DNA of 44,776 nt from assembly GCA_902384525.1 (NCBI GenBank), contig CABMCA010000067.1:1-44776 (forward strand). Direction: 5' to 3'. Under the pieces are notes generated by a model. That model saw only the letters and a list, made by a program, of their open reading frames with translations, searched no databases and was not told where the DNA came from. Below, one piece after another: positions 1 to 44,776 of this stretch. The stretch comes from an uncultured archaeon. Lineage in GTDB: Archaea; Halobacteriota; Methanosarcinia; Methanosarcinales; Methanoperedenaceae. The position numbers and the translations under genes were made by a program. Numbering within the stretch: position 1 is the first letter of the stretch; each line of letters starts with the position of its first letter.

Positions 1-226
1 GTACAGCTTCGTAATATTCGCTCCCTACATGCATTAAAATTGCATCTCCATGCATATAAGAAACATCTTCCATAACTTGATCTATTTTTTCTTTTGTAGA
101 GAATTGCATACCCCATTCATTTACAACTATCATCCTTTTAAAAGAAAGCTCTTGGGTTGCACCTGCTACATTTATTGATGCAAACATTAATGATATTAAT
201 AGTATTATATTAATAATAGGCCTCAT
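1..226 (-). CDS. Secreted protein, N-terminal fragment (cut by window edge)
   Basis: The reading frame opens with an ATG at 226 and runs off the left edge, so only about 75 residues are visible. The N-terminus (MRPIINIILLISLMFAS) is a typical signal peptide or membrane anchor, ending near an Ala-Gly-Ala stretch. The next part, with NEWGMQFST and MHGDAILMHVGSEYYEA, vaguely resembles the start of TIM-barrel glycoside-hydrolase-like domains, but this is too short to assign. It would be exported. It points the same way as the large glycan operon but is separated from it by the transposase remnant. Function unknown. Confidence 0.6.
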   Translation of the reverse strand, partial: MRPIINIILLISLMFASINVAGATQELSFKRMIVVNEWGMQFSTKEKIDQVMEDVSYMHGDAILMHVGSEYYEAV

Positions 227-369
227 TAAAAATCACATCCTATGTGAAAATTTCTTGACGCATTCTCTTTCTGTTCCACCCAAAAAATCAGTTGTATTGT
301 AGTCATCAATCTTCGAGTCTAATCAATACATATTAAATATTTTGACGGTTTTTATGGTTTTTTGAGTTT

Positions 370-741
370 TAGACCGCATTTATAGCATATTGCTGAGATT
401 TCCGTAAATTGTAAATACAATCCCAGCTTATTATTTGATGTGAGTGTCTGGGGTTGTTTAAGATGGTTAAAATTCTAAAAGGAGAGTCATTTCTGCCAAA
501 CTATACTGCAAGAGAATTGACCGAGTTATACCATAAAGAAGAAGATCCAAAAGCAAAAGTAAGGCTTCTCGCGGCGATCTTGCGTAAGGAAGGCAAAACT
601 TTTAACGAAATAGGCTCTTCCTTAAAATATCCACTAACAACTGTTCGTGATTGGCTTATTCGCCATTGGTTCAAATGACCCTCATATAAATTGTGATTCA
701 CATGAAACTATGGATAAAAATAGACTGTCAATAACGGTCTA
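370..741 (+). mobile_element. IS630/Tc1-mariner-like remnant or MITE with imperfect terminal inverted repeats
   Basis: A 372-base stretch begins TAGACCG at 370 and ends CGGTCTA at 741. After the terminal TA, the two ends read inward as gaccgcatttatagcatatt and gaccgttattgacagtctat, agreeing at about 14 of 20 positions with one gap. Inside lies a short ORF resembling the N-terminal helix-turn-helix of IS630-type transposases. IS630/Tc1-mariner elements insert at TA dinucleotides, which fits both ends. The transposase body is missing, so this would be an internally deleted, non-autonomous copy. The repeat match is weak and the call is tentative. Confidence 0.4.
463..678 (+). pseudogene. IS630-like transposase N-terminal HTH fragment
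   Basis: About 71 residues with a homeodomain-like helix-turn-helix: TARELTELYHKEEDPKAKVR, LLAAILRKEGKTFNEIG and YPLTTVRDWLIR match the pattern of the N-terminal DNA-binding domain of archaeal IS630 transposases. The DDE catalytic domain is absent and the frame stops right after the HTH, so it is most likely a relic rather than a regulator. The ATG at 463 is preferred over an in-frame TTG at 454. No Shine-Dalgarno sequence is evident. A co-opted small DNA-binding protein is possible but unsupported. Confidence 0.5.
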
Positions 742-744
742 GAT

Positions 745-2400
745 TTAAGGTTTAATATATTTTCCAGTCTGGATTATATCTCTTGGCATATTTGAAGAGA
801 AGAGCTGCAAGTTCCTGATCAACTTATTTTCGTCTTCAAAAATAGCATAGAATGATACAGTATCGCCAGCAGTAACAACGTTATTTTGTATTTTCCACTC
901 ACCGACCTTGGTCCAATTTTGAGGAATACCTCCATATTTGTCATACCATTGGTCATAAACTAACGCAATCTTTACTTCTTTTCGGTTAGCTAATTCACTT
1001 ATTGCTTTAGTATCATAACTTTCTCCCATTTTTGCCTTTGCTACCTCCAGACTTCCCAGTCCTTCTAAATCTAATAGTCTGACCTCGCCAAAATAATCAA
1101 TTGCACCAATGTCATTAGCGGCTATATATTCTCCAATATAATAATTTTTGAGAAACAAACCCATCTGATACTGCTGCTCATAAATATTATTTGTTGCTTG
1201 CGGAGTAATCACCAGAGATGTAAGTCCTCGTTGTGCGAGTGGAAGACTAATTATAAGGATAACTAATATAATCAAAAATTTCTTTAGTGGTAAACTCTTA
1301 TTAAAAATGACGGATAACCTTTCAGGAAAATATTCATGCAAATTTATACCAACTACAACTATTCCAAGAGCTATGAGATATGCTTCATATCTGAAAAACC
1401 AACCAGTACGAGCAAAAATCATATGTAAGAGAGTTGTCACGATGAAAATAACAAGCATAATTGTAGTCTCTTTCCAAAAGTAGTTATGCTTTTTATATTG
1501 AATAATCAAAAGAACTAACGCCACAGCAACGAGTACATAAATATGAGGAGTTTTTATAATTTGCCCAACAGAATGGATTAAAAACCTGGTTATACCAGGA
1601 TACAATAATACATTACTTTTAAGGAGAACAGAATTTGGCAAGAAATACCACCCTTTTGAAATTGAGATAATTCCGTATATCGCTAACGGCATGATCCCAA
1701 TTATTAATAAAAAAAAAGAATATAACCATTCTTTTTTAATAATCAATAGAATACTCACAACAAGAATCAGAAACAGTCCTTCATATCGTGTGGCAGTTAT
1801 GAAAAATGCTAATATTAGAAGAATTGAATATTCTAAAAAAGCAGGTTTTTTCTTTGAAAGTATAATAACTGAAGAATAAACAAAGAAAATTGTAAGAAGT
1901 ATCTGCAGTGTATGTTCCATGCCGCTGAATATAAGTGCAGGCAAAGGTGTGAAAAATATTACTGATAATAAGATTATGAAGCTCCAAAAAGAATTCAACT
2001 TATATCTTCTGAGAATAATAAATATCAAAACAATGGTAAGCGTTGCAAATATTATATTCAATATGAACGGAGTAACTTCATTCACCCCCGTTATGAAGTA
2101 AATAACTGATATTAATAATGTATAAAGTAATGATGAGGAAGATGAGGAAAAACCATATTTAGTAACGCCCCAAACTCCATTTTGGGCAAGGTTTTTTGCA
2201 ATAGCCATATGAATATAAGCATCATCAATAGCATAAACGATATGTCCTTGATTTTTTTTGACAGATATGACCAAAAGTATTGCTACAATTATCCAGAGTA
2301 TAACTATCGATGTTATTAAAGACAATTGTTGCTTAATAAAATTCCCAATACTTGGAACATTCTTCAGGGAGGATATCCATCTTTTATCTAATATTTGCAC
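745..2400 (-). CDS. GT-C-like multi-pass membrane glycosyltransferase (DDAY motif)
   Basis: 551 residues with roughly a dozen membrane helices and a soluble C-terminal part (about residues 420-551). Just after the first helix it carries AIDDAYIHMAIAKNLAQNG (DD at 59-60), the acidic first-loop motif of GT-C enzymes such as the AftB and protein-mannosyltransferase families, which use polyprenyl-phosphate sugars on the outer face of the membrane. It is the last gene of the 18-gene minus-strand glycan run, 30 bases after its neighbour. The start is a GTG, chosen because AAGGTGAT lies five bases upstream. Donor and acceptor cannot be read from the sequence. Confidence 0.75.
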   Translation of the reverse strand: MQILDKRWISSLKNVPSIGNFIKQQLSLITSIVILWIIVAILLVISVKKNQGHIVYAIDDAYIHMAIAKNLAQNGVWGVTKYGFSSSSSSLLYTLLISVIYFITGVNEVTPFILNIIFATLTIVLIFIILRRYKLNSFWSFIILLSVIFFTPLPALIFSGMEHTLQILLTIFFVYSSVIILSKKKPAFLEYSILLILAFFITATRYEGLFLILVVSILLIIKKEWLYSFFLLIIGIMPLAIYGIISISKGWYFLPNSVLLKSNVLLYPGITRFLIHSVGQIIKTPHIYVLVAVALVLLIIQYKKHNYFWKETTIMLVIFIVTTLLHMIFARTGWFFRYEAYLIALGIVVVGINLHEYFPERLSVIFNKSLPLKKFLIILVILIISLPLAQRGLTSLVITPQATNNIYEQQYQMGLFLKNYYIGEYIAANDIGAIDYFGEVRLLDLEGLGSLEVAKAKMGESYDTKAISELANRKEVKIALVYDQWYDKYGGIPQNWTKVGEWKIQNNVVTAGDTVSFYAIFEDENKLIRNLQLFSSNMPRDIIQTGKYIKP

Positions 2401-2405
2401 TAAGC

Positions 2406-2413
2406 ATCACCTT
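2406..2413 (-). promoter_or_regulatory. Strong ribosome binding site setting a GTG start
   Basis: On the minus strand the sequence reads AAGGTGAT, a near-perfect anti-16S complement, five bases before the GTG at 2398-2400. It supports the GTG as the true start of the DDAY-motif GT-C protein. Confidence 0.65.
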
Positions 2414-2430
2414 TTTAACTCCTTGGTCTG

Positions 2431-3942
2431 TTAAATATTTTTTAAATACCAAATAGTATTTTTTCCATTATCATATAGCTTACCCGACTTACCATCAAAC
2501 GTAATTGAAAATCCGGTAGCATATCTTTCATCTCTTATATAATAATATATATCAAACCTATTAAAAATGACCTCCTTCCAACTACCATAATAACCCTGAT
2601 CTCTCAATTTATACCAGAGCCAGTCAGTCATTCCTTTTGGATTTTCAATCTGATAAGGACCTTCGGAATAGAATAAGGTCGAAAATGGTGATCGATTCGA
2701 AATATTAAAACTCCATAAGTTCCCCTGAATAAGAGTCGCAATATTATTTTCAGTAATCAAATTAGCCCCTGAATATGCGAGCATTCTCCTGCTTACAAGA
2801 AATTCGTCGGTCATCATCATTTCTGTAGTGTATGATTTCGTCCAGAGTGCAGCATTAACGATACTGTCTTCTGCATAAAATGGAGTGGCTGAATTCTCAT
2901 AATCTGCATTGGTTCTACCAAACTGATAGAATTCAGCAACACCAACAGAAAGTGAAAAAAATAGTATTATTAATAGAATAATATGTTTCTTGGTTCTTGA
3001 GATCTTAATCAGATTCATAATACCATAACTTGCCAATAATGCTTCAAAAGGTATCATGAAATATTTGGAATACAATACAACTGACATTATGGGTGTTAAA
3101 AATAATAAAGCCAGAATTAAAAAATTTTCTTCGAAAGTTCTATTTTTCTTAAACAAAAGATAGACGAATCCTCCAATTGTGAAAACGATCAAGACCCCTG
3201 TATATCTTACAAAAGAGAGAATTAGATTAAATAATGAGAAATGTTTCACGGATAACTGAATTAAAAAAATTATGAATAATATTAATAATATAATCCCTCC
3301 ATACAAATTTGATGACTTTACTTGAACCTTGCTAATTACCAGAGCAATACAAAAACCTAAAATAATTGGACCTGTTAGATAAACCAGATTGTGCGTTGCT
3401 AAAAGTAATATCCAAAAAACAACAGCCATTATACCATATTTTATAGAAAAGCGAGATTTGATTAAAAAATAGATGAATAAAGGCAGCAAAACTAAGAACA
3501 TTCCTCTTCCTGAGGCACTCCATGTCGTAAAAACCAATATTCCTGGTGCAGTTGAATAAATAAATGCTGTAATGAATTTAAAAAATTTATCGTCTTTTAT
3601 TGCTCCTGCCATAAAATATGCAGTAAATGAACTGAAAACCCCTAACAACAGCAGAGCAACCCAGATTGCATTCTCCATTACTAGAGACAGGACCTGTGAT
3701 ATTCCAGATAAATAAAAAGGCAGAGCACTTGCTTCAGAATGTGGATATAAACCTATCATTGAAAGGGGATTGAGCCACCATTTTGCATGACCATAAGTTG
3801 ATAATGAATCTGCAATAAAGTGCAGCAGGAATGAATCGTGACCAATCTCATGTGGCGTTATTGGAATTCGTATAATCACATTAAGCAGGATCAAGCAGAT
3901 CCACAGAAAAGTCCAGGTACGTTTTGAAAAATTGGTTTCCAT
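2431..3942 (-). CDS. GT-C-like multi-pass membrane protein
   Basis: 503 residues with many membrane helices and a C-terminal extracytoplasmic part (about 350-503). After the first helix it has PHEIGHDSFLLHFIADSL (H35-D36), resembling the acidic loop-1 motif of GT-C glycosyltransferases or oligosaccharyltransferase-like proteins, followed by WWLNPLSMIGLYPHS. No WWDYG signature of AglB/STT3 is present, so it is not the N-glycan oligosaccharyltransferase. It starts four bases after the GT2 gene and has AGGA upstream of its ATG. A role in lipid-linked sugar transfer or polymerisation is inferred from architecture and context. Confidence 0.65.
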   Translation of the reverse strand: METNFSKRTWTFLWICLILLNVIIRIPITPHEIGHDSFLLHFIADSLSTYGHAKWWLNPLSMIGLYPHSEASALPFYLSGISQVLSLVMENAIWVALLLLGVFSSFTAYFMAGAIKDDKFFKFITAFIYSTAPGILVFTTWSASGRGMFLVLLPLFIYFLIKSRFSIKYGIMAVVFWILLLATHNLVYLTGPIILGFCIALVISKVQVKSSNLYGGIILLILFIIFLIQLSVKHFSLFNLILSFVRYTGVLIVFTIGGFVYLLFKKNRTFEENFLILALLFLTPIMSVVLYSKYFMIPFEALLASYGIMNLIKISRTKKHIILLIILFFSLSVGVAEFYQFGRTNADYENSATPFYAEDSIVNAALWTKSYTTEMMMTDEFLVSRRMLAYSGANLITENNIATLIQGNLWSFNISNRSPFSTLFYSEGPYQIENPKGMTDWLWYKLRDQGYYGSWKEVIFNRFDIYYYIRDERYATGFSITFDGKSGKLYDNGKNTIWYLKNI

Positions 3943-3946
3943 TTAA

Positions 3947-4840
3947 TCAGGTCCTTCCATACTTATTATTAAAATAATATTGGAAAATTTCGTTTATTAT
4001 ATGCCAATAATAATATTTTCTGATTTGCTCATCATTTGTTCTTTCTTTTCTTCTTATCCAACTGTTGAAGTACCCAAATAAAAATTCAATCCCCAAATAA
4101 TGTGGTCTTTTATGAGAGTATATTATTCCCTTTCCAACCGCAACAAATGGATTAAGATACAAGTAATATGCAGTTGTGCCTTTTAAATAATACCCCCTTT
4201 TTAATCCTTCCACACTACCGGTTTCTCTTGAATGTATTATTTTTATTTCATTGAATCTTTTTACTTTCCACCCATTTAGTATTGCTTTTACTCTCATTAC
4301 GCTCTCCCACGCATGAGAAATTGGAACTCCACCCAATACTTCAATGCACTCCTTCCTGCACATCATTTCACCACCCGAAATAGTGTCATGTCGAAATTTA
4401 GTATCCTGTAATTTACCCCTAACGTTTTGATACTGGATTTCACCGCTTGCAATGCCTAAATGCTCATCTTTTTGAAATTCAATAATAAGTTTTTCAAAAA
4501 ATTCTTTATCTTGTATAACCATATCAGCATCAAGAAAAACAATATAATCGTAGATGATGTTGTGTTCTTTACAAAAATTTTTCGCAAAATCAAAACATGT
4601 TTTAATCACTTCAGATATATGAATTGTTAAATCTCTAGGCCCTACTTTTAGGCAAACGCTTTCCACCCATTTATATTTGTTTTTCGTATCCTGGATTATC
4701 TCTGGTGTTTTATCTGTGCTTCCATCATCAACAAAAGTCCATAATTCTGGAATAATCGACTGCTTGGCTAAGGACTCTATGAGGTTCGGTAAATCCTTTT
4801 CTTCATTTTTGCATGGGGTGATAATTATATATCTATTCAT
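3947..4840 (-). CDS. Family 2 glycosyltransferase (GT-A fold)
   Basis: Soluble glycosyltransferase of about 297 residues. The N-terminal IIITPCKNEEKDLPNLIESL, the nucleotide-binding VDDGSTD and the metal-binding DAD in FLDADMV are the standard GT2 signature. It would transfer a sugar from a nucleotide-sugar donor on the cytoplasmic side. Three codons upstream another ATG (4849) is possible; 4840 is favoured because MNRYIIITPCKN is where family members usually begin. It overlaps the upstream DUF354 gene, which implies translational coupling. The sugar is unknown. Confidence 0.9.
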   Translation of the reverse strand: MNRYIIITPCKNEEKDLPNLIESLAKQSIIPELWTFVDDGSTDKTPEIIQDTKNKYKWVESVCLKVGPRDLTIHISEVIKTCFDFAKNFCKEHNIIYDYIVFLDADMVIQDKEFFEKLIIEFQKDEHLGIASGEIQYQNVRGKLQDTKFRHDTISGGEMMCRKECIEVLGGVPISHAWESVMRVKAILNGWKVKRFNEIKIIHSRETGSVEGLKRGYYLKGTTAYYLYLNPFVAVGKGIIYSHKRPHYLGIEFLFGYFNSWIRRKERTNDEQIRKYYYWHIINEIFQYYFNNKYGRT

Positions 4841-5891
4841 GATAACCATTCAATAATTTGGAATTATTTATATTTTCAATATAATCAATTAAAAATTTAT
4901 TTACATCGATAGTATCTTCGAATAACTTTTGCCTCTTCAACTTCCAATTTTGTTTTGCCCTATCATTTTGTATTAAATCCAGAGCTCTTTCCAGAGCCAT
5001 AACAGTTTCAGAGTACGAATACATCAATCCGTACTTATTTTCCAATTCCTCAAAGTTGCCTAAAATACCTGCAAGTGAAGATAAATAAATTGATGGTGTT
5101 CCCAATATTCCAGCCTCTGCAGCCATCGTGCCCCCTTCTCCCAAATACAACGATGCATAATATAAAATATCATGCATTTTTACTGGCGAAATTTCTAATT
5201 CATATTTTTTAAATTCATTTGGAAGTGTGCTTTCTGATGTGATAAATACCCTCGCATATTTTTTAAGTTCTTCTATTCCTTTTTTTATCTCCTCCAAGTT
5301 CATACCTCTTTGTCCAACATCATGATGTGCATGCCATGAAACGAACCTGATAATAACATATTTATCATTTCTGCTGATACCCAGATCATCTAAAACTAAA
5401 ATATTTGGCTCAAAATTACCAGGATGCAGATAAGCAAGTTCGAAGAATCCTTTAAAACGCACATGTTTTTTGCCCAAATCATCTTTATAGCAATTAGGTG
5501 TTATTATTGCATCTGCAAAAGGTAACACAAATCTATGAAGTTTTTTGGCAATTTCTGTGTCTTCACAAACGATAAATGGTTTATTTAGAAGGGCGCTGAT
5601 ATGTGCAAAATGAGGTTCAGCTTGTCCTATGAAAATATCCGGTTTGAATTCGTTAGCAATCTTTAGAGTACGATATTCCCATATCGGCAAATTTAAAATT
5701 TTCATTAGCATTGTGGGCTGATTTTTTCCTATTAGTTCATATGGAATATTAAATTGCTCCAAAAGATATGTCGTAATTTCTTTTTCTACAGCGATTACTT
5801 TAAATTCATGGCCTTTAGCTTCCAATAACTTAATAATATTCTTGAACATGTATACATGCTTTGGGTGCGAGATTCCAACTAATATTTTCAT
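4833..5891 (-). CDS. DUF354 family glycosyltransferase-like protein
   Basis: 352 residues of the DUF354 family, which has the GT-B fold of glycosyltransferases and UDP-GlcNAc epimerase-like proteins. The start MKILVGISHPKHVYMFKNII, the FIGQAEPHFAHISALLNKPF segment and the glycine-rich LYLGEGGTMAAEAGILGTPS near the C-terminus (the donor-binding region in GT-B proteins) support this. Archaeal and bacterial DUF354 genes usually sit in surface polysaccharide clusters, as here. GAGG lies seven bases before the ATG. Activity as a transferase versus an epimerase cannot be decided. Confidence 0.85.
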   Translation of the reverse strand: MKILVGISHPKHVYMFKNIIKLLEAKGHEFKVIAVEKEITTYLLEQFNIPYELIGKNQPTMLMKILNLPIWEYRTLKIANEFKPDIFIGQAEPHFAHISALLNKPFIVCEDTEIAKKLHRFVLPFADAIITPNCYKDDLGKKHVRFKGFFELAYLHPGNFEPNILVLDDLGISRNDKYVIIRFVSWHAHHDVGQRGMNLEEIKKGIEELKKYARVFITSESTLPNEFKKYELEISPVKMHDILYYASLYLGEGGTMAAEAGILGTPSIYLSSLAGILGNFEELENKYGLMYSYSETVMALERALDLIQNDRAKQNWKLKRQKLFEDTIDVNKFLIDYIENINNSKLLNGYHE

Positions 5892-6589
5892 TAAGTTGCC
5901 TCTGATGGTAACAAGATGGTATCTCTTAAATAGTTTTTAATTTCATTATTAACATCTTCAAATGGCTTCGAGGAATCAAACATAATGTAACCAGATTTTC
6001 TGGCTAGTTTCAAATATTCTTCTCTTTCACATGAAAGTTGTTCCGCAGTGTATAATATATGATCTTTTCTATCATTTATCGTTTTCAGAGATCTTTGTAT
6101 TGGAATGTCGAGTACTATACTGATATCAGTTCTTATGTTCTGCCAGATAGGACGAAGCCATTCTGCATGATAATCTAAAGCCTTGGATTTGATAAGTGAT
6201 GCGCAGATGAACCTATCGAAAATAATCACATCATAGTTTTCGTATTTTCGCTTGCTTAAATAATACATCAAAATATTATCGAGCATGGCGATCAATGGCT
6301 TGACTATAGCTGGAAAAGAATATCGTGGTGGAGCGTAGGGTCTCAAAGACTCTTTCTTCCTACCTATGTCCACATATTTTCCAAATCGTTTTTTTATCTT
6401 ATCTGCAAATATCCAATTATGAAATGGAATAATCATGCATTTAACACCGTTTTCATTAAGCCATGAATTAATTTTTTCTGCGTTTGTTGATTTTCCTGCG
6501 CCATCTATGCCAAGAAATGCAATTGTGATACATTTCTTAGATATTTTCTTTTTAATGCCTTTTGGTTTTTGATTTCTTATAAGCATCAT
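5891..6589 (-). CDS. Thymidylate-kinase-like P-loop kinase
   Basis: 232 residues with a Walker A GIDGAGKST at 27-35 and the DR[YF] motif of thymidylate kinases as DRF at 125-127, plus an Arg-rich lid region near 155-180 (RSLKTINDRKDH). It has a basic 20-residue N-terminal extension before the P-loop. The overlap with DUF354 by one base and the two-base gap to the HPr-kinase-like gene tie it to the glycan operon. Tmk homologues in polysaccharide loci are thought to phosphorylate something other than dTMP, perhaps a sugar or lipid intermediate. That is inference; a true dTMP kinase elsewhere in the genome would support it. Confidence 0.75.
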   Translation of the reverse strand: MMLIRNQKPKGIKKKISKKCITIAFLGIDGAGKSTNAEKINSWLNENGVKCMIIPFHNWIFADKIKKRFGKYVDIGRKKESLRPYAPPRYSFPAIVKPLIAMLDNILMYYLSKRKYENYDVIIFDRFICASLIKSKALDYHAEWLRPIWQNIRTDISIVLDIPIQRSLKTINDRKDHILYTAEQLSCEREEYLKLARKSGYIMFDSSKPFEDVNNEIKNYLRDTILLPSEAT

Positions 6590-6591
6590 AG

Positions 6592-7668
6592 TTAGTAGTC
6601 CACTGATTTTACATAATTCTGAATATCATTGAATACATTGTTATCATACTCTTTAGGCAGTTCTATTTCATAAATCGGTATTTCTTCTAACATTACTTTT
6701 AAATTTTTTTTCATATTTTCCCAATGTGTAGATATTAAACTATTTGGGAAAATAAATGAATAAACAAGCATGTACTCAAGAAATCGATTCATAGAAATAC
6801 CCATAAGATTCGGCATATAAGCATGATTCATTTCTATTTTATTATTTATGACTAGCCTGTCAATAGCTTTTTGCAAGTCAGTTTCTCTTATTGTTAATCG
6901 TTCTCTCTCAGATTGCCTGCTAATAAAAAACAATGCGCATAATTTAGACATCTCAGCAACATTCACATCAGTACGATCTAAGTGGTAATAATTGTTGAAG
7001 TTATATTTTATTAAATTAATCTTATCTAAAATATTTCTTTTTTTTTCTGTTTGCAAAAATTTGCACCTGTATCCAAAAGAAACCAAACCAACAGGATAAC
7101 TCAAAACATTCTTACCATGAAGTATTACTCTTTCATCTCCCATGAAATCAAATCCTGCTTTTCGAGTGAAATCCATAGCAAGCGTGGTCTTGAAGGCTCC
7201 CCCCATGCCAGATAACAGAAATGCTTTTTTATCTTTACTGAGCCCCGCTGAATGTAATAAAAAATATCCTTTTTTTGACAATTTATAATCAATCAATGGA
7301 CTAATAAAAAGATTATGCGCTCCCAAAATAGGTAGCAGCCCAAGAATTCCTGGCACCTTAATATCGAAATTCATTACTGTATCCCCAGATTCAAACCCTA
7401 AAATTTCAAGTTCCCATTTTGTCTTATCTATCGAATCCTTGCAGTAAAAATAATTTTCTTTAATGTAATATTTATTATCTAATATATAACAATCTTCATT
7501 TGAAGGTTTAAATTTACCAATGTTAAGTATAATATCCGGTTTATCGATACTATCTACTTCGAAAAATCGATGTTCAACATTTAGATAATCGATCAAGTTA
7601 AATTTCTTATTTAAAATAATTTGAAATTTTAATACATTATGGATATTATAACTTAGAATTTGCTTCAT
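6592..7668 (-). CDS. HPr-kinase-like P-loop protein
   Basis: About 358 residues. Near the middle lies LLHSAGLSKDKKAFLLSGMG followed by GAFKTTLAMDF, the arrangement of the HprK-related kinase fold (PEP-carboxykinase-like P-loop), and then FDFMGDERVIL, matching the acidic position after the P-loop. The Walker A is unusual: Phe replaces the Gly that normally precedes Lys (G-M-G-G-A-F-K-T-T). The family also occurs in peptide-modification and exopolysaccharide loci, with unknown substrates. The ATG at 7668 is preferred over a TTG nine bases upstream because AAGGA precedes it. It overlaps the ATP-grasp gene. Confidence 0.65.
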   Translation of the reverse strand: MKQILSYNIHNVLKFQIILNKKFNLIDYLNVEHRFFEVDSIDKPDIILNIGKFKPSNEDCYILDNKYYIKENYFYCKDSIDKTKWELEILGFESGDTVMNFDIKVPGILGLLPILGAHNLFISPLIDYKLSKKGYFLLHSAGLSKDKKAFLLSGMGGAFKTTLAMDFTRKAGFDFMGDERVILHGKNVLSYPVGLVSFGYRCKFLQTEKKRNILDKINLIKYNFNNYYHLDRTDVNVAEMSKLCALFFISRQSERERLTIRETDLQKAIDRLVINNKIEMNHAYMPNLMGISMNRFLEYMLVYSFIFPNSLISTHWENMKKNLKVMLEEIPIYEIELPKEYDNNVFNDIQNYVKSVDY

Positions 7669-7673
7669 TATAT

Positions 7674-8861
7674 TCAATCCTTTCTGTTTATTTTACCTAT
7701 ACCATAATGTAAATCGTTATTCTTTATTAATTCTTTTATACCTTTATATAAAAAAGTGAACCCAGGAAGTAAATCATCATAAGCTACTTCATCACACTCA
7801 GTTCTGTTAATAAATTCCTTAAGTACGAAAGCAGGTTTTTTTGTTTTCCTAAAAATCGCAAACAAAGCCCTCATATCACTCATTAAAAGCCTTGTTTTTA
7901 CTCCTAACTTATAATTAAGAACACGATCTACATCCCCTTCCATAGCCATTTTATATAAAAGATAGGGAAAATCAACACCAGATGCTACAGCCTGGTTTAC
8001 AGAGCCCCAGAATCTGGGATTTACTTCTAAAAGAACAGGTTTCTTTGTCCGTTTGTCCATCTTAAACTCTACCATTGCTAAACCATTCCAATCAACATGT
8101 TCTAATAATTTCTTTGCGATTTTTTCCATTTCTGGAGACCTTACACTTTCTCTTAGCGTGCTGCCTCCTCCTGAAACAGGGTATTCTCTCAAACGCTTGT
8201 GCGTAAATAGTGCTCTTAGATCCCCTTGATTAAACAAAACAGAAACACCATACCCATCACCCGGAATATATTCTTGAACGAGTGGATAATAGGAAGCATC
8301 TTTAATAGAAAATTTTTGTATTACTTGCTTATAACCTGAGATAAACTCATCCTCTGAATGTGCATATTGAACCCCTATACTGCTTGTAGAATCTTTTATC
8401 TTAATTACTACTGGATATTCAATTACTTTTGCAATATTTCTAATTTCATTAGTATTTTTAATAACGTAAGTTTTAGGTATTGGTAAATTTATTTCTTCTG
8501 CAACTTTCATCAATTCTTCTTTGTTATGCAATCTTATCATTTTAGAATAATCGGCAAATGGAACTTTTGTATGCGGTTCGAGTTTATATTTATACTTGGA
8601 AACCAATAGTGTTTCCACACTATTTATTGGCATGACCACGTCAATCTTACTGTTTATAACATATTTTTCTAATGTGTTTATAAATCCAAATGGTGATTTT
8701 AATGGAGAAGGATATAAAAAATGATTTATTGAATATCTAGAAAAAAATGCAGCAGAAAGTCTTTCACTACCAGTAGTTACGACCTCAATTTTCTTTCTGC
8801 CCAGGCTTCTGGTGACAACTAATGCTTTAGCACTGTCTGCATTTGTTATTATAACACTCAT
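7674..8861 (-). CDS. ATP-grasp carboxylate-amine/thiol ligase
   Basis: 395 residues. A Rossmann-like N-terminal domain (SVIITNADSAKALVVTRSLG) is followed by the ATP-grasp core: VVIKIKDSTSSIGVQYA for the nucleotide loop, VQEYIPGDGYGVSVLF, and LLEVNPRFWGSV with the metal-binding Glu and Asn. Such enzymes join a carboxylate to an amine through an acyl-phosphate. In this cluster it could attach an amino acid to a sugar acid or peptide. It has GAGGTAAA before its ATG, one base after the PHP gene. The substrate is unknown. Confidence 0.85.
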   Translation of the reverse strand: MSVIITNADSAKALVVTRSLGRKKIEVVTTGSERLSAAFFSRYSINHFLYPSPLKSPFGFINTLEKYVINSKIDVVMPINSVETLLVSKYKYKLEPHTKVPFADYSKMIRLHNKEELMKVAEEINLPIPKTYVIKNTNEIRNIAKVIEYPVVIKIKDSTSSIGVQYAHSEDEFISGYKQVIQKFSIKDASYYPLVQEYIPGDGYGVSVLFNQGDLRALFTHKRLREYPVSGGGSTLRESVRSPEMEKIAKKLLEHVDWNGLAMVEFKMDKRTKKPVLLEVNPRFWGSVNQAVASGVDFPYLLYKMAMEGDVDRVLNYKLGVKTRLLMSDMRALFAIFRKTKKPAFVLKEFINRTECDEVAYDDLLPGFTFLYKGIKELIKNNDLHYGIGKINRKD

Positions 8862-8862
8862 T

Positions 8863-9537
8863 TTACCTCTTTTTGTTTGAAATTCTATTTATAAAAGATG
8901 CTGCTAAACCGGCAATACCGTCTCTTTTATATCTTCCTATTGCCGAACTGAAGATTCGAAGATGATGTGGCAACTCTTTACCATTTAGGGTTACATTACC
9001 TTTTAAAATGCATTTTTTGATATCATCATTTTCTTGAAGAATATTCATTACTCTCCCAATTTCAAATGGTGTATGTGCATCGCTACCGGCAATCATCGGC
9101 AACCTATGATTTTTCGCTAACTCTTGTGCTCTATAATTTAGTTCTTTAGATGTTCTGCCATTCAATCCTTCCACCAAATCGATCATTCCCAGAATATCTT
9201 TTGATTCAAATAATCTATTTCTATAAGGGTGTGGCAAAACAGATATTCCATCCTGGTCTCTTATTTCCTCAATTACCTCAAGAAAATTCCTTGATTTTAT
9301 TTCTTCATTTAAAAACAGTCCAATTATTTCGCCTTTATCAGTTTTTACTTCAGATCCAATAATAACTTCTAAATTATCCTGAACAATTGATTTTGTTTTT
9401 AGTGCTCCTCTGATAGTATCATGATCAGTAATAGCTACTCCAGAAAATCCTTCTTTTTTTGCAATTTTAACAATTCGTTCTGGTTTTAAAATCGAATCTT
9501 TTGAATAAATGCTATGTATATGGAAGTCAAATTTCAT
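8863..9537 (-). CDS. PHP-domain phosphoesterase (copy 1)
   Basis: About 224 residues with PHP-family metal-binding motifs: FHIHSIYSKDS (HxH), ITDHDT, IGSEVKT, LPHPY and GSDAH. PHP proteins hydrolyse phosphate esters using two or three metals. It is clearly paralogous to the second PHP gene at 15230-15874 over its first 110 residues. The ATG at 9537 matches the paralogue's start; another ATG lies two codons upstream. It may act as a phosphatase on a phosphorylated sugar or polyprenyl intermediate of this operon (inference). Confidence 0.85.
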   Translation of the reverse strand: MKFDFHIHSIYSKDSILKPERIVKIAKKEGFSGVAITDHDTIRGALKTKSIVQDNLEVIIGSEVKTDKGEIIGLFLNEEIKSRNFLEVIEEIRDQDGISVLPHPYRNRLFESKDILGMIDLVEGLNGRTSKELNYRAQELAKNHRLPMIAGSDAHTPFEIGRVMNILQENDDIKKCILKGNVTLNGKELPHHLRIFSSAIGRYKRDGIAGLAASFINRISNKKR

Positions 9538-9581
9538 AGTCATCTCGAAATGTGTTAGATATATGATTAATTAATTCATTT

Positions 9582-10460
9582 CTATCGAATCGCATGGCTA
9601 CCATTTAAACCCCAAAAATATTTCAATCCTAACTTCCCGTTATTTCTGATATGTTTTAAAATTGACCATTTTATCCAATCTTGCAAGTTATCTCTCCATT
9701 GATCTGGATGTACCAATAAATAAATGCGATTCATTTTATAGATTTTGATCATTTTTATGAGATCATTGGTGCTTTCTATGTTAAACTTATCAAATCCTGC
9801 TGGAGTCTGATTAACAACATCTTTCAGTCTATATTTATTATTCCAACTCATTCCAGTATCTGAGATGTAATATACATCTTTAAAATCTATGGATATATAT
9901 GCCTCTCCGACAATTCCAAACTCTTTAAAATCATATTCTTTCCATATATCTGCATTCACCCAATTAGTGAAAACTTTATTTCCTTTTAATATATTCTTAA
10001 ATATTACCCATATTCCAGAAATAGAAGTTGCACTTAATTGTCCCACCAATGGACTTCCATGCTGTGCTATTGTTTTAATTTCACATAATCCCTTAAATTT
10101 GTCCACATTTTTATTAAATATATTAATCGCCTTTGGATAGTTTCCGTTAGCTTCATCCAGTACTTCATAATGATATCCAATTTCATGCCCCAGGTTATGT
10201 ATCTGTTCTATTAGACCTATTTTGAACACATTTTCGACGGTTCTAAAATAGTAAGTAGACCTTATATTATACATATTTTCTAACTGAGCCATTATTAATG
10301 CGTATTCAGGTTCATCGTCCACATCATGCCTCAAAATAATGAATTTCTCAGGCAGCTTTCTTAATGTAAAGTATTCTTCAAGTGTGATTACGGAATAATC
10401 CAGATCAGCGATTACACTGCATAATTCTCTGTACTTTTTTAAAGTAAAATCTAGAATCAT
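9582..10460 (-). CDS. Polysaccharide-deacetylase-like protein
   Basis: 292 residues. LRHDVDDEPEYAL (HDVD at 45-48) followed by GHEIGYHYEV (91-100) matches the first metal motif and HxxxH-type region of divergent NodB/polysaccharide deacetylase domains. The C-terminal LLVHPDQWRDN is also typical. Proteins of this subfamily occur in surface polysaccharide loci and may deacetylate N-acetyl sugars. The second motif here is GYHYE rather than the usual HSxxH, so activity is not assured. GAGG lies upstream of the ATG. Confidence 0.7.
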   Translation of the reverse strand: MILDFTLKKYRELCSVIADLDYSVITLEEYFTLRKLPEKFIILRHDVDDEPEYALIMAQLENMYNIRSTYYFRTVENVFKIGLIEQIHNLGHEIGYHYEVLDEANGNYPKAINIFNKNVDKFKGLCEIKTIAQHGSPLVGQLSATSISGIWVIFKNILKGNKVFTNWVNADIWKEYDFKEFGIVGEAYISIDFKDVYYISDTGMSWNNKYRLKDVVNQTPAGFDKFNIESTNDLIKMIKIYKMNRIYLLVHPDQWRDNLQDWIKWSILKHIRNNGKLGLKYFWGLNGSHAIR

Positions 10461-10475
10461 TAAAGCAATTCCTCT

Positions 10476-11183
10476 TTACTTTGGTTCATATTTAGAAAAA
10501 AGAATTTCATACGGTGCGAATAATGAAATGGGAAAATATAAGCTTTCTATATGACAGATTGTGAAACCATATTTTTTCAGAATATTTATCATTTTAAACA
10601 TGGATCTCGTTTTCAAATTAAAATGTTTGCCATCTCTTATTTTATATGAATACCACATTATCGGATTTAAGCTGTTTCTAAAATCACATATAAAAATACC
10701 TCCAGGCCTAATTAAAAGACTGGCATTTTTTATTGTTTCTTCCATATATTTGTCGTCAAACAGATGCATTAATTCGATGCACAGCACAACATCGAATGTT
10801 CTTTCTTTGAAAGGTAAATGTGTTGCGCTTGAATTTATAAACACAGCTTTTTGGTCAAAAAAGGAGTTAGCATATTTAATAGCTACCTCCGAAGTATCTA
10901 TACCGTATGATTTAAAACCATTTGCTAAAAAAAGTTTAATATATCTGCCACTGCTGCAGCCAATATCTAAAGCATTACTATTTTCGGATATTCCATAGGT
11001 CTGGAAAAAAGTACTAACTGCCTTATATTGTTTGTTGAGTCTTTCAATCCTATGGGGTGTACCCCCACCTTTTCCGTTTAAGAAATTCCTAGCATTTTCG
11101 ATAGTGTCAAATTTTTTAATAGTTTTTTTTAATCTATCGATAATTTCTTTGTTTTCGTTAATTTCCATCTTTCTTGGCTCCAT
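10476..11183 (-). CDS. Class I SAM-dependent methyltransferase
   Basis: 235 residues with the SAM-binding motif I LDIGCSSGR (72-80), acidic motif II SYGIDTSEVA, and FDVVLCIELMHLF as motif IV/post region. It would methylate a small molecule or sugar. A second ATG at 11168, preceded by GGAG, is an alternative start. It lies between the FemAB-like and the deacetylase-like genes of the glycan operon, suggesting O- or N-methylation of a glycan component. Confidence 0.88.
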   Translation of the reverse strand: MEPRKMEINENKEIIDRLKKTIKKFDTIENARNFLNGKGGGTPHRIERLNKQYKAVSTFFQTYGISENSNALDIGCSSGRYIKLFLANGFKSYGIDTSEVAIKYANSFFDQKAVFINSSATHLPFKERTFDVVLCIELMHLFDDKYMEETIKNASLLIRPGGIFICDFRNSLNPIMWYSYKIRDGKHFNLKTRSMFKMINILKKYGFTICHIESLYFPISLFAPYEILFSKYEPK

Positions 11184-11204
11184 TTAAATTATTAGATAAT
11201 TCAA

Positions 11205-12224
11205 TTATGGAACTTCCTTGCGAAGGCTTTTACCTATCACGTTTGTCAATAGTAAAGGTAATCTTTTCCATATTTTTGTAAATATTTTTCTTTTTTGATT
11301 ATTTGAAGTATAATCAGGTATTTTAATACCTCTATTAAGATAGTACTGGTAATCAAGTTCTTGCGTTTCAGCACCCCATCTTTCTTTAAATTCCATATTA
11401 GGCGAACCTTGCTGGCTGCGTCCGAAATCATAATAACGATAGTTATTAAGACAACCATATTCTATCGCCGTCCAGATTCCTCCGTCTGTTGGATAAAAAT
11501 TTCTATATTCTTCAAGCGTTGAACTCCACGAGTTAATCATAGTATTTTTATAAAAAATATAAAATGCAGCATATAGCGGTTTTTTATCTAGACTTACTAT
11601 TTGAGTCTTAGAGGAGTCTGGAAACTCATGCAGAATATTTGTAAAAAATATTTTACTGTGCATAGGACTACCTAAATCTCGCATGTTTATCGCAAATATC
11701 TTATAGAATTCTTCGATTTCATTACTGAATTGTATATTTAAATTTCTTTTTTGGGATTTAACTATATTCTTCCTTTTATTTCTGGTGAGCCTTTCCTTCC
11801 ACACAACATCTGGGTTAGGATCCAATTTTAAAATTGATGTTGTATACAATGAAGTGGTTAATAAATTCGATGAATTTCCTTTGCTTCTTAATTCTAAATA
11901 TTCAACATCAAGTTCTTTGGCGAGTTTAAAAGCGTGGTCTATTAACGCTCTAACAGCAGCAACATTTCCAACTGCACCACCATAAGGAGCAAACGGCACT
12001 GATATAAGTTTTCTGCCAAAAACCAAATTTTTGAATAAAAACATCGGCAGCACCCCAATTATTTCATCGTCTTCTTTTGCCAGAAAATAATAAGATTTAT
12101 GTCCATAACTCTTCTCAATCACGCGCTTCCATCCAAGTTGATGGTAAAACGTAGACTGAGGATGGTTAAATACATATTCGTCCCATTTTTTTTCGTCTAT
12201 ACTTTTAAGTTCACAGATTTCCAT
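11205..12224 (-). CDS. FemAB-like GNAT-fold acyl/aminoacyl transferase
   Basis: 339 residues. The N-terminal WDEYVFNHPQSTFYHQLGWK, VPFAPYGG (about residue 80) and the C-terminal YDFGRSQQGSPNMEFKERWG are characteristic of the FemAB-like family found with exosortase/PEP-CTERM exopolysaccharide clusters in bacteria. Classic FemAB proteins add amino acids from aminoacyl-tRNA to peptidoglycan precursors; archaea lack murein, so the acceptor must differ. GGAGTGAT precedes the ATG. It starts four bases after the deacetylase gene. Its presence in a glycan operon points to aminoacylation of a surface polymer (inference). Confidence 0.85.
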   Translation of the reverse strand: MEICELKSIDEKKWDEYVFNHPQSTFYHQLGWKRVIEKSYGHKSYYFLAKEDDEIIGVLPMFLFKNLVFGRKLISVPFAPYGGAVGNVAAVRALIDHAFKLAKELDVEYLELRSKGNSSNLLTTSLYTTSILKLDPNPDVVWKERLTRNKRKNIVKSQKRNLNIQFSNEIEEFYKIFAINMRDLGSPMHSKIFFTNILHEFPDSSKTQIVSLDKKPLYAAFYIFYKNTMINSWSSTLEEYRNFYPTDGGIWTAIEYGCLNNYRYYDFGRSQQGSPNMEFKERWGAETQELDYQYYLNRGIKIPDYTSNNQKRKIFTKIWKRLPLLLTNVIGKSLRKEVP

Positions 12225-12228
12225 ATCA

Positions 12229-13131
12229 TCACTCCATCAATTTCCTATAATCTTGCATTGTGACAAACTCAGCCCCTGCTTTCTTTGAACGCTTAATGAC
12301 TTCACTAATAAGCCTGACAGCTCCAGTACCAAGGTTTTTGACTTTTAAACGGTTCCTTATTACATCTGCAAATATGTATTCGACTACGTTATTCGCTCTT
12401 CTTGCAAAGGCAGCTCCAGTTTTTGCATCGAGACACTCATTTGGATGAAATAAAAATACGATAGGTTTTTCTGTTCTCTGAGATTCTGCAAACAAAAACT
12501 TTTCAAGAATTTTTACTATCAAAGGACTTATTCGCATTGTTGTTCCAATATATGAAAAAAAATATGCAGAGATTGGAATTTCAAGAATATTTGAAGCTCC
12601 TTTCTTCATAACCGAATCATAAGAAGGATAATAAGGATTTCTTGGAGCAACTAGCCATTTGAGTTTCCTCTTTGAACCAAATGTAAAAGGGCCATCAAAT
12701 CTCTGGGAAGCTACAGAACTATCTGTATTAAATCCTGTTTGTTCAAGGGCTCGTATCGTAAATTCGTTTATGCGCAGAGCTGGAGCCCTGAAGTCGTAGA
12801 TTCTACCCGCTATTTTTTCTATGGTATGTTTTGCTTTTTTCAATTCTGCTATTTGTTCATATAGATTCATTGAGTCAAAAGTTCTATTATGCGAATGGGA
12901 AAAACCATGACACCCTATATCATGTCCATAATCTAAAACTAATTCCAGAGTTTCCGGAACGGACTCTATTATTTCCCCTGTGAAGTAAAAAGTACATTTT
13001 ATGTCGTGTTTTGCATAGACATCCAGCAAGCGGGGAAGCCCGACTTTATATACCTCCCTGGCAGTATTATAATCTAGTTTGTTTAACGGGATCGAGAAAC
13101 TCTCAACATCATTGGTCATGAGGAAATACAT
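12229..13131 (-). CDS. Polysaccharide deacetylase (NodB-like, PEP-CTERM-locus type)
   Basis: 300 residues with a NodB homology domain: TNDVESF (D8) as the first metal motif, then HDIKCTFYFTGEI, and GHDIGCHGFSHSH with the metal-binding HGFSH (75-79). IYDFRAPALRI corresponds to the catalytic RxP motif. The arrangement is that of the deacetylases in bacterial exosortase-linked EPS loci. It would remove acetyl groups from N-acetylated sugars, probably on the polymer or its lipid-linked unit. It is followed four bases later by the FemAB-like gene, the same pairing as in those bacterial loci. Confidence 0.88.
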   Translation of the reverse strand: MYFLMTNDVESFSIPLNKLDYNTAREVYKVGLPRLLDVYAKHDIKCTFYFTGEIIESVPETLELVLDYGHDIGCHGFSHSHNRTFDSMNLYEQIAELKKAKHTIEKIAGRIYDFRAPALRINEFTIRALEQTGFNTDSSVASQRFDGPFTFGSKRKLKWLVAPRNPYYPSYDSVMKKGASNILEIPISAYFFSYIGTTMRISPLIVKILEKFLFAESQRTEKPIVFLFHPNECLDAKTGAAFARRANNVVEYIFADVIRNRLKVKNLGTGAVRLISEVIKRSKKAGAEFVTMQDYRKLME

Positions 13132-13163
13132 TTTATCATCTTATAATCGAGAAGTTGTCATAA

Positions 13164-14291
13164 TTAATAAGGATTCCAATCCTTCACCTCTGTATATTCC
13201 GGAAGATCCCCATAAGGATATTTATTGAAAAGTTCTCCCCATTCAGTTTTCATGAATTGCTCAATATTCGATTTACCTTTTGTCGGATACCAGAGAGAAT
13301 CATGGTAAAATTCCGATGCAAAAATAAAAGCTTTAAATATCGGTGAATAAAACAAAAGATTATGTAAAGATTTGAGTTTCGCCGTTTTCTTTCTTAAGAT
13401 CTGGTCCCATTTGATGATCGGACTTTTCTTAACCTCGAAACCAAAATTTTGTTTTTCAAAATCTTTCCTGTCCATTCCGACTATCTCGATCTGGTCAACA
13501 TCTCCCATCCCCAGCCCCCTTTCATGCGCAAGTTTGATATAATCGATTTTAAGGGGATCAAATCCCATGATTTTTGAAGCCACTGCATCTATTGCGACCT
13601 GGTCATTGCTTGCTAATATGGTATTTCCAATATATGGCTCCATGGTCCTGGGACCTGCTCCATTTCCGCATACACAGCCGTCCATGACTGCAAACATTCC
13701 TTTATGGACTTCCTTTTGTATAGCCAACAGGTCTACAAGGATCTCATGGATCTTAAGATGTGCATGATGCCTGTATTTTGGGATCAATCCCCCAAATGCG
13801 TTTTTCATTGCACCTGTTGTTGTAGTATGCCCGTGAGTCTTTACCGTTGGAAGATGGAGAATATTGCTTCCTTTAAAGATCTTTGGAATTAAGATCTCTT
13901 CGAAAATATCATGCATCGCCAGCATATCAGAAGCTGGTTTGAATGGCACCCACTCAACGTCCGTAAGAGGCTTAAAATCAATTCCGTGTTTTTTAAGGGC
14001 AGGAAGCCATTTGTTACCATAAGCGCCCTTCCATGGATGAGTGACAACGGTTTGATTCTCTACCGAGAGAATATCGTTATACCCATCCTGTTTCATTGTT
14101 TTTAATATTCCATCAAGCTGCCACGGTTGTGTAGAGCATGCCGGATAGAACAAACTCCATGAAAGATTGAGCTTGACTACGGTCTTATTCTCTTTTGGCA
14201 GGATTTTTTCGTATTCTGCCAGATGCATAAGATCATTATAATCTTCAATTACACTTTTTGGGGATGTTGTTAATACTGCGACTTTTGACAT
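13164..14291 (-). CDS. DUF362 domain protein
   Basis: 375 residues of the DUF362 family: VVKLNLSWS near the start, the central LPTVKTHGHTTTTGAMKNAF followed by GGLIP, and the late GNTILASNDQVAIDAVASKI segment are all typical. Members are cytoplasmic proteins of poorly known biochemistry, often with ferredoxin-like partners; no CxxCxxC cluster is present here. AAGGTGA precedes the ATG. A gene for this family inside a polysaccharide operon has no obvious explanation. Confidence 0.85.
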   Translation of the reverse strand: MSKVAVLTTSPKSVIEDYNDLMHLAEYEKILPKENKTVVKLNLSWSLFYPACSTQPWQLDGILKTMKQDGYNDILSVENQTVVTHPWKGAYGNKWLPALKKHGIDFKPLTDVEWVPFKPASDMLAMHDIFEEILIPKIFKGSNILHLPTVKTHGHTTTTGAMKNAFGGLIPKYRHHAHLKIHEILVDLLAIQKEVHKGMFAVMDGCVCGNGAGPRTMEPYIGNTILASNDQVAIDAVASKIMGFDPLKIDYIKLAHERGLGMGDVDQIEIVGMDRKDFEKQNFGFEVKKSPIIKWDQILRKKTAKLKSLHNLLFYSPIFKAFIFASEFYHDSLWYPTKGKSNIEQFMKTEWGELFNKYPYGDLPEYTEVKDWNPY

Positions 14292-14294
14292 TTT

Positions 14295-15257
14295 TCACCT
14301 TATATCATTTGCTTTAATTATTTCCCGGTTTCCTGATCTCTTGATTTTTTTATTGAACATAAAATAAACTGATAACCCTATGATCGTTCCATACCACAGC
14401 GTTACAGATCTAACAATGATCGTTATTGCTACAGATACCGCGGGTTCTGTGCCAAAATATTGCAGCATGCCTGAGATAGTCCCCTCAGCAATACCCAGCC
14501 CCCCTGGAACCATGCTCACTGCTCCAGCCAGGGATGCGAAGCTGAAAATGAATGTTGATAATGTTATGCTTATGGATTTCCCGAATCCAAGAATAGCAAA
14601 ATACATCACAAGACACTCAAAAAACCATGCAAATGTACTCAACAACGACATTGCAAAAAGGCCCCTGGGTTTCATTAATCTCTCAAATGTCGCATGCATC
14701 GTCTTAATATTCTCAGCATATTTTCCCATTCTTTTTTCCAGAAGCATGATAATCTTCCCGGAAATAGTTTTAGACCGAACTGCAATAAGAAATCCTGAAA
14801 ATAATAAAAGCAACAATATAATGATGTATACCCCGTCCATATAATATATAATACCCAGCATAGAAAGAAAAATTAAACCCATGACATCTGTTATCCGGTC
14901 CATAATTACCACTGGTACGGTTTTATTTAATTTTTCTCCATTAATATCCTTTATTAGCCACCCTTTCCAGACCTCACCCACTTTTCCAGGTGTCATTACC
15001 ATGGAAAAACCACTCAAAAAAACAAACAGGTTATCCCGGATGTTTAACCGGATATCAACACTTTTCAAGAATAAATCCCATTTAATAAATCGGATAGCAT
15101 AACTAATGGTTGTAAAAACAAGCAATAATATGAAAAAATCCCAGCGGAATTTATCCATTATCGATACAAGGCTTCCGAAATCTGCGTATATTCCCATTAA
15201 TATATATACAGCAACTGCAAAAAGGATGATTATATAGAGGAATTTGTTTTTCGCCAT
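14295..15257 (-). CDS. Lysylphosphatidylglycerol synthase-like / UPF0104 flippase-like membrane protein
   Basis: 320 residues with about eight membrane helices and the family signatures FLSGFSMVMTPGKVGEVWKG (about 84-103) and SMVPGGLGIAEG (about 246-257), both diagnostic of the LPG_synthase_TM family. Archaeal relatives such as AglD act in glycan assembly at the membrane, and the bacterial domain flips lipids. It could flip a lipid-linked sugar for the GT-C enzymes of the operon. It starts 28 bases inside the end of the PHP copy 2 gene. Confidence 0.85.
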   Translation of the reverse strand: MAKNKFLYIIILFAVAVYILMGIYADFGSLVSIMDKFRWDFFILLLVFTTISYAIRFIKWDLFLKSVDIRLNIRDNLFVFLSGFSMVMTPGKVGEVWKGWLIKDINGEKLNKTVPVVIMDRITDVMGLIFLSMLGIIYYMDGVYIIILLLLLFSGFLIAVRSKTISGKIIMLLEKRMGKYAENIKTMHATFERLMKPRGLFAMSLLSTFAWFFECLVMYFAILGFGKSISITLSTFIFSFASLAGAVSMVPGGLGIAEGTISGMLQYFGTEPAVSVAITIIVRSVTLWYGTIIGLSVYFMFNKKIKRSGNREIIKANDIR

Positions 15258-15874
15258 AATTTTAATCCCTTAGTTAATCCATGATTTATAAATGATGATC
15301 TTTTTCCGAAAATTTCAATCTCTTTTTTCAGAAAGGCTTCTCTGATATCCTCTATTTCTGTAATTACTCCCGCATTTGCGATTTCATTTATAAAATGAGC
15401 ATCGCTTCCTGCAGTTATCGCCATATTGTGTCTTTTTGCGAATTCCTTAGCATTTTTATTATACTTTTGAAATAAGCACCTTGAATTAAATCCTTCTATA
15501 CAGTCAATGAATTTAATATCTTCTTCTGCGGGTTGAAACGAAGAATGACGCATTTCATCAAATGGGTGAGGTATTATGATGATACCATTTTGATCCCTGA
15601 TATCATTGATAACATCCTGAAACATTCCGGACCTGATTTCTTCTGAAAGAAAAAGTCCTATTACTTCACCTTTTTCTGTCATGATCTCTGAACCTATTAT
15701 TACTTTTAGACTATCTATTTCATATTTTTTTGCTTCTATACCCCCTTTTATCGTATTGTGATCCGTTATTGCTATTCCATCCAATCCCCTTTTTATTGCA
15801 ATCTTCACGATTTCCTTTACATCCATAATACCATCTGAGGAATATTTAGAATGGATATGCATGTCGTATTTCAT
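15230..15874 (-). CDS. PHP-domain phosphoesterase (copy 2)
   Basis: 214 residues with the PHP motifs MHIHSKYSSDG, ITDHNT, IGSEIMT, IPHPFDE and GSDAHF. It aligns with the first PHP gene of the operon (8863-9537) for most of its length, including VIIGSE, GEVIGLFL and IRDQ, then diverges near the C-terminus. Two PHP genes in one run suggests two different phosphoester substrates. It is six bases downstream of the HPPG-motif membrane protein and overlaps the flippase-like gene. Confidence 0.85.
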   Translation of the reverse strand: MKYDMHIHSKYSSDGIMDVKEIVKIAIKRGLDGIAITDHNTIKGGIEAKKYEIDSLKVIIGSEIMTEKGEVIGLFLSEEIRSGMFQDVINDIRDQNGIIIIPHPFDEMRHSSFQPAEEDIKFIDCIEGFNSRCLFQKYNKNAKEFAKRHNMAITAGSDAHFINEIANAGVITEIEDIREAFLKKEIEIFGKRSSFINHGLTKGLKLWRKTNSSI

Positions 15875-15880
15875 AAATAA

Positions 15881-17512
15881 TCACGAATAATAAAATCCAA
15901 ATGTTTGCATCAATATTGTTTGAACAAATACCAGATACATTAATATGTTTCTCTCTTTTAAAGAAATGTTAGATCTTTGTAAATAGGAAGCAACAGGGAA
16001 TATTAAAAACGGATATATGAACAAAGCGGCTCGAGCTGTCTCAGCTGTTCGAAATGCCCCGGCAGAAAGCATTGCCAAAAGCGAGAATATGGCAAGCCAG
16101 GTAATTGTCAGGAGATTTGATCTAATTCTTTCCTGTGTACGAAGACCCAGCACCATTAACAGGCTTAAGAAAGGTCCAAAAAATAGGATGATTTCAAAGA
16201 TCCCTTCTATCCGGGTGAATAAATAGGAAATAGGGTTTGAAATAAGCAGGAAACCGAATCGATTTTCTAATACTGATGCTATCATAAATGAATTAACATA
16301 ATTATAACTGAAAAATGTGCTGATCAAAACATAGATAATTCCCATGCCCATAATTATATATCCTGATCTTAAAAAGTCCTTTCTTATAAGCAACTCATAT
16401 CCAATCATGATGGGAAGAATAAAGACAAACGTAAATGTTAAAAATGAGGCTAAGAAAAGAAAAAATAAGGAACCAATGATATTGAAAAACGATCTTCGCT
16501 TTAAATAGAAATATAATGATCCAAGTAAAAAAGTACATATTAAGGCATCGATCGTAGCCACATAGAATACCTGAATACTTGGAATTAGAATGAACAGAAA
16601 GGTCACATATCCGGATAGATCTTCTTTAAATTCGATCGATAATATTTTATATAAGAAAAATGTGGAAAGGGATACAGAGACTATGCCGATAGCGATTGAT
16701 ATCAGAGCCGGGTTTCCAAGAATTTTTAATAACAGATATATTATTAGAATTCCCCCCGGGGGATGCGTTCTGGAATGCACAAGAAGGAATGGTTGCATCC
16801 TTTCAAAATTATTTAGAAAATAAACCGGATCAGTGATTTTTATTGCATCATCATAGTATTGGTTACCAATAATGGAACTGCCCGTGATGGGAACAACTAA
16901 TCCTGTCTCCCAACCCTTACTCTGGATAAGGGTCTTTCCTTCAAAGCCCTGTACTTGAAGCAAGTTAGTACCCAGGACTAAAAGGATACCGAATATCACG
17001 ATAAATTCAAGTCTGAATTGGGTTTTTGACAGGTATTTGAGAAAAAAATAGAATATCAAAAAAATAGCTAATGCCGCAATCAAATGCTCCCAATTTGGTA
17101 TTTGAGGTATGAAATTGCTGATCGGCCAGAATTGTGTGCTGCTAAAATTAACGTATCTATGAGCCGTCTTTACAATGATATGCATAGATATAATAACAAT
17201 AATAAAAGAAGATGCTATTATGAATAGATTAATATAATTGAAAATTCCGTTTTTACTTGAGCATACTATTCGCGAAAAAAATTCTGGCCACTTTGCCAGT
17301 ATAATTCCGAAGAGGATGATAAAAACCCCAAGGATAAAGATTGCAACCCTCAGGGATTGTAAAATCTGGATGAATGAATTTTTTAATTCTATTCCAATTA
17401 GAATATAATTTTCAACAAAATATGGAGTAAGAAGAAAAGCAAGTAAAATAAAATACAAACCTATTAAGCAAAATGCGAAAGACTGCCACTTAGACTTAAT
17501 ATAATTTATCAA
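15881..17512 (-). CDS. GT-C/GT39-like membrane glycosyltransferase (HPPG motif)
   Basis: 543 residues with about twelve membrane helices. An extracytoplasmic segment carries DD at 221-222 and, at 250-253, HPPG in SRTHPPGGILIIYLL, the motif seen in many GT39-type polyprenyl-phosphate-sugar mannosyltransferases and their relatives. The start is a TTG, chosen because GGAGGGGG lies immediately upstream. It is 16 bases after the UbiA-like gene, which may make its polyprenyl-linked donor (inference). Confidence 0.75.
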   Translation of the reverse strand: MINYIKSKWQSFAFCLIGLYFILLAFLLTPYFVENYILIGIELKNSFIQILQSLRVAIFILGVFIILFGIILAKWPEFFSRIVCSSKNGIFNYINLFIIASSFIIVIISMHIIVKTAHRYVNFSSTQFWPISNFIPQIPNWEHLIAALAIFLIFYFFLKYLSKTQFRLEFIVIFGILLVLGTNLLQVQGFEGKTLIQSKGWETGLVVPITGSSIIGNQYYDDAIKITDPVYFLNNFERMQPFLLVHSRTHPPGGILIIYLLLKILGNPALISIAIGIVSVSLSTFFLYKILSIEFKEDLSGYVTFLFILIPSIQVFYVATIDALICTFLLGSLYFYLKRRSFFNIIGSLFFLFLASFLTFTFVFILPIMIGYELLIRKDFLRSGYIIMGMGIIYVLISTFFSYNYVNSFMIASVLENRFGFLLISNPISYLFTRIEGIFEIILFFGPFLSLLMVLGLRTQERIRSNLLTITWLAIFSLLAMLSAGAFRTAETARAALFIYPFLIFPVASYLQRSNISLKERNILMYLVFVQTILMQTFGFYYS

Positions 17513-17515
17513 TTT

Positions 17516-17523
17516 CCCCCTCC
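17516..17523 (-). promoter_or_regulatory. Ribosome binding site setting a TTG start
   Basis: The minus strand reads GGAGGGGG three bases before the TTG at 17510-17512, supporting this rare start codon for the HPPG-motif membrane protein. Confidence 0.6.
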
Positions 17524-17528
17524 ACTTA

Positions 17529-18392
17529 TTAAAAACCCAATTTTCCTATATAAAGTACTCCAATGGCTGTCATTCCCCACAAAGCAATACATATCTGCAT
17601 ACCTCTGTCCTTGAATAACATTTCAGCTTCTCCCCCGAAATTACTTAAATGAACCAGTAGAAGATATCTAAAAATGCCATAAATTGCAAAAGGAATAGTA
17701 AGCATCATATAATAGTTGTTTGAAAGGAAAGTATACATTGAATAAGATATTATTAATGCAGCAGTTGCTATGCTCATCATTTGATCAAGAACCATTGTTG
17801 AATAATCAGAAAGAATCTTTCGGTGGTTTTTTCCCTCATCGCCAAGTAAGACCACTTCATGCCGTCTTTTTGCAATTGCTAAAAACAATGCCACCAAAAA
17901 TGTGCATACAATAAGCCATGGCGAAATGAAAACATTGATCGCTACTCCACCTGCGATTGCCCTGATAACAAAACCAATAGAAATGACCAGCATATCCACA
18001 ATGATGATATGTTTGAGTATCAAAGAATATAACAAAATCAGAAGGATATATGATATTGATAGTATCATAAATTGTATATTAATAAAATATGAGGCAATCA
18101 AACCTCCGATAATTAATATAATCGCAAATAGCAACGCATGATTCAATTTTAAAATTCCGGAAGCGATAGGTCTTTTCTGCTTTTTAGGATGATTCCTATC
18201 CTTTTCACGATCTATAATATCATTGATTATATATTCTCCCCCAGATATGAGACAGAATATGAAAAAAGCTGAAGTCGCTATTGACCACATTTGCAGATTT
18301 TGAATATTGAGCGAAAAAATTATACTAACAAATAGAACCAGATTTTTATACCACTGGTGTGGCCTCATTGTTATTAAAAGTTCTTTAAGCAT
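17529..18392 (-). CDS. UbiA-family polyprenyl-phosphate phosphoribosyltransferase-like enzyme
   Basis: 287 residues, eight or nine membrane helices. RPHQWYKNLVLF at the N-terminus, NDIIDREKDRNHPKKQKRPI (57-76) and, later, IVDMLVISIGFVIRAIAGG match the decaprenyl-phosphate phosphoribosyltransferase branch of UbiA rather than quinone or geranylgeranyl-glycerol-phosphate branches. Known members transfer 5-phosphoribose from PRPP to a polyprenyl phosphate, giving the ribose/arabinose donor precursor. In this operon it would supply a lipid-linked pentose for GT-C transferases (inference). It sits 14 bases after the PEY-CTERM gene. Confidence 0.85.
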   Translation of the reverse strand: MLKELLITMRPHQWYKNLVLFVSIIFSLNIQNLQMWSIATSAFFIFCLISGGEYIINDIIDREKDRNHPKKQKRPIASGILKLNHALLFAIILIIGGLIASYFINIQFMILSISYILLILLYSLILKHIIIVDMLVISIGFVIRAIAGGVAINVFISPWLIVCTFLVALFLAIAKRRHEVVLLGDEGKNHRKILSDYSTMVLDQMMSIATAALIISYSMYTFLSNNYYMMLTIPFAIYGIFRYLLLVHLSNFGGEAEMLFKDRGMQICIALWGMTAIGVLYIGKLGF

Positions 18393-18406
18393 ACGTTTTT
18401 TTCCAA

Positions 18407-19018
18407 TTATTTTGTTTTCTTCAGTATGAACAACAATGCTATTATAGTCATAATTGGCAGCGCTATTGTTGGATATTCAGGAATTTCGTCAGCTTTTGGA
18501 GTTGTTGGGGTTGATGTTGAGCTTATTGTTTGCTGAAATCCGGCGCTACTTCCAGAATTGACACGACTGCCACAGGGAGGTACTTCTATTTGTCTTTCTT
18601 CTCCATCACCTGAAACTAATTTTAATATAGAAGTTCCAGACAAAATAAGGAGATCTTTCCTCAGTATCTGTTCAGGCAACAAATCCAAGGTAATATTTAT
18701 GGGAAAAATGGAAATGGATTTATTTTTAGCCTCAAGATTAGTTAACCTGATATCAATAGTCTGTTCCTCATCGGTAAGATTAGTACAAGTCAGAATCTTT
18801 CCGGAAAAGTTTAATTGTATCGTATTTGGCCCTGAAGAGTTCTGGATTTCTGCAGGGGTTATCATAGGTGATGAAGTATTTTCAATATTCAGTTTTTCAA
18901 AAGAATTGTTTTCTAAAGTTACATCGGATACAGGAACAAATGCTTCTATTACAAATATACCTGCTAACACAAACAATGAAATTGATAACAATATTAGTCC
19001 AATGTTTTTATGAATCAT
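18407..19018 (-). CDS. PEF/PEY-CTERM surface protein (putative archaeosortase substrate)
   Basis: 203 residues, no enzymatic domain. It has an N-terminal membrane segment (IGLILLSISLFVLAGIFVIE), a Ser/Thr/Asn-rich middle with several Asn-X-Ser/Thr sequons, a Ser/Thr/Pro linker, and a C-terminal tail IPEYPTIALPIMTIIALLFI followed by LKKTK. That tail is the tripartite PEF-CTERM pattern (short motif, hydrophobic helix, basic end) with Tyr for Phe (PEY at 180-182). It is the first gene of the glycan run, so it may be co-transcribed with it, and could be sorted by the archaeosortase at 20771. Confidence 0.75.
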   Translation of the reverse strand: MIHKNIGLILLSISLFVLAGIFVIEAFVPVSDVTLENNSFEKLNIENTSSPMITPAEIQNSSGPNTIQLNFSGKILTCTNLTDEEQTIDIRLTNLEAKNKSISIFPINITLDLLPEQILRKDLLILSGTSILKLVSGDGEERQIEVPPCGSRVNSGSSAGFQQTISSTSTPTTPKADEIPEYPTIALPIMTIIALLFILKKTK

Positions 19019-19061
19019 ATTTACTACACACCATATCTACACTACTATTCTTTTTCTTGTT

Positions 19062-19071
19062 CATATATGTA
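19062..19071 (-). promoter_or_regulatory. Putative TATA box for the glycan operon
   Basis: ACATATATGA on the minus strand lies about 44 bases before the ATG of the first gene (19018), a plausible distance for an archaeal TATA element with a short leader. There is no other long gap inside the 18-gene run, so this may drive most of it. Confidence 0.35.
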
Positions 19072-19184
19072 TCTCAGTTGAAAAATTATAAAATTGATGA
19101 GTATACTTATAATCATCATTCACTAACAAAAAGCTCTGCTGTGTCAACCGATCCTCTTATCATTGGTTCAATTCAGATACGGTA

Positions 19185-19547
19185 CTATAGATATTGCTGG
19201 ATAATCCTTTCCGGAGTATTATAATATTTTTTAATTATCTTGATAAATATTTTTTCCTGGGCGTATTTACTCATCGAATAGTTATCTTCGAAATCCTCGA
19301 TATTTTCAAGTTCTTTAGCCACAAGACGCATCCGGATACTTGAGCCCGGGAGCTTGAGGTGTTTTTCCATTTGGGATAATGCATTAATAAAATACCCTAC
19401 TCCCACGGCCCTGTCTGACCCTATATTTTTTACCATTCCACAATGGATGCAATAGGGGTGGGACTTTAAAACCACAGGAATATCTCGTATAGTATACGGG
19501 AGCCACACTTTTTCAATATTTCCACAGTCCTTATGGTCGCATTTCAT
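19185..19547 (-). CDS. Zinc-ribbon archaeal protein of unknown function
   Basis: 120 residues. The N-terminal 40 residues carry CX4C (C3, C8) and CX2C (C33, C36), forming a likely zinc ribbon; the rest is helical and highly charged, with MEKHLKLPGSSIRMRLVAKE resembling a helical or HTH segment. AGGG precedes the ATG. It is not part of the glycan run (166 bases separate them). A DNA-binding regulator is possible, but there is no direct support. Confidence 0.7.
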   Translation of the reverse strand: MKCDHKDCGNIEKVWLPYTIRDIPVVLKSHPYCIHCGMVKNIGSDRAVGVGYFINALSQMEKHLKLPGSSIRMRLVAKELENIEDFEDNYSMSKYAQEKIFIKIIKKYYNTPERIIQQYL

Positions 19548-19626
19548 ACATTTCCCTGTTATGCAGCCTTACTACAACCCAGGTAATGTATTTATCTGCC
19601 GATTAACATGCTGATTATGATAAATA

Positions 19627-19878
19627 TTATGATGTAGCTTCTAACTCTGATGAATATTTGGATTTGAATAGTTTATACATATGGCGAAAGCCCAACGTCA
19701 GAGCTGCCAGATAAGTTATAGATATCATAGACACAAGTTTAAGATTAATATTTTTATTGAGGACAGTGACAATGACGATCAATAGAAAATATACCACTAA
19801 ATAATATATAAAACTGAAAGCAAGTGCCTTCTTCCATGGTTTCATAAGAAATTTTAAGTCAAAATGCAGTTCAATCAT
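19627..19878 (-). CDS. Small two-helix membrane protein
   Basis: 83 residues with two membrane helices (about 17-38 and 48-66) and short charged ends. No family is recognised. It has GGAG before its ATG and overlaps the end of the M48-like gene by eight bases, so the two are probably translated together. It could be a membrane partner of that protein. Confidence 0.6.
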   Translation of the reverse strand: MIELHFDLKFLMKPWKKALAFSFIYYLVVYFLLIVIVTVLNKNINLKLVSMISITYLAALTLGFRHMYKLFKSKYSSELEATS

Positions 19879-20695
19879 TTATTTCTCCTTTAGCCGTCAG
19901 GTTTTTAATACGGGTATCTCTTAAGGGATGAACATCAAAGAGATTCTCAAAGAAATTCTCCTTTTGCGGATCAATAAGGCAAATGAATCCAAGAGATGGA
20001 TAGCCTGTGACATTATTGGACTCAAGATGCGAAATTGCCGAAATGAGTGCGGCCGAATCCCCCATGAGACTTACGGCCTTTGCATCATAATGATCTTCTG
20101 GTAAAGATTGAATAAGCGCAGCAGCAGGAGGCGCCACAAGTCCCATCATAAATAATCCAAATAACTTTGGTGCAGGATCATTAAAATCCCCAAATCCTGT
20201 AAATACCGCACCCCAGCGAATTGCATAAGCAGACATAGTCATAGCTCCAGCGATCAGGGCAACAATAGTTCTCTTTCGTATCGTATTATCTACTTGCACA
20301 ATATTATGTGCAAGTACTGCTTCGACTTCATCGCTTTTTAATAGGGTGGATAACCTTTTTGGAATAACAATGAATGTCTTATGCATATTCCTGCCAATGA
20401 TAAAGCTGCCTGGAAGCTCGATATCAGTAATATAAACGGATGGTGCAGACACACCATTTCTTTCGGAAAGCATCAGTATCTTTTTCTGAATTTCAGACAG
20501 TTCTCCGGGAAGGGCAGGACGCGCTTTGTAAAGACCCAATACGAATTTATCTGCATTAATTATTATTAGCAAGAAGCAGATCCACAATGAGATAAAAAGA
20601 GCAACTAAAAGGCCAACCAGCCCATATAATATTCCAGAAACGGATGGAATAATTATTAGAATTATGAAAAATAAAATTTTATTGAATATAGACAT
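19871..20695 (-). CDS. HtpX/M48 peptidase homologue lacking the HExxH site
   Basis: 274 residues arranged as HtpX: two N-terminal helices, then LMLSERNGVSAPSVYITD, FIVIPKRLSTLLKSDEVEAV, two further helices, SLPEDHYDAKAVSLMGD, and the C-terminal DVHPLRDTRIKNL that matches the family's HP motif. The zinc site is altered: LAHNIVQV (130-134) replaces HExxH with H-N-I-V-Q, and the third-ligand Glu aligns with His202. It is unlikely to be an ordinary zinc protease. It is divergent from the archaeosortase with 75 bases between them. A binding or chaperone role, or a different metal centre, is possible. Confidence 0.75.
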   Translation of the reverse strand: MSIFNKILFFIILIIIPSVSGILYGLVGLLVALFISLWICFLLIIINADKFVLGLYKARPALPGELSEIQKKILMLSERNGVSAPSVYITDIELPGSFIIGRNMHKTFIVIPKRLSTLLKSDEVEAVLAHNIVQVDNTIRKRTIVALIAGAMTMSAYAIRWGAVFTGFGDFNDPAPKLFGLFMMGLVAPPAAALIQSLPEDHYDAKAVSLMGDSAALISAISHLESNNVTGYPSLGFICLIDPQKENFFENLFDVHPLRDTRIKNLTAKGEIND

Positions 20696-20716
20696 TAGAA
20701 TTCACATTATTAATGC

Positions 20717-20732
20717 ATAAATTATATATAGT
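20717..20732. promoter_or_regulatory. Shared TATA region between M48-like gene and archaeosortase
   Basis: The 75-base divergent gap contains aaattatatatagttt. Read rightward its centre is about 45 bases before the archaeosortase ATG; read leftward it is about 30 bases before the M48-like ATG, which would give a leaderless or nearly leaderless mRNA. The near-palindromic TATA core could serve both directions. Confidence 0.4.
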
Positions 20733-20770
20733 TTATCCTTATATTATGTTTTATCCCAAATTTTATTAAT

Positions 20771-21616
20771 ATGGCTCATAAATATATTCTCGATAGTCAA
20801 AAAAACAATATCCTGATAGTCTTGCTAATACTGGCTTTTTTTACTGGTGCAACAATTCAATTTGGTGAAGGGTCTGCCATCATAGGAATTGTAATGTTCC
20901 TCATAGCCCTGGGGCTTACAACTCAGATAAAGCTCCAGGGAACATATATCACAAAAAGTTCAAAATTCTATGTTGTGCTTGGAATATTCATAGTGCTTGC
21001 CGATATTGTATATAATTTGAAGGCATTGAACCAGCTTGGTACTCTTGACTCTATGGCTTTTTTCATGGGCATTTCTTTTATCGCTTATGGTACAAACAAG
21101 TTCAAGCGCATGGGCGAATTCGGTATATATATGTCAGGAACCTTCATTGTATTATTCCTTTTTTTCTATTCAATATTGCCATCGCTGCATAATAATTTCA
21201 TTCATGATTTTGATCACTATTTTGTGCTGATCCCATCTCTTTATATTGTGAATACCGTGGCGAATATGGATATACATATAATTGCTACTGAGACCGTTCA
21301 TTTTAATGGTCTTAACGATTCAACCGTTGTAATTGGCGGACCATGCTCAGGCATCTATTCAATGCTGCTGCTATTAGGTATTATTGTGGGATATGTTAAA
21401 ATGGAAAAACTGACTGATAAGAAAAGGATATATTTATTGATATTTGTAGCAGTAATTATTGCTTATTTTTCCAATTTGATAAGGGTTTCCATATTATATA
21501 TTGTTGGCTATTATTATGGTATAGAAAAAATGATGTTTGTCCATGTATACATCGGGTGGTTTATTTTCATTATAATTAGTTTTGGTATAATGACGTCTTT
21601 GAACCGGATTAAGTAA
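20771..21616 (+). CDS. artC: Archaeosortase, probably ArtC type (PEF-CTERM sorting)
   Basis: 281 residues, about eight membrane helices. The catalytic triad of the exosortase/archaeosortase family is present: Cys192 in GGPCSGIYSM, Arg238 in FSNLIRVSIL and His258 in FVHVYIGW. These enzymes cleave a C-terminal tripartite signal on secreted proteins and pass the new terminus to an anchor. The neighbouring PEF-CTERM protein (25322) and PEY-CTERM protein (18407) make ArtC the likely class. The window's other archaeosortase is of a different, ArtA-like type. Its end overlaps the convergent DUF1616 gene by eight bases. Confidence 0.85.
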   Translation: MAHKYILDSQKNNILIVLLILAFFTGATIQFGEGSAIIGIVMFLIALGLTTQIKLQGTYITKSSKFYVVLGIFIVLADIVYNLKALNQLGTLDSMAFFMGISFIAYGTNKFKRMGEFGIYMSGTFIVLFLFFYSILPSLHNNFIHDFDHYFVLIPSLYIVNTVANMDIHIIATETVHFNGLNDSTVVIGGPCSGIYSMLLLLGIIVGYVKMEKLTDKKRIYLLIFVAVIIAYFSNLIRVSILYIVGYYYGIEKMMFVHVYIGWFIFIIISFGIMTSLNRIK

Positions 21617-24536
21617 AGGTATTCTTTGGTTCAAAACCAAATATATATTTTTCAGAAGAAATGTGCAAAATAAATTGGACAAATTTTGCATCTTCCCTTA
21701 CAGGCTCAAAAAAAATGGTCCCTTCTATCCTGGCAAGTGGAGCTATGGTAGTTTGTTCTATCTCATTGCTCCTTTTGAGGTCCATCATCTCATATTGATT
21801 GCCAAGATCATCAATGAGTACTGGAGTCAAATTATATTTAAATTGTTTATCTTCAGTACCAATATTCCTGACTTCAATAGAAACCTGGGAATTCCAGCCA
21901 GGGGTGTTTTGAAAGCTTTTTAGCTTTATCTCAAATTCTCCCCGGGTGAATGTTTCTCCCATCGTAGCATTAATTGGAGTATCAGCTGATATGTTACCAT
22001 AAAGATCCTTATCTTCTAATATTTTTGATTCAGCATTTAAACCAAATTCATACTTCTTCCCGTTCAAATACAGGATCATCCGGAGATACTTTGCATCAGG
22101 ATTTATTTCCTCAAAAAAAATCGAACCTCTCCTTACAACTCCCGGATATATAGGAGTTAATTTTATCTGGGTACTCCTCTGGATATTAACACCTTCATAT
22201 TGGTTGCCAATATCATCAATGATTATTGGAGCTGGTTTGAGTATAAATTGCTTTTCTTCATTTTCCATATTTTTGACAGCAATATTAATCAGGGAATTCC
22301 AACCAGGGGTATTTTGAAATCCCTTTAACATTAAAGCAAATCCATCTTGAGTGATCGTATCTCCCAAACTAGCATTTATTTTATCCGAAATATTGTTGGT
22401 AAAACCCTTTTCTTCTAATATTTTTGCTTCAGCTTTGAATCTAAATTCGTATTTATTCCCATTTAAATATAGAATCAACCTGAGATATTTTGCATCAGGA
22501 TTTATTGGCTTGAAAAATATCATACCTCTTCTTATGACCCCCGGATAAATATCGGTCTGTCTTATCTGGCCGCTTCTCTGGATTGTAACCATCCCGTATT
22601 GGTTGCCAAGATCATCGATAAGTATTGCAGATGGATTTAATTTAAATTGTTTCGCTTCAATTTCTATATTCTTGACAGCAATAATAACCTGGGAAGACAC
22701 ACTCGGTGTGTTTTGAAACCCTTTTAACATGACTTCAAATCCATTTTGAGATATTATATCCCCCATAGTAGCATTTGTAACCGATATGTTTCCATATTCG
22801 TCTGATATTTTTGGTTCGACATGGTAGCCGAACTCGTACTTTTCCCCACTTAAATATAGAATCAACCTGAGATCTTTTGTACTATTATTGATCGGCTTGA
22901 AACTTATCCTGCCTTCCCTTAAGACTCCGGGATAGACAGGTGACAGTTTTAACTTATCGATCATTTCTAATTTTACTCCCTCATATTGATTGCCAAGATC
23001 ATCGATTATAACAGGAGCTGGTTTTAAACTCACATTTTTCTCTATTTTTCCAAGGTTTTCAATTACAAAATCTAATGAAGATAAGTTATCCACAGTCGAA
23101 AAACCAGATAGTTTAACTGCCAGACCATTTTTTTCCAGAGTATCTCCTAATTGAGGCAATCCGTTTTTAAAAAGTTTCAGTTTTATATTATCCCACTGGA
23201 CAGTTCTTGTGAGATCATCGGTTGAATTACTATATACCCGAAATGCAAGAGTATTCTCCCCCGACAACAGCACCGGTACTTCGATGTGCTCCCAGCTGTT
23301 ATTATTATTTCCTATCCTTGTTTCCCATATGACCTTTCCGTCAAGTAATGCCTGCTTGAAGGCAATGGATGATGTATTTGAATACTCCGAATCCATGACA
23401 TCAAAGGAAAGCGTTGCCAGAACATCCCCCTGGGTCGTTAAATTCTGATATATAATTCCAGAGGAACCAGGACTTCTTGAGCTATAGTTTATTTCATAAA
23501 CCCTGGATGAGATTGGTTCATTTATATAGCTTCCTTTAATATCAGGACTGCTTCCAAAAAACAACCAGCCTTCATTTGATTCCATATCACCGTTTATGAG
23601 GTTGGGCAGTTCTGAGAATTTAACTGAATCCATGTTGGTATTTACCAAAAGATGGACTGACCTGTAAGATTTATTGTCTTTAAAAAGCTCGAATTCTAAT
23701 TTTGTTTTATTCCCGTCCGCGATAGAAGATGTCAATTCAGGTATAACTGTTACATTGTTTAGCCATTTACTGTCATGATCCAGAATAATAGGATATTCTC
23801 CCAGAATTTTTCCTCCGAAATTCACCCTGAGCGTATAATTTACAGGCGCGTACTCATAATTTTCTACTCCTACCAATATTGTATAAGGTTCACCAATGCT
23901 GACTTCAGTCAAATAGTTCTCGGCTTTTCCATCGGCGCCAAGGATATAAAGAGATGTAAATTTTTCAGGTTCTGTAGTTACTTTTGCATAGATCAACATT
24001 GTACTGACAATAAGTATGGATATAATCATTGTTTTGATCAGCATCTTTTCAAGGGCATGATCTTGCCCGGTTTCTGGCTCTTTATTTTTGAGAGTATAAT
24101 AAAAAGATCTTATGTCTGAAAGAGTGAAACTGTAACTTTCTTTCCCATATCTCCATCTCTGGGTAAATGTTAATAAAAAGAGAATCCCAATAATTAATGA
24201 TAAACTTATTGTTATCGAATCGGATCTAAAACCCCATGGGGTATAGTCAAGGCCAAATCCGTCAAAAACAGTTATCGCTATGCTAAAGCCGATGCTAAAT
24301 GTGAATCTTTCAATTGAACTCAATTCCCTGCGTTTTGGGAACATTGCTGCAATAAGCATGTATCCGGGCAGGAAGAGTAGCAAGGGCAATGCAAAGATAA
24401 TTCTCAGGAATCCCTGGTTAAAAGGGGGTATCAGGACGAAGATTATCGCTAAAATAACAAGTATCGGGATAAAAATTAAATCCAGATTATTAATTAATCG
24501 ATTAATAAGGTATTCAAATATCCTGATCTTTTTCAT
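21609..24536 (-). CDS. DUF1616 membrane protein with four extracellular DUF4352-like repeats
   Basis: 975 residues. About 1-190 hold five membrane helices in the DUF1616 pattern (LLLFLPGYMLIAAMFPKRRE, ERFTFSIGFSIAITV). About 190-300 resemble a CARDB-type beta domain, and 310-455 a jelly-roll/CBM-like domain (NGDMESNEGWLFFGS). Residues 464-970 are four tandem repeats of about 130 residues, each with IDD[LI]GNQYE/G, YPGV.R.G.I.F and a YEFG-like end, similar to DUF4352. There are many Asn-X-Ser/Thr sequons, so the exterior is probably N-glycosylated. It sits 11 bases after VanZ and next to the archaeosortase, and may be an envelope scaffold or receptor (inference). Confidence 0.85.
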   Translation of the reverse strand: MKKIRIFEYLINRLINNLDLIFIPILVILAIIFVLIPPFNQGFLRIIFALPLLLFLPGYMLIAAMFPKRRELSSIERFTFSIGFSIAITVFDGFGLDYTPWGFRSDSITISLSLIIGILFLLTFTQRWRYGKESYSFTLSDIRSFYYTLKNKEPETGQDHALEKMLIKTMIISILIVSTMLIYAKVTTEPEKFTSLYILGADGKAENYLTEVSIGEPYTILVGVENYEYAPVNYTLRVNFGGKILGEYPIILDHDSKWLNNVTVIPELTSSIADGNKTKLEFELFKDNKSYRSVHLLVNTNMDSVKFSELPNLINGDMESNEGWLFFGSSPDIKGSYINEPISSRVYEINYSSRSPGSSGIIYQNLTTQGDVLATLSFDVMDSEYSNTSSIAFKQALLDGKVIWETRIGNNNNSWEHIEVPVLLSGENTLAFRVYSNSTDDLTRTVQWDNIKLKLFKNGLPQLGDTLEKNGLAVKLSGFSTVDNLSSLDFVIENLGKIEKNVSLKPAPVIIDDLGNQYEGVKLEMIDKLKLSPVYPGVLREGRISFKPINNSTKDLRLILYLSGEKYEFGYHVEPKISDEYGNISVTNATMGDIISQNGFEVMLKGFQNTPSVSSQVIIAVKNIEIEAKQFKLNPSAILIDDLGNQYGMVTIQRSGQIRQTDIYPGVIRRGMIFFKPINPDAKYLRLILYLNGNKYEFRFKAEAKILEEKGFTNNISDKINASLGDTITQDGFALMLKGFQNTPGWNSLINIAVKNMENEEKQFILKPAPIIIDDIGNQYEGVNIQRSTQIKLTPIYPGVVRRGSIFFEEINPDAKYLRMILYLNGKKYEFGLNAESKILEDKDLYGNISADTPINATMGETFTRGEFEIKLKSFQNTPGWNSQVSIEVRNIGTEDKQFKYNLTPVLIDDLGNQYEMMDLKRSNEIEQTTIAPLARIEGTIFFEPVREDAKFVQFILHISSEKYIFGFEPKNTFT
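21627..23147 (-). repeat. Four in-frame tandem repeats in the DUF1616 gene
   Basis: Repeats of 385-400 bases correspond to residues of about 464-575, 592-703, 725-837 and 860-970. The IDDLGNQYE-like core recurs at 511, 640, 774 and 907. Copies 2 and 3 are the most alike at protein level (GFQNTP, INPDAKYLR.ILYLNG). The first copy is most diverged. The series probably grew by unequal recombination. Confidence 0.85.
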
Positions 24537-24547
24537 TTAAGTGTACC

Positions 24548-25069
24548 TTATTTAGTTGATAAAGAAAAATTCCTGTCTCTTATACATAATTTCTCTTTTA
24601 TAAAGATTACTGCTTGCGCCATGATCACTCCTGTGCTATCTGCAGCTAAATCCCAAAAACTTGCAGTTCTGCCAGGGACGAATGATTGGTGGAATTCGTC
24701 ACTTGCGCCATATACCGTTCCAATAATTATCGCAAACAACAGGGCATGGTTATGTAATGTTGAGTTTGGAGAGTTCTTTAAAGTATAATATAACAAAATT
24801 CCAAATCCTGCATAAAGAATTAAATGCACCAGCTTATCCGGCTGCTTATAGAATATATAAAATGGAGAGAGCAGAAAATTCAAATCAGAGCTTGAAAGAT
24901 AATGAAATATGTTTCTTATAAACTCAATATCCAAAAAACCTGAACCCGATCCTGCGTCCCCAAAACTTGATATGGAGGAAAGATAAAAAATTAAGACTGC
25001 ATACAGAACAGACAGTATCAGAAAAACTTTAAATTGAATATTCGTATTTTTAAGAGATTTTTTTTCCAT
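24548..25069 (-). CDS. VanZ-family membrane protein
   Basis: 173 residues with four membrane helices and the VanZ signature: FYLSS near the start, DKLVHLILYAGFGILLYY in the middle, and YGASDEFHQSFVPGRTASFW followed by DLAADSTGV at the end. The biochemical role of VanZ-like proteins is unclear; they are common beside surface polysaccharide and exosortase genes. It starts an apparent two-gene unit with the DUF1616 protein. Confidence 0.9.
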   Translation of the reverse strand: MEKKSLKNTNIQFKVFLILSVLYAVLIFYLSSISSFGDAGSGSGFLDIEFIRNIFHYLSSSDLNFLLSPFYIFYKQPDKLVHLILYAGFGILLYYTLKNSPNSTLHNHALLFAIIIGTVYGASDEFHQSFVPGRTASFWDLAADSTGVIMAQAVIFIKEKLCIRDRNFSLSTK

Positions 25070-25292
25070 TATCGCTATTTCATTTAATTTTATTATTAAT
25101 TAACCTTGGTATTGGGAAGTATGATATATTATTAAACGAGTGAAAAATATCCAAGTAAATTATTATAATAATTATAATCTTCATTTATTTAATCTATTAA
25201 AGGAGATACATATATATTGAATAGAATAGTATAATCAATTAATTACTCAATGGCTATGGTGGCTTATGAGTTGGAATATTAGTGTATATATC

Positions 25293-25308
25293 AGCGTATA
25301 TATAAGAG
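25293..25308 (+). promoter_or_regulatory. Putative TATA region before the PEF-CTERM gene
   Basis: The 252-base gap upstream of the PEF-CTERM gene is very AT-rich with three TATATA-like tracts near 25207, 25285 and 25297. The last, gcgtatatataagagt, is centred about 22 bases before the ATG at 25322, which would give a leaderless transcript. No other feature is seen in this gap. Confidence 0.35.
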
Positions 25309-25321
25309 TGATTAAAATAAT

Positions 25322-25840
25322 ATGATAAATAAATTTATAACGATTATAATGTTAATCGGGTCGATGATAGCGATGACAGGGGTTGCACTAGCTGCTGGAA
25401 TAGATGCAAATCCCAATCCGATTTCATTAAATGTAAATGAAGGCAAAAGCCAAACGATAAATGTAACTTCTGACGGGCCTGCTATTTTAAAATTTACAAT
25501 CGATGGAGTGGGGTTTAATCCGGCAGATAAATTTACAATCTCAATCCGGGATCCTGATGGGATTACACATAATGGATCAGAGATACAAAATTCAAATGCG
25601 TCGGGCTGGGCAAGTCCAGCAACTTTTATTGTAACTTATAATAATAAATTAGAATCAAATGATGACTACCTATTAAAATATAAGGTTTTTTGGGTTGGTA
25701 ATCCGGATCCTTATGATGCAGATTCAGTAATAAGAGTCCAAATAACACCCACCCCCGAATTCCCTGCTGTAGCCCTGCCGGTAGCAGCAATTATCGGCCT
25801 CGTATTCTTATTCCAGCACAGGAAGGACAAAGAAGAATAA
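25322..25840 (+). CDS. Secreted PEF-CTERM protein
   Basis: 172 residues. A cleavable signal peptide (MLIGSMIAMTGVALAAG) is followed by a beta-rich domain of about 110 residues starting ANPNPISLNVNEGKSQTINV, and a textbook PEF-CTERM tail: TPTPEFPAVALPVAAIIGLV then FLFQHRKDKEE (PEF at 145-147). The tail is the substrate signal for ArtC-type archaeosortase. The central domain resembles immunoglobulin-like surface modules and has sequons NVT, NGS and NAS. It is likely anchored at the cell surface by the archaeosortase at 20771. Confidence 0.9.
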   Translation: MINKFITIIMLIGSMIAMTGVALAAGIDANPNPISLNVNEGKSQTINVTSDGPAILKFTIDGVGFNPADKFTISIRDPDGITHNGSEIQNSNASGWASPATFIVTYNNKLESNDDYLLKYKVFWVGNPDPYDADSVIRVQITPTPEFPAVALPVAAIIGLVFLFQHRKDKEE

Positions 25841-25925
25841 TTTACTCCAATTAATACGTCAGATAAATATATTTCATTTCACACAAAGACTAAATATTTC
25901 TTGCTCTATTAAACCTCTGGATCGT

Positions 25926-26891
25926 ATGAATTTCTATCATATTCTTGAAATAAGTCTGGTATTCCTGTTTCCTTTCTTCATCATATTAATTACCACACCC
26001 TATCTCATACGAAAACTAACTAAAAGAGGCCTGGTCGTAAAGGACTACTATAAGAAGAACAACCGGATGGTTCCGACAGGCGGCGGAATTGCAATTATGC
26101 TTGCTGTCCTTTTCTCGATGTCCATCAATTCAATTTTCTATAATTTTGATGCTGTAAATTATGTATTATTAAATGTAATACTTCTATTTGGCCTGTTTGG
26201 TATCCTCGATGACATGATCGATATTGGAAGACCCGCCAAACTTGTTCTTATGTATTATTGTTCATATCCTTTGATGCATTATGCGACACATTCCCTTATT
26301 GTAGTCCCATTTATTGGAAATGTGGAGTTCGGGATCTTCTATAGCCAGCTGATAGTCCCAACTTTTGTCCTTGTGACAGCAAACCTTGTGAATATGCACT
26401 CAGGGTTCAATGGTATGTCATCTGGACTTTCAGTCATCATTCTTGTTTCCCTGATAACAAAATCCATTATAAATGGGCAATTTGATAATATAGTTTCAAT
26501 TTTTTCAATAATCGCACTGACAGGTGCAACATTCGGGTTCTTTCTGTTTGAACGGTACCCATCACGGATATTCTGGGGAAATGTGGGCTCACTCACAGTC
26601 GGATCTGCAATTGGCGTTCTGATAGTCATGCAAGGCTTTATTGTCAGCGGTTTTATCATGCTCTTGCCTCATACAATTAATTTTGTGATGTATGTATACT
26701 GGCGTGCCAGGAAGTATCCGCAGGTCAAGTTCGGGAAGGTCAGAGAGGATGGCACACTTGAAGTGCCTAATAACCTGACATTAAAATGGGTACTACCATA
26801 CTATAAAAAGGTGAACGAAAAGCAGGCTACTTACGCCATGTATGCAGTCACAGCGATTTTTTGCATTATCGGGATTATAATCCCTGGATAG
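25926..26891 (+). CDS. GlcNAc-1-phosphate transferase (MraY/WecA/AglH-like)
   Basis: 321 residues, about ten membrane helices. VPTGGGIAIMLAVL, GILDDMID (DD at 95-96), NLVNMHSGFNGMSSG and WGNVGSLTVGSAIG are the conserved cytoplasmic loops of polyprenyl-phosphate HexNAc-1-phosphate transferases. It would load the first sugar onto dolichyl phosphate. Archaeal relatives start N-glycan or surface glycan synthesis. It is followed six bases later by the acyltransferase gene, so the three sugar genes to 28643 look like one operon. Confidence 0.88.
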   Translation: MNFYHILEISLVFLFPFFIILITTPYLIRKLTKRGLVVKDYYKKNNRMVPTGGGIAIMLAVLFSMSINSIFYNFDAVNYVLLNVILLFGLFGILDDMIDIGRPAKLVLMYYCSYPLMHYATHSLIVVPFIGNVEFGIFYSQLIVPTFVLVTANLVNMHSGFNGMSSGLSVIILVSLITKSIINGQFDNIVSIFSIIALTGATFGFFLFERYPSRIFWGNVGSLTVGSAIGVLIVMQGFIVSGFIMLLPHTINFVMYVYWRARKYPQVKFGKVREDGTLEVPNNLTLKWVLPYYKKVNEKQATYAMYAVTAIFCIIGIIIPG

Positions 26892-26897
26892 TAATCT

Positions 26898-27551
26898 ATG
26901 ATAAGATCTGAAAATGTTAAAATATACGGAAAAAGTTCCATCGGAAAGAACGCGATAATTGGCGATGGTGTCATTATTGGACACCCCACAGCGAATCTCC
27001 TGAAAATTGCCGCATCTTCAGGGTCAGACATCAAGAACATGGATTTCAAAGGCGCTCATATCGGGGATAATTCTGTGATAAGGTCAAATTCGACAATTTA
27101 TTCTGATGTTGATATCGGGAATAACTTCCGGACAGGGCACAATGTCATGGTACGTGAAGAAACACGTATCGGTAACGACGTGCTCATTGGTACAAATACT
27201 ATTCTTGATGGACGCACAATTATTGGAAATAATGTCAGTATCCAGGGAAATGTATATATTCCCCTGAATGTTGTTATTGAAGACCATGTTTTCATTGGAC
27301 CTTGCGCTGTGCTTTCAAATGATAAATATCCAATAAGGACTAAATCCGGCCTGAAAGGTCCGATACTTCGAAAAGGCGCTTCCCTTGGTGCAAATTCTAC
27401 GATTTTACCAGGCATTGAAATAGGCACAGGTGCAATGGTCGCAGCAGGCGCGCTTGTCACAAAGGATGTGCCTCCATGGAAATTGGCGATAGGTTTTCCA
27501 GCCAGATTTAAAGAACTACCAGAAGAATTAAAAATCTTAAATAATATTTAG
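26898..27551 (+). CDS. Hexapeptide-repeat acyltransferase
   Basis: 217 residues with a left-handed beta-helix: successive [LIV]-G-x4 units from [15 protein letters not shown] to [20 protein letters not shown], the classic end of sugar acetyltransferases. It probably N-acetylates an amino sugar made by the aminotransferase that follows (spacing six bases), as in the WbpD/WbpE pairs for diacetamido sugars. The partner nucleotide-sugar dehydrogenase is not in this window. Confidence 0.9.
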
Positions 27552-27557
27552 GTATAT

Positions 27558-28643
27558 ATGATTCCCATAGCAAAGCCCATAATTGGTGAGGAAGAAATAA
27601 ATGCAGTTGTTGAGGTAATGAGATCAGGTGTAATTGCAGAAGGCCAGAAAGTTAAGGACTTTGAAGCAAATTTTGCTGATTATGTCGGGACTTCCTATGC
27701 GGTTGCAGTGAATTCCGGGACTGCTGCACTGCACGCTGCACTATTGGCTCACGGAATCGGAAATGGGGACGAAGTCATAACCTCTCCTTTTACTTTCGCA
27801 GCTACATCAAATTCAGTTTTATTTACAGGCGCAAAACCCATTTTTGCAGATATAAAAGAAGACACTTTTAATATTGACCCTGAGAGGATCATAGAGAAAA
27901 TAACTCCCAGGACAAAAGCCATTATTCCAGTTCATCTGTATGGGCAATCAGCAGATATGAAAAGCATAATGGAAATTGCACAGGATAATAATCTCGTAAT
28001 TATAGAGGATGCCTGCCAGGCACACGGCGCAACCTTTGAAGGGAAAAAAGCAGGTTCGTTTGGCACAGGTACTTTTAGCTTTTATCCCACAAAGAATATG
28101 ACCACGGGTGAAGGCGGGATAATTACAACGAACAATAAAACCGTAGCAGAAAAAGCGAAAATGATACGGTCGCACGGTTCAAGACAGCGATATTACCATG
28201 AAATGTTAGGATATAATCTTCGCATGACAGATATTGCAGCAGCTATTGGTTTAGTCCAGTTAAAGAAAGTTGATGGGTTCAATGATTTCAGGATAAGGAA
28301 TGCACAGTATTTATCAAAATCATTGAATAATATTAACGGAATAATCCTTCCCTATGTTGATAGGCGCTGCAAACATGTATTTCACCAATTTACTGTAAGA
28401 ATAAGAAATGGAATTACAAGGGATGAAATTGTATCGTTATTGAACAAGAAGGGAATTGGAACAGGAATATATTACCCATTGCCCATTCATAAACAACCGT
28501 TTTATAAAGACCTGGGATACAGCGATTCTCTTCCGGTCTCGGAAAAAGCATCCGAAGAGGTCATTTCTTTGCCTGTTCATCCATCCATCACAAGGACTGA
28601 CCTGGATACTATTTCACAAACATTACGAGAATTATTAAGTTAA
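27558..28643 (+). CDS. DegT/DnrJ/EryC1 sugar aminotransferase
   Basis: 361 residues of the PLP-dependent DegT family: [23 protein letters not shown] (D151, Q154) and the Schiff-base lysine K179 in [13 protein letters not shown]. It transfers an amino group from glutamate to a keto nucleotide sugar. With the acyltransferase directly upstream it likely makes an acetamido sugar for the dolichol-linked or surface glycan. Confidence 0.93.
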
Positions 28644-28668
28644 CTGATAATATTTCATGATCGTTATG

Positions 28669-28848
28669 CTAAACTGAACTTACCGCGCCTTCCTCAAATT
28701 GAGATGAGGTGTGAATATATGTTTTGATGTTATTAAAATGCATGTTTGAAAAACGATACCCATAATCATCTTCATATTGGTCGGCCCAGCTTTTATCAAG
28801 TGCGTCCCAGTCGATATTTGGATGTACGTTATGTTTCTCCTTTCGCAT
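28669..28848 (-). CDS. Small hypothetical protein
   Basis: About 59 residues from the ATG at 28848 (MRKEKHNVHPNIDWDALDKS), acidic and Trp/Tyr-rich; an upstream in-frame ATG/GTG at 28863-28866 is also possible. An AT-rich GATTATAT element lies about 26 bases before the 28848 start, which fits a leaderless message. No family recognised, and it could be a chance ORF. Confidence 0.4.
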   Translation of the reverse strand: MRKEKHNVHPNIDWDALDKSWADQYEDDYGYRFSNMHFNNIKTYIHTSSQFEEGAVSSV

Positions 28849-28975
28849 TATGAGTATCACCATCACAGGATATAATCTTAAAGTTATTTAAACTTTACTC
28901 ATTAGGACGATCATTATTATCATAGATATTTTAAGATTCATATGGATATGAACTCTACAGGTTACAGATACAATC

Positions 28976-28992
28976 ATATATTTAAATATCTA
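28976..28992 (+). promoter_or_regulatory. TATA-like element upstream of gene at 29003
   Basis: catatatttaaatatct lies about 20 bases before the ATG at 29003 in the 136-base divergent gap. No Shine-Dalgarno sequence is present, so the message is probably leaderless. Confidence 0.35.
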
Positions 28993-29002
28993 TCAATAGA
29001 TT

Positions 29003-29524
29003 ATGACGGTCCAGATTGATGACCAGGGATGGGGAACACCCATAGGAGGTGTGGGGATCATCGTTGTCAGGAAAGAGACGTCTGAGATCTATTACGATAT
29101 TATCCCAATAGAATATTTCAACCTGGAAATGTTCAAGAAGAAAACATATCTTACAGGAGCAAAAAATATTGTCGAAGAAGGCATCAAAAAATTGAATGTC
29201 AGCAAGGATGAGGAAATTGAGATATGCTCAGGCTGTATTCATGATAAAACAGCACAATGGTTAAAAAATGAGGAATATAAATTCACGGTCAGGAAAATTG
29301 ACGGTATTGCCCAGCAAAAAGGAGAAGAGATGTTTATTGAATATCTTCGAGGGCTTGGTGTTCCTGATCCGCCCCCCATTGTTGAGGAAACAGTGGACGA
29401 ATATAAAGCGCAGTTCTTCTATCTTATGGATTGGGTAAGAGAAGATCCGATCGGAAGAGTTCATCTTTGTAAGACCGGATGGCCATATTTCAAGAAAAAA
29501 GGAAAGTTATGCCTGGAAAAATAA
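29003..29524 (+). CDS. Conserved-looking archaeal protein of unknown function
   Basis: 173 residues, soluble, with no signal peptide. The N-terminal half (DDQGWGTPIGGVGIIVVRKE, then YYDIIPIEYF) reads like the beta-hairpin start of an RNase H-like fold, and the middle has ICSGCIHDKTAQWL. This fold suggestion is speculative. It overlaps the DUF84 NTPase by 16 bases, implying co-expression and possibly a role near nucleotide housekeeping. Confidence 0.7.
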   Translation: MTVQIDDQGWGTPIGGVGIIVVRKETSEIYYDIIPIEYFNLEMFKKKTYLTGAKNIVEEGIKKLNVSKDEEIEICSGCIHDKTAQWLKNEEYKFTVRKIDGIAQQKGEEMFIEYLRGLGVPDPPPIVEETVDEYKAQFFYLMDWVREDPIGRVHLCKTGWPYFKKKGKLCLEK

Positions 29525-30042
29525 TTATTGTTGCGTCTTTGAACAAGAATAAAATAAAAGCAGTCAATGAGGTCTTCTATTCGTATCAGGTAACAGGCGT
29601 GACATGCAAGTCCGGGGTCAGCGAGCAGCCCACGAGCCTTGATGAGATTATCAAAGGCGCAATTACGAGGGCAAGATCGGTTTTCAGGGATTGTGAGTAT
29701 TCGGTAGGGATCGAGGACGGTATATCCCGCGTGCCTGAAACCATAAGCGGTTATATGAACTTCTGCTGCTGTGCCATCTTTGACGGCACGCGGATATATC
29801 TTGGTCTTGGACCTGCTTTTGAATATCCTGCAGAATGCACACAGCGCGTCGCAGATGAAGGAATTACCATCTCAGAGGCATTTATTCCTTTAACCGACAA
29901 ACCGGATATCGGGTACGAAGAAGGTATTATCGGATGGCTGACACATGGGAAAATAAGCAGGACAGAGTATACAAAACATGCTGTAGAAATGGCAAAGGTA
30001 CAGATCGATAATAAAAGTCTCTATTCACCTTGTTCATATTGA
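29509..30042 (+). CDS. Inosine/xanthosine triphosphatase (DUF84/YjjX family)
   Basis: About 177 residues. VASLNKNKIKAVNEVF at the start, EQPTSLDEIIKGAITRA, VGIEDGI and IIGWLTHGKISRTEYTKHAV match the non-canonical purine NTP phosphatase family. It removes ITP/XTP from the nucleotide pool. The ATG at 29509 is chosen because GGAAAG precedes it. It ends five bases from the convergent ribonucleotide reductase gene. Confidence 0.9.
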   Translation: MPGKIIIVASLNKNKIKAVNEVFYSYQVTGVTCKSGVSEQPTSLDEIIKGAITRARSVFRDCEYSVGIEDGISRVPETISGYMNFCCCAIFDGTRIYLGLGPAFEYPAECTQRVADEGITISEAFIPLTDKPDIGYEEGIIGWLTHGKISRTEYTKHAVEMAKVQIDNKSLYSPCSY

Positions 30043-30047
30043 TTGAA

Positions 30048-32099
30048 TCACACCGGGCAGACCTGTGCTGCGCAACCTCCTGAATATTCAGAATCCACAG
30101 ACACATATTTATCCATAGAATCTCCCAGGTACAAAACCTGCCTGGATTTACTTCCATACCTGTATACGGTGATCCCCTTGCATTTTAATTCATAAGCGAG
30201 CATGAACGCCGTCTCAACTTCCTTGATATCCACATCATTCGGGAAATTTATGGTTTTTGAGACCGCATTATCACTATATTTCTGGAATGCAGCCTGCATT
30301 TTCACATGCCACCGGGGGGCTATATCGAAAGCGGTCACAAAAACCCTTTTCACTTCATCAGGTATCTCTTTTATTCCTGCAAGTGTGCCGGTCTTTGCGA
30401 TTTTCATCATCAATTCTTCACTATAAAATCCCCTTTCTTTCGCTACGGCTTCAAAATAAGGATTTACTTCAATGAGTTTTGTGCCCTCAAGTACATTCCT
30501 GACAAAAGAAACAGCAAACAGAGGCTCGATACCGCTTGAACATCCACCTATAATGCTTATTGTACCTGTGGGCGCGACTGTTGTTACTGTAGAGTTGCGT
30601 ATTGGTTTTTCATATATACTGCCCGGGAAATTTGGAAATGCGCCTCGAACTTGCGCTAATTTTTCAGATGATATATGTGATTTTTCCTCAATGAAACCCA
30701 TTACTTCTTCTGCTGTTTTCAAGGCTTCATCGGAGTCATAAGAAATCCCCAGTTGAACCAGCATATCGGCAAAACCCATTACCCCAAGGCCGATTTTCCT
30801 GTTCGCCTTTGTGATTTCCTCGATCTGGAAAAGCGGATATTTATTGATATCAATTATGTTATCAAGGAACCTGACCCCGATATTTACGGTTTTTTCCAGC
30901 TTTTCCCAATCTATAGAACCATTTTTCACAATTTTAGCAAGGTTTATCGAACCCAGGTTGCAGGATTCAAAAGGCAGCAAAGGAAGTTCACCGCATGGGT
31001 TCGTACTTTCAATCTCCCCTATGTGGGGCGTGGGATTGTGCCTGTTGATCTCATCTATGAATATAATTCCCGGATCCCCTGTTCTCCATGCCATCGTTAT
31101 TATGAGGTTCCAGATATCACGCGCTTTAACTTTCTTCATGACTTTCCGGTTTCGGGGATTGATTAATTCATAATCGCTATCCTCCCTGACCGCATTCATG
31201 AATTTGTCATCAACAGCTACTGATATATTGAAATTTGTAAGGAAGCCTTCCTTTGTTTTTGCAGTGATAAATTCAATAATATCCGGATGATCTGCCCTCA
31301 GTATTCCCATATTTGCGCCGCGTCTTTTGCCTCCCTGTTTGATTATGTCAGTTGTGGTATCAAATACCCGCATGAATGAAACAGGGCCTGAGGCCACTCC
31401 TTGTGTGGATTTTACAATATCTCCTTTTGGTCTTATGCGCGAAAATGAAAATCCTGTGCCTCCGCCTGATTGCTGGATCAGCGCCATACTTTTCACCGCA
31501 TCAAAAATGCTCGTCAGTGAGTCATCTACCGGAATCACAAAACACGCAGAAAGTTGCCCTATGTCAGTGCCTGCGTTCATAAGAGTGGGTGTGTTCGGAA
31601 GAAATTCAAGGTTCACAAGTATGTTAAGAAATTCTTCCTCCGATTCAGGGTCAAGAGCCACAGCCTTTGCAATTCGCTCAAAGAGCTGCAAAGGAGTCTC
31701 TATAACTTCCCCTTTATCATTTTTTAACAGGTAGCGCCGCTCAAGGACATGCACAGCATTTACACTCATTTTCAGTTCATCCCGCACACCAAAGAATTCT
31801 TTGGCTTTCCTGATCTGGGCTCGCTTTTCCCTGTATAATATGTATGCTTTTGCGATGCCAGTATACCCCTTTTTAATTAAGACTTCCTCGACAGCGTCTT
31901 GCACATCTTCTACACCGGGTATTCCAGTGATTCTTTTATCAAGAAGTTCCACAACCTGGCCTGCAAGGTCTTCTGCTCTTTCATCATCCTGGCTTTTTGT
32001 TGCTATAAATGCCTTAAAAATAGCTTTAGCTATCTTTGCTCTGTCAAAATCTACTATTCTTCCATCTCTTTTCCGGATCTTCTGCGGCAGAAAAATCAC
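30048..32099 (-). CDS. nrdJ: Adenosylcobalamin-dependent (class II) ribonucleotide reductase
   Basis: 683 residues. An ATP-cone occupies about 5-92 (KIRKRDGRIVDFDRAKIAKA). The catalytic barrel carries C186 (LSACFV), then NPCGE at 367-371 with C369 and E371, and C380 in ESCNLGSINLAK, the usual active-site residues. The C-terminal redox pair is C676-X4-C681 in GGCAAQVCPV, shorter than the zinc-binding tail of many class II enzymes. It makes deoxynucleotides for DNA synthesis without oxygen. The start is a GTG at 32099, with no good alternative; a TATA-like tract near 32115-32128 suggests a leaderless mRNA. Confidence 0.93.
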   Translation of the reverse strand: MIFLPQKIRKRDGRIVDFDRAKIAKAIFKAFIATKSQDDERAEDLAGQVVELLDKRITGIPGVEDVQDAVEEVLIKKGYTGIAKAYILYREKRAQIRKAKEFFGVRDELKMSVNAVHVLERRYLLKNDKGEVIETPLQLFERIAKAVALDPESEEEFLNILVNLEFLPNTPTLMNAGTDIGQLSACFVIPVDDSLTSIFDAVKSMALIQQSGGGTGFSFSRIRPKGDIVKSTQGVASGPVSFMRVFDTTTDIIKQGGKRRGANMGILRADHPDIIEFITAKTKEGFLTNFNISVAVDDKFMNAVREDSDYELINPRNRKVMKKVKARDIWNLIITMAWRTGDPGIIFIDEINRHNPTPHIGEIESTNPCGELPLLPFESCNLGSINLAKIVKNGSIDWEKLEKTVNIGVRFLDNIIDINKYPLFQIEEITKANRKIGLGVMGFADMLVQLGISYDSDEALKTAEEVMGFIEEKSHISSEKLAQVRGAFPNFPGSIYEKPIRNSTVTTVAPTGTISIIGGCSSGIEPLFAVSFVRNVLEGTKLIEVNPYFEAVAKERGFYSEELMMKIAKTGTLAGIKEIPDEVKRVFVTAFDIAPRWHVKMQAAFQKYSDNAVSKTINFPNDVDIKEVETAFMLAYELKCKGITVYRYGSKSRQVLYLGDSMDKYVSVDSEYSGGCAAQVCPV

Positions 32100-32209
32100 C
32101 CCATTTAATAAGACTTAATAAACTTCAGATCAACACAGGATATATGAGTTAATTATGAATTAAGCTTTTCATAGAAACCTATTTACTTAATGAAATTAGC
32201 ATCTGGTGC

Positions 32210-32731
32210 GTGCAATCAATAACACTTTTGATCCTTGGATGCCTGATCGGTTCGTTGATAAAACTTGCTGATGACATTTCAGATAAAAACCTGGGATTAA
32301 ATCGTCTTTTTGCCATACCTCCTGGAATTATATATGGATCATTGATGGGATACCTGATGATTGTTGATATTGATGCATCCCTCATTTTTGGAGGCATAAT
32401 CCTTGGATGTCTTGTATCAGGAAAAATAAACAGCACAGGCCATTATTTCGGTCTTGCTGCAATACTTGCAATAGTCTTTTTAAACAGCGTAAGACTCTCG
32501 CCACTTGTATTTATGATCATGGCCTTTGCAGTCTTAGATGAAATGGGAGAGAAAATTCATATTCCAAGCCTGGACATTTTTTTCAAATACAGGTTGTTCC
32601 TGAAAATAGGGGTGTTCCTGCTTTTCATTTTGGATTTGACCGGATTTAATGGATTACTTCTTCTTTTTGCATTTGACTTTGCATATATTTTAACGGGACG
32701 ACTTGATTCGAGGCTTGTTCATGAAATATGA
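32210..32731 (+). CDS. Archaeal multi-pass membrane protein of unknown function
   Basis: 173 residues with about five membrane helices and a conserved-looking N-terminal LIGSLIKLADDISDKNLGLN. The start is a GTG at 32210. It overlaps the geranylgeranyl reductase gene by 11 bases and is divergent from nrdJ. The KLADD and DEMGEKIH acidic segments may bind metal. The context implies envelope or lipid function, but none is established. Confidence 0.75.
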   Translation: MQSITLLILGCLIGSLIKLADDISDKNLGLNRLFAIPPGIIYGSLMGYLMIVDIDASLIFGGIILGCLVSGKINSTGHYFGLAAILAIVFLNSVRLSPLVFMIMAFAVLDEMGEKIHIPSLDIFFKYRLFLKIGVFLLFILDLTGFNGLLLLFAFDFAYILTGRLDSRLVHEI

Positions 32732-33731
32732 TGTGGTTATAATAGGTGCAGGTCCGGCAGGCTCAATTGCGGCTGAAAAACTATCCTCATCGGGCCATAA
32801 AACGCTGATAATTGACCCATGTAATAAGAAAAAGATATGTGCTGGCGTACTAACTGCCCAATATGCAAGAAAGTATGAAATAAATGAAAATTATGTTGAG
32901 CGGGAAATAAAGGGAGTCAAGTTATCTTTCAAAGGGATAAAGGGGAAAATCTCTTACAGGAACACTGTTGAATATTCCATAAATCGCGATTCTTTTGATG
33001 CATTCAATCTTGCCCGTGCGGTAAATAATGGAAGTGAATTGAAAAAAAATCTTGTATTATCGATCAATGAAAAGGACTCATGTGTAAAAGTACATACAGA
33101 AAAGGACATTGTTCTTGCTGATTATGTTATCATTGCTGCAGGAGTATCGGAACTGAGCCAGCTTTACGGAGGAACAAAGCAATATGCATATTGTACACAG
33201 CAGGTAAAATACCGGGAACCAGGTGATTTTTTCGAAATGGATCTTTTTCCGGGCGGATATTCATGGATCGTGCCAAAAAAGGATAATGTCGTTTCAGGAA
33301 CATCCTCAGATAAAGGCTATCCTGATATTCCCGGAGAAAGAGGGCTTATTCCGATAAACGGGCCTGTTAAGAGGACATTTTCCAACCGGACACTTCTTGC
33401 GGGTGATGCTGCAGGCTTCGTATCACCTTTTGATGGGGAAGGAATATATTATGCGCGGCGCTCAGGAGAAATAGCTGCAGAAATCCTGTCTCGTGCCATT
33501 TCAGGAAATAATTCATTATCAGAATATGAAAATATCTGGAAAAGTGAATTTGATTTCCTGTCAATGGCAAAAATTTCAAGATTATTATCCAACAATACAA
33601 TCCTGGAAGCATTTGTAAGGGAAATCAGGGATAATGAGAGATTTAATAAGGTTGTAGAGGATATTCTGACAAAAGAAATTGATAAAAACAAAACCAGATA
33701 TATATTTTCATTGATCCGGAAATTGATATGA
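32721..33731 (+). CDS. Geranylgeranyl reductase family flavoprotein
   Basis: About 336 residues with an FAD-binding GxGxxG at 9-14 (IIGAGPAGS), YSINRDSFDAFNLA, MDLFPGGYSWIVPKK and LLAGDAAGFVSPFDGEGIYY, all typical of the archaeal geranylgeranyl reductase family. Members saturate the isoprenoid chains of archaeal membrane lipids or dolichol. The ATG at 32721 is chosen over 32703. It precedes the archaeosortase A and archaetidylserine genes. Confidence 0.88.
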   Translation: MKYDVVIIGAGPAGSIAAEKLSSSGHKTLIIDPCNKKKICAGVLTAQYARKYEINENYVEREIKGVKLSFKGIKGKISYRNTVEYSINRDSFDAFNLARAVNNGSELKKNLVLSINEKDSCVKVHTEKDIVLADYVIIAAGVSELSQLYGGTKQYAYCTQQVKYREPGDFFEMDLFPGGYSWIVPKKDNVVSGTSSDKGYPDIPGERGLIPINGPVKRTFSNRTLLAGDAAGFVSPFDGEGIYYARRSGEIAAEILSRAISGNNSLSEYENIWKSEFDFLSMAKISRLLSNNTILEAFVREIRDNERFNKVVEDILTKEIDKNKTRYIFSLIRKLI

Positions 33732-33777
33732 TCTCAATGAAATATATATTAACTGGCAGTATGAACAGGTTGAGAAC

Positions 33778-34593
33778 ATGATAGAATATATCATCTGGCT
33801 GGCACTTGGATTGCTTGTTATAGCTTCGCTTATCCCGGTTCATAATAAGATCAAACTTCCTCTTGCAGGAGTAAGCTGGCTGTTTTTTTCAATACACTGG
33901 ATGCTCCAGTGGCGGCATTATTATGAATTGGAAGATTATGTCAATGTATTCCTTACGATCTTTGCAGCAGTTTTTAGCATTTTCATAGGTTACCTCATGA
34001 TAAAGAAAGACAAGAGATTGTTTGGGAAAATCAATGGGATAGACACCCTGACCTCTATTTCAATGATGACCACAGCAGCTGCAATTAGTGGTCTTTCTTA
34101 TTTTCTCTTCTCCGAGATCCCTTCAATGAATTCATGGATAATCACGACAGTGGCTGACCAGACCGTATGGATCGGATCGTTCCTTGGAATAACGATAACA
34201 AGGCTTGATTGGAACCTGATAGCAGTGAACGGCTACAAAGTGGAAATAATCCTTGCATGTACGGCTATTGAAAGTATAGCATTATTTATTGGGATAATAG
34301 CAAGTGTCAATGCGCCGATAAAAAGGCTGGCCTCGGCTTTTATTATCTCTGTTCCGGTAATATATGGTTTAAATCTTATAAGAAATGTTTTTGTAGTTGA
34401 TGCTTACGGGATGATGTGGTTTGGCGACCCGGATATGAGTTTTTATATCGCACATACCGTGATAGCAAAAATAGGTTCACTGATAGCATTATTCCTGATA
34501 GCTTACGCTGTCCTTAAAATCCTTCCGGAGATAATCGATATGATCGATGGTGTCCTGAACCTTGTGGGAGGAATTTTTAAGAATGATGGCTAA
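33778..34593 (+). CDS. artA: Archaeosortase A (PGF-CTERM sorting transpeptidase)
   Basis: 271 residues, about eight membrane helices, with the archaeosortase triad: Cys161 in EIILACTAIESIALFIG, Arg202 in LNLIRNVFV and His226 in YIAHTVIAKIGS. The TAIES context is the ArtA type, which processes PGF-CTERM surface proteins such as S-layer glycoproteins. In haloarchaea ArtA substrates become lipid-anchored with the help of the PssA/PssD enzymes, and both follow directly here. It overlaps the decarboxylase gene. Confidence 0.88.
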   Translation: MIEYIIWLALGLLVIASLIPVHNKIKLPLAGVSWLFFSIHWMLQWRHYYELEDYVNVFLTIFAAVFSIFIGYLMIKKDKRLFGKINGIDTLTSISMMTTAAAISGLSYFLFSEIPSMNSWIITTVADQTVWIGSFLGITITRLDWNLIAVNGYKVEIILACTAIESIALFIGIIASVNAPIKRLASAFIISVPVIYGLNLIRNVFVVDAYGMMWFGDPDMSFYIAHTVIAKIGSLIALFLIAYAVLKILPEIIDMIDGVLNLVGGIFKNDG

Positions 34594-35227
34594 AGGTTCT
34601 TTTCCATGGATTTCAGGAATTTTTCTTTTTACTATCGCTTCATGGATCGCTTTTAATAAAGTATCTGACTCGTTTGAGCTATCATTGATCTTATTTTTGT
34701 TATTTGTTATCGGGTTTATCCTATCAATTTTTTTCATTATATTCTTTCGGGACCCGCAGAGAACACCACCCGGGGATGAAGACGATGCAGTGTCGCCTGC
34801 TGACGGAAAAGTGATATCTATCCAGAACAGGACGGTCTGTATTTTTATGAATATCCATGATGTCCATGTGAACCGTGCACCACTTTCGGGTATGGTCACT
34901 CATATCGATTATAAGCCAGGAGGTTATATTCCGGCATTTAACAAGGATTCTGATGTAAATGAAAGGAACCATGTTGTTTTTAATACGGCAGCAGGGACTC
35001 TTGAATTAACACAGATCGCAGGTGTCCTGACGCGAAGGATAGTTTCATACATAAGCGAAGGAACTAATATTAAAAGGGGAGAGCGTATAGGAATGATACG
35101 TTTTGGTTCCCGTGTGGATGTCACGATACCGGAAGGATATGTTTTTACGGTAAACCTGAATGATAAAGTAAAAGCTGCCGAGACTATAATTGCCAGAAAA
35201 AAAGATAAAGTTCAACAAAAGTCATGA
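34583..35227 (+). CDS. Archaetidylserine decarboxylase
   Basis: About 214 residues. Two N-terminal helices are followed by FFRDPQRTPP, SPADGKV (71-77), FMNIHDVHVNRAP, and GMIRFGSRVDV with the pyruvoyl-forming FGSR (174-177; Ser176). The proenzyme self-cleaves there to make alpha and beta chains. It turns archaetidylserine into archaetidylethanolamine. GGAGG lies 11 bases before the ATG at 34583, inside the artA end. The next gene makes its substrate. Confidence 0.92.
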   Translation: MMAKGSFPWISGIFLFTIASWIAFNKVSDSFELSLILFLLFVIGFILSIFFIIFFRDPQRTPPGDEDDAVSPADGKVISIQNRTVCIFMNIHDVHVNRAPLSGMVTHIDYKPGGYIPAFNKDSDVNERNHVVFNTAAGTLELTQIAGVLTRRIVSYISEGTNIKRGERIGMIRFGSRVDVTIPEGYVFTVNLNDKVKAAETIIARKKDKVQQKS

Positions 35228-35251
35228 GATGAAGAAAATAAGGAAAAATCT

Positions 35252-35938
35252 ATGGGACAAAATATCCTAAAACTCATTAAACCTGCCGATATCATAACGC
35301 TTATCAATGCGCTGATGGGATTTGCTTCAATTATAATGACCCTGAAAGGGGAGTTAGAAGTTGCGCTTGTATTTATCCTTCTTGCGGTAATAGCTGACGG
35401 CGCTGATGGTGCAGTAGCAAGGTTTTCAGGAAACGGTGTTCTTGGTGCGAATCTTGACTCATTGTCCGATGTCATCTCGTTCGGGGTTGCGCCAGCGGTT
35501 GTTTCATATGCTGTTCTTTCAAACCTTGGAAATTTCGCGCTGGTTTTTCCTGCTTTTTTCATGGTTTGCGGCACATTGCGTCTTGCCAGGTTCAATGTCT
35601 CAGGAAAAAAGGATGGATTTGAAGGAATTCCCATAACTGCAGGAGGGTTCATAGTAGCACTATTTGTCATGGTAAAGGATATTGTTCCGTATTTTGAATA
35701 TGCTTTTTTAGCACTTCTTGTTATTTTATCGTTATTGATGGTAAGCACCATAAGTTATCCCAAAATAAAAAATCCCCTTACCCTCGCACCCCTGGTAATA
35801 GTCCTTGTATTCAATATTGCCGCATTTTATCTCGGATTAACCGACTTGGTAAAAAAAGGTTCATTGCTCCTGTTTATCCTTATTATGATCTACGTTTTAA
35901 GTCCGATAGGTGTGAAATTATATGACAGAAATAAATAA
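35252..35938 (+). CDS. pssA: Archaetidylserine synthase (CDP-alcohol phosphatidyltransferase)
   Basis: 228 residues, about six or seven membrane helices. The CDP-alcohol phosphotransferase signature is present as ADGADGAVARFSGNGVL then GANLDSLSDVISFG (D52, D69, D73). One residue fewer than the usual consensus lies between AR and G. It joins serine to CDP-archaeol. It overlaps the dihydroneopterin aldolase gene by 17 bases. Confidence 0.92.
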   Translation: MGQNILKLIKPADIITLINALMGFASIIMTLKGELEVALVFILLAVIADGADGAVARFSGNGVLGANLDSLSDVISFGVAPAVVSYAVLSNLGNFALVFPAFFMVCGTLRLARFNVSGKKDGFEGIPITAGGFIVALFVMVKDIVPYFEYAFLALLVILSLLMVSTISYPKIKNPLTLAPLVIVLVFNIAAFYLGLTDLVKKGSLLLFILIMIYVLSPIGVKLYDRNK

Positions 35939-36278
35939 TCGTGACAGGGCTGTTTTTGAAGCCGGGATAAAGCTCGGTGCATTGTATCACCAGTTCGTTG
36001 GAACCCCTATAAATACGGAAATGCTTGATGGTCTTTCAAGGATGATAGAAGAAAGCATAGGAGTGCAGCCTTTCGTAAGAAGTATCAGCGTTACTATAGA
36101 CAATGAAATGGTTACGAAAAAACAAAACCCCGGATTCGGATATTGTGAACTGGAAGGACGCATGCTTCATGTAAGTTTACAGGTGCTTTATAAGAATGTA
36201 ATTGTTCATGCAGAAATGCTTTATGATGAAGAGAAAGATTATCCACTGATGAGTATCAAGAAAATCGAGGAAATGTAA
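35922..36278 (+). CDS. mptD: Archaeal dihydroneopterin aldolase (MptD family)
   Basis: 118 residues, the usual length of the archaeal DHNA family. RAVFEAGIKLGALYHQFVGT followed by PI near the N-terminus and RMLHVSLQVLYKNVIVHAEM in the C-terminal half are the conserved regions. It makes 6-hydroxymethyl-7,8-dihydropterin for tetrahydromethanopterin, the C1 carrier of methanogens and methane oxidisers. It overlaps pssA, so translation is probably coupled although the pathways are unrelated. Confidence 0.82.
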   Translation: MTEINNRDRAVFEAGIKLGALYHQFVGTPINTEMLDGLSRMIEESIGVQPFVRSISVTIDNEMVTKKQNPGFGYCELEGRMLHVSLQVLYKNVIVHAEMLYDEEKDYPLMSIKKIEEM

Positions 36279-36281
36279 GGA

Positions 36282-36644
36282 TCACCAGAATTGCCACCAT
36301 TTCTTTTTCTTTTCAGTTTGTGGGGGTGAAAGCATTCTTTGTGTCTGGATATGAAGGACCTGTTCCTGGTGAAGCAGCTTGAGAAGATCATCTATTTTTG
36401 CTCTCAGGAAATCTACTTCCTTTTTCATTCTATTCATTTCATCGCTTTCAACCTGTTCCAATTTATTGACACTATCTGGGACTTCAACCGGAATCTCCTC
36501 TGTGCTTACATCCTTCGGTTTCTTGCTATCAAAATATAATTCAAGAGCCTCAATTACAATATCCACTTTAGGCCTGCCACTTTCTTCTATTTTTTCTTGC
36601 AGTTCTAAGGGTATCCTCACATTTAGCTGCTTCTTTTCTCCCAT
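36282..36644 (-). CDS. Ribbon-helix-helix protein with coiled coil and aromatic tail
   Basis: 120 residues. The first 40 (KQLNVRIPLELQEKIEES) look like a ribbon-helix-helix DNA-binding domain; a charged linker with many Glu/Pro follows, then a coiled coil at about 68-105 (DEMNRMKKEVDFLRAKIDDL) and the odd tail EKKKKWWQFW. It may bind DNA as a dimer or tetramer. It is convergent with mptD (three bases) and divergent from trmJ with a 99-base gap. Target unknown. Confidence 0.65.
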   Translation of the reverse strand: MGEKKQLNVRIPLELQEKIEESGRPKVDIVIEALELYFDSKKPKDVSTEEIPVEVPDSVNKLEQVESDEMNRMKKEVDFLRAKIDDLLKLLHQEQVLHIQTQRMLSPPQTEKKKKWWQFW

Positions 36645-36743
36645 GCTTATATAAATGAATATCTATATTATATCTTTTTCTATCTGGACTCCAGTGATCA
36701 GGCAAAACATAAAAACCTGAAGAAACGATTAAGGCACATACCC

Positions 36744-37460
36744 ATGCTTAACTTTCAAATAGTACTTGTCGAACCAATCTACAGTGGAAATGTAGGTTCT
36801 GTTGCGCGCGTCATGAAAAATTTTGGATTTAGTGAACTTGTACTTCTGAATCCATGCGACCTTGACATGCCAGCGCGCGTTATGTCGGTTCATGCCTATG
36901 ATATTATCGAGAATGCCAGAATAGAATTTTCCATAAACGATGCCCTGAAAAGTTCTAATATCATTATCGGAATGACAGGACTTCCAGGAAAAACAGATAA
37001 TAAACACTTCAGGATCCCTGCATACAGTCCCAGGCAGTTGAAAGAAAAACTTTCCGGGAATAATGGGATAGTATCGCTTGTTTTCGGAAGGGAAGATGCA
37101 GGGCTTCGAAATGAGGAACTGGAAATATGTGATATCATAGTAAATATTCCCACAAGCCACGCTTATTCAAGTATGAATCTTTCCCATGCTGTTGCTGTTG
37201 TTCTGTATGAACTCAGCGATATAGAAGGGGGAGATAGATTTTTAGCGGATCATTTTGATATCGAACTTCTATACGAGCATATTGATGAAGTCTTGGATGA
37301 TATAGAATATAAAGAACATAAAGAAGAAAAGACAAAGCTTATGCTAAGCAGAATATTAGGACGGGCGCAATTGACAGCACGCGAGGTACAGACCCTTCGC
37401 GGTATACTGCGCCGCATCCAGTGGAAATTAAAGACAGGTGAATATGGAAAATCCGGTTAA
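36744..37460 (+). CDS. trmJ: tRNA (cytidine/uridine-2'-O-)-methyltransferase, TrmJ-like SPOUT protein
   Basis: 238 residues. FQIVLVEPIYSGNVGSVARV at the start, GREDAGLRNEEL and NIPTSHAYSSMNLSHAVAVV are the three SPOUT/SpoU motifs, including the knot. The C-terminal extension (about 165-238) is as in TrmJ, which 2'-O-methylates tRNA position 32. It overlaps the marker-14 gene. Confidence 0.9.
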   Translation: MLNFQIVLVEPIYSGNVGSVARVMKNFGFSELVLLNPCDLDMPARVMSVHAYDIIENARIEFSINDALKSSNIIIGMTGLPGKTDNKHFRIPAYSPRQLKEKLSGNNGIVSLVFGREDAGLRNEELEICDIIVNIPTSHAYSSMNLSHAVAVVLYELSDIEGGDRFLADHFDIELLYEHIDEVLDDIEYKEHKEEKTKLMLSRILGRAQLTAREVQTLRGILRRIQWKLKTGEYGKSG

Positions 37461-38946
37461 ATTTGTAATTGGCTGCTTTTTTGGCAAAAAGCCAAGAATT
37501 GCCCAGAGTCAGATCATCAAACCGTCCGAACTTAAAGGGGACATAAAATTAGGCGAATTTATTCCCTTTTTCATAGTTGCATCTATAGAAGTCGGGAATA
37601 CTACTACTAAATGTATCCTGACAGCTACAAATATGAAAGACGGGCATACACGCGTTTTGAACAAAACCGTTAAAATGACTCGCGATGTAAGGAAACCGAA
37701 ACCCAACGAAAGGATTTTTGGTTCGACCCTTAGCGGAGTATCATTGACCAGGGAATCAATTGCCGAACTCGTGCGGGACACGCTTATTGAGGCTCATGAA
37801 GCTGTGAATCTTGATATCACAACAGACCTTGATTTCGCTGTGAGGTCAACAGGTGTGGTCGCGGGTTTTTCGTCGCCACATGAAGTCGGGGAATTTATAA
37901 AAGCGCTTGCAGATGGATGCCTGCTTGCAGGAATCCCGCCAAAAAAAATGGTGCCTGCCATGTCTATCGATAATGTCCCGCTAAAATTCAAAAACAATAC
38001 GCTTATCGATAAGATCGTATTTACAGGAGCTGTTGGAGGTGTTCTTCCTCCTGTTGGTTCAACTGGCGTTGAGATTGTTGCAAATGAAATGGAAGGAGAG
38101 CTTGCAACCGCAGGCATCAAAGAAGGCGCCAAATGGTCGGGTGTGGATTTCAGGAACCCTGTTTTTTCAATGGATTTCGGGACAACCCTTAAAGGACGAA
38201 TTACAAATGACGAAATCCCTTATGCAAGGACTATTGCCAATCTTTGTGGGTTTGCAGGTGCGATTCCTGATGCTGTTATTAAGGGAACCGGTCTTGTGGA
38301 TAAGAGATACGGAGCTGCCCTTGATCTTTTCAAAGATACTAAAGAACGTATGATATGGCTTTCAAAAGGCAGCGTTATCAGGAAATATGCAGATGAGATA
38401 CATTCCAAGATCAAAATTGAAATCGTACCTGAAAATGTGAATAGATACGGGAGCGTTCCTGTTGATCCCAAAGCAGCAAAAGAAATTGGCGTGATGCTTA
38501 TAGGATGCGATGTCGGGGAGAACGGGAGTCTTTTGCCTGAATTGACAGGTATTGGCTCTGAATTGTACGCAAAACATGGTTTAAAAACAATGTTTGCAAC
38601 TCTGGACCTCGTATCTGCAAAGATGGTTGGGCGTATCGTGAAACTGGCAATCGAACATCAGCTTGTATCAGAGAAGACCTCTATTGGACTTACAGGTAGG
38701 GCATCTATAACAGGCTGCAAACCTTACCTGATATTAAAAAGCATTGAAAAGCTGGGATTTTTTAAGGAACTCCGGGAACATGTAGTGTTCGTGGATGATG
38801 GTCTTGCCCGCGGTGCTGCTGTCATGGCACGCTGCATGAACTCCATGGGAGTCCCGAAAAACCCAATCGGGGGAGTAAGAGGCGGCGGATGTGTCCTGAA
38901 ACAGCGTATTGACTATTATGAAAAATCAAAAGGGAGGAACGTATGA
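37444..38946 (+). CDS. Methanogenesis marker protein 14
   Basis: About 500 residues. FIVASIEVGNTTTKCILTAT, FAVRSTGVVAGFSSPHEVGE, TGAVGGVLPPVGSTGVEIVA and the C-terminal GGVRGGGCVLKQRI fit the marker-14 family, which has an ASKHA-type ATPase look (EVGNTTTK resembles a phosphate-binding loop). It is found in methanogens and relatives. The role is unknown but probably assembly or activation of a methanogenesis enzyme. The ATG at 37444 is chosen with AGGTGA upstream; a GTG two codons before is also possible. Confidence 0.85.
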   Translation: MENPVKFVIGCFFGKKPRIAQSQIIKPSELKGDIKLGEFIPFFIVASIEVGNTTTKCILTATNMKDGHTRVLNKTVKMTRDVRKPKPNERIFGSTLSGVSLTRESIAELVRDTLIEAHEAVNLDITTDLDFAVRSTGVVAGFSSPHEVGEFIKALADGCLLAGIPPKKMVPAMSIDNVPLKFKNNTLIDKIVFTGAVGGVLPPVGSTGVEIVANEMEGELATAGIKEGAKWSGVDFRNPVFSMDFGTTLKGRITNDEIPYARTIANLCGFAGAIPDAVIKGTGLVDKRYGAALDLFKDTKERMIWLSKGSVIRKYADEIHSKIKIEIVPENVNRYGSVPVDPKAAKEIGVMLIGCDVGENGSLLPELTGIGSELYAKHGLKTMFATLDLVSAKMVGRIVKLAIEHQLVSEKTSIGLTGRASITGCKPYLILKSIEKLGFFKELREHVVFVDDGLARGAAVMARCMNSMGVPKNPIGGVRGGGCVLKQRIDYYEKSKGRNV

Positions 38947-39395
38947 AAGCACTTTTTATGATGGGATGTCCTGAACTGCCAGTTCAGACAGCAGCGGCAT
39001 TGTACATAGCAAATAAATTGAATAAGGAAGGATTTGAAGTCACATCAGCAGGGAATAAAGCTGCTATAAGCCTTCTTCTTAATTCAGATCCTGAAAGACA
39101 TTATATTAAAAAAGTAATGGACCTTGACAGGTGCATCGGGGCTCTTGCTGAAAAGACAATTGATTTTGACCTTTGTTTTGTTTTTATACACAGCGACAGC
39201 GGGATTTCATATCTGGCAACGATAAAATCAATTTCAAAAGCAAAGACGATCGCCGTAATTTTCGGGAAAGAGATTGAATCCCTTATCGAGGCAAGCGGGG
39301 ATTCAATAATCATTGCGGCAAAAGCGGTTCATAATCCGACGCCTCTTCGGGCACAGATAGACGGGGTGAAGTCATGGGCTGCGTTGAGGAAATGA
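38943..39395 (+). CDS. DUF1890 protein
   Basis: 150 residues with LFMMGCPELPVQTAAALYIA at the N-terminus and HNPTPLRAQIDGVKSWAAL at the C-terminus, consistent with the archaeal DUF1890 family, which is Rossmann-like. It shares an ATGA overlap with marker 14 and the DUF1894 gene begins inside its end, so the three are likely one functional unit in methane metabolism. Biochemical function unknown. Confidence 0.82.
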   Translation: MKALFMMGCPELPVQTAAALYIANKLNKEGFEVTSAGNKAAISLLLNSDPERHYIKKVMDLDRCIGALAEKTIDFDLCFVFIHSDSGISYLATIKSISKAKTIAVIFGKEIESLIEASGDSIIIAAKAVHNPTPLRAQIDGVKSWAALRK

Positions 39396-39649
39396 ATTAT
39401 GAGATATTGCTCCCGAACAGCTCTTTTAAGGAATGTGCCGGGTACATAAAGAAAAATTTCAAGGAAATTTATTATGTGCCTGCGGGTTACAAGATATTTG
39501 ATAATTATTTGATTGGGGTTCCACCGATACCGATAGCTGTTGATAATGAGGATATTATCATGCCTTATGTGAAGCCCTGTCACGGGTGTTTTGTGCTGAG
39601 GATACCGGGAAAAGAGGAAATTGAGGTATTGAGGAGGGAAAAACTGTAG
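39374..39649 (+). CDS. DUF1894 protein
   Basis: 91 residues. SFKECAGYIKKNFKEIYYVP and DIIMPYVKPCHGCFVLRIPG match the small archaeal DUF1894 family that travels with DUF1890. The CHGC motif could bind metal. The ATG at 39374 has GGGGTGA four bases upstream; an in-frame ATG at 39392 forms an ATGA overlap with the previous stop and is an alternative. Confidence 0.8.
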   Translation: MGCVEEMNYEILLPNSSFKECAGYIKKNFKEIYYVPAGYKIFDNYLIGVPPIPIAVDNEDIIMPYVKPCHGCFVLRIPGKEEIEVLRREKL

Positions 39650-39704
39650 CTACACTGAAATTATCAACACATGAAATCAGTCAATGATTTAATGGCCGAA
39701 AATA

Positions 39705-40001
39705 CTAAATCCTTATACTTCTTTGCAGTAATTTTATCAGATTACTTATGACTGCCATCCGCACAAAACCGCGCTCTCCCGAAAAAATTAAAATGTTCAT
39801 CGAGATAGCGAAGCTTCGGGTAAAAGAAGGAGTCATTTTTGAAATTGGTGTTTTTCGTGAAATTTCTATTTGTTTTTTTATTTCATCTGAAAGATTAAGA
39901 TCATCTTCTTCAAAATATTTCTTTATTTTATGTACATCTTTTTTAATTGATACCAGATCTTTATGAATTTCTTTCAGAGTAACTTCAGCCATATTAATCA
40001 A
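39705..40001 (-). pseudogene. Antitoxin-like coiled-coil protein, C-terminus probably disrupted
   Basis: 98 residues. MAEVTLKEIHKDLVSIKKDV, the acidic EEDDLNLSDEIKKQIEIS and RKTPIS match the opening of small antitoxins paired with RelE/ParE-type toxins, which usually end soon after RKTP with an SHEEV-like segment. Here the last 45 residues look unrelated, as if frameshifted or fused by deletion. No toxin gene is seen downstream. It is probably a remnant of a toxin-antitoxin pair. Confidence 0.45.
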
Positions 40002-40041
40002 TTGAATTGTAGTTTTTGTTATATAAAATGATTTCCAAATA

Positions 40042-40710
40042 TTACCCGCCTTTTGGCAGAAACGGCATCAGCCAGTCCATGAATGAGTTCATGCTTCTTG
40101 TTTGCAGATAAAGATTCCCTGTTCCCCGAAACTCAGCTACAAGCCCTTCGCCGCTGAATATCGTTGATTTGAGGCCGCCAACTCTTTTTACAGTGTAATC
40201 CAGTCCTTCGGTGAAAGCTACCATATGGCCGGTATCAATAGTGAAAGGTTCTCCGGTCAGTTTGACTTCGTGTATTGCGCCGAAACTGGAAATGAAAGCG
40301 TCGCCAGTTCCAGCCATCTTCAGGAGAAATAAACCCTCACGCGAGAAAAATGATTTTGCTCCACCCCATTTGGTATCAAGGCTCACCTCAGGTGAAGAGG
40401 CAATGTAACTGCCATTCTGGACAAAAAGAGTCTCACCATTCAACCTGTGATGGGCGATATCTCCCTGATATGGAGGCGCAAGTCCCACGATACCTTTTGA
40501 TCTTGCAGTGAAAGTGTTTGTAAAGAATGATTCGCCTCCAAGTAAACCCCTGGTAAGCGCCCCGAACATGCTGCCTTTGGCTTTTGTTGTGATCTCGATC
40601 CCTAGCGACATATATACCATAGCACCGGATTCAGCTTCTATACGTTCCCCTGCTTCCAGCTTTACCTCAAGCAAGGTATATGCCGGTTTATACATTATTT
40701 CATGCTGCAT
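40042..40710 (-). CDS. AIM24/TIGR00266 family protein
   Basis: 222 residues, a beta-rich jelly-roll-like protein: YTLLEVKLEAGERIEAESGA, FGALTRGLLGGESFFTNTFT and GEGLVAEFRGTGNLYLQTRS are the family signatures. It is widespread in bacteria and archaea, and the mitochondrial relative AIM24 supports membrane organisation. The molecular function in prokaryotes is unknown. It lies three bases after PAN, so the two are co-transcribed. Confidence 0.9.
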   Translation of the reverse strand: MQHEIMYKPAYTLLEVKLEAGERIEAESGAMVYMSLGIEITTKAKGSMFGALTRGLLGGESFFTNTFTARSKGIVGLAPPYQGDIAHHRLNGETLFVQNGSYIASSPEVSLDTKWGGAKSFFSREGLFLLKMAGTGDAFISSFGAIHEVKLTGEPFTIDTGHMVAFTEGLDYTVKRVGGLKSTIFSGEGLVAEFRGTGNLYLQTRSMNSFMDWLMPFLPKGG

Positions 40711-40713
40711 AAT

Positions 40714-41925
40714 TCACACAAACATTCCCGCAACTTCTTCTTTTGATTCCTTGATAATCAGCTTATTGTAGGCATCCCTGAAGTCCTGCATGGTGACTGC
40801 TTTTCCTTTCCGTCTTATTACGAACATGCCAGCCTCAGTGACGATAGCCTTTAATTCGGCGCCGCTCAAACCGTCCGTCATCTCTACAAGCTCATCAATA
40901 TCCACATTTTCCAGTTTCATGTTCCTGATATGGATCTTTAATATTTCTTCCCTTCCTTCTGCATCAGGCGAAGGTATTTCTATGATCCTGTCAAACCTTC
41001 CAGGTCTTAAAAGAGCAGGATCAAGAAGATCGATACGGTTCGTAGCAGCTACTATTTTAACATCCCCGCGCGCATCAAATCCATCAAGTTCAGAAAGTAA
41101 CTGCACCATCGTCCTGTTCACTTCTGATGAACCCGTAGTACCATCGTATGTCCTTCTGCTTCCCACTGAATCGATCTCATCGATAAAAACAATACTTGGC
41201 GCTTTTTCCCGGGCCATATCAAAAACATCTCTTACAAGCCTTGCACCCTCACCTATATATTTCTGGACAAGTTCGCTTCCGCTCATCCTGATAAAAGTCG
41301 CCTTTGCCCTGTGAGCCACAGCTTTTGCAACAAGTGTCTTGCCGTTCCCTGGAGGGCCATAAAGCATAATGCCATGAGGCGGTTCGACCCCGACATCAGT
41401 AAATAACTCAGGGTTTGTTAAAGGAAGCTCAAGAGTTTCTATGACTTCATTTATCTGTTTTTTCAATCCACCGATCATATCGTAATCGATATTCGGGCTT
41501 TCAATCAGTTCCATGACCCGCGCTCTTACGTCTACTGATTTTGATAATACCTGGACGATCGCAAGATTGCCAGTAACTGCAACACGGGCACCCGCTTCAA
41601 TATCACATATCATATCATCAGGGATCTTTGTAACTATTTCCTGGTTGCTGCCGTGCTGTCTTAATAGCGCCATATCACCAAGGATCTCAACGACGCTGCA
41701 AATAAAAAGAGGCGGCTTTTTCAATTGTTCTATCTGCGCCTGGTATTCCTGAATAGTCTGGATATATTTGTTGTTCAGGACCGCTGCTTCAAGAAGCCTT
41801 GAATGCATATCTTTGACCTGGTCCTTCATTATTTGAACGGTTTCTCGCAATTGGGCTATTTCGTTATCAGGATCTTTATTTATTGCCCCTCCTGCAACGG
41901 GGGACTTTGCTACCGCGTCATTCAT
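40714..41925 (-). CDS. pan: Proteasome-activating nucleotidase (PAN)
   Basis: About 403 residues. An N-terminal coiled coil (about 20-70), an OB domain (73-130), and an AAA+ ATPase with Walker A GPPGNGKT (190-197; Asn where Thr is usual), Walker B FIDEID, pore loop KYIGEG and the arginine-finger region LRPGRFDR. The hexamer unfolds proteins for the 20S proteasome. The C-terminal residues MFV are a variant of the HbYX docking motif with Phe for Tyr. The ATG at 41925 is preferred over 41952 because a TATA element sits on the upstream start. Confidence 0.95.
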   Translation of the reverse strand: MNDAVAKSPVAGGAINKDPDNEIAQLRETVQIMKDQVKDMHSRLLEAAVLNNKYIQTIQEYQAQIEQLKKPPLFICSVVEILGDMALLRQHGSNQEIVTKIPDDMICDIEAGARVAVTGNLAIVQVLSKSVDVRARVMELIESPNIDYDMIGGLKKQINEVIETLELPLTNPELFTDVGVEPPHGIMLYGPPGNGKTLVAKAVAHRAKATFIRMSGSELVQKYIGEGARLVRDVFDMAREKAPSIVFIDEIDSVGSRRTYDGTTGSSEVNRTMVQLLSELDGFDARGDVKIVAATNRIDLLDPALLRPGRFDRIIEIPSPDAEGREEILKIHIRNMKLENVDIDELVEMTDGLSGAELKAIVTEAGMFVIRRKGKAVTMQDFRDAYNKLIIKESKEEVAGMFV

Positions 41926-41949
41926 ATATGCTATACTGCTGGCTAATAG

Positions 41950-41962
41950 CATATATATTTTA
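41950..41962 (-). promoter_or_regulatory. Putative TATA box of the PAN promoter
   Basis: On the minus strand, AAATATATATGC is centred about 31 bases before the ATG at 41925. It overlaps the longer in-frame start at 41952, which is therefore unlikely to be used. Confidence 0.4.
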
Positions 41963-42004
41963 GGTGCATAGATTTATTATCTTCCAGCTAAATTAATCGC
42001 TTCC

Positions 42005-42544
42005 ATGAAGCTCATCGCATTTGTCGGAATGCCCGCATCGGGAAAATCAGAAGCTGCGGCTATAGCAAAAAAGTTTGGAATTCCTGTTGTCAATATGGGG
42101 GATGTTGTAAGGGAAGAAACAGCCAAACGGGGTCTGCCTCCAACTGATGAAAATATCGGGGGCACTGGAACTTCCCTCCGGCGGGAAAAGGGGATGGATG
42201 TAATCGCAAAACGATGTGTTCCGAAAATACACCGGATCAAGACCCCTGTCATCGTGGTGGATGGGACGCGAAATATTAACGAAATAGAATATTTTAAAAA
42301 AGAATTCGGTAATGATTTTATGCTCATAGCTATCCACACGCCTTTTGAGATGCGGTTTGAAAGGGTAAGAAAGCGCGCCCGGTCTGACGACATGAATAGC
42401 GCTGAAGAACTAAAAAGGCGGGATGAAAGGGAAAAGGGGTGGGGACTGGATAAGGCTATAGAAAAAGCCGATATAACTATCGATAACACTCAGACTATTG
42501 AGAAATTCCAGAAACAAATTGAACTATTGCTGGGAAAAATATGA
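42005..42544 (+). CDS. UPF0200 P-loop nucleotide kinase-like protein
   Basis: 179 residues with Walker A GMPASGKS (8-15), NMGDVVREE and a lid region RKRARSDDMNSAEELKRRDE, resembling adenylate or dephospho-CoA kinases. UPF0200 is archaeal and its substrate is not established. It overlaps the UPF0201 gene by four bases, the usual pairing in archaea. Confidence 0.9.
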   Translation: MKLIAFVGMPASGKSEAAAIAKKFGIPVVNMGDVVREETAKRGLPPTDENIGGTGTSLRREKGMDVIAKRCVPKIHRIKTPVIVVDGTRNINEIEYFKKEFGNDFMLIAIHTPFEMRFERVRKRARSDDMNSAEELKRRDEREKGWGLDKAIEKADITIDNTQTIEKFQKQIELLLGKI

Positions 42545-42990
42545 GTTTACCAGTAACGAACGCATCAGAAATGAACGTATCAGTAAAAATTTCAGCCCCT
42601 GTCAATCCCACAGAAATGCAGGAGAAAGTTGAAAAGGCCATATCGAATTTTTTCCCTGTTGAACTCAAGCTTCAAAATGAAATACCAGCGTTGGTCGGCG
42701 AGGGCGATCTTGAAAGCTTAAGAACATTGCATTTGCGTTTGAGAGAAGAACGAATCCTTGATACTGCGCGTAAGATATTTTTGAATGGAATTGAGGGCGA
42801 CACTACAAAATTCCGGTTGAACAAACAGGTTGCTTATATCGGTAAATTGAATTTTCCAGCAGGAAAGGAAAGCCTGGGTTCTATCCATGTAGAAATATCG
42901 GCGCAAAATTTAAGTGAACTCTTTTTAGTAATCGACTGGCTTGCTCCCGAGACTTTTGATGGCAAACCTGTTCTGGAGATCGATCTGTAA
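42541..42990 (+). CDS. UPF0201 RNA-binding-like protein
   Basis: 149 residues of the archaeal UPF0201 family: VKISAPVNPTEMQEKVEKAI, SLRTLHLRLREERILDTARK and DWLAPETFDGKPV. Its fold resembles RNA-binding domains. It follows UPF0200 (ATGA overlap) and its last base overlaps the CcmF-like start. Function unknown. Confidence 0.88.
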   Translation: MSLPVTNASEMNVSVKISAPVNPTEMQEKVEKAISNFFPVELKLQNEIPALVGEGDLESLRTLHLRLREERILDTARKIFLNGIEGDTTKFRLNKQVAYIGKLNFPAGKESLGSIHVEISAQNLSELFLVIDWLAPETFDGKPVLEIDL

Positions 42991-43976
42991 TGGGTTTCCA
43001 GGAATACATTGCTGCAAGGGAATTCCTGGGAACGATCGGGCAGCCGGTGATCACATATATTCTTATAATATCGTTATTCCAGGGAATATTTTCAATTCTT
43101 TATTTAATTAAAAAAAATAACAGGTATTATGATTATCTTATAAAATGCCTGTATATTTCAACAGGGCTTTATTTAATCGGGTTTGTAATGCTTGCATGGT
43201 TCCACATCCAGATTTACAATACTGTTTTGATCGAATACCCTGTTGCATTAAGGCAGATGATCCCTGTTGAAAACAGCAGGTTCGCCATCCCTCTCTGGAT
43301 AGAATCGGAAAAATTGTACTTCTGGGCAATGTGTGCATCAATATTTGCTTTGACTGTAACGAAAAGGAAAGATATAATGTCTTTTCTCAGTGTGATATTA
43401 TCAATTTTTTCCGTTGTTGTATATTTTTTCTCAAATCCTTTCAAAGACCCCCTTCCGATAGTGAATGGCGAAATAACGCAATGGTATGCATTGTTCTCAT
43501 CAAATGATATGAGAATTTTCGAGATGGCAGGAACACTCTATGGCCGCATAACCTATTATTATAATTCAACGTATATGTGGACACATCCGCCAATGCTTTT
43601 TATTGCATACGCATCCCTCATCATCACTTTTGCAGCATGTGTTTATATGCTCTTTAAAAAAGACAGGCTCTATGATGAAATCGCTTACCGTTATGCAAAG
43701 ATCGGTTACATTCTTCTCACGACAGGTATGCTTATCGGATATCCCTGGGCTATTGAAGCATGGAAGGACAGCGCATGGTGGTGGGACCCAAAGATCAGCG
43801 GTTCGATAATGATGTGGGTGCTTTATAGCGCATACCTGCACTCCCGTATTTATGTCAGCAAAGGCAAAATGTGGAAAACTACTGCATATCTTGGTATAAT
43901 CTGTTTTGCATCTTTGATATTCACGTATCTTCTTACTTATATTGTCCCGGGGATACATTCGCTGGTGCAGCCATGA
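42990..43976 (+). CDS. CcmF/CcsA-like cytochrome c assembly protein, haem-handling half
   Basis: 328 residues, about nine membrane helices. HPPM at 199-202 (TYMWTHPPMLFIAYA) and the haem-binding WWD domain, GYPWAIEAWKDSAWWWDPKI (W263-D266), followed by LYSAYLHS with H284, are hallmarks of the CcmF/CcmC/CcsA haem-handling family. The HPPM spacing before WWD is CcmF-like. It would deliver haem to apocytochromes outside the membrane. It has an ATGA overlap with the next gene. Confidence 0.85.
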   Translation: MGFQEYIAAREFLGTIGQPVITYILIISLFQGIFSILYLIKKNNRYYDYLIKCLYISTGLYLIGFVMLAWFHIQIYNTVLIEYPVALRQMIPVENSRFAIPLWIESEKLYFWAMCASIFALTVTKRKDIMSFLSVILSIFSVVVYFFSNPFKDPLPIVNGEITQWYALFSSNDMRIFEMAGTLYGRITYYYNSTYMWTHPPMLFIAYASLIITFAACVYMLFKKDRLYDEIAYRYAKIGYILLTTGMLIGYPWAIEAWKDSAWWWDPKISGSIMMWVLYSAYLHSRIYVSKGKMWKTTAYLGIICFASLIFTYLLTYIVPGIHSLVQP

Positions 43977-44572
43977 AGCTTAAAAATTACGATTTCCATT
44001 TGATAATCCTGACCACGCTCATCCTTTTTGGAATAGGCGCAGTAAGCCTTTACGGGATTACTTATTACAATTATCTTGCAGTCGATTCACAGTGGACACA
44101 GACCGCGCAATACGTACTGTATATTGATGAGATGAATTCATACCTTTATCCGTTCCTTGTATTGCTTCTTATTTCACTTGGGCTTTGTATTCCTAAAAGG
44201 CTATTCGAACAGGATATCCTGATAAAATTCAGCGGTGTGCTACTGGGAATAACTGTGATCGTTACGGTTTTTTCTGGATTGGAGAAGGGATTGGGATTTA
44301 TCCTGGCGGTAATGACAGTGGTTCAGGCTATTGTTCTTATAATGACTGTCAGGAAGAGCAAATCCATCAGGTTTGAAAAGGAAGGATACATTGCACGGAT
44401 CGGCTCGTCGCTCCTGCATTTTGGGTTTGTTATTATTATATTGAATTTTGTCAGCTTCAGGGATAGTCCATTTCATCTTTTGATCTTCTGGATCGGGGTT
44501 GTTTTAATTACAGTGGGAAATGTATTTTCATTTTATCCTGAGAAAATGGGTTTGTTGTTGACGAATGATTGA
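43973..44572 (+). CDS. CcmF C-terminal-like membrane protein
   Basis: About 199 residues, five or six membrane helices. EGYIARIGSSLLHFGFVIII resembles the conserved R-x-G-x-x-x-H-x-G segment of the second half of CcmF, and the last helices end at SFYPEK. With the gene before it, this looks like a CcmF split in two. It is translated by ATGA coupling. No other ccm gene lies in the window. Confidence 0.65.
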   Translation: MKLKNYDFHLIILTTLILFGIGAVSLYGITYYNYLAVDSQWTQTAQYVLYIDEMNSYLYPFLVLLLISLGLCIPKRLFEQDILIKFSGVLLGITVIVTVFSGLEKGLGFILAVMTVVQAIVLIMTVRKSKSIRFEKEGYIARIGSSLLHFGFVIIILNFVSFRDSPFHLLIFWIGVVLITVGNVFSFYPEKMGLLLTND

Positions 44573-44675
44573 TTATTTTTATTAGGTTTCCTCGGTTTAT
44601 GTCATTTGAACTTCGTAAAGTTTGCTCAATATATTAATCCAACACCATGAATGGGCACAGTTACATAATTCAGTT

Positions 44676-44749
44676 ATGGTCAAAGTAATATCATCACAAT
44701 AAATACTTATTTATTCTTTAATGTAATGATATTACCTGCTACTGACCAT
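44676..44749. repeat. Two-part inverted repeat in the terminal intergenic region
   Basis: ATGGTCA (676-682) and GTAATATCAT (685-694) are mirrored by ATGATATTAC (726-735) and TGACCAT (743-749), with 31 bases between the inner arms. It lies in the 204-base stretch after the CcmF pair that holds no confirmed gene. A possible ORF start (ATG at 44748, cut by the window edge) sits on the outer right arm. It could be an operator, an RNA hairpin or an insertion-element end. Confidence 0.5.
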
Positions 44750-44776
44750 GGCTACAATATCTTCTACATTTAAAAA

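Follow-up and report, generated by a model that had tools for sequence, protein, structure and literature searches.

A putative composite surface-glycan operon beside an archaeosortase C gene in an archaeon of the Methanoperedenaceae

The DNA analysed here (the window) is a contig of 44,776 nucleotides from an uncultured, probably methane-oxidising archaeon of the family Methanoperedenaceae. Eighteen consecutive minus-strand open reading frames run from position 19018 down to 745, neighbouring genes being -28 to +38 bp apart; their GC content is about 0.33 as against 0.34–0.44 in the flanking genes. The initial annotation described this run as an 18-gene glycan operon, and the list of open reading frames and the profile matches bear out its gene count, gene order and named families. 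The unit nevertheless reaches beyond the run from 745 to 19018, continuing through HtpX and archaeosortase C (ArtC) up to position 28643. ArtC lies 1.75 kb upstream, on the opposite strand and therefore outside the operon itself. No RNA families or tRNA were found in the window, and a scan with a sigma-70 promoter model, which is unsuited to archaea, gave no more matches than in shuffled sequences.

The first gene (18407..19018) encodes a small secreted PEF(PEY)-CTERM protein, PEF18, which narrowly passes TIGR03024 (24.2 bits, cut-off 23) and carries the tail IPEYPTIALP, as expected from the PEF/PEY-CTERM protein annotated at the head of the operon. It stands 14 bp from a gene for a UbiA-family polyprenyl-phosphate 5-phosphoribosyltransferase of the DPPR-synthase type (17529..18392; NF008977, 250 bits against 234). 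This is followed by GTC_a (15881..17512), a GT-C-like membrane glycosyltransferase with about 12 transmembrane segments and a candidate pentosyltransferase; a Pfam search with this protein gave no match, and a 242-bit homologue adjoins a UbiA-PHP-flippase group at another locus (L187). PHP_a (15230..15874; PF02811, 50 bits) is a PHP phosphoesterase and a candidate phosphoribosyl-lipid 5-phosphatase, whose metal residues (H6, H8, D38, H39, E63, H103, D158, and H160) are identical across the seven cassette homologues compared. The next gene (14295..15257) encodes a flippase-like membrane protein (LPG_synthase_TM, PF03706, 139 bits; TIGR00374, 111 bits), a candidate pentose-lipid flippase, and genes of this type are linked to UbiA in at least eight other genomes. 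The last gene of this half encodes a DUF362 protein (13164..14291; PF04015, 94 bits) with a predicted LarA-like fold, a candidate epimerase of a lipid-linked pentose.

The second half begins, after a gap of 32 bp and in the same direction, with a NodB-type polysaccharide deacetylase (12229..13131; PF01522, Polysacc_deac_1, 59 bits) and a FemAB-like acyl/aminoacyl transferase of the XrtA-associated type (11205..12224; TIGR03019, 287 bits against 260). A SAM-dependent methyltransferase (10476..11183; PF08241, 65 bits) has a 294-bit homologue at locus L052, amid ATP-grasp, Deac2, and FemAB genes. NodB, which had been annotated, is one of two genes with a deacetylase fold; the other is Deac2 (9582..10460), which matched nothing in Pfam or in a PDB sequence search and is a putative NodB-superfamily deacetylase because of its RHDVD and HEIGYH motifs. 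Next come a second PHP phosphoesterase, PHP_b (8863..9543; PF02811, 47 bits), with intact metal residues, and an ATP-grasp ligase (7674..8861; ATP-grasp models, up to 56 bits), a gene that PHP_b also adjoins at three other loci (L037, L090, and L113). The HPr-kinase-like assignment of the product of 6592..7677 is weak at the level of sequence models (TIGR04355/TIGR04352, 27 bits), but its AF2 model matches ATP-PEPCK and HprK, which supports a predicted PEPCK/HprK fold; this HprK-related P-loop kinase has matches in 3 of 324 other genomes. As with Deac2, PDB sequence searches with the FemAB and HprK-like proteins returned no matches. The operon closes with a thymidylate-kinase-like protein (5891..6589; PF02223, 49 bits), a DUF354 GT-B-like glycosyltransferase (4833..5891; PF04007, 79 bits), a GT2 glycosyltransferase (3947..4849; PF00535, 55 bits), and two GT-C-like membrane proteins: GTC_b (2431..3942), with about nine transmembrane segments, and GTC_c, the last gene (745..2400), with about 12 and a weak match to the LA3751 glycosyltransferase.

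On the other side of the operon, a conserved protein of 120 amino acids (19185..19547, minus strand) precedes an HtpX-like M48 metalloprotease (19871..20695, minus; PF01435), and its homologues of about 190 bits adjoin HtpX-ArtC at five other loci (L095, L096, L098, L100, and L101). ArtC itself (20771..21616, plus) scores 247.5 bits with TIGR03762, against a cut-off of 100, and has the motifs GPCSGI, NLIR, and FVH. It is followed by a DUF1616 membrane protein with repeated ectodomains (21609..24536, minus; PF07760, 197 bits) and a VanZ-like protein (24548..25069, minus; PF04892, 50 bits), and then, all on the plus strand, by a second PEF-CTERM protein (25322..25840; TIGR03024, 26.3 bits), a WecA-like polyprenyl-phosphate sugar-1-phosphate transferase, predicted to initiate glycan synthesis (25926..26891; PF00953, 92 bits), a left-handed-helix sugar acetyltransferase (26898..27551; PF00132, 103 bits), and a DegT sugar aminotransferase (27558..28643; PF01041, 449 bits). 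Only two PEF-CTERM proteins in the genome score above the cut-off, and both are encoded at this locus, flanking ArtC. ArtC above its cut-off and PEF-CTERM substrates at one locus match the PEF-CTERM/archaeosortase C system (TIGR03762 with TIGR03024) reportedly described by Haft et al. in 2012.

The first half of the operon (UbiA, GT-C, PHP, flippase, and DUF362) recurs across the Halobacteriota as a separate cassette. UbiA, PHP, flippase, and DUF362 genes, with a multi-transmembrane GT-C-like protein nearby, are present in five other genomes (G273, G095, G022, G197, and G003), and, counted by genome, DUF362 co-occurs with UbiA in 9 of 11 as against 8 of 314 (p 1e-11). Judged by its family model, its match to the DPPR-synthase structure 8j8j in the PDB (E 1.1e-36) and its PRPP-site residues, the UbiA protein is a polyprenyl-phosphate phosphoribosyltransferase: K28, N73, D77, K87, R90, Y138, K143, and K208 of Rv3806c are all kept, and Q135 is replaced by I. 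The first enzyme and its PRPP site are thus shared with the mycobacterial decaprenylphosphoryl arabinose pathway (Rv3806c, Rv3807c, DprE1/E2, and Emb), whereas the operon has no DprE1/DprE2 and its phosphatase, flippase, and glycosyltransferase candidates come from other families.

Because of this UbiA identity, the cassette resembles the three-component pentofuranose systems of bacteria, of which the O1/O2 system of Citrobacter youngae, with GT136, has been characterised (PMC11127046). In the bacterial systems a UbiA-type polyprenyl phosphoribose synthase is clustered with a phosphatase, a flippase, a GT-C enzyme, and optionally an epimerase, and the archaeal cassette has the same type of synthase with a candidate for each of the other roles. 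The families differ, however: a PHP protein stands in place of the bacterial HAD phosphatase, a TIGR00374-type protein in place of the MATE flippase, a different GT-C-like family in place of GT136, and DUF362 in the position of the SDR epimerase. Archaeal relatives depart from the present cassette as well, since loci L186 and L187 combine UbiA-PHP-flippase with an adjacent SDR epimerase and lack DUF362, and L189, the one relative with a HAD protein, encodes a HAD-GtrA fusion and an SDR epimerase along with UbiA and a GT-C protein. No description of archaeal pentofuranose systems was found in the literature searched.

The AF2 model of the DUF362 protein (pTM 0.86) predicts a fold like that of the nickel-pincer enzyme LarA. 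The top six matches in a Foldseek search of the PDB were LarA-like (E 1.5e-4 to 1.2e-3, probability 1.00, query TM 0.35–0.41); five are so named, and the sixth, 4nar, we take to be the LarA homologue of T. maritima. By sequence, the PDB gave chance-level matches only. K151, H153, K163, and H178 are invariant, and the spacing of H153-K163-H178 is close to that of His174-Lys184-His200 in LarA, with K163 and H178 as candidates for the cofactor lysine and the nickel-binding histidine; in a profile alignment these residues line up, but with a probability of only 0.2%, which is not significant alone. DUF362 (PF04015) is a different family from the LarA model Lar_N (PF09861), but a sister family within the same Pfam clan of nickel-pincer racemases and epimerases, CL0471 (PMC11770544). 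Lar_N has no match anywhere in the genome, whereas LarC and LarE are both found above cut-off, as they also are in genomes without the DUF362 cassette.

We propose that DUF362 epimerises the lipid-linked pentose. It is about as likely as not, however, that the protein has another cofactor, or a redox or maturation role, and that the side chain is plain ribofuranose. No known activity of DUF362 proteins was found in the literature searched, and LarA chemistry requires an alpha-hydroxy acid: LarA enzymes act on such acids and not on furanose hydroxyls. The LarA-like fold, the conserved residues, and a genome with LarC and LarE but no LarA argue for the epimerase, as does the SDR epimerase that stands in the place of DUF362 at the three related archaeal loci. 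The full pathway, in which UbiA, PHP, TIGR00374-type, and GT-C proteins would add a pentofuranose outside the cytoplasm and a nickel-pincer-type DUF362 epimerase would set its stereochemistry, is offered as a conjecture that, as a whole, we hold to be unlikely. If true, it would give DUF362 its first function and would be the first case of a nickel-pincer enzyme with a lipid-linked sugar as substrate.

The second half of the operon has a different distribution. A neighbourhood comparison, set beforehand as the test of co-occurrence with ArtC, covered 20 ArtC regions from within the same order and 19 random 20-kb regions. Deac2, the glycan gene most frequently linked to ArtC, is present in 17 of the 20, DUF354 in 16, FemAB and GT2 in 14 each, and GTC_b in 11, and none of these five core genes occurs in any of the 19 random regions (Fisher p 1e-4 to 2e-8, with counts that are not phylogenetically independent and controls that represent fewer genomes than do the ArtC regions). 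HtpX and DUF1616 are each found in 18 of the 20, and WecA remains next to ArtC in 6 of the 9 canonical regions from the same genus. The expected co-occurrence of glycan genes with ArtC above chance is thus upheld, and the linkage spans several families in which the gene orders differ. The 18 genes do not form one conserved set, as had been supposed: none of the 57 other ArtC regions examined has a UbiA, GTC_a, flippase, HprK-like, Tmk-like, or GTC_c gene, PHP_a and DUF362 are each matched once there, and the full set was found in no other genome examined. Conservation of the whole operon with ArtC is therefore ruled out. No description of the ArtC gene neighbourhood, including its glycan genes, was found in the literature searched.

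This linkage bears on a rival explanation, namely that the product of the operon is a general surface glycan, N-linked or of another kind, and that the operon adjoins ArtC only through a shared variable surface-gene region, with no functional coupling. Many archaeal loci in whose vicinity no ArtC was detected (L053-L060 and L065-L070) do contain a FemAB-Deac2-DUF354-DegT module, and in closely matching ArtC cassettes of the same genus (G422/G425) a giant surface protein stands where the operon stands here. The recurrence of the ArtC linkage across families and gene orders, the absence of the core genes from the random regions and the PEF-CTERM gene inside the operon make this explanation rather unlikely.

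It may also be asked whether two unrelated cassettes were stacked by chance, in which case the glycan that the UbiA-DUF362 set decorates would not be the one that the FemAB set builds. The pentose cassette is indeed unlinked to ArtC in the 57 other regions and occurs independently across families, with a DUF362 identity of 59–77%. On the other hand, the genes are co-directional and the gaps across the junction do not exceed 38 bp, and in another genome (G095, locus L171) no more than about 8 kb separates the UbiA cassette from Deac2 and DUF354, and no more than about 3 kb separates it from an ArtC-like gene. We therefore consider chance stacking improbable.

The initial annotation had likened the operon to bacterial PEP-CTERM/exosortase loci. 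What the two share is the XrtA-associated FemAB and, more loosely, the presence of deacetylase and glycosyltransferase genes in the neighbourhood of a sortase-like enzyme; here the pair is ArtC and PEF-CTERM, not XrtA and PEP-CTERM, and the sortase reaches only 35.5 bits with the exosortase A model TIGR02602 (cut-off 105.6). The likeness does not extend to the deacetylase, since the best NCBIfam match of NodB, the XrtA deacetylase TIGR03006, scores 71 bits against a cut-off of 276. An NCBIfam scan of the operon proteins other than the methyltransferase found no XrtA-type sugar transferase or chain-length proteins. Direct XrtA homology of the locus is ruled out apart from FemAB. Nor does an XrtA-type FemAB gene serve to mark an ArtC locus, since most of the archaeal copies are not close to ArtC. 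That the archaeon acquired a bacterial XrtA exopolysaccharide locus would fit the FemAB score, the low GC content of the operon and the FemAB relatives in Desulfobacterales bins, but is highly improbable given that XrtA and its specific sugar transferase and chain-length proteins are missing from the 18 genes, that the deacetylase is so far below its cut-off and that the closest homologues, among those found, are archaeal.

The operon joins two gene sets that travel separately, and together they appear to make a sugar polymer of the cell surface. The reading that we favour, with moderate confidence, is a composite operon for a surface glycan, next to a dedicated sorting system based on ArtC. 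Its product is most likely an amino-sugar surface glycan that is decorated with pentose and made alongside an ArtC substrate. Computation shows the gene content, the linkage to ArtC, the independence of the pentose cassette, the UbiA identity and the DUF362 fold, whereas the reactions and substrates set out below are inferred. For the backbone, WecA, on the other side of ArtC, would initiate a lipid-linked glycan, and the DUF354, GT2, and GT-C enzymes would lengthen it. DegT and the acetyltransferase would supply amino sugars, NodB and Deac2 would remove acetyl groups, and FemAB, perhaps with the ATP-grasp ligase, would acylate or aminoacylate the freed amines, the substrates being guesses. 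For the side chain, UbiA would move 5-phosphoribose from PRPP onto polyprenyl phosphate, PHP_a might remove the 5-phosphate (again a guess as to substrate), DUF362 would change the stereochemistry of the pentose in a direction that we can only presume, the TIGR00374-type protein would flip the lipid, and GTC_a would attach the pentofuranose on the outer side of the cell. ArtC would process and anchor PEF18, the PEF-CTERM protein of the first gene, so that polymer and sorted protein would be made together; the protein may even be attached to the glycan.

Because the cassette is also present in other archaeal genomes, including the single-contig G003 and G095, the proposed pentose pathway can be tested independently of the organism of the window. 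If the proposals made here are right, the link between exosortase-family sorting enzymes and glycan synthesis would hold for archaea as well as for bacteria, through gene sets assembled independently; the bacterial pentofuranose pathway described in 2024 would have an archaeal extension that uses other enzymes at up to three of its steps; and DUF362 would gain a concrete, testable reaction.

The proposed run of 18 genes stands in the ORF listing of the window as an unbroken minus-strand series from 19018 down to 745, with intergenic gaps of -28 to +38 bp, and most of the gene families named in the initial annotation were recovered by Pfam and NCBIfam assignment. The operon is AT-richer than its surroundings (GC 0.29-0.40, most genes about 0.33, against 0.34-0.44 for most flanking genes). 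The product of its first gene narrowly passes the PEF-CTERM model and carries the C-terminal tail IPEYPTIALPIMTIIALLFILKKTK. HtpX and a 120-aa gene separate the operon from ArtC (20771-21616), which is encoded on the opposite strand. The source genome comprises 2.9 Mb in 130 contigs, the window lying on C67. At the 3' end of the operon, a 74-aa ORF (454-678) resembles the N-terminal part of a transposase and is possibly a mobile-element remnant, and on the minus strand at 2-226 is the beginning of a secreted protein, truncated by the window end. A second archaeosortase, ArtA (33778-34593; TIGR04125, 252 bits), is 12 kb from ArtC and is followed by apparent phosphatidylserine decarboxylase and synthase homologues (33778-35938 including ArtA), which we take to be the known ArtA lipid-anchoring neighbourhood.

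Of 393 Halobacteriota genomes, 53 have an ArtC that scores above cut-off, as do 12 of the 31 genomes of the same genus. ArtC regions from the same order (20), elsewhere in the phylum (20, mostly other orders) and the genus (17) were compared with 19 random regions from ArtC-bearing genomes, the ORFs of fetched regions being matched to the window proteins by phmmer. The comparison confirms the suspected association of ArtC with glycan genes: Deac2 (17/20), DUF354 (16/20), FemAB (14/20), GT2 (14/20) and GTC_b (11/20) accompany HtpX (18/20), DUF1616 (18/20) and PEF-CTERM genes (17/20) in same-order regions, whereas all of these are absent from the 19 random regions; common ancestry of many regions means that these counts are not independent. 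In nine genomes where both genes were located, Deac2 and ArtC are 0.6-7.6 kb apart. The link extends to other families with different gene orders, such as ArtC-Deac2-PHP_b-ATP-grasp-DUF354 (L090) and NodB-Deac2-FemAB-DegT-DUF354 (L075). We found no account of the ArtC glycan neighbourhood in the openly readable literature.

The single conserved exosortase-like operon that had been envisaged did not hold up; the locus is modular, and its first half is a separate cassette. Within the genus, the stable part is HtpX-ArtC-DUF1616-VanZ-PEF-WecA (L095, L101-L103), joined by LbH and DegT in L102 and L103. The content beyond HtpX varies: glycan genes in L095, and NodB or Deac2 in L096, L098 and L100. 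In the closest relatives, L102 (11738-19900) and L103 (1-8172), the operon's place directly beyond HtpX is taken by a giant surface protein of >2,700 aa with SdrD_B, SpaA, Big_12 and DUF1349 domains. Among named loci, the nearest one to share the WecA-LbH-DegT and NodB-FemAB genes belongs to Ca. Methanoperedens sp. LC 1 (L136), which makes Candidatus Methanoperedens the probable genus of the window genome. At one ArtC locus (L098:6877-18493), PEF-CTERM-like tails occur on six ORFs, of which five lie between DUF1616 and WecA. Tandem Deac2-like gene fragments occur in two genomes (G441:C3:221417-227144 and G445:C36:7792-14140); internal stops interrupt several of them, giving the look of an array of broken copies.

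The ArtC-linked glycan set consists of NodB, FemAB, Deac2, ATP-grasp, DUF354, GT2 and GTC_b. FemAB clears the cut-off for full membership of the XrtA-associated family, and FemAB-like genes are also present in many archaeal glycan loci without ArtC (L053-L070); judging from its family, it may acylate amines freed by deacetylation. The very rare HprK-like protein has a predicted PEPCK/HprK fold; in another archaeon (L183:9335-11546), an HprK-related kinase occurs in two tandem copies.

Five genomes (G273, G095, G022, G197 and G003) carry UbiA, PHP_a, the flippase-like protein and DUF362 as a group, and several fragmentary ones have part of it, with DUF362 identities of 59-77%. UbiA is present in 9 of the 11 genomes with a close DUF362 versus 8 of 314 others (p 1e-11). 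It scores above the DPPR-synthase equivalog cut-off and has a match in the solved structure of Rv3806c. Across the 11 archaeal copies compared, seven PRPP-site residues do not vary, and the PHP metal residues are all conserved. In architecture, the cassette corresponds to bacterial three-component pentofuranose systems, where a UbiA-type synthase, a phosphatase, a flippase and a GT-C enzyme work one after another and the sugar is determined by an epimerase (PMC11127046). We found no archaeal pentofuranose system described in the openly readable literature.

Three archaeal UbiA loci that lack DUF362 (L186, L187 and L189) have an SDR epimerase next to UbiA or one gene off, and in L189 a HAD-GtrA fusion replaces PHP and the TIGR00374-type protein. 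The L189 row (9572-14039: UbiA phosphoribosyltransferase, a fusion of HAD phosphatase and GtrA-type flippase domain, SDR epimerase, GT-C enzyme) is close to the bacterial system. Such swapping of non-homologous parts lends support to the roles suggested for the cassette, although the loci number only three and SDR genes are common near glycan genes.

The AF2 model of DUF362 (pLDDT 82, pTM 0.86) has LarA-like nickel-pincer enzymes as its top structural matches, at a TM of about 0.4 and therefore at the domain level; one Pfam clan holds both families (PMC11770544). H153, K163 and H178 are invariant in 11 sequences, including distant DUF362 proteins, and their spacing (10, 15) is close to that of His174-Lys184-His200 in LarA (10, 16). 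LarC and LarE are present in the window genome, in which no Lar_N protein was found; their presence is merely permissive, because both also occur in genomes without the cassette. We regard the pentose cassette with DUF362 as the most interesting part of the locus.
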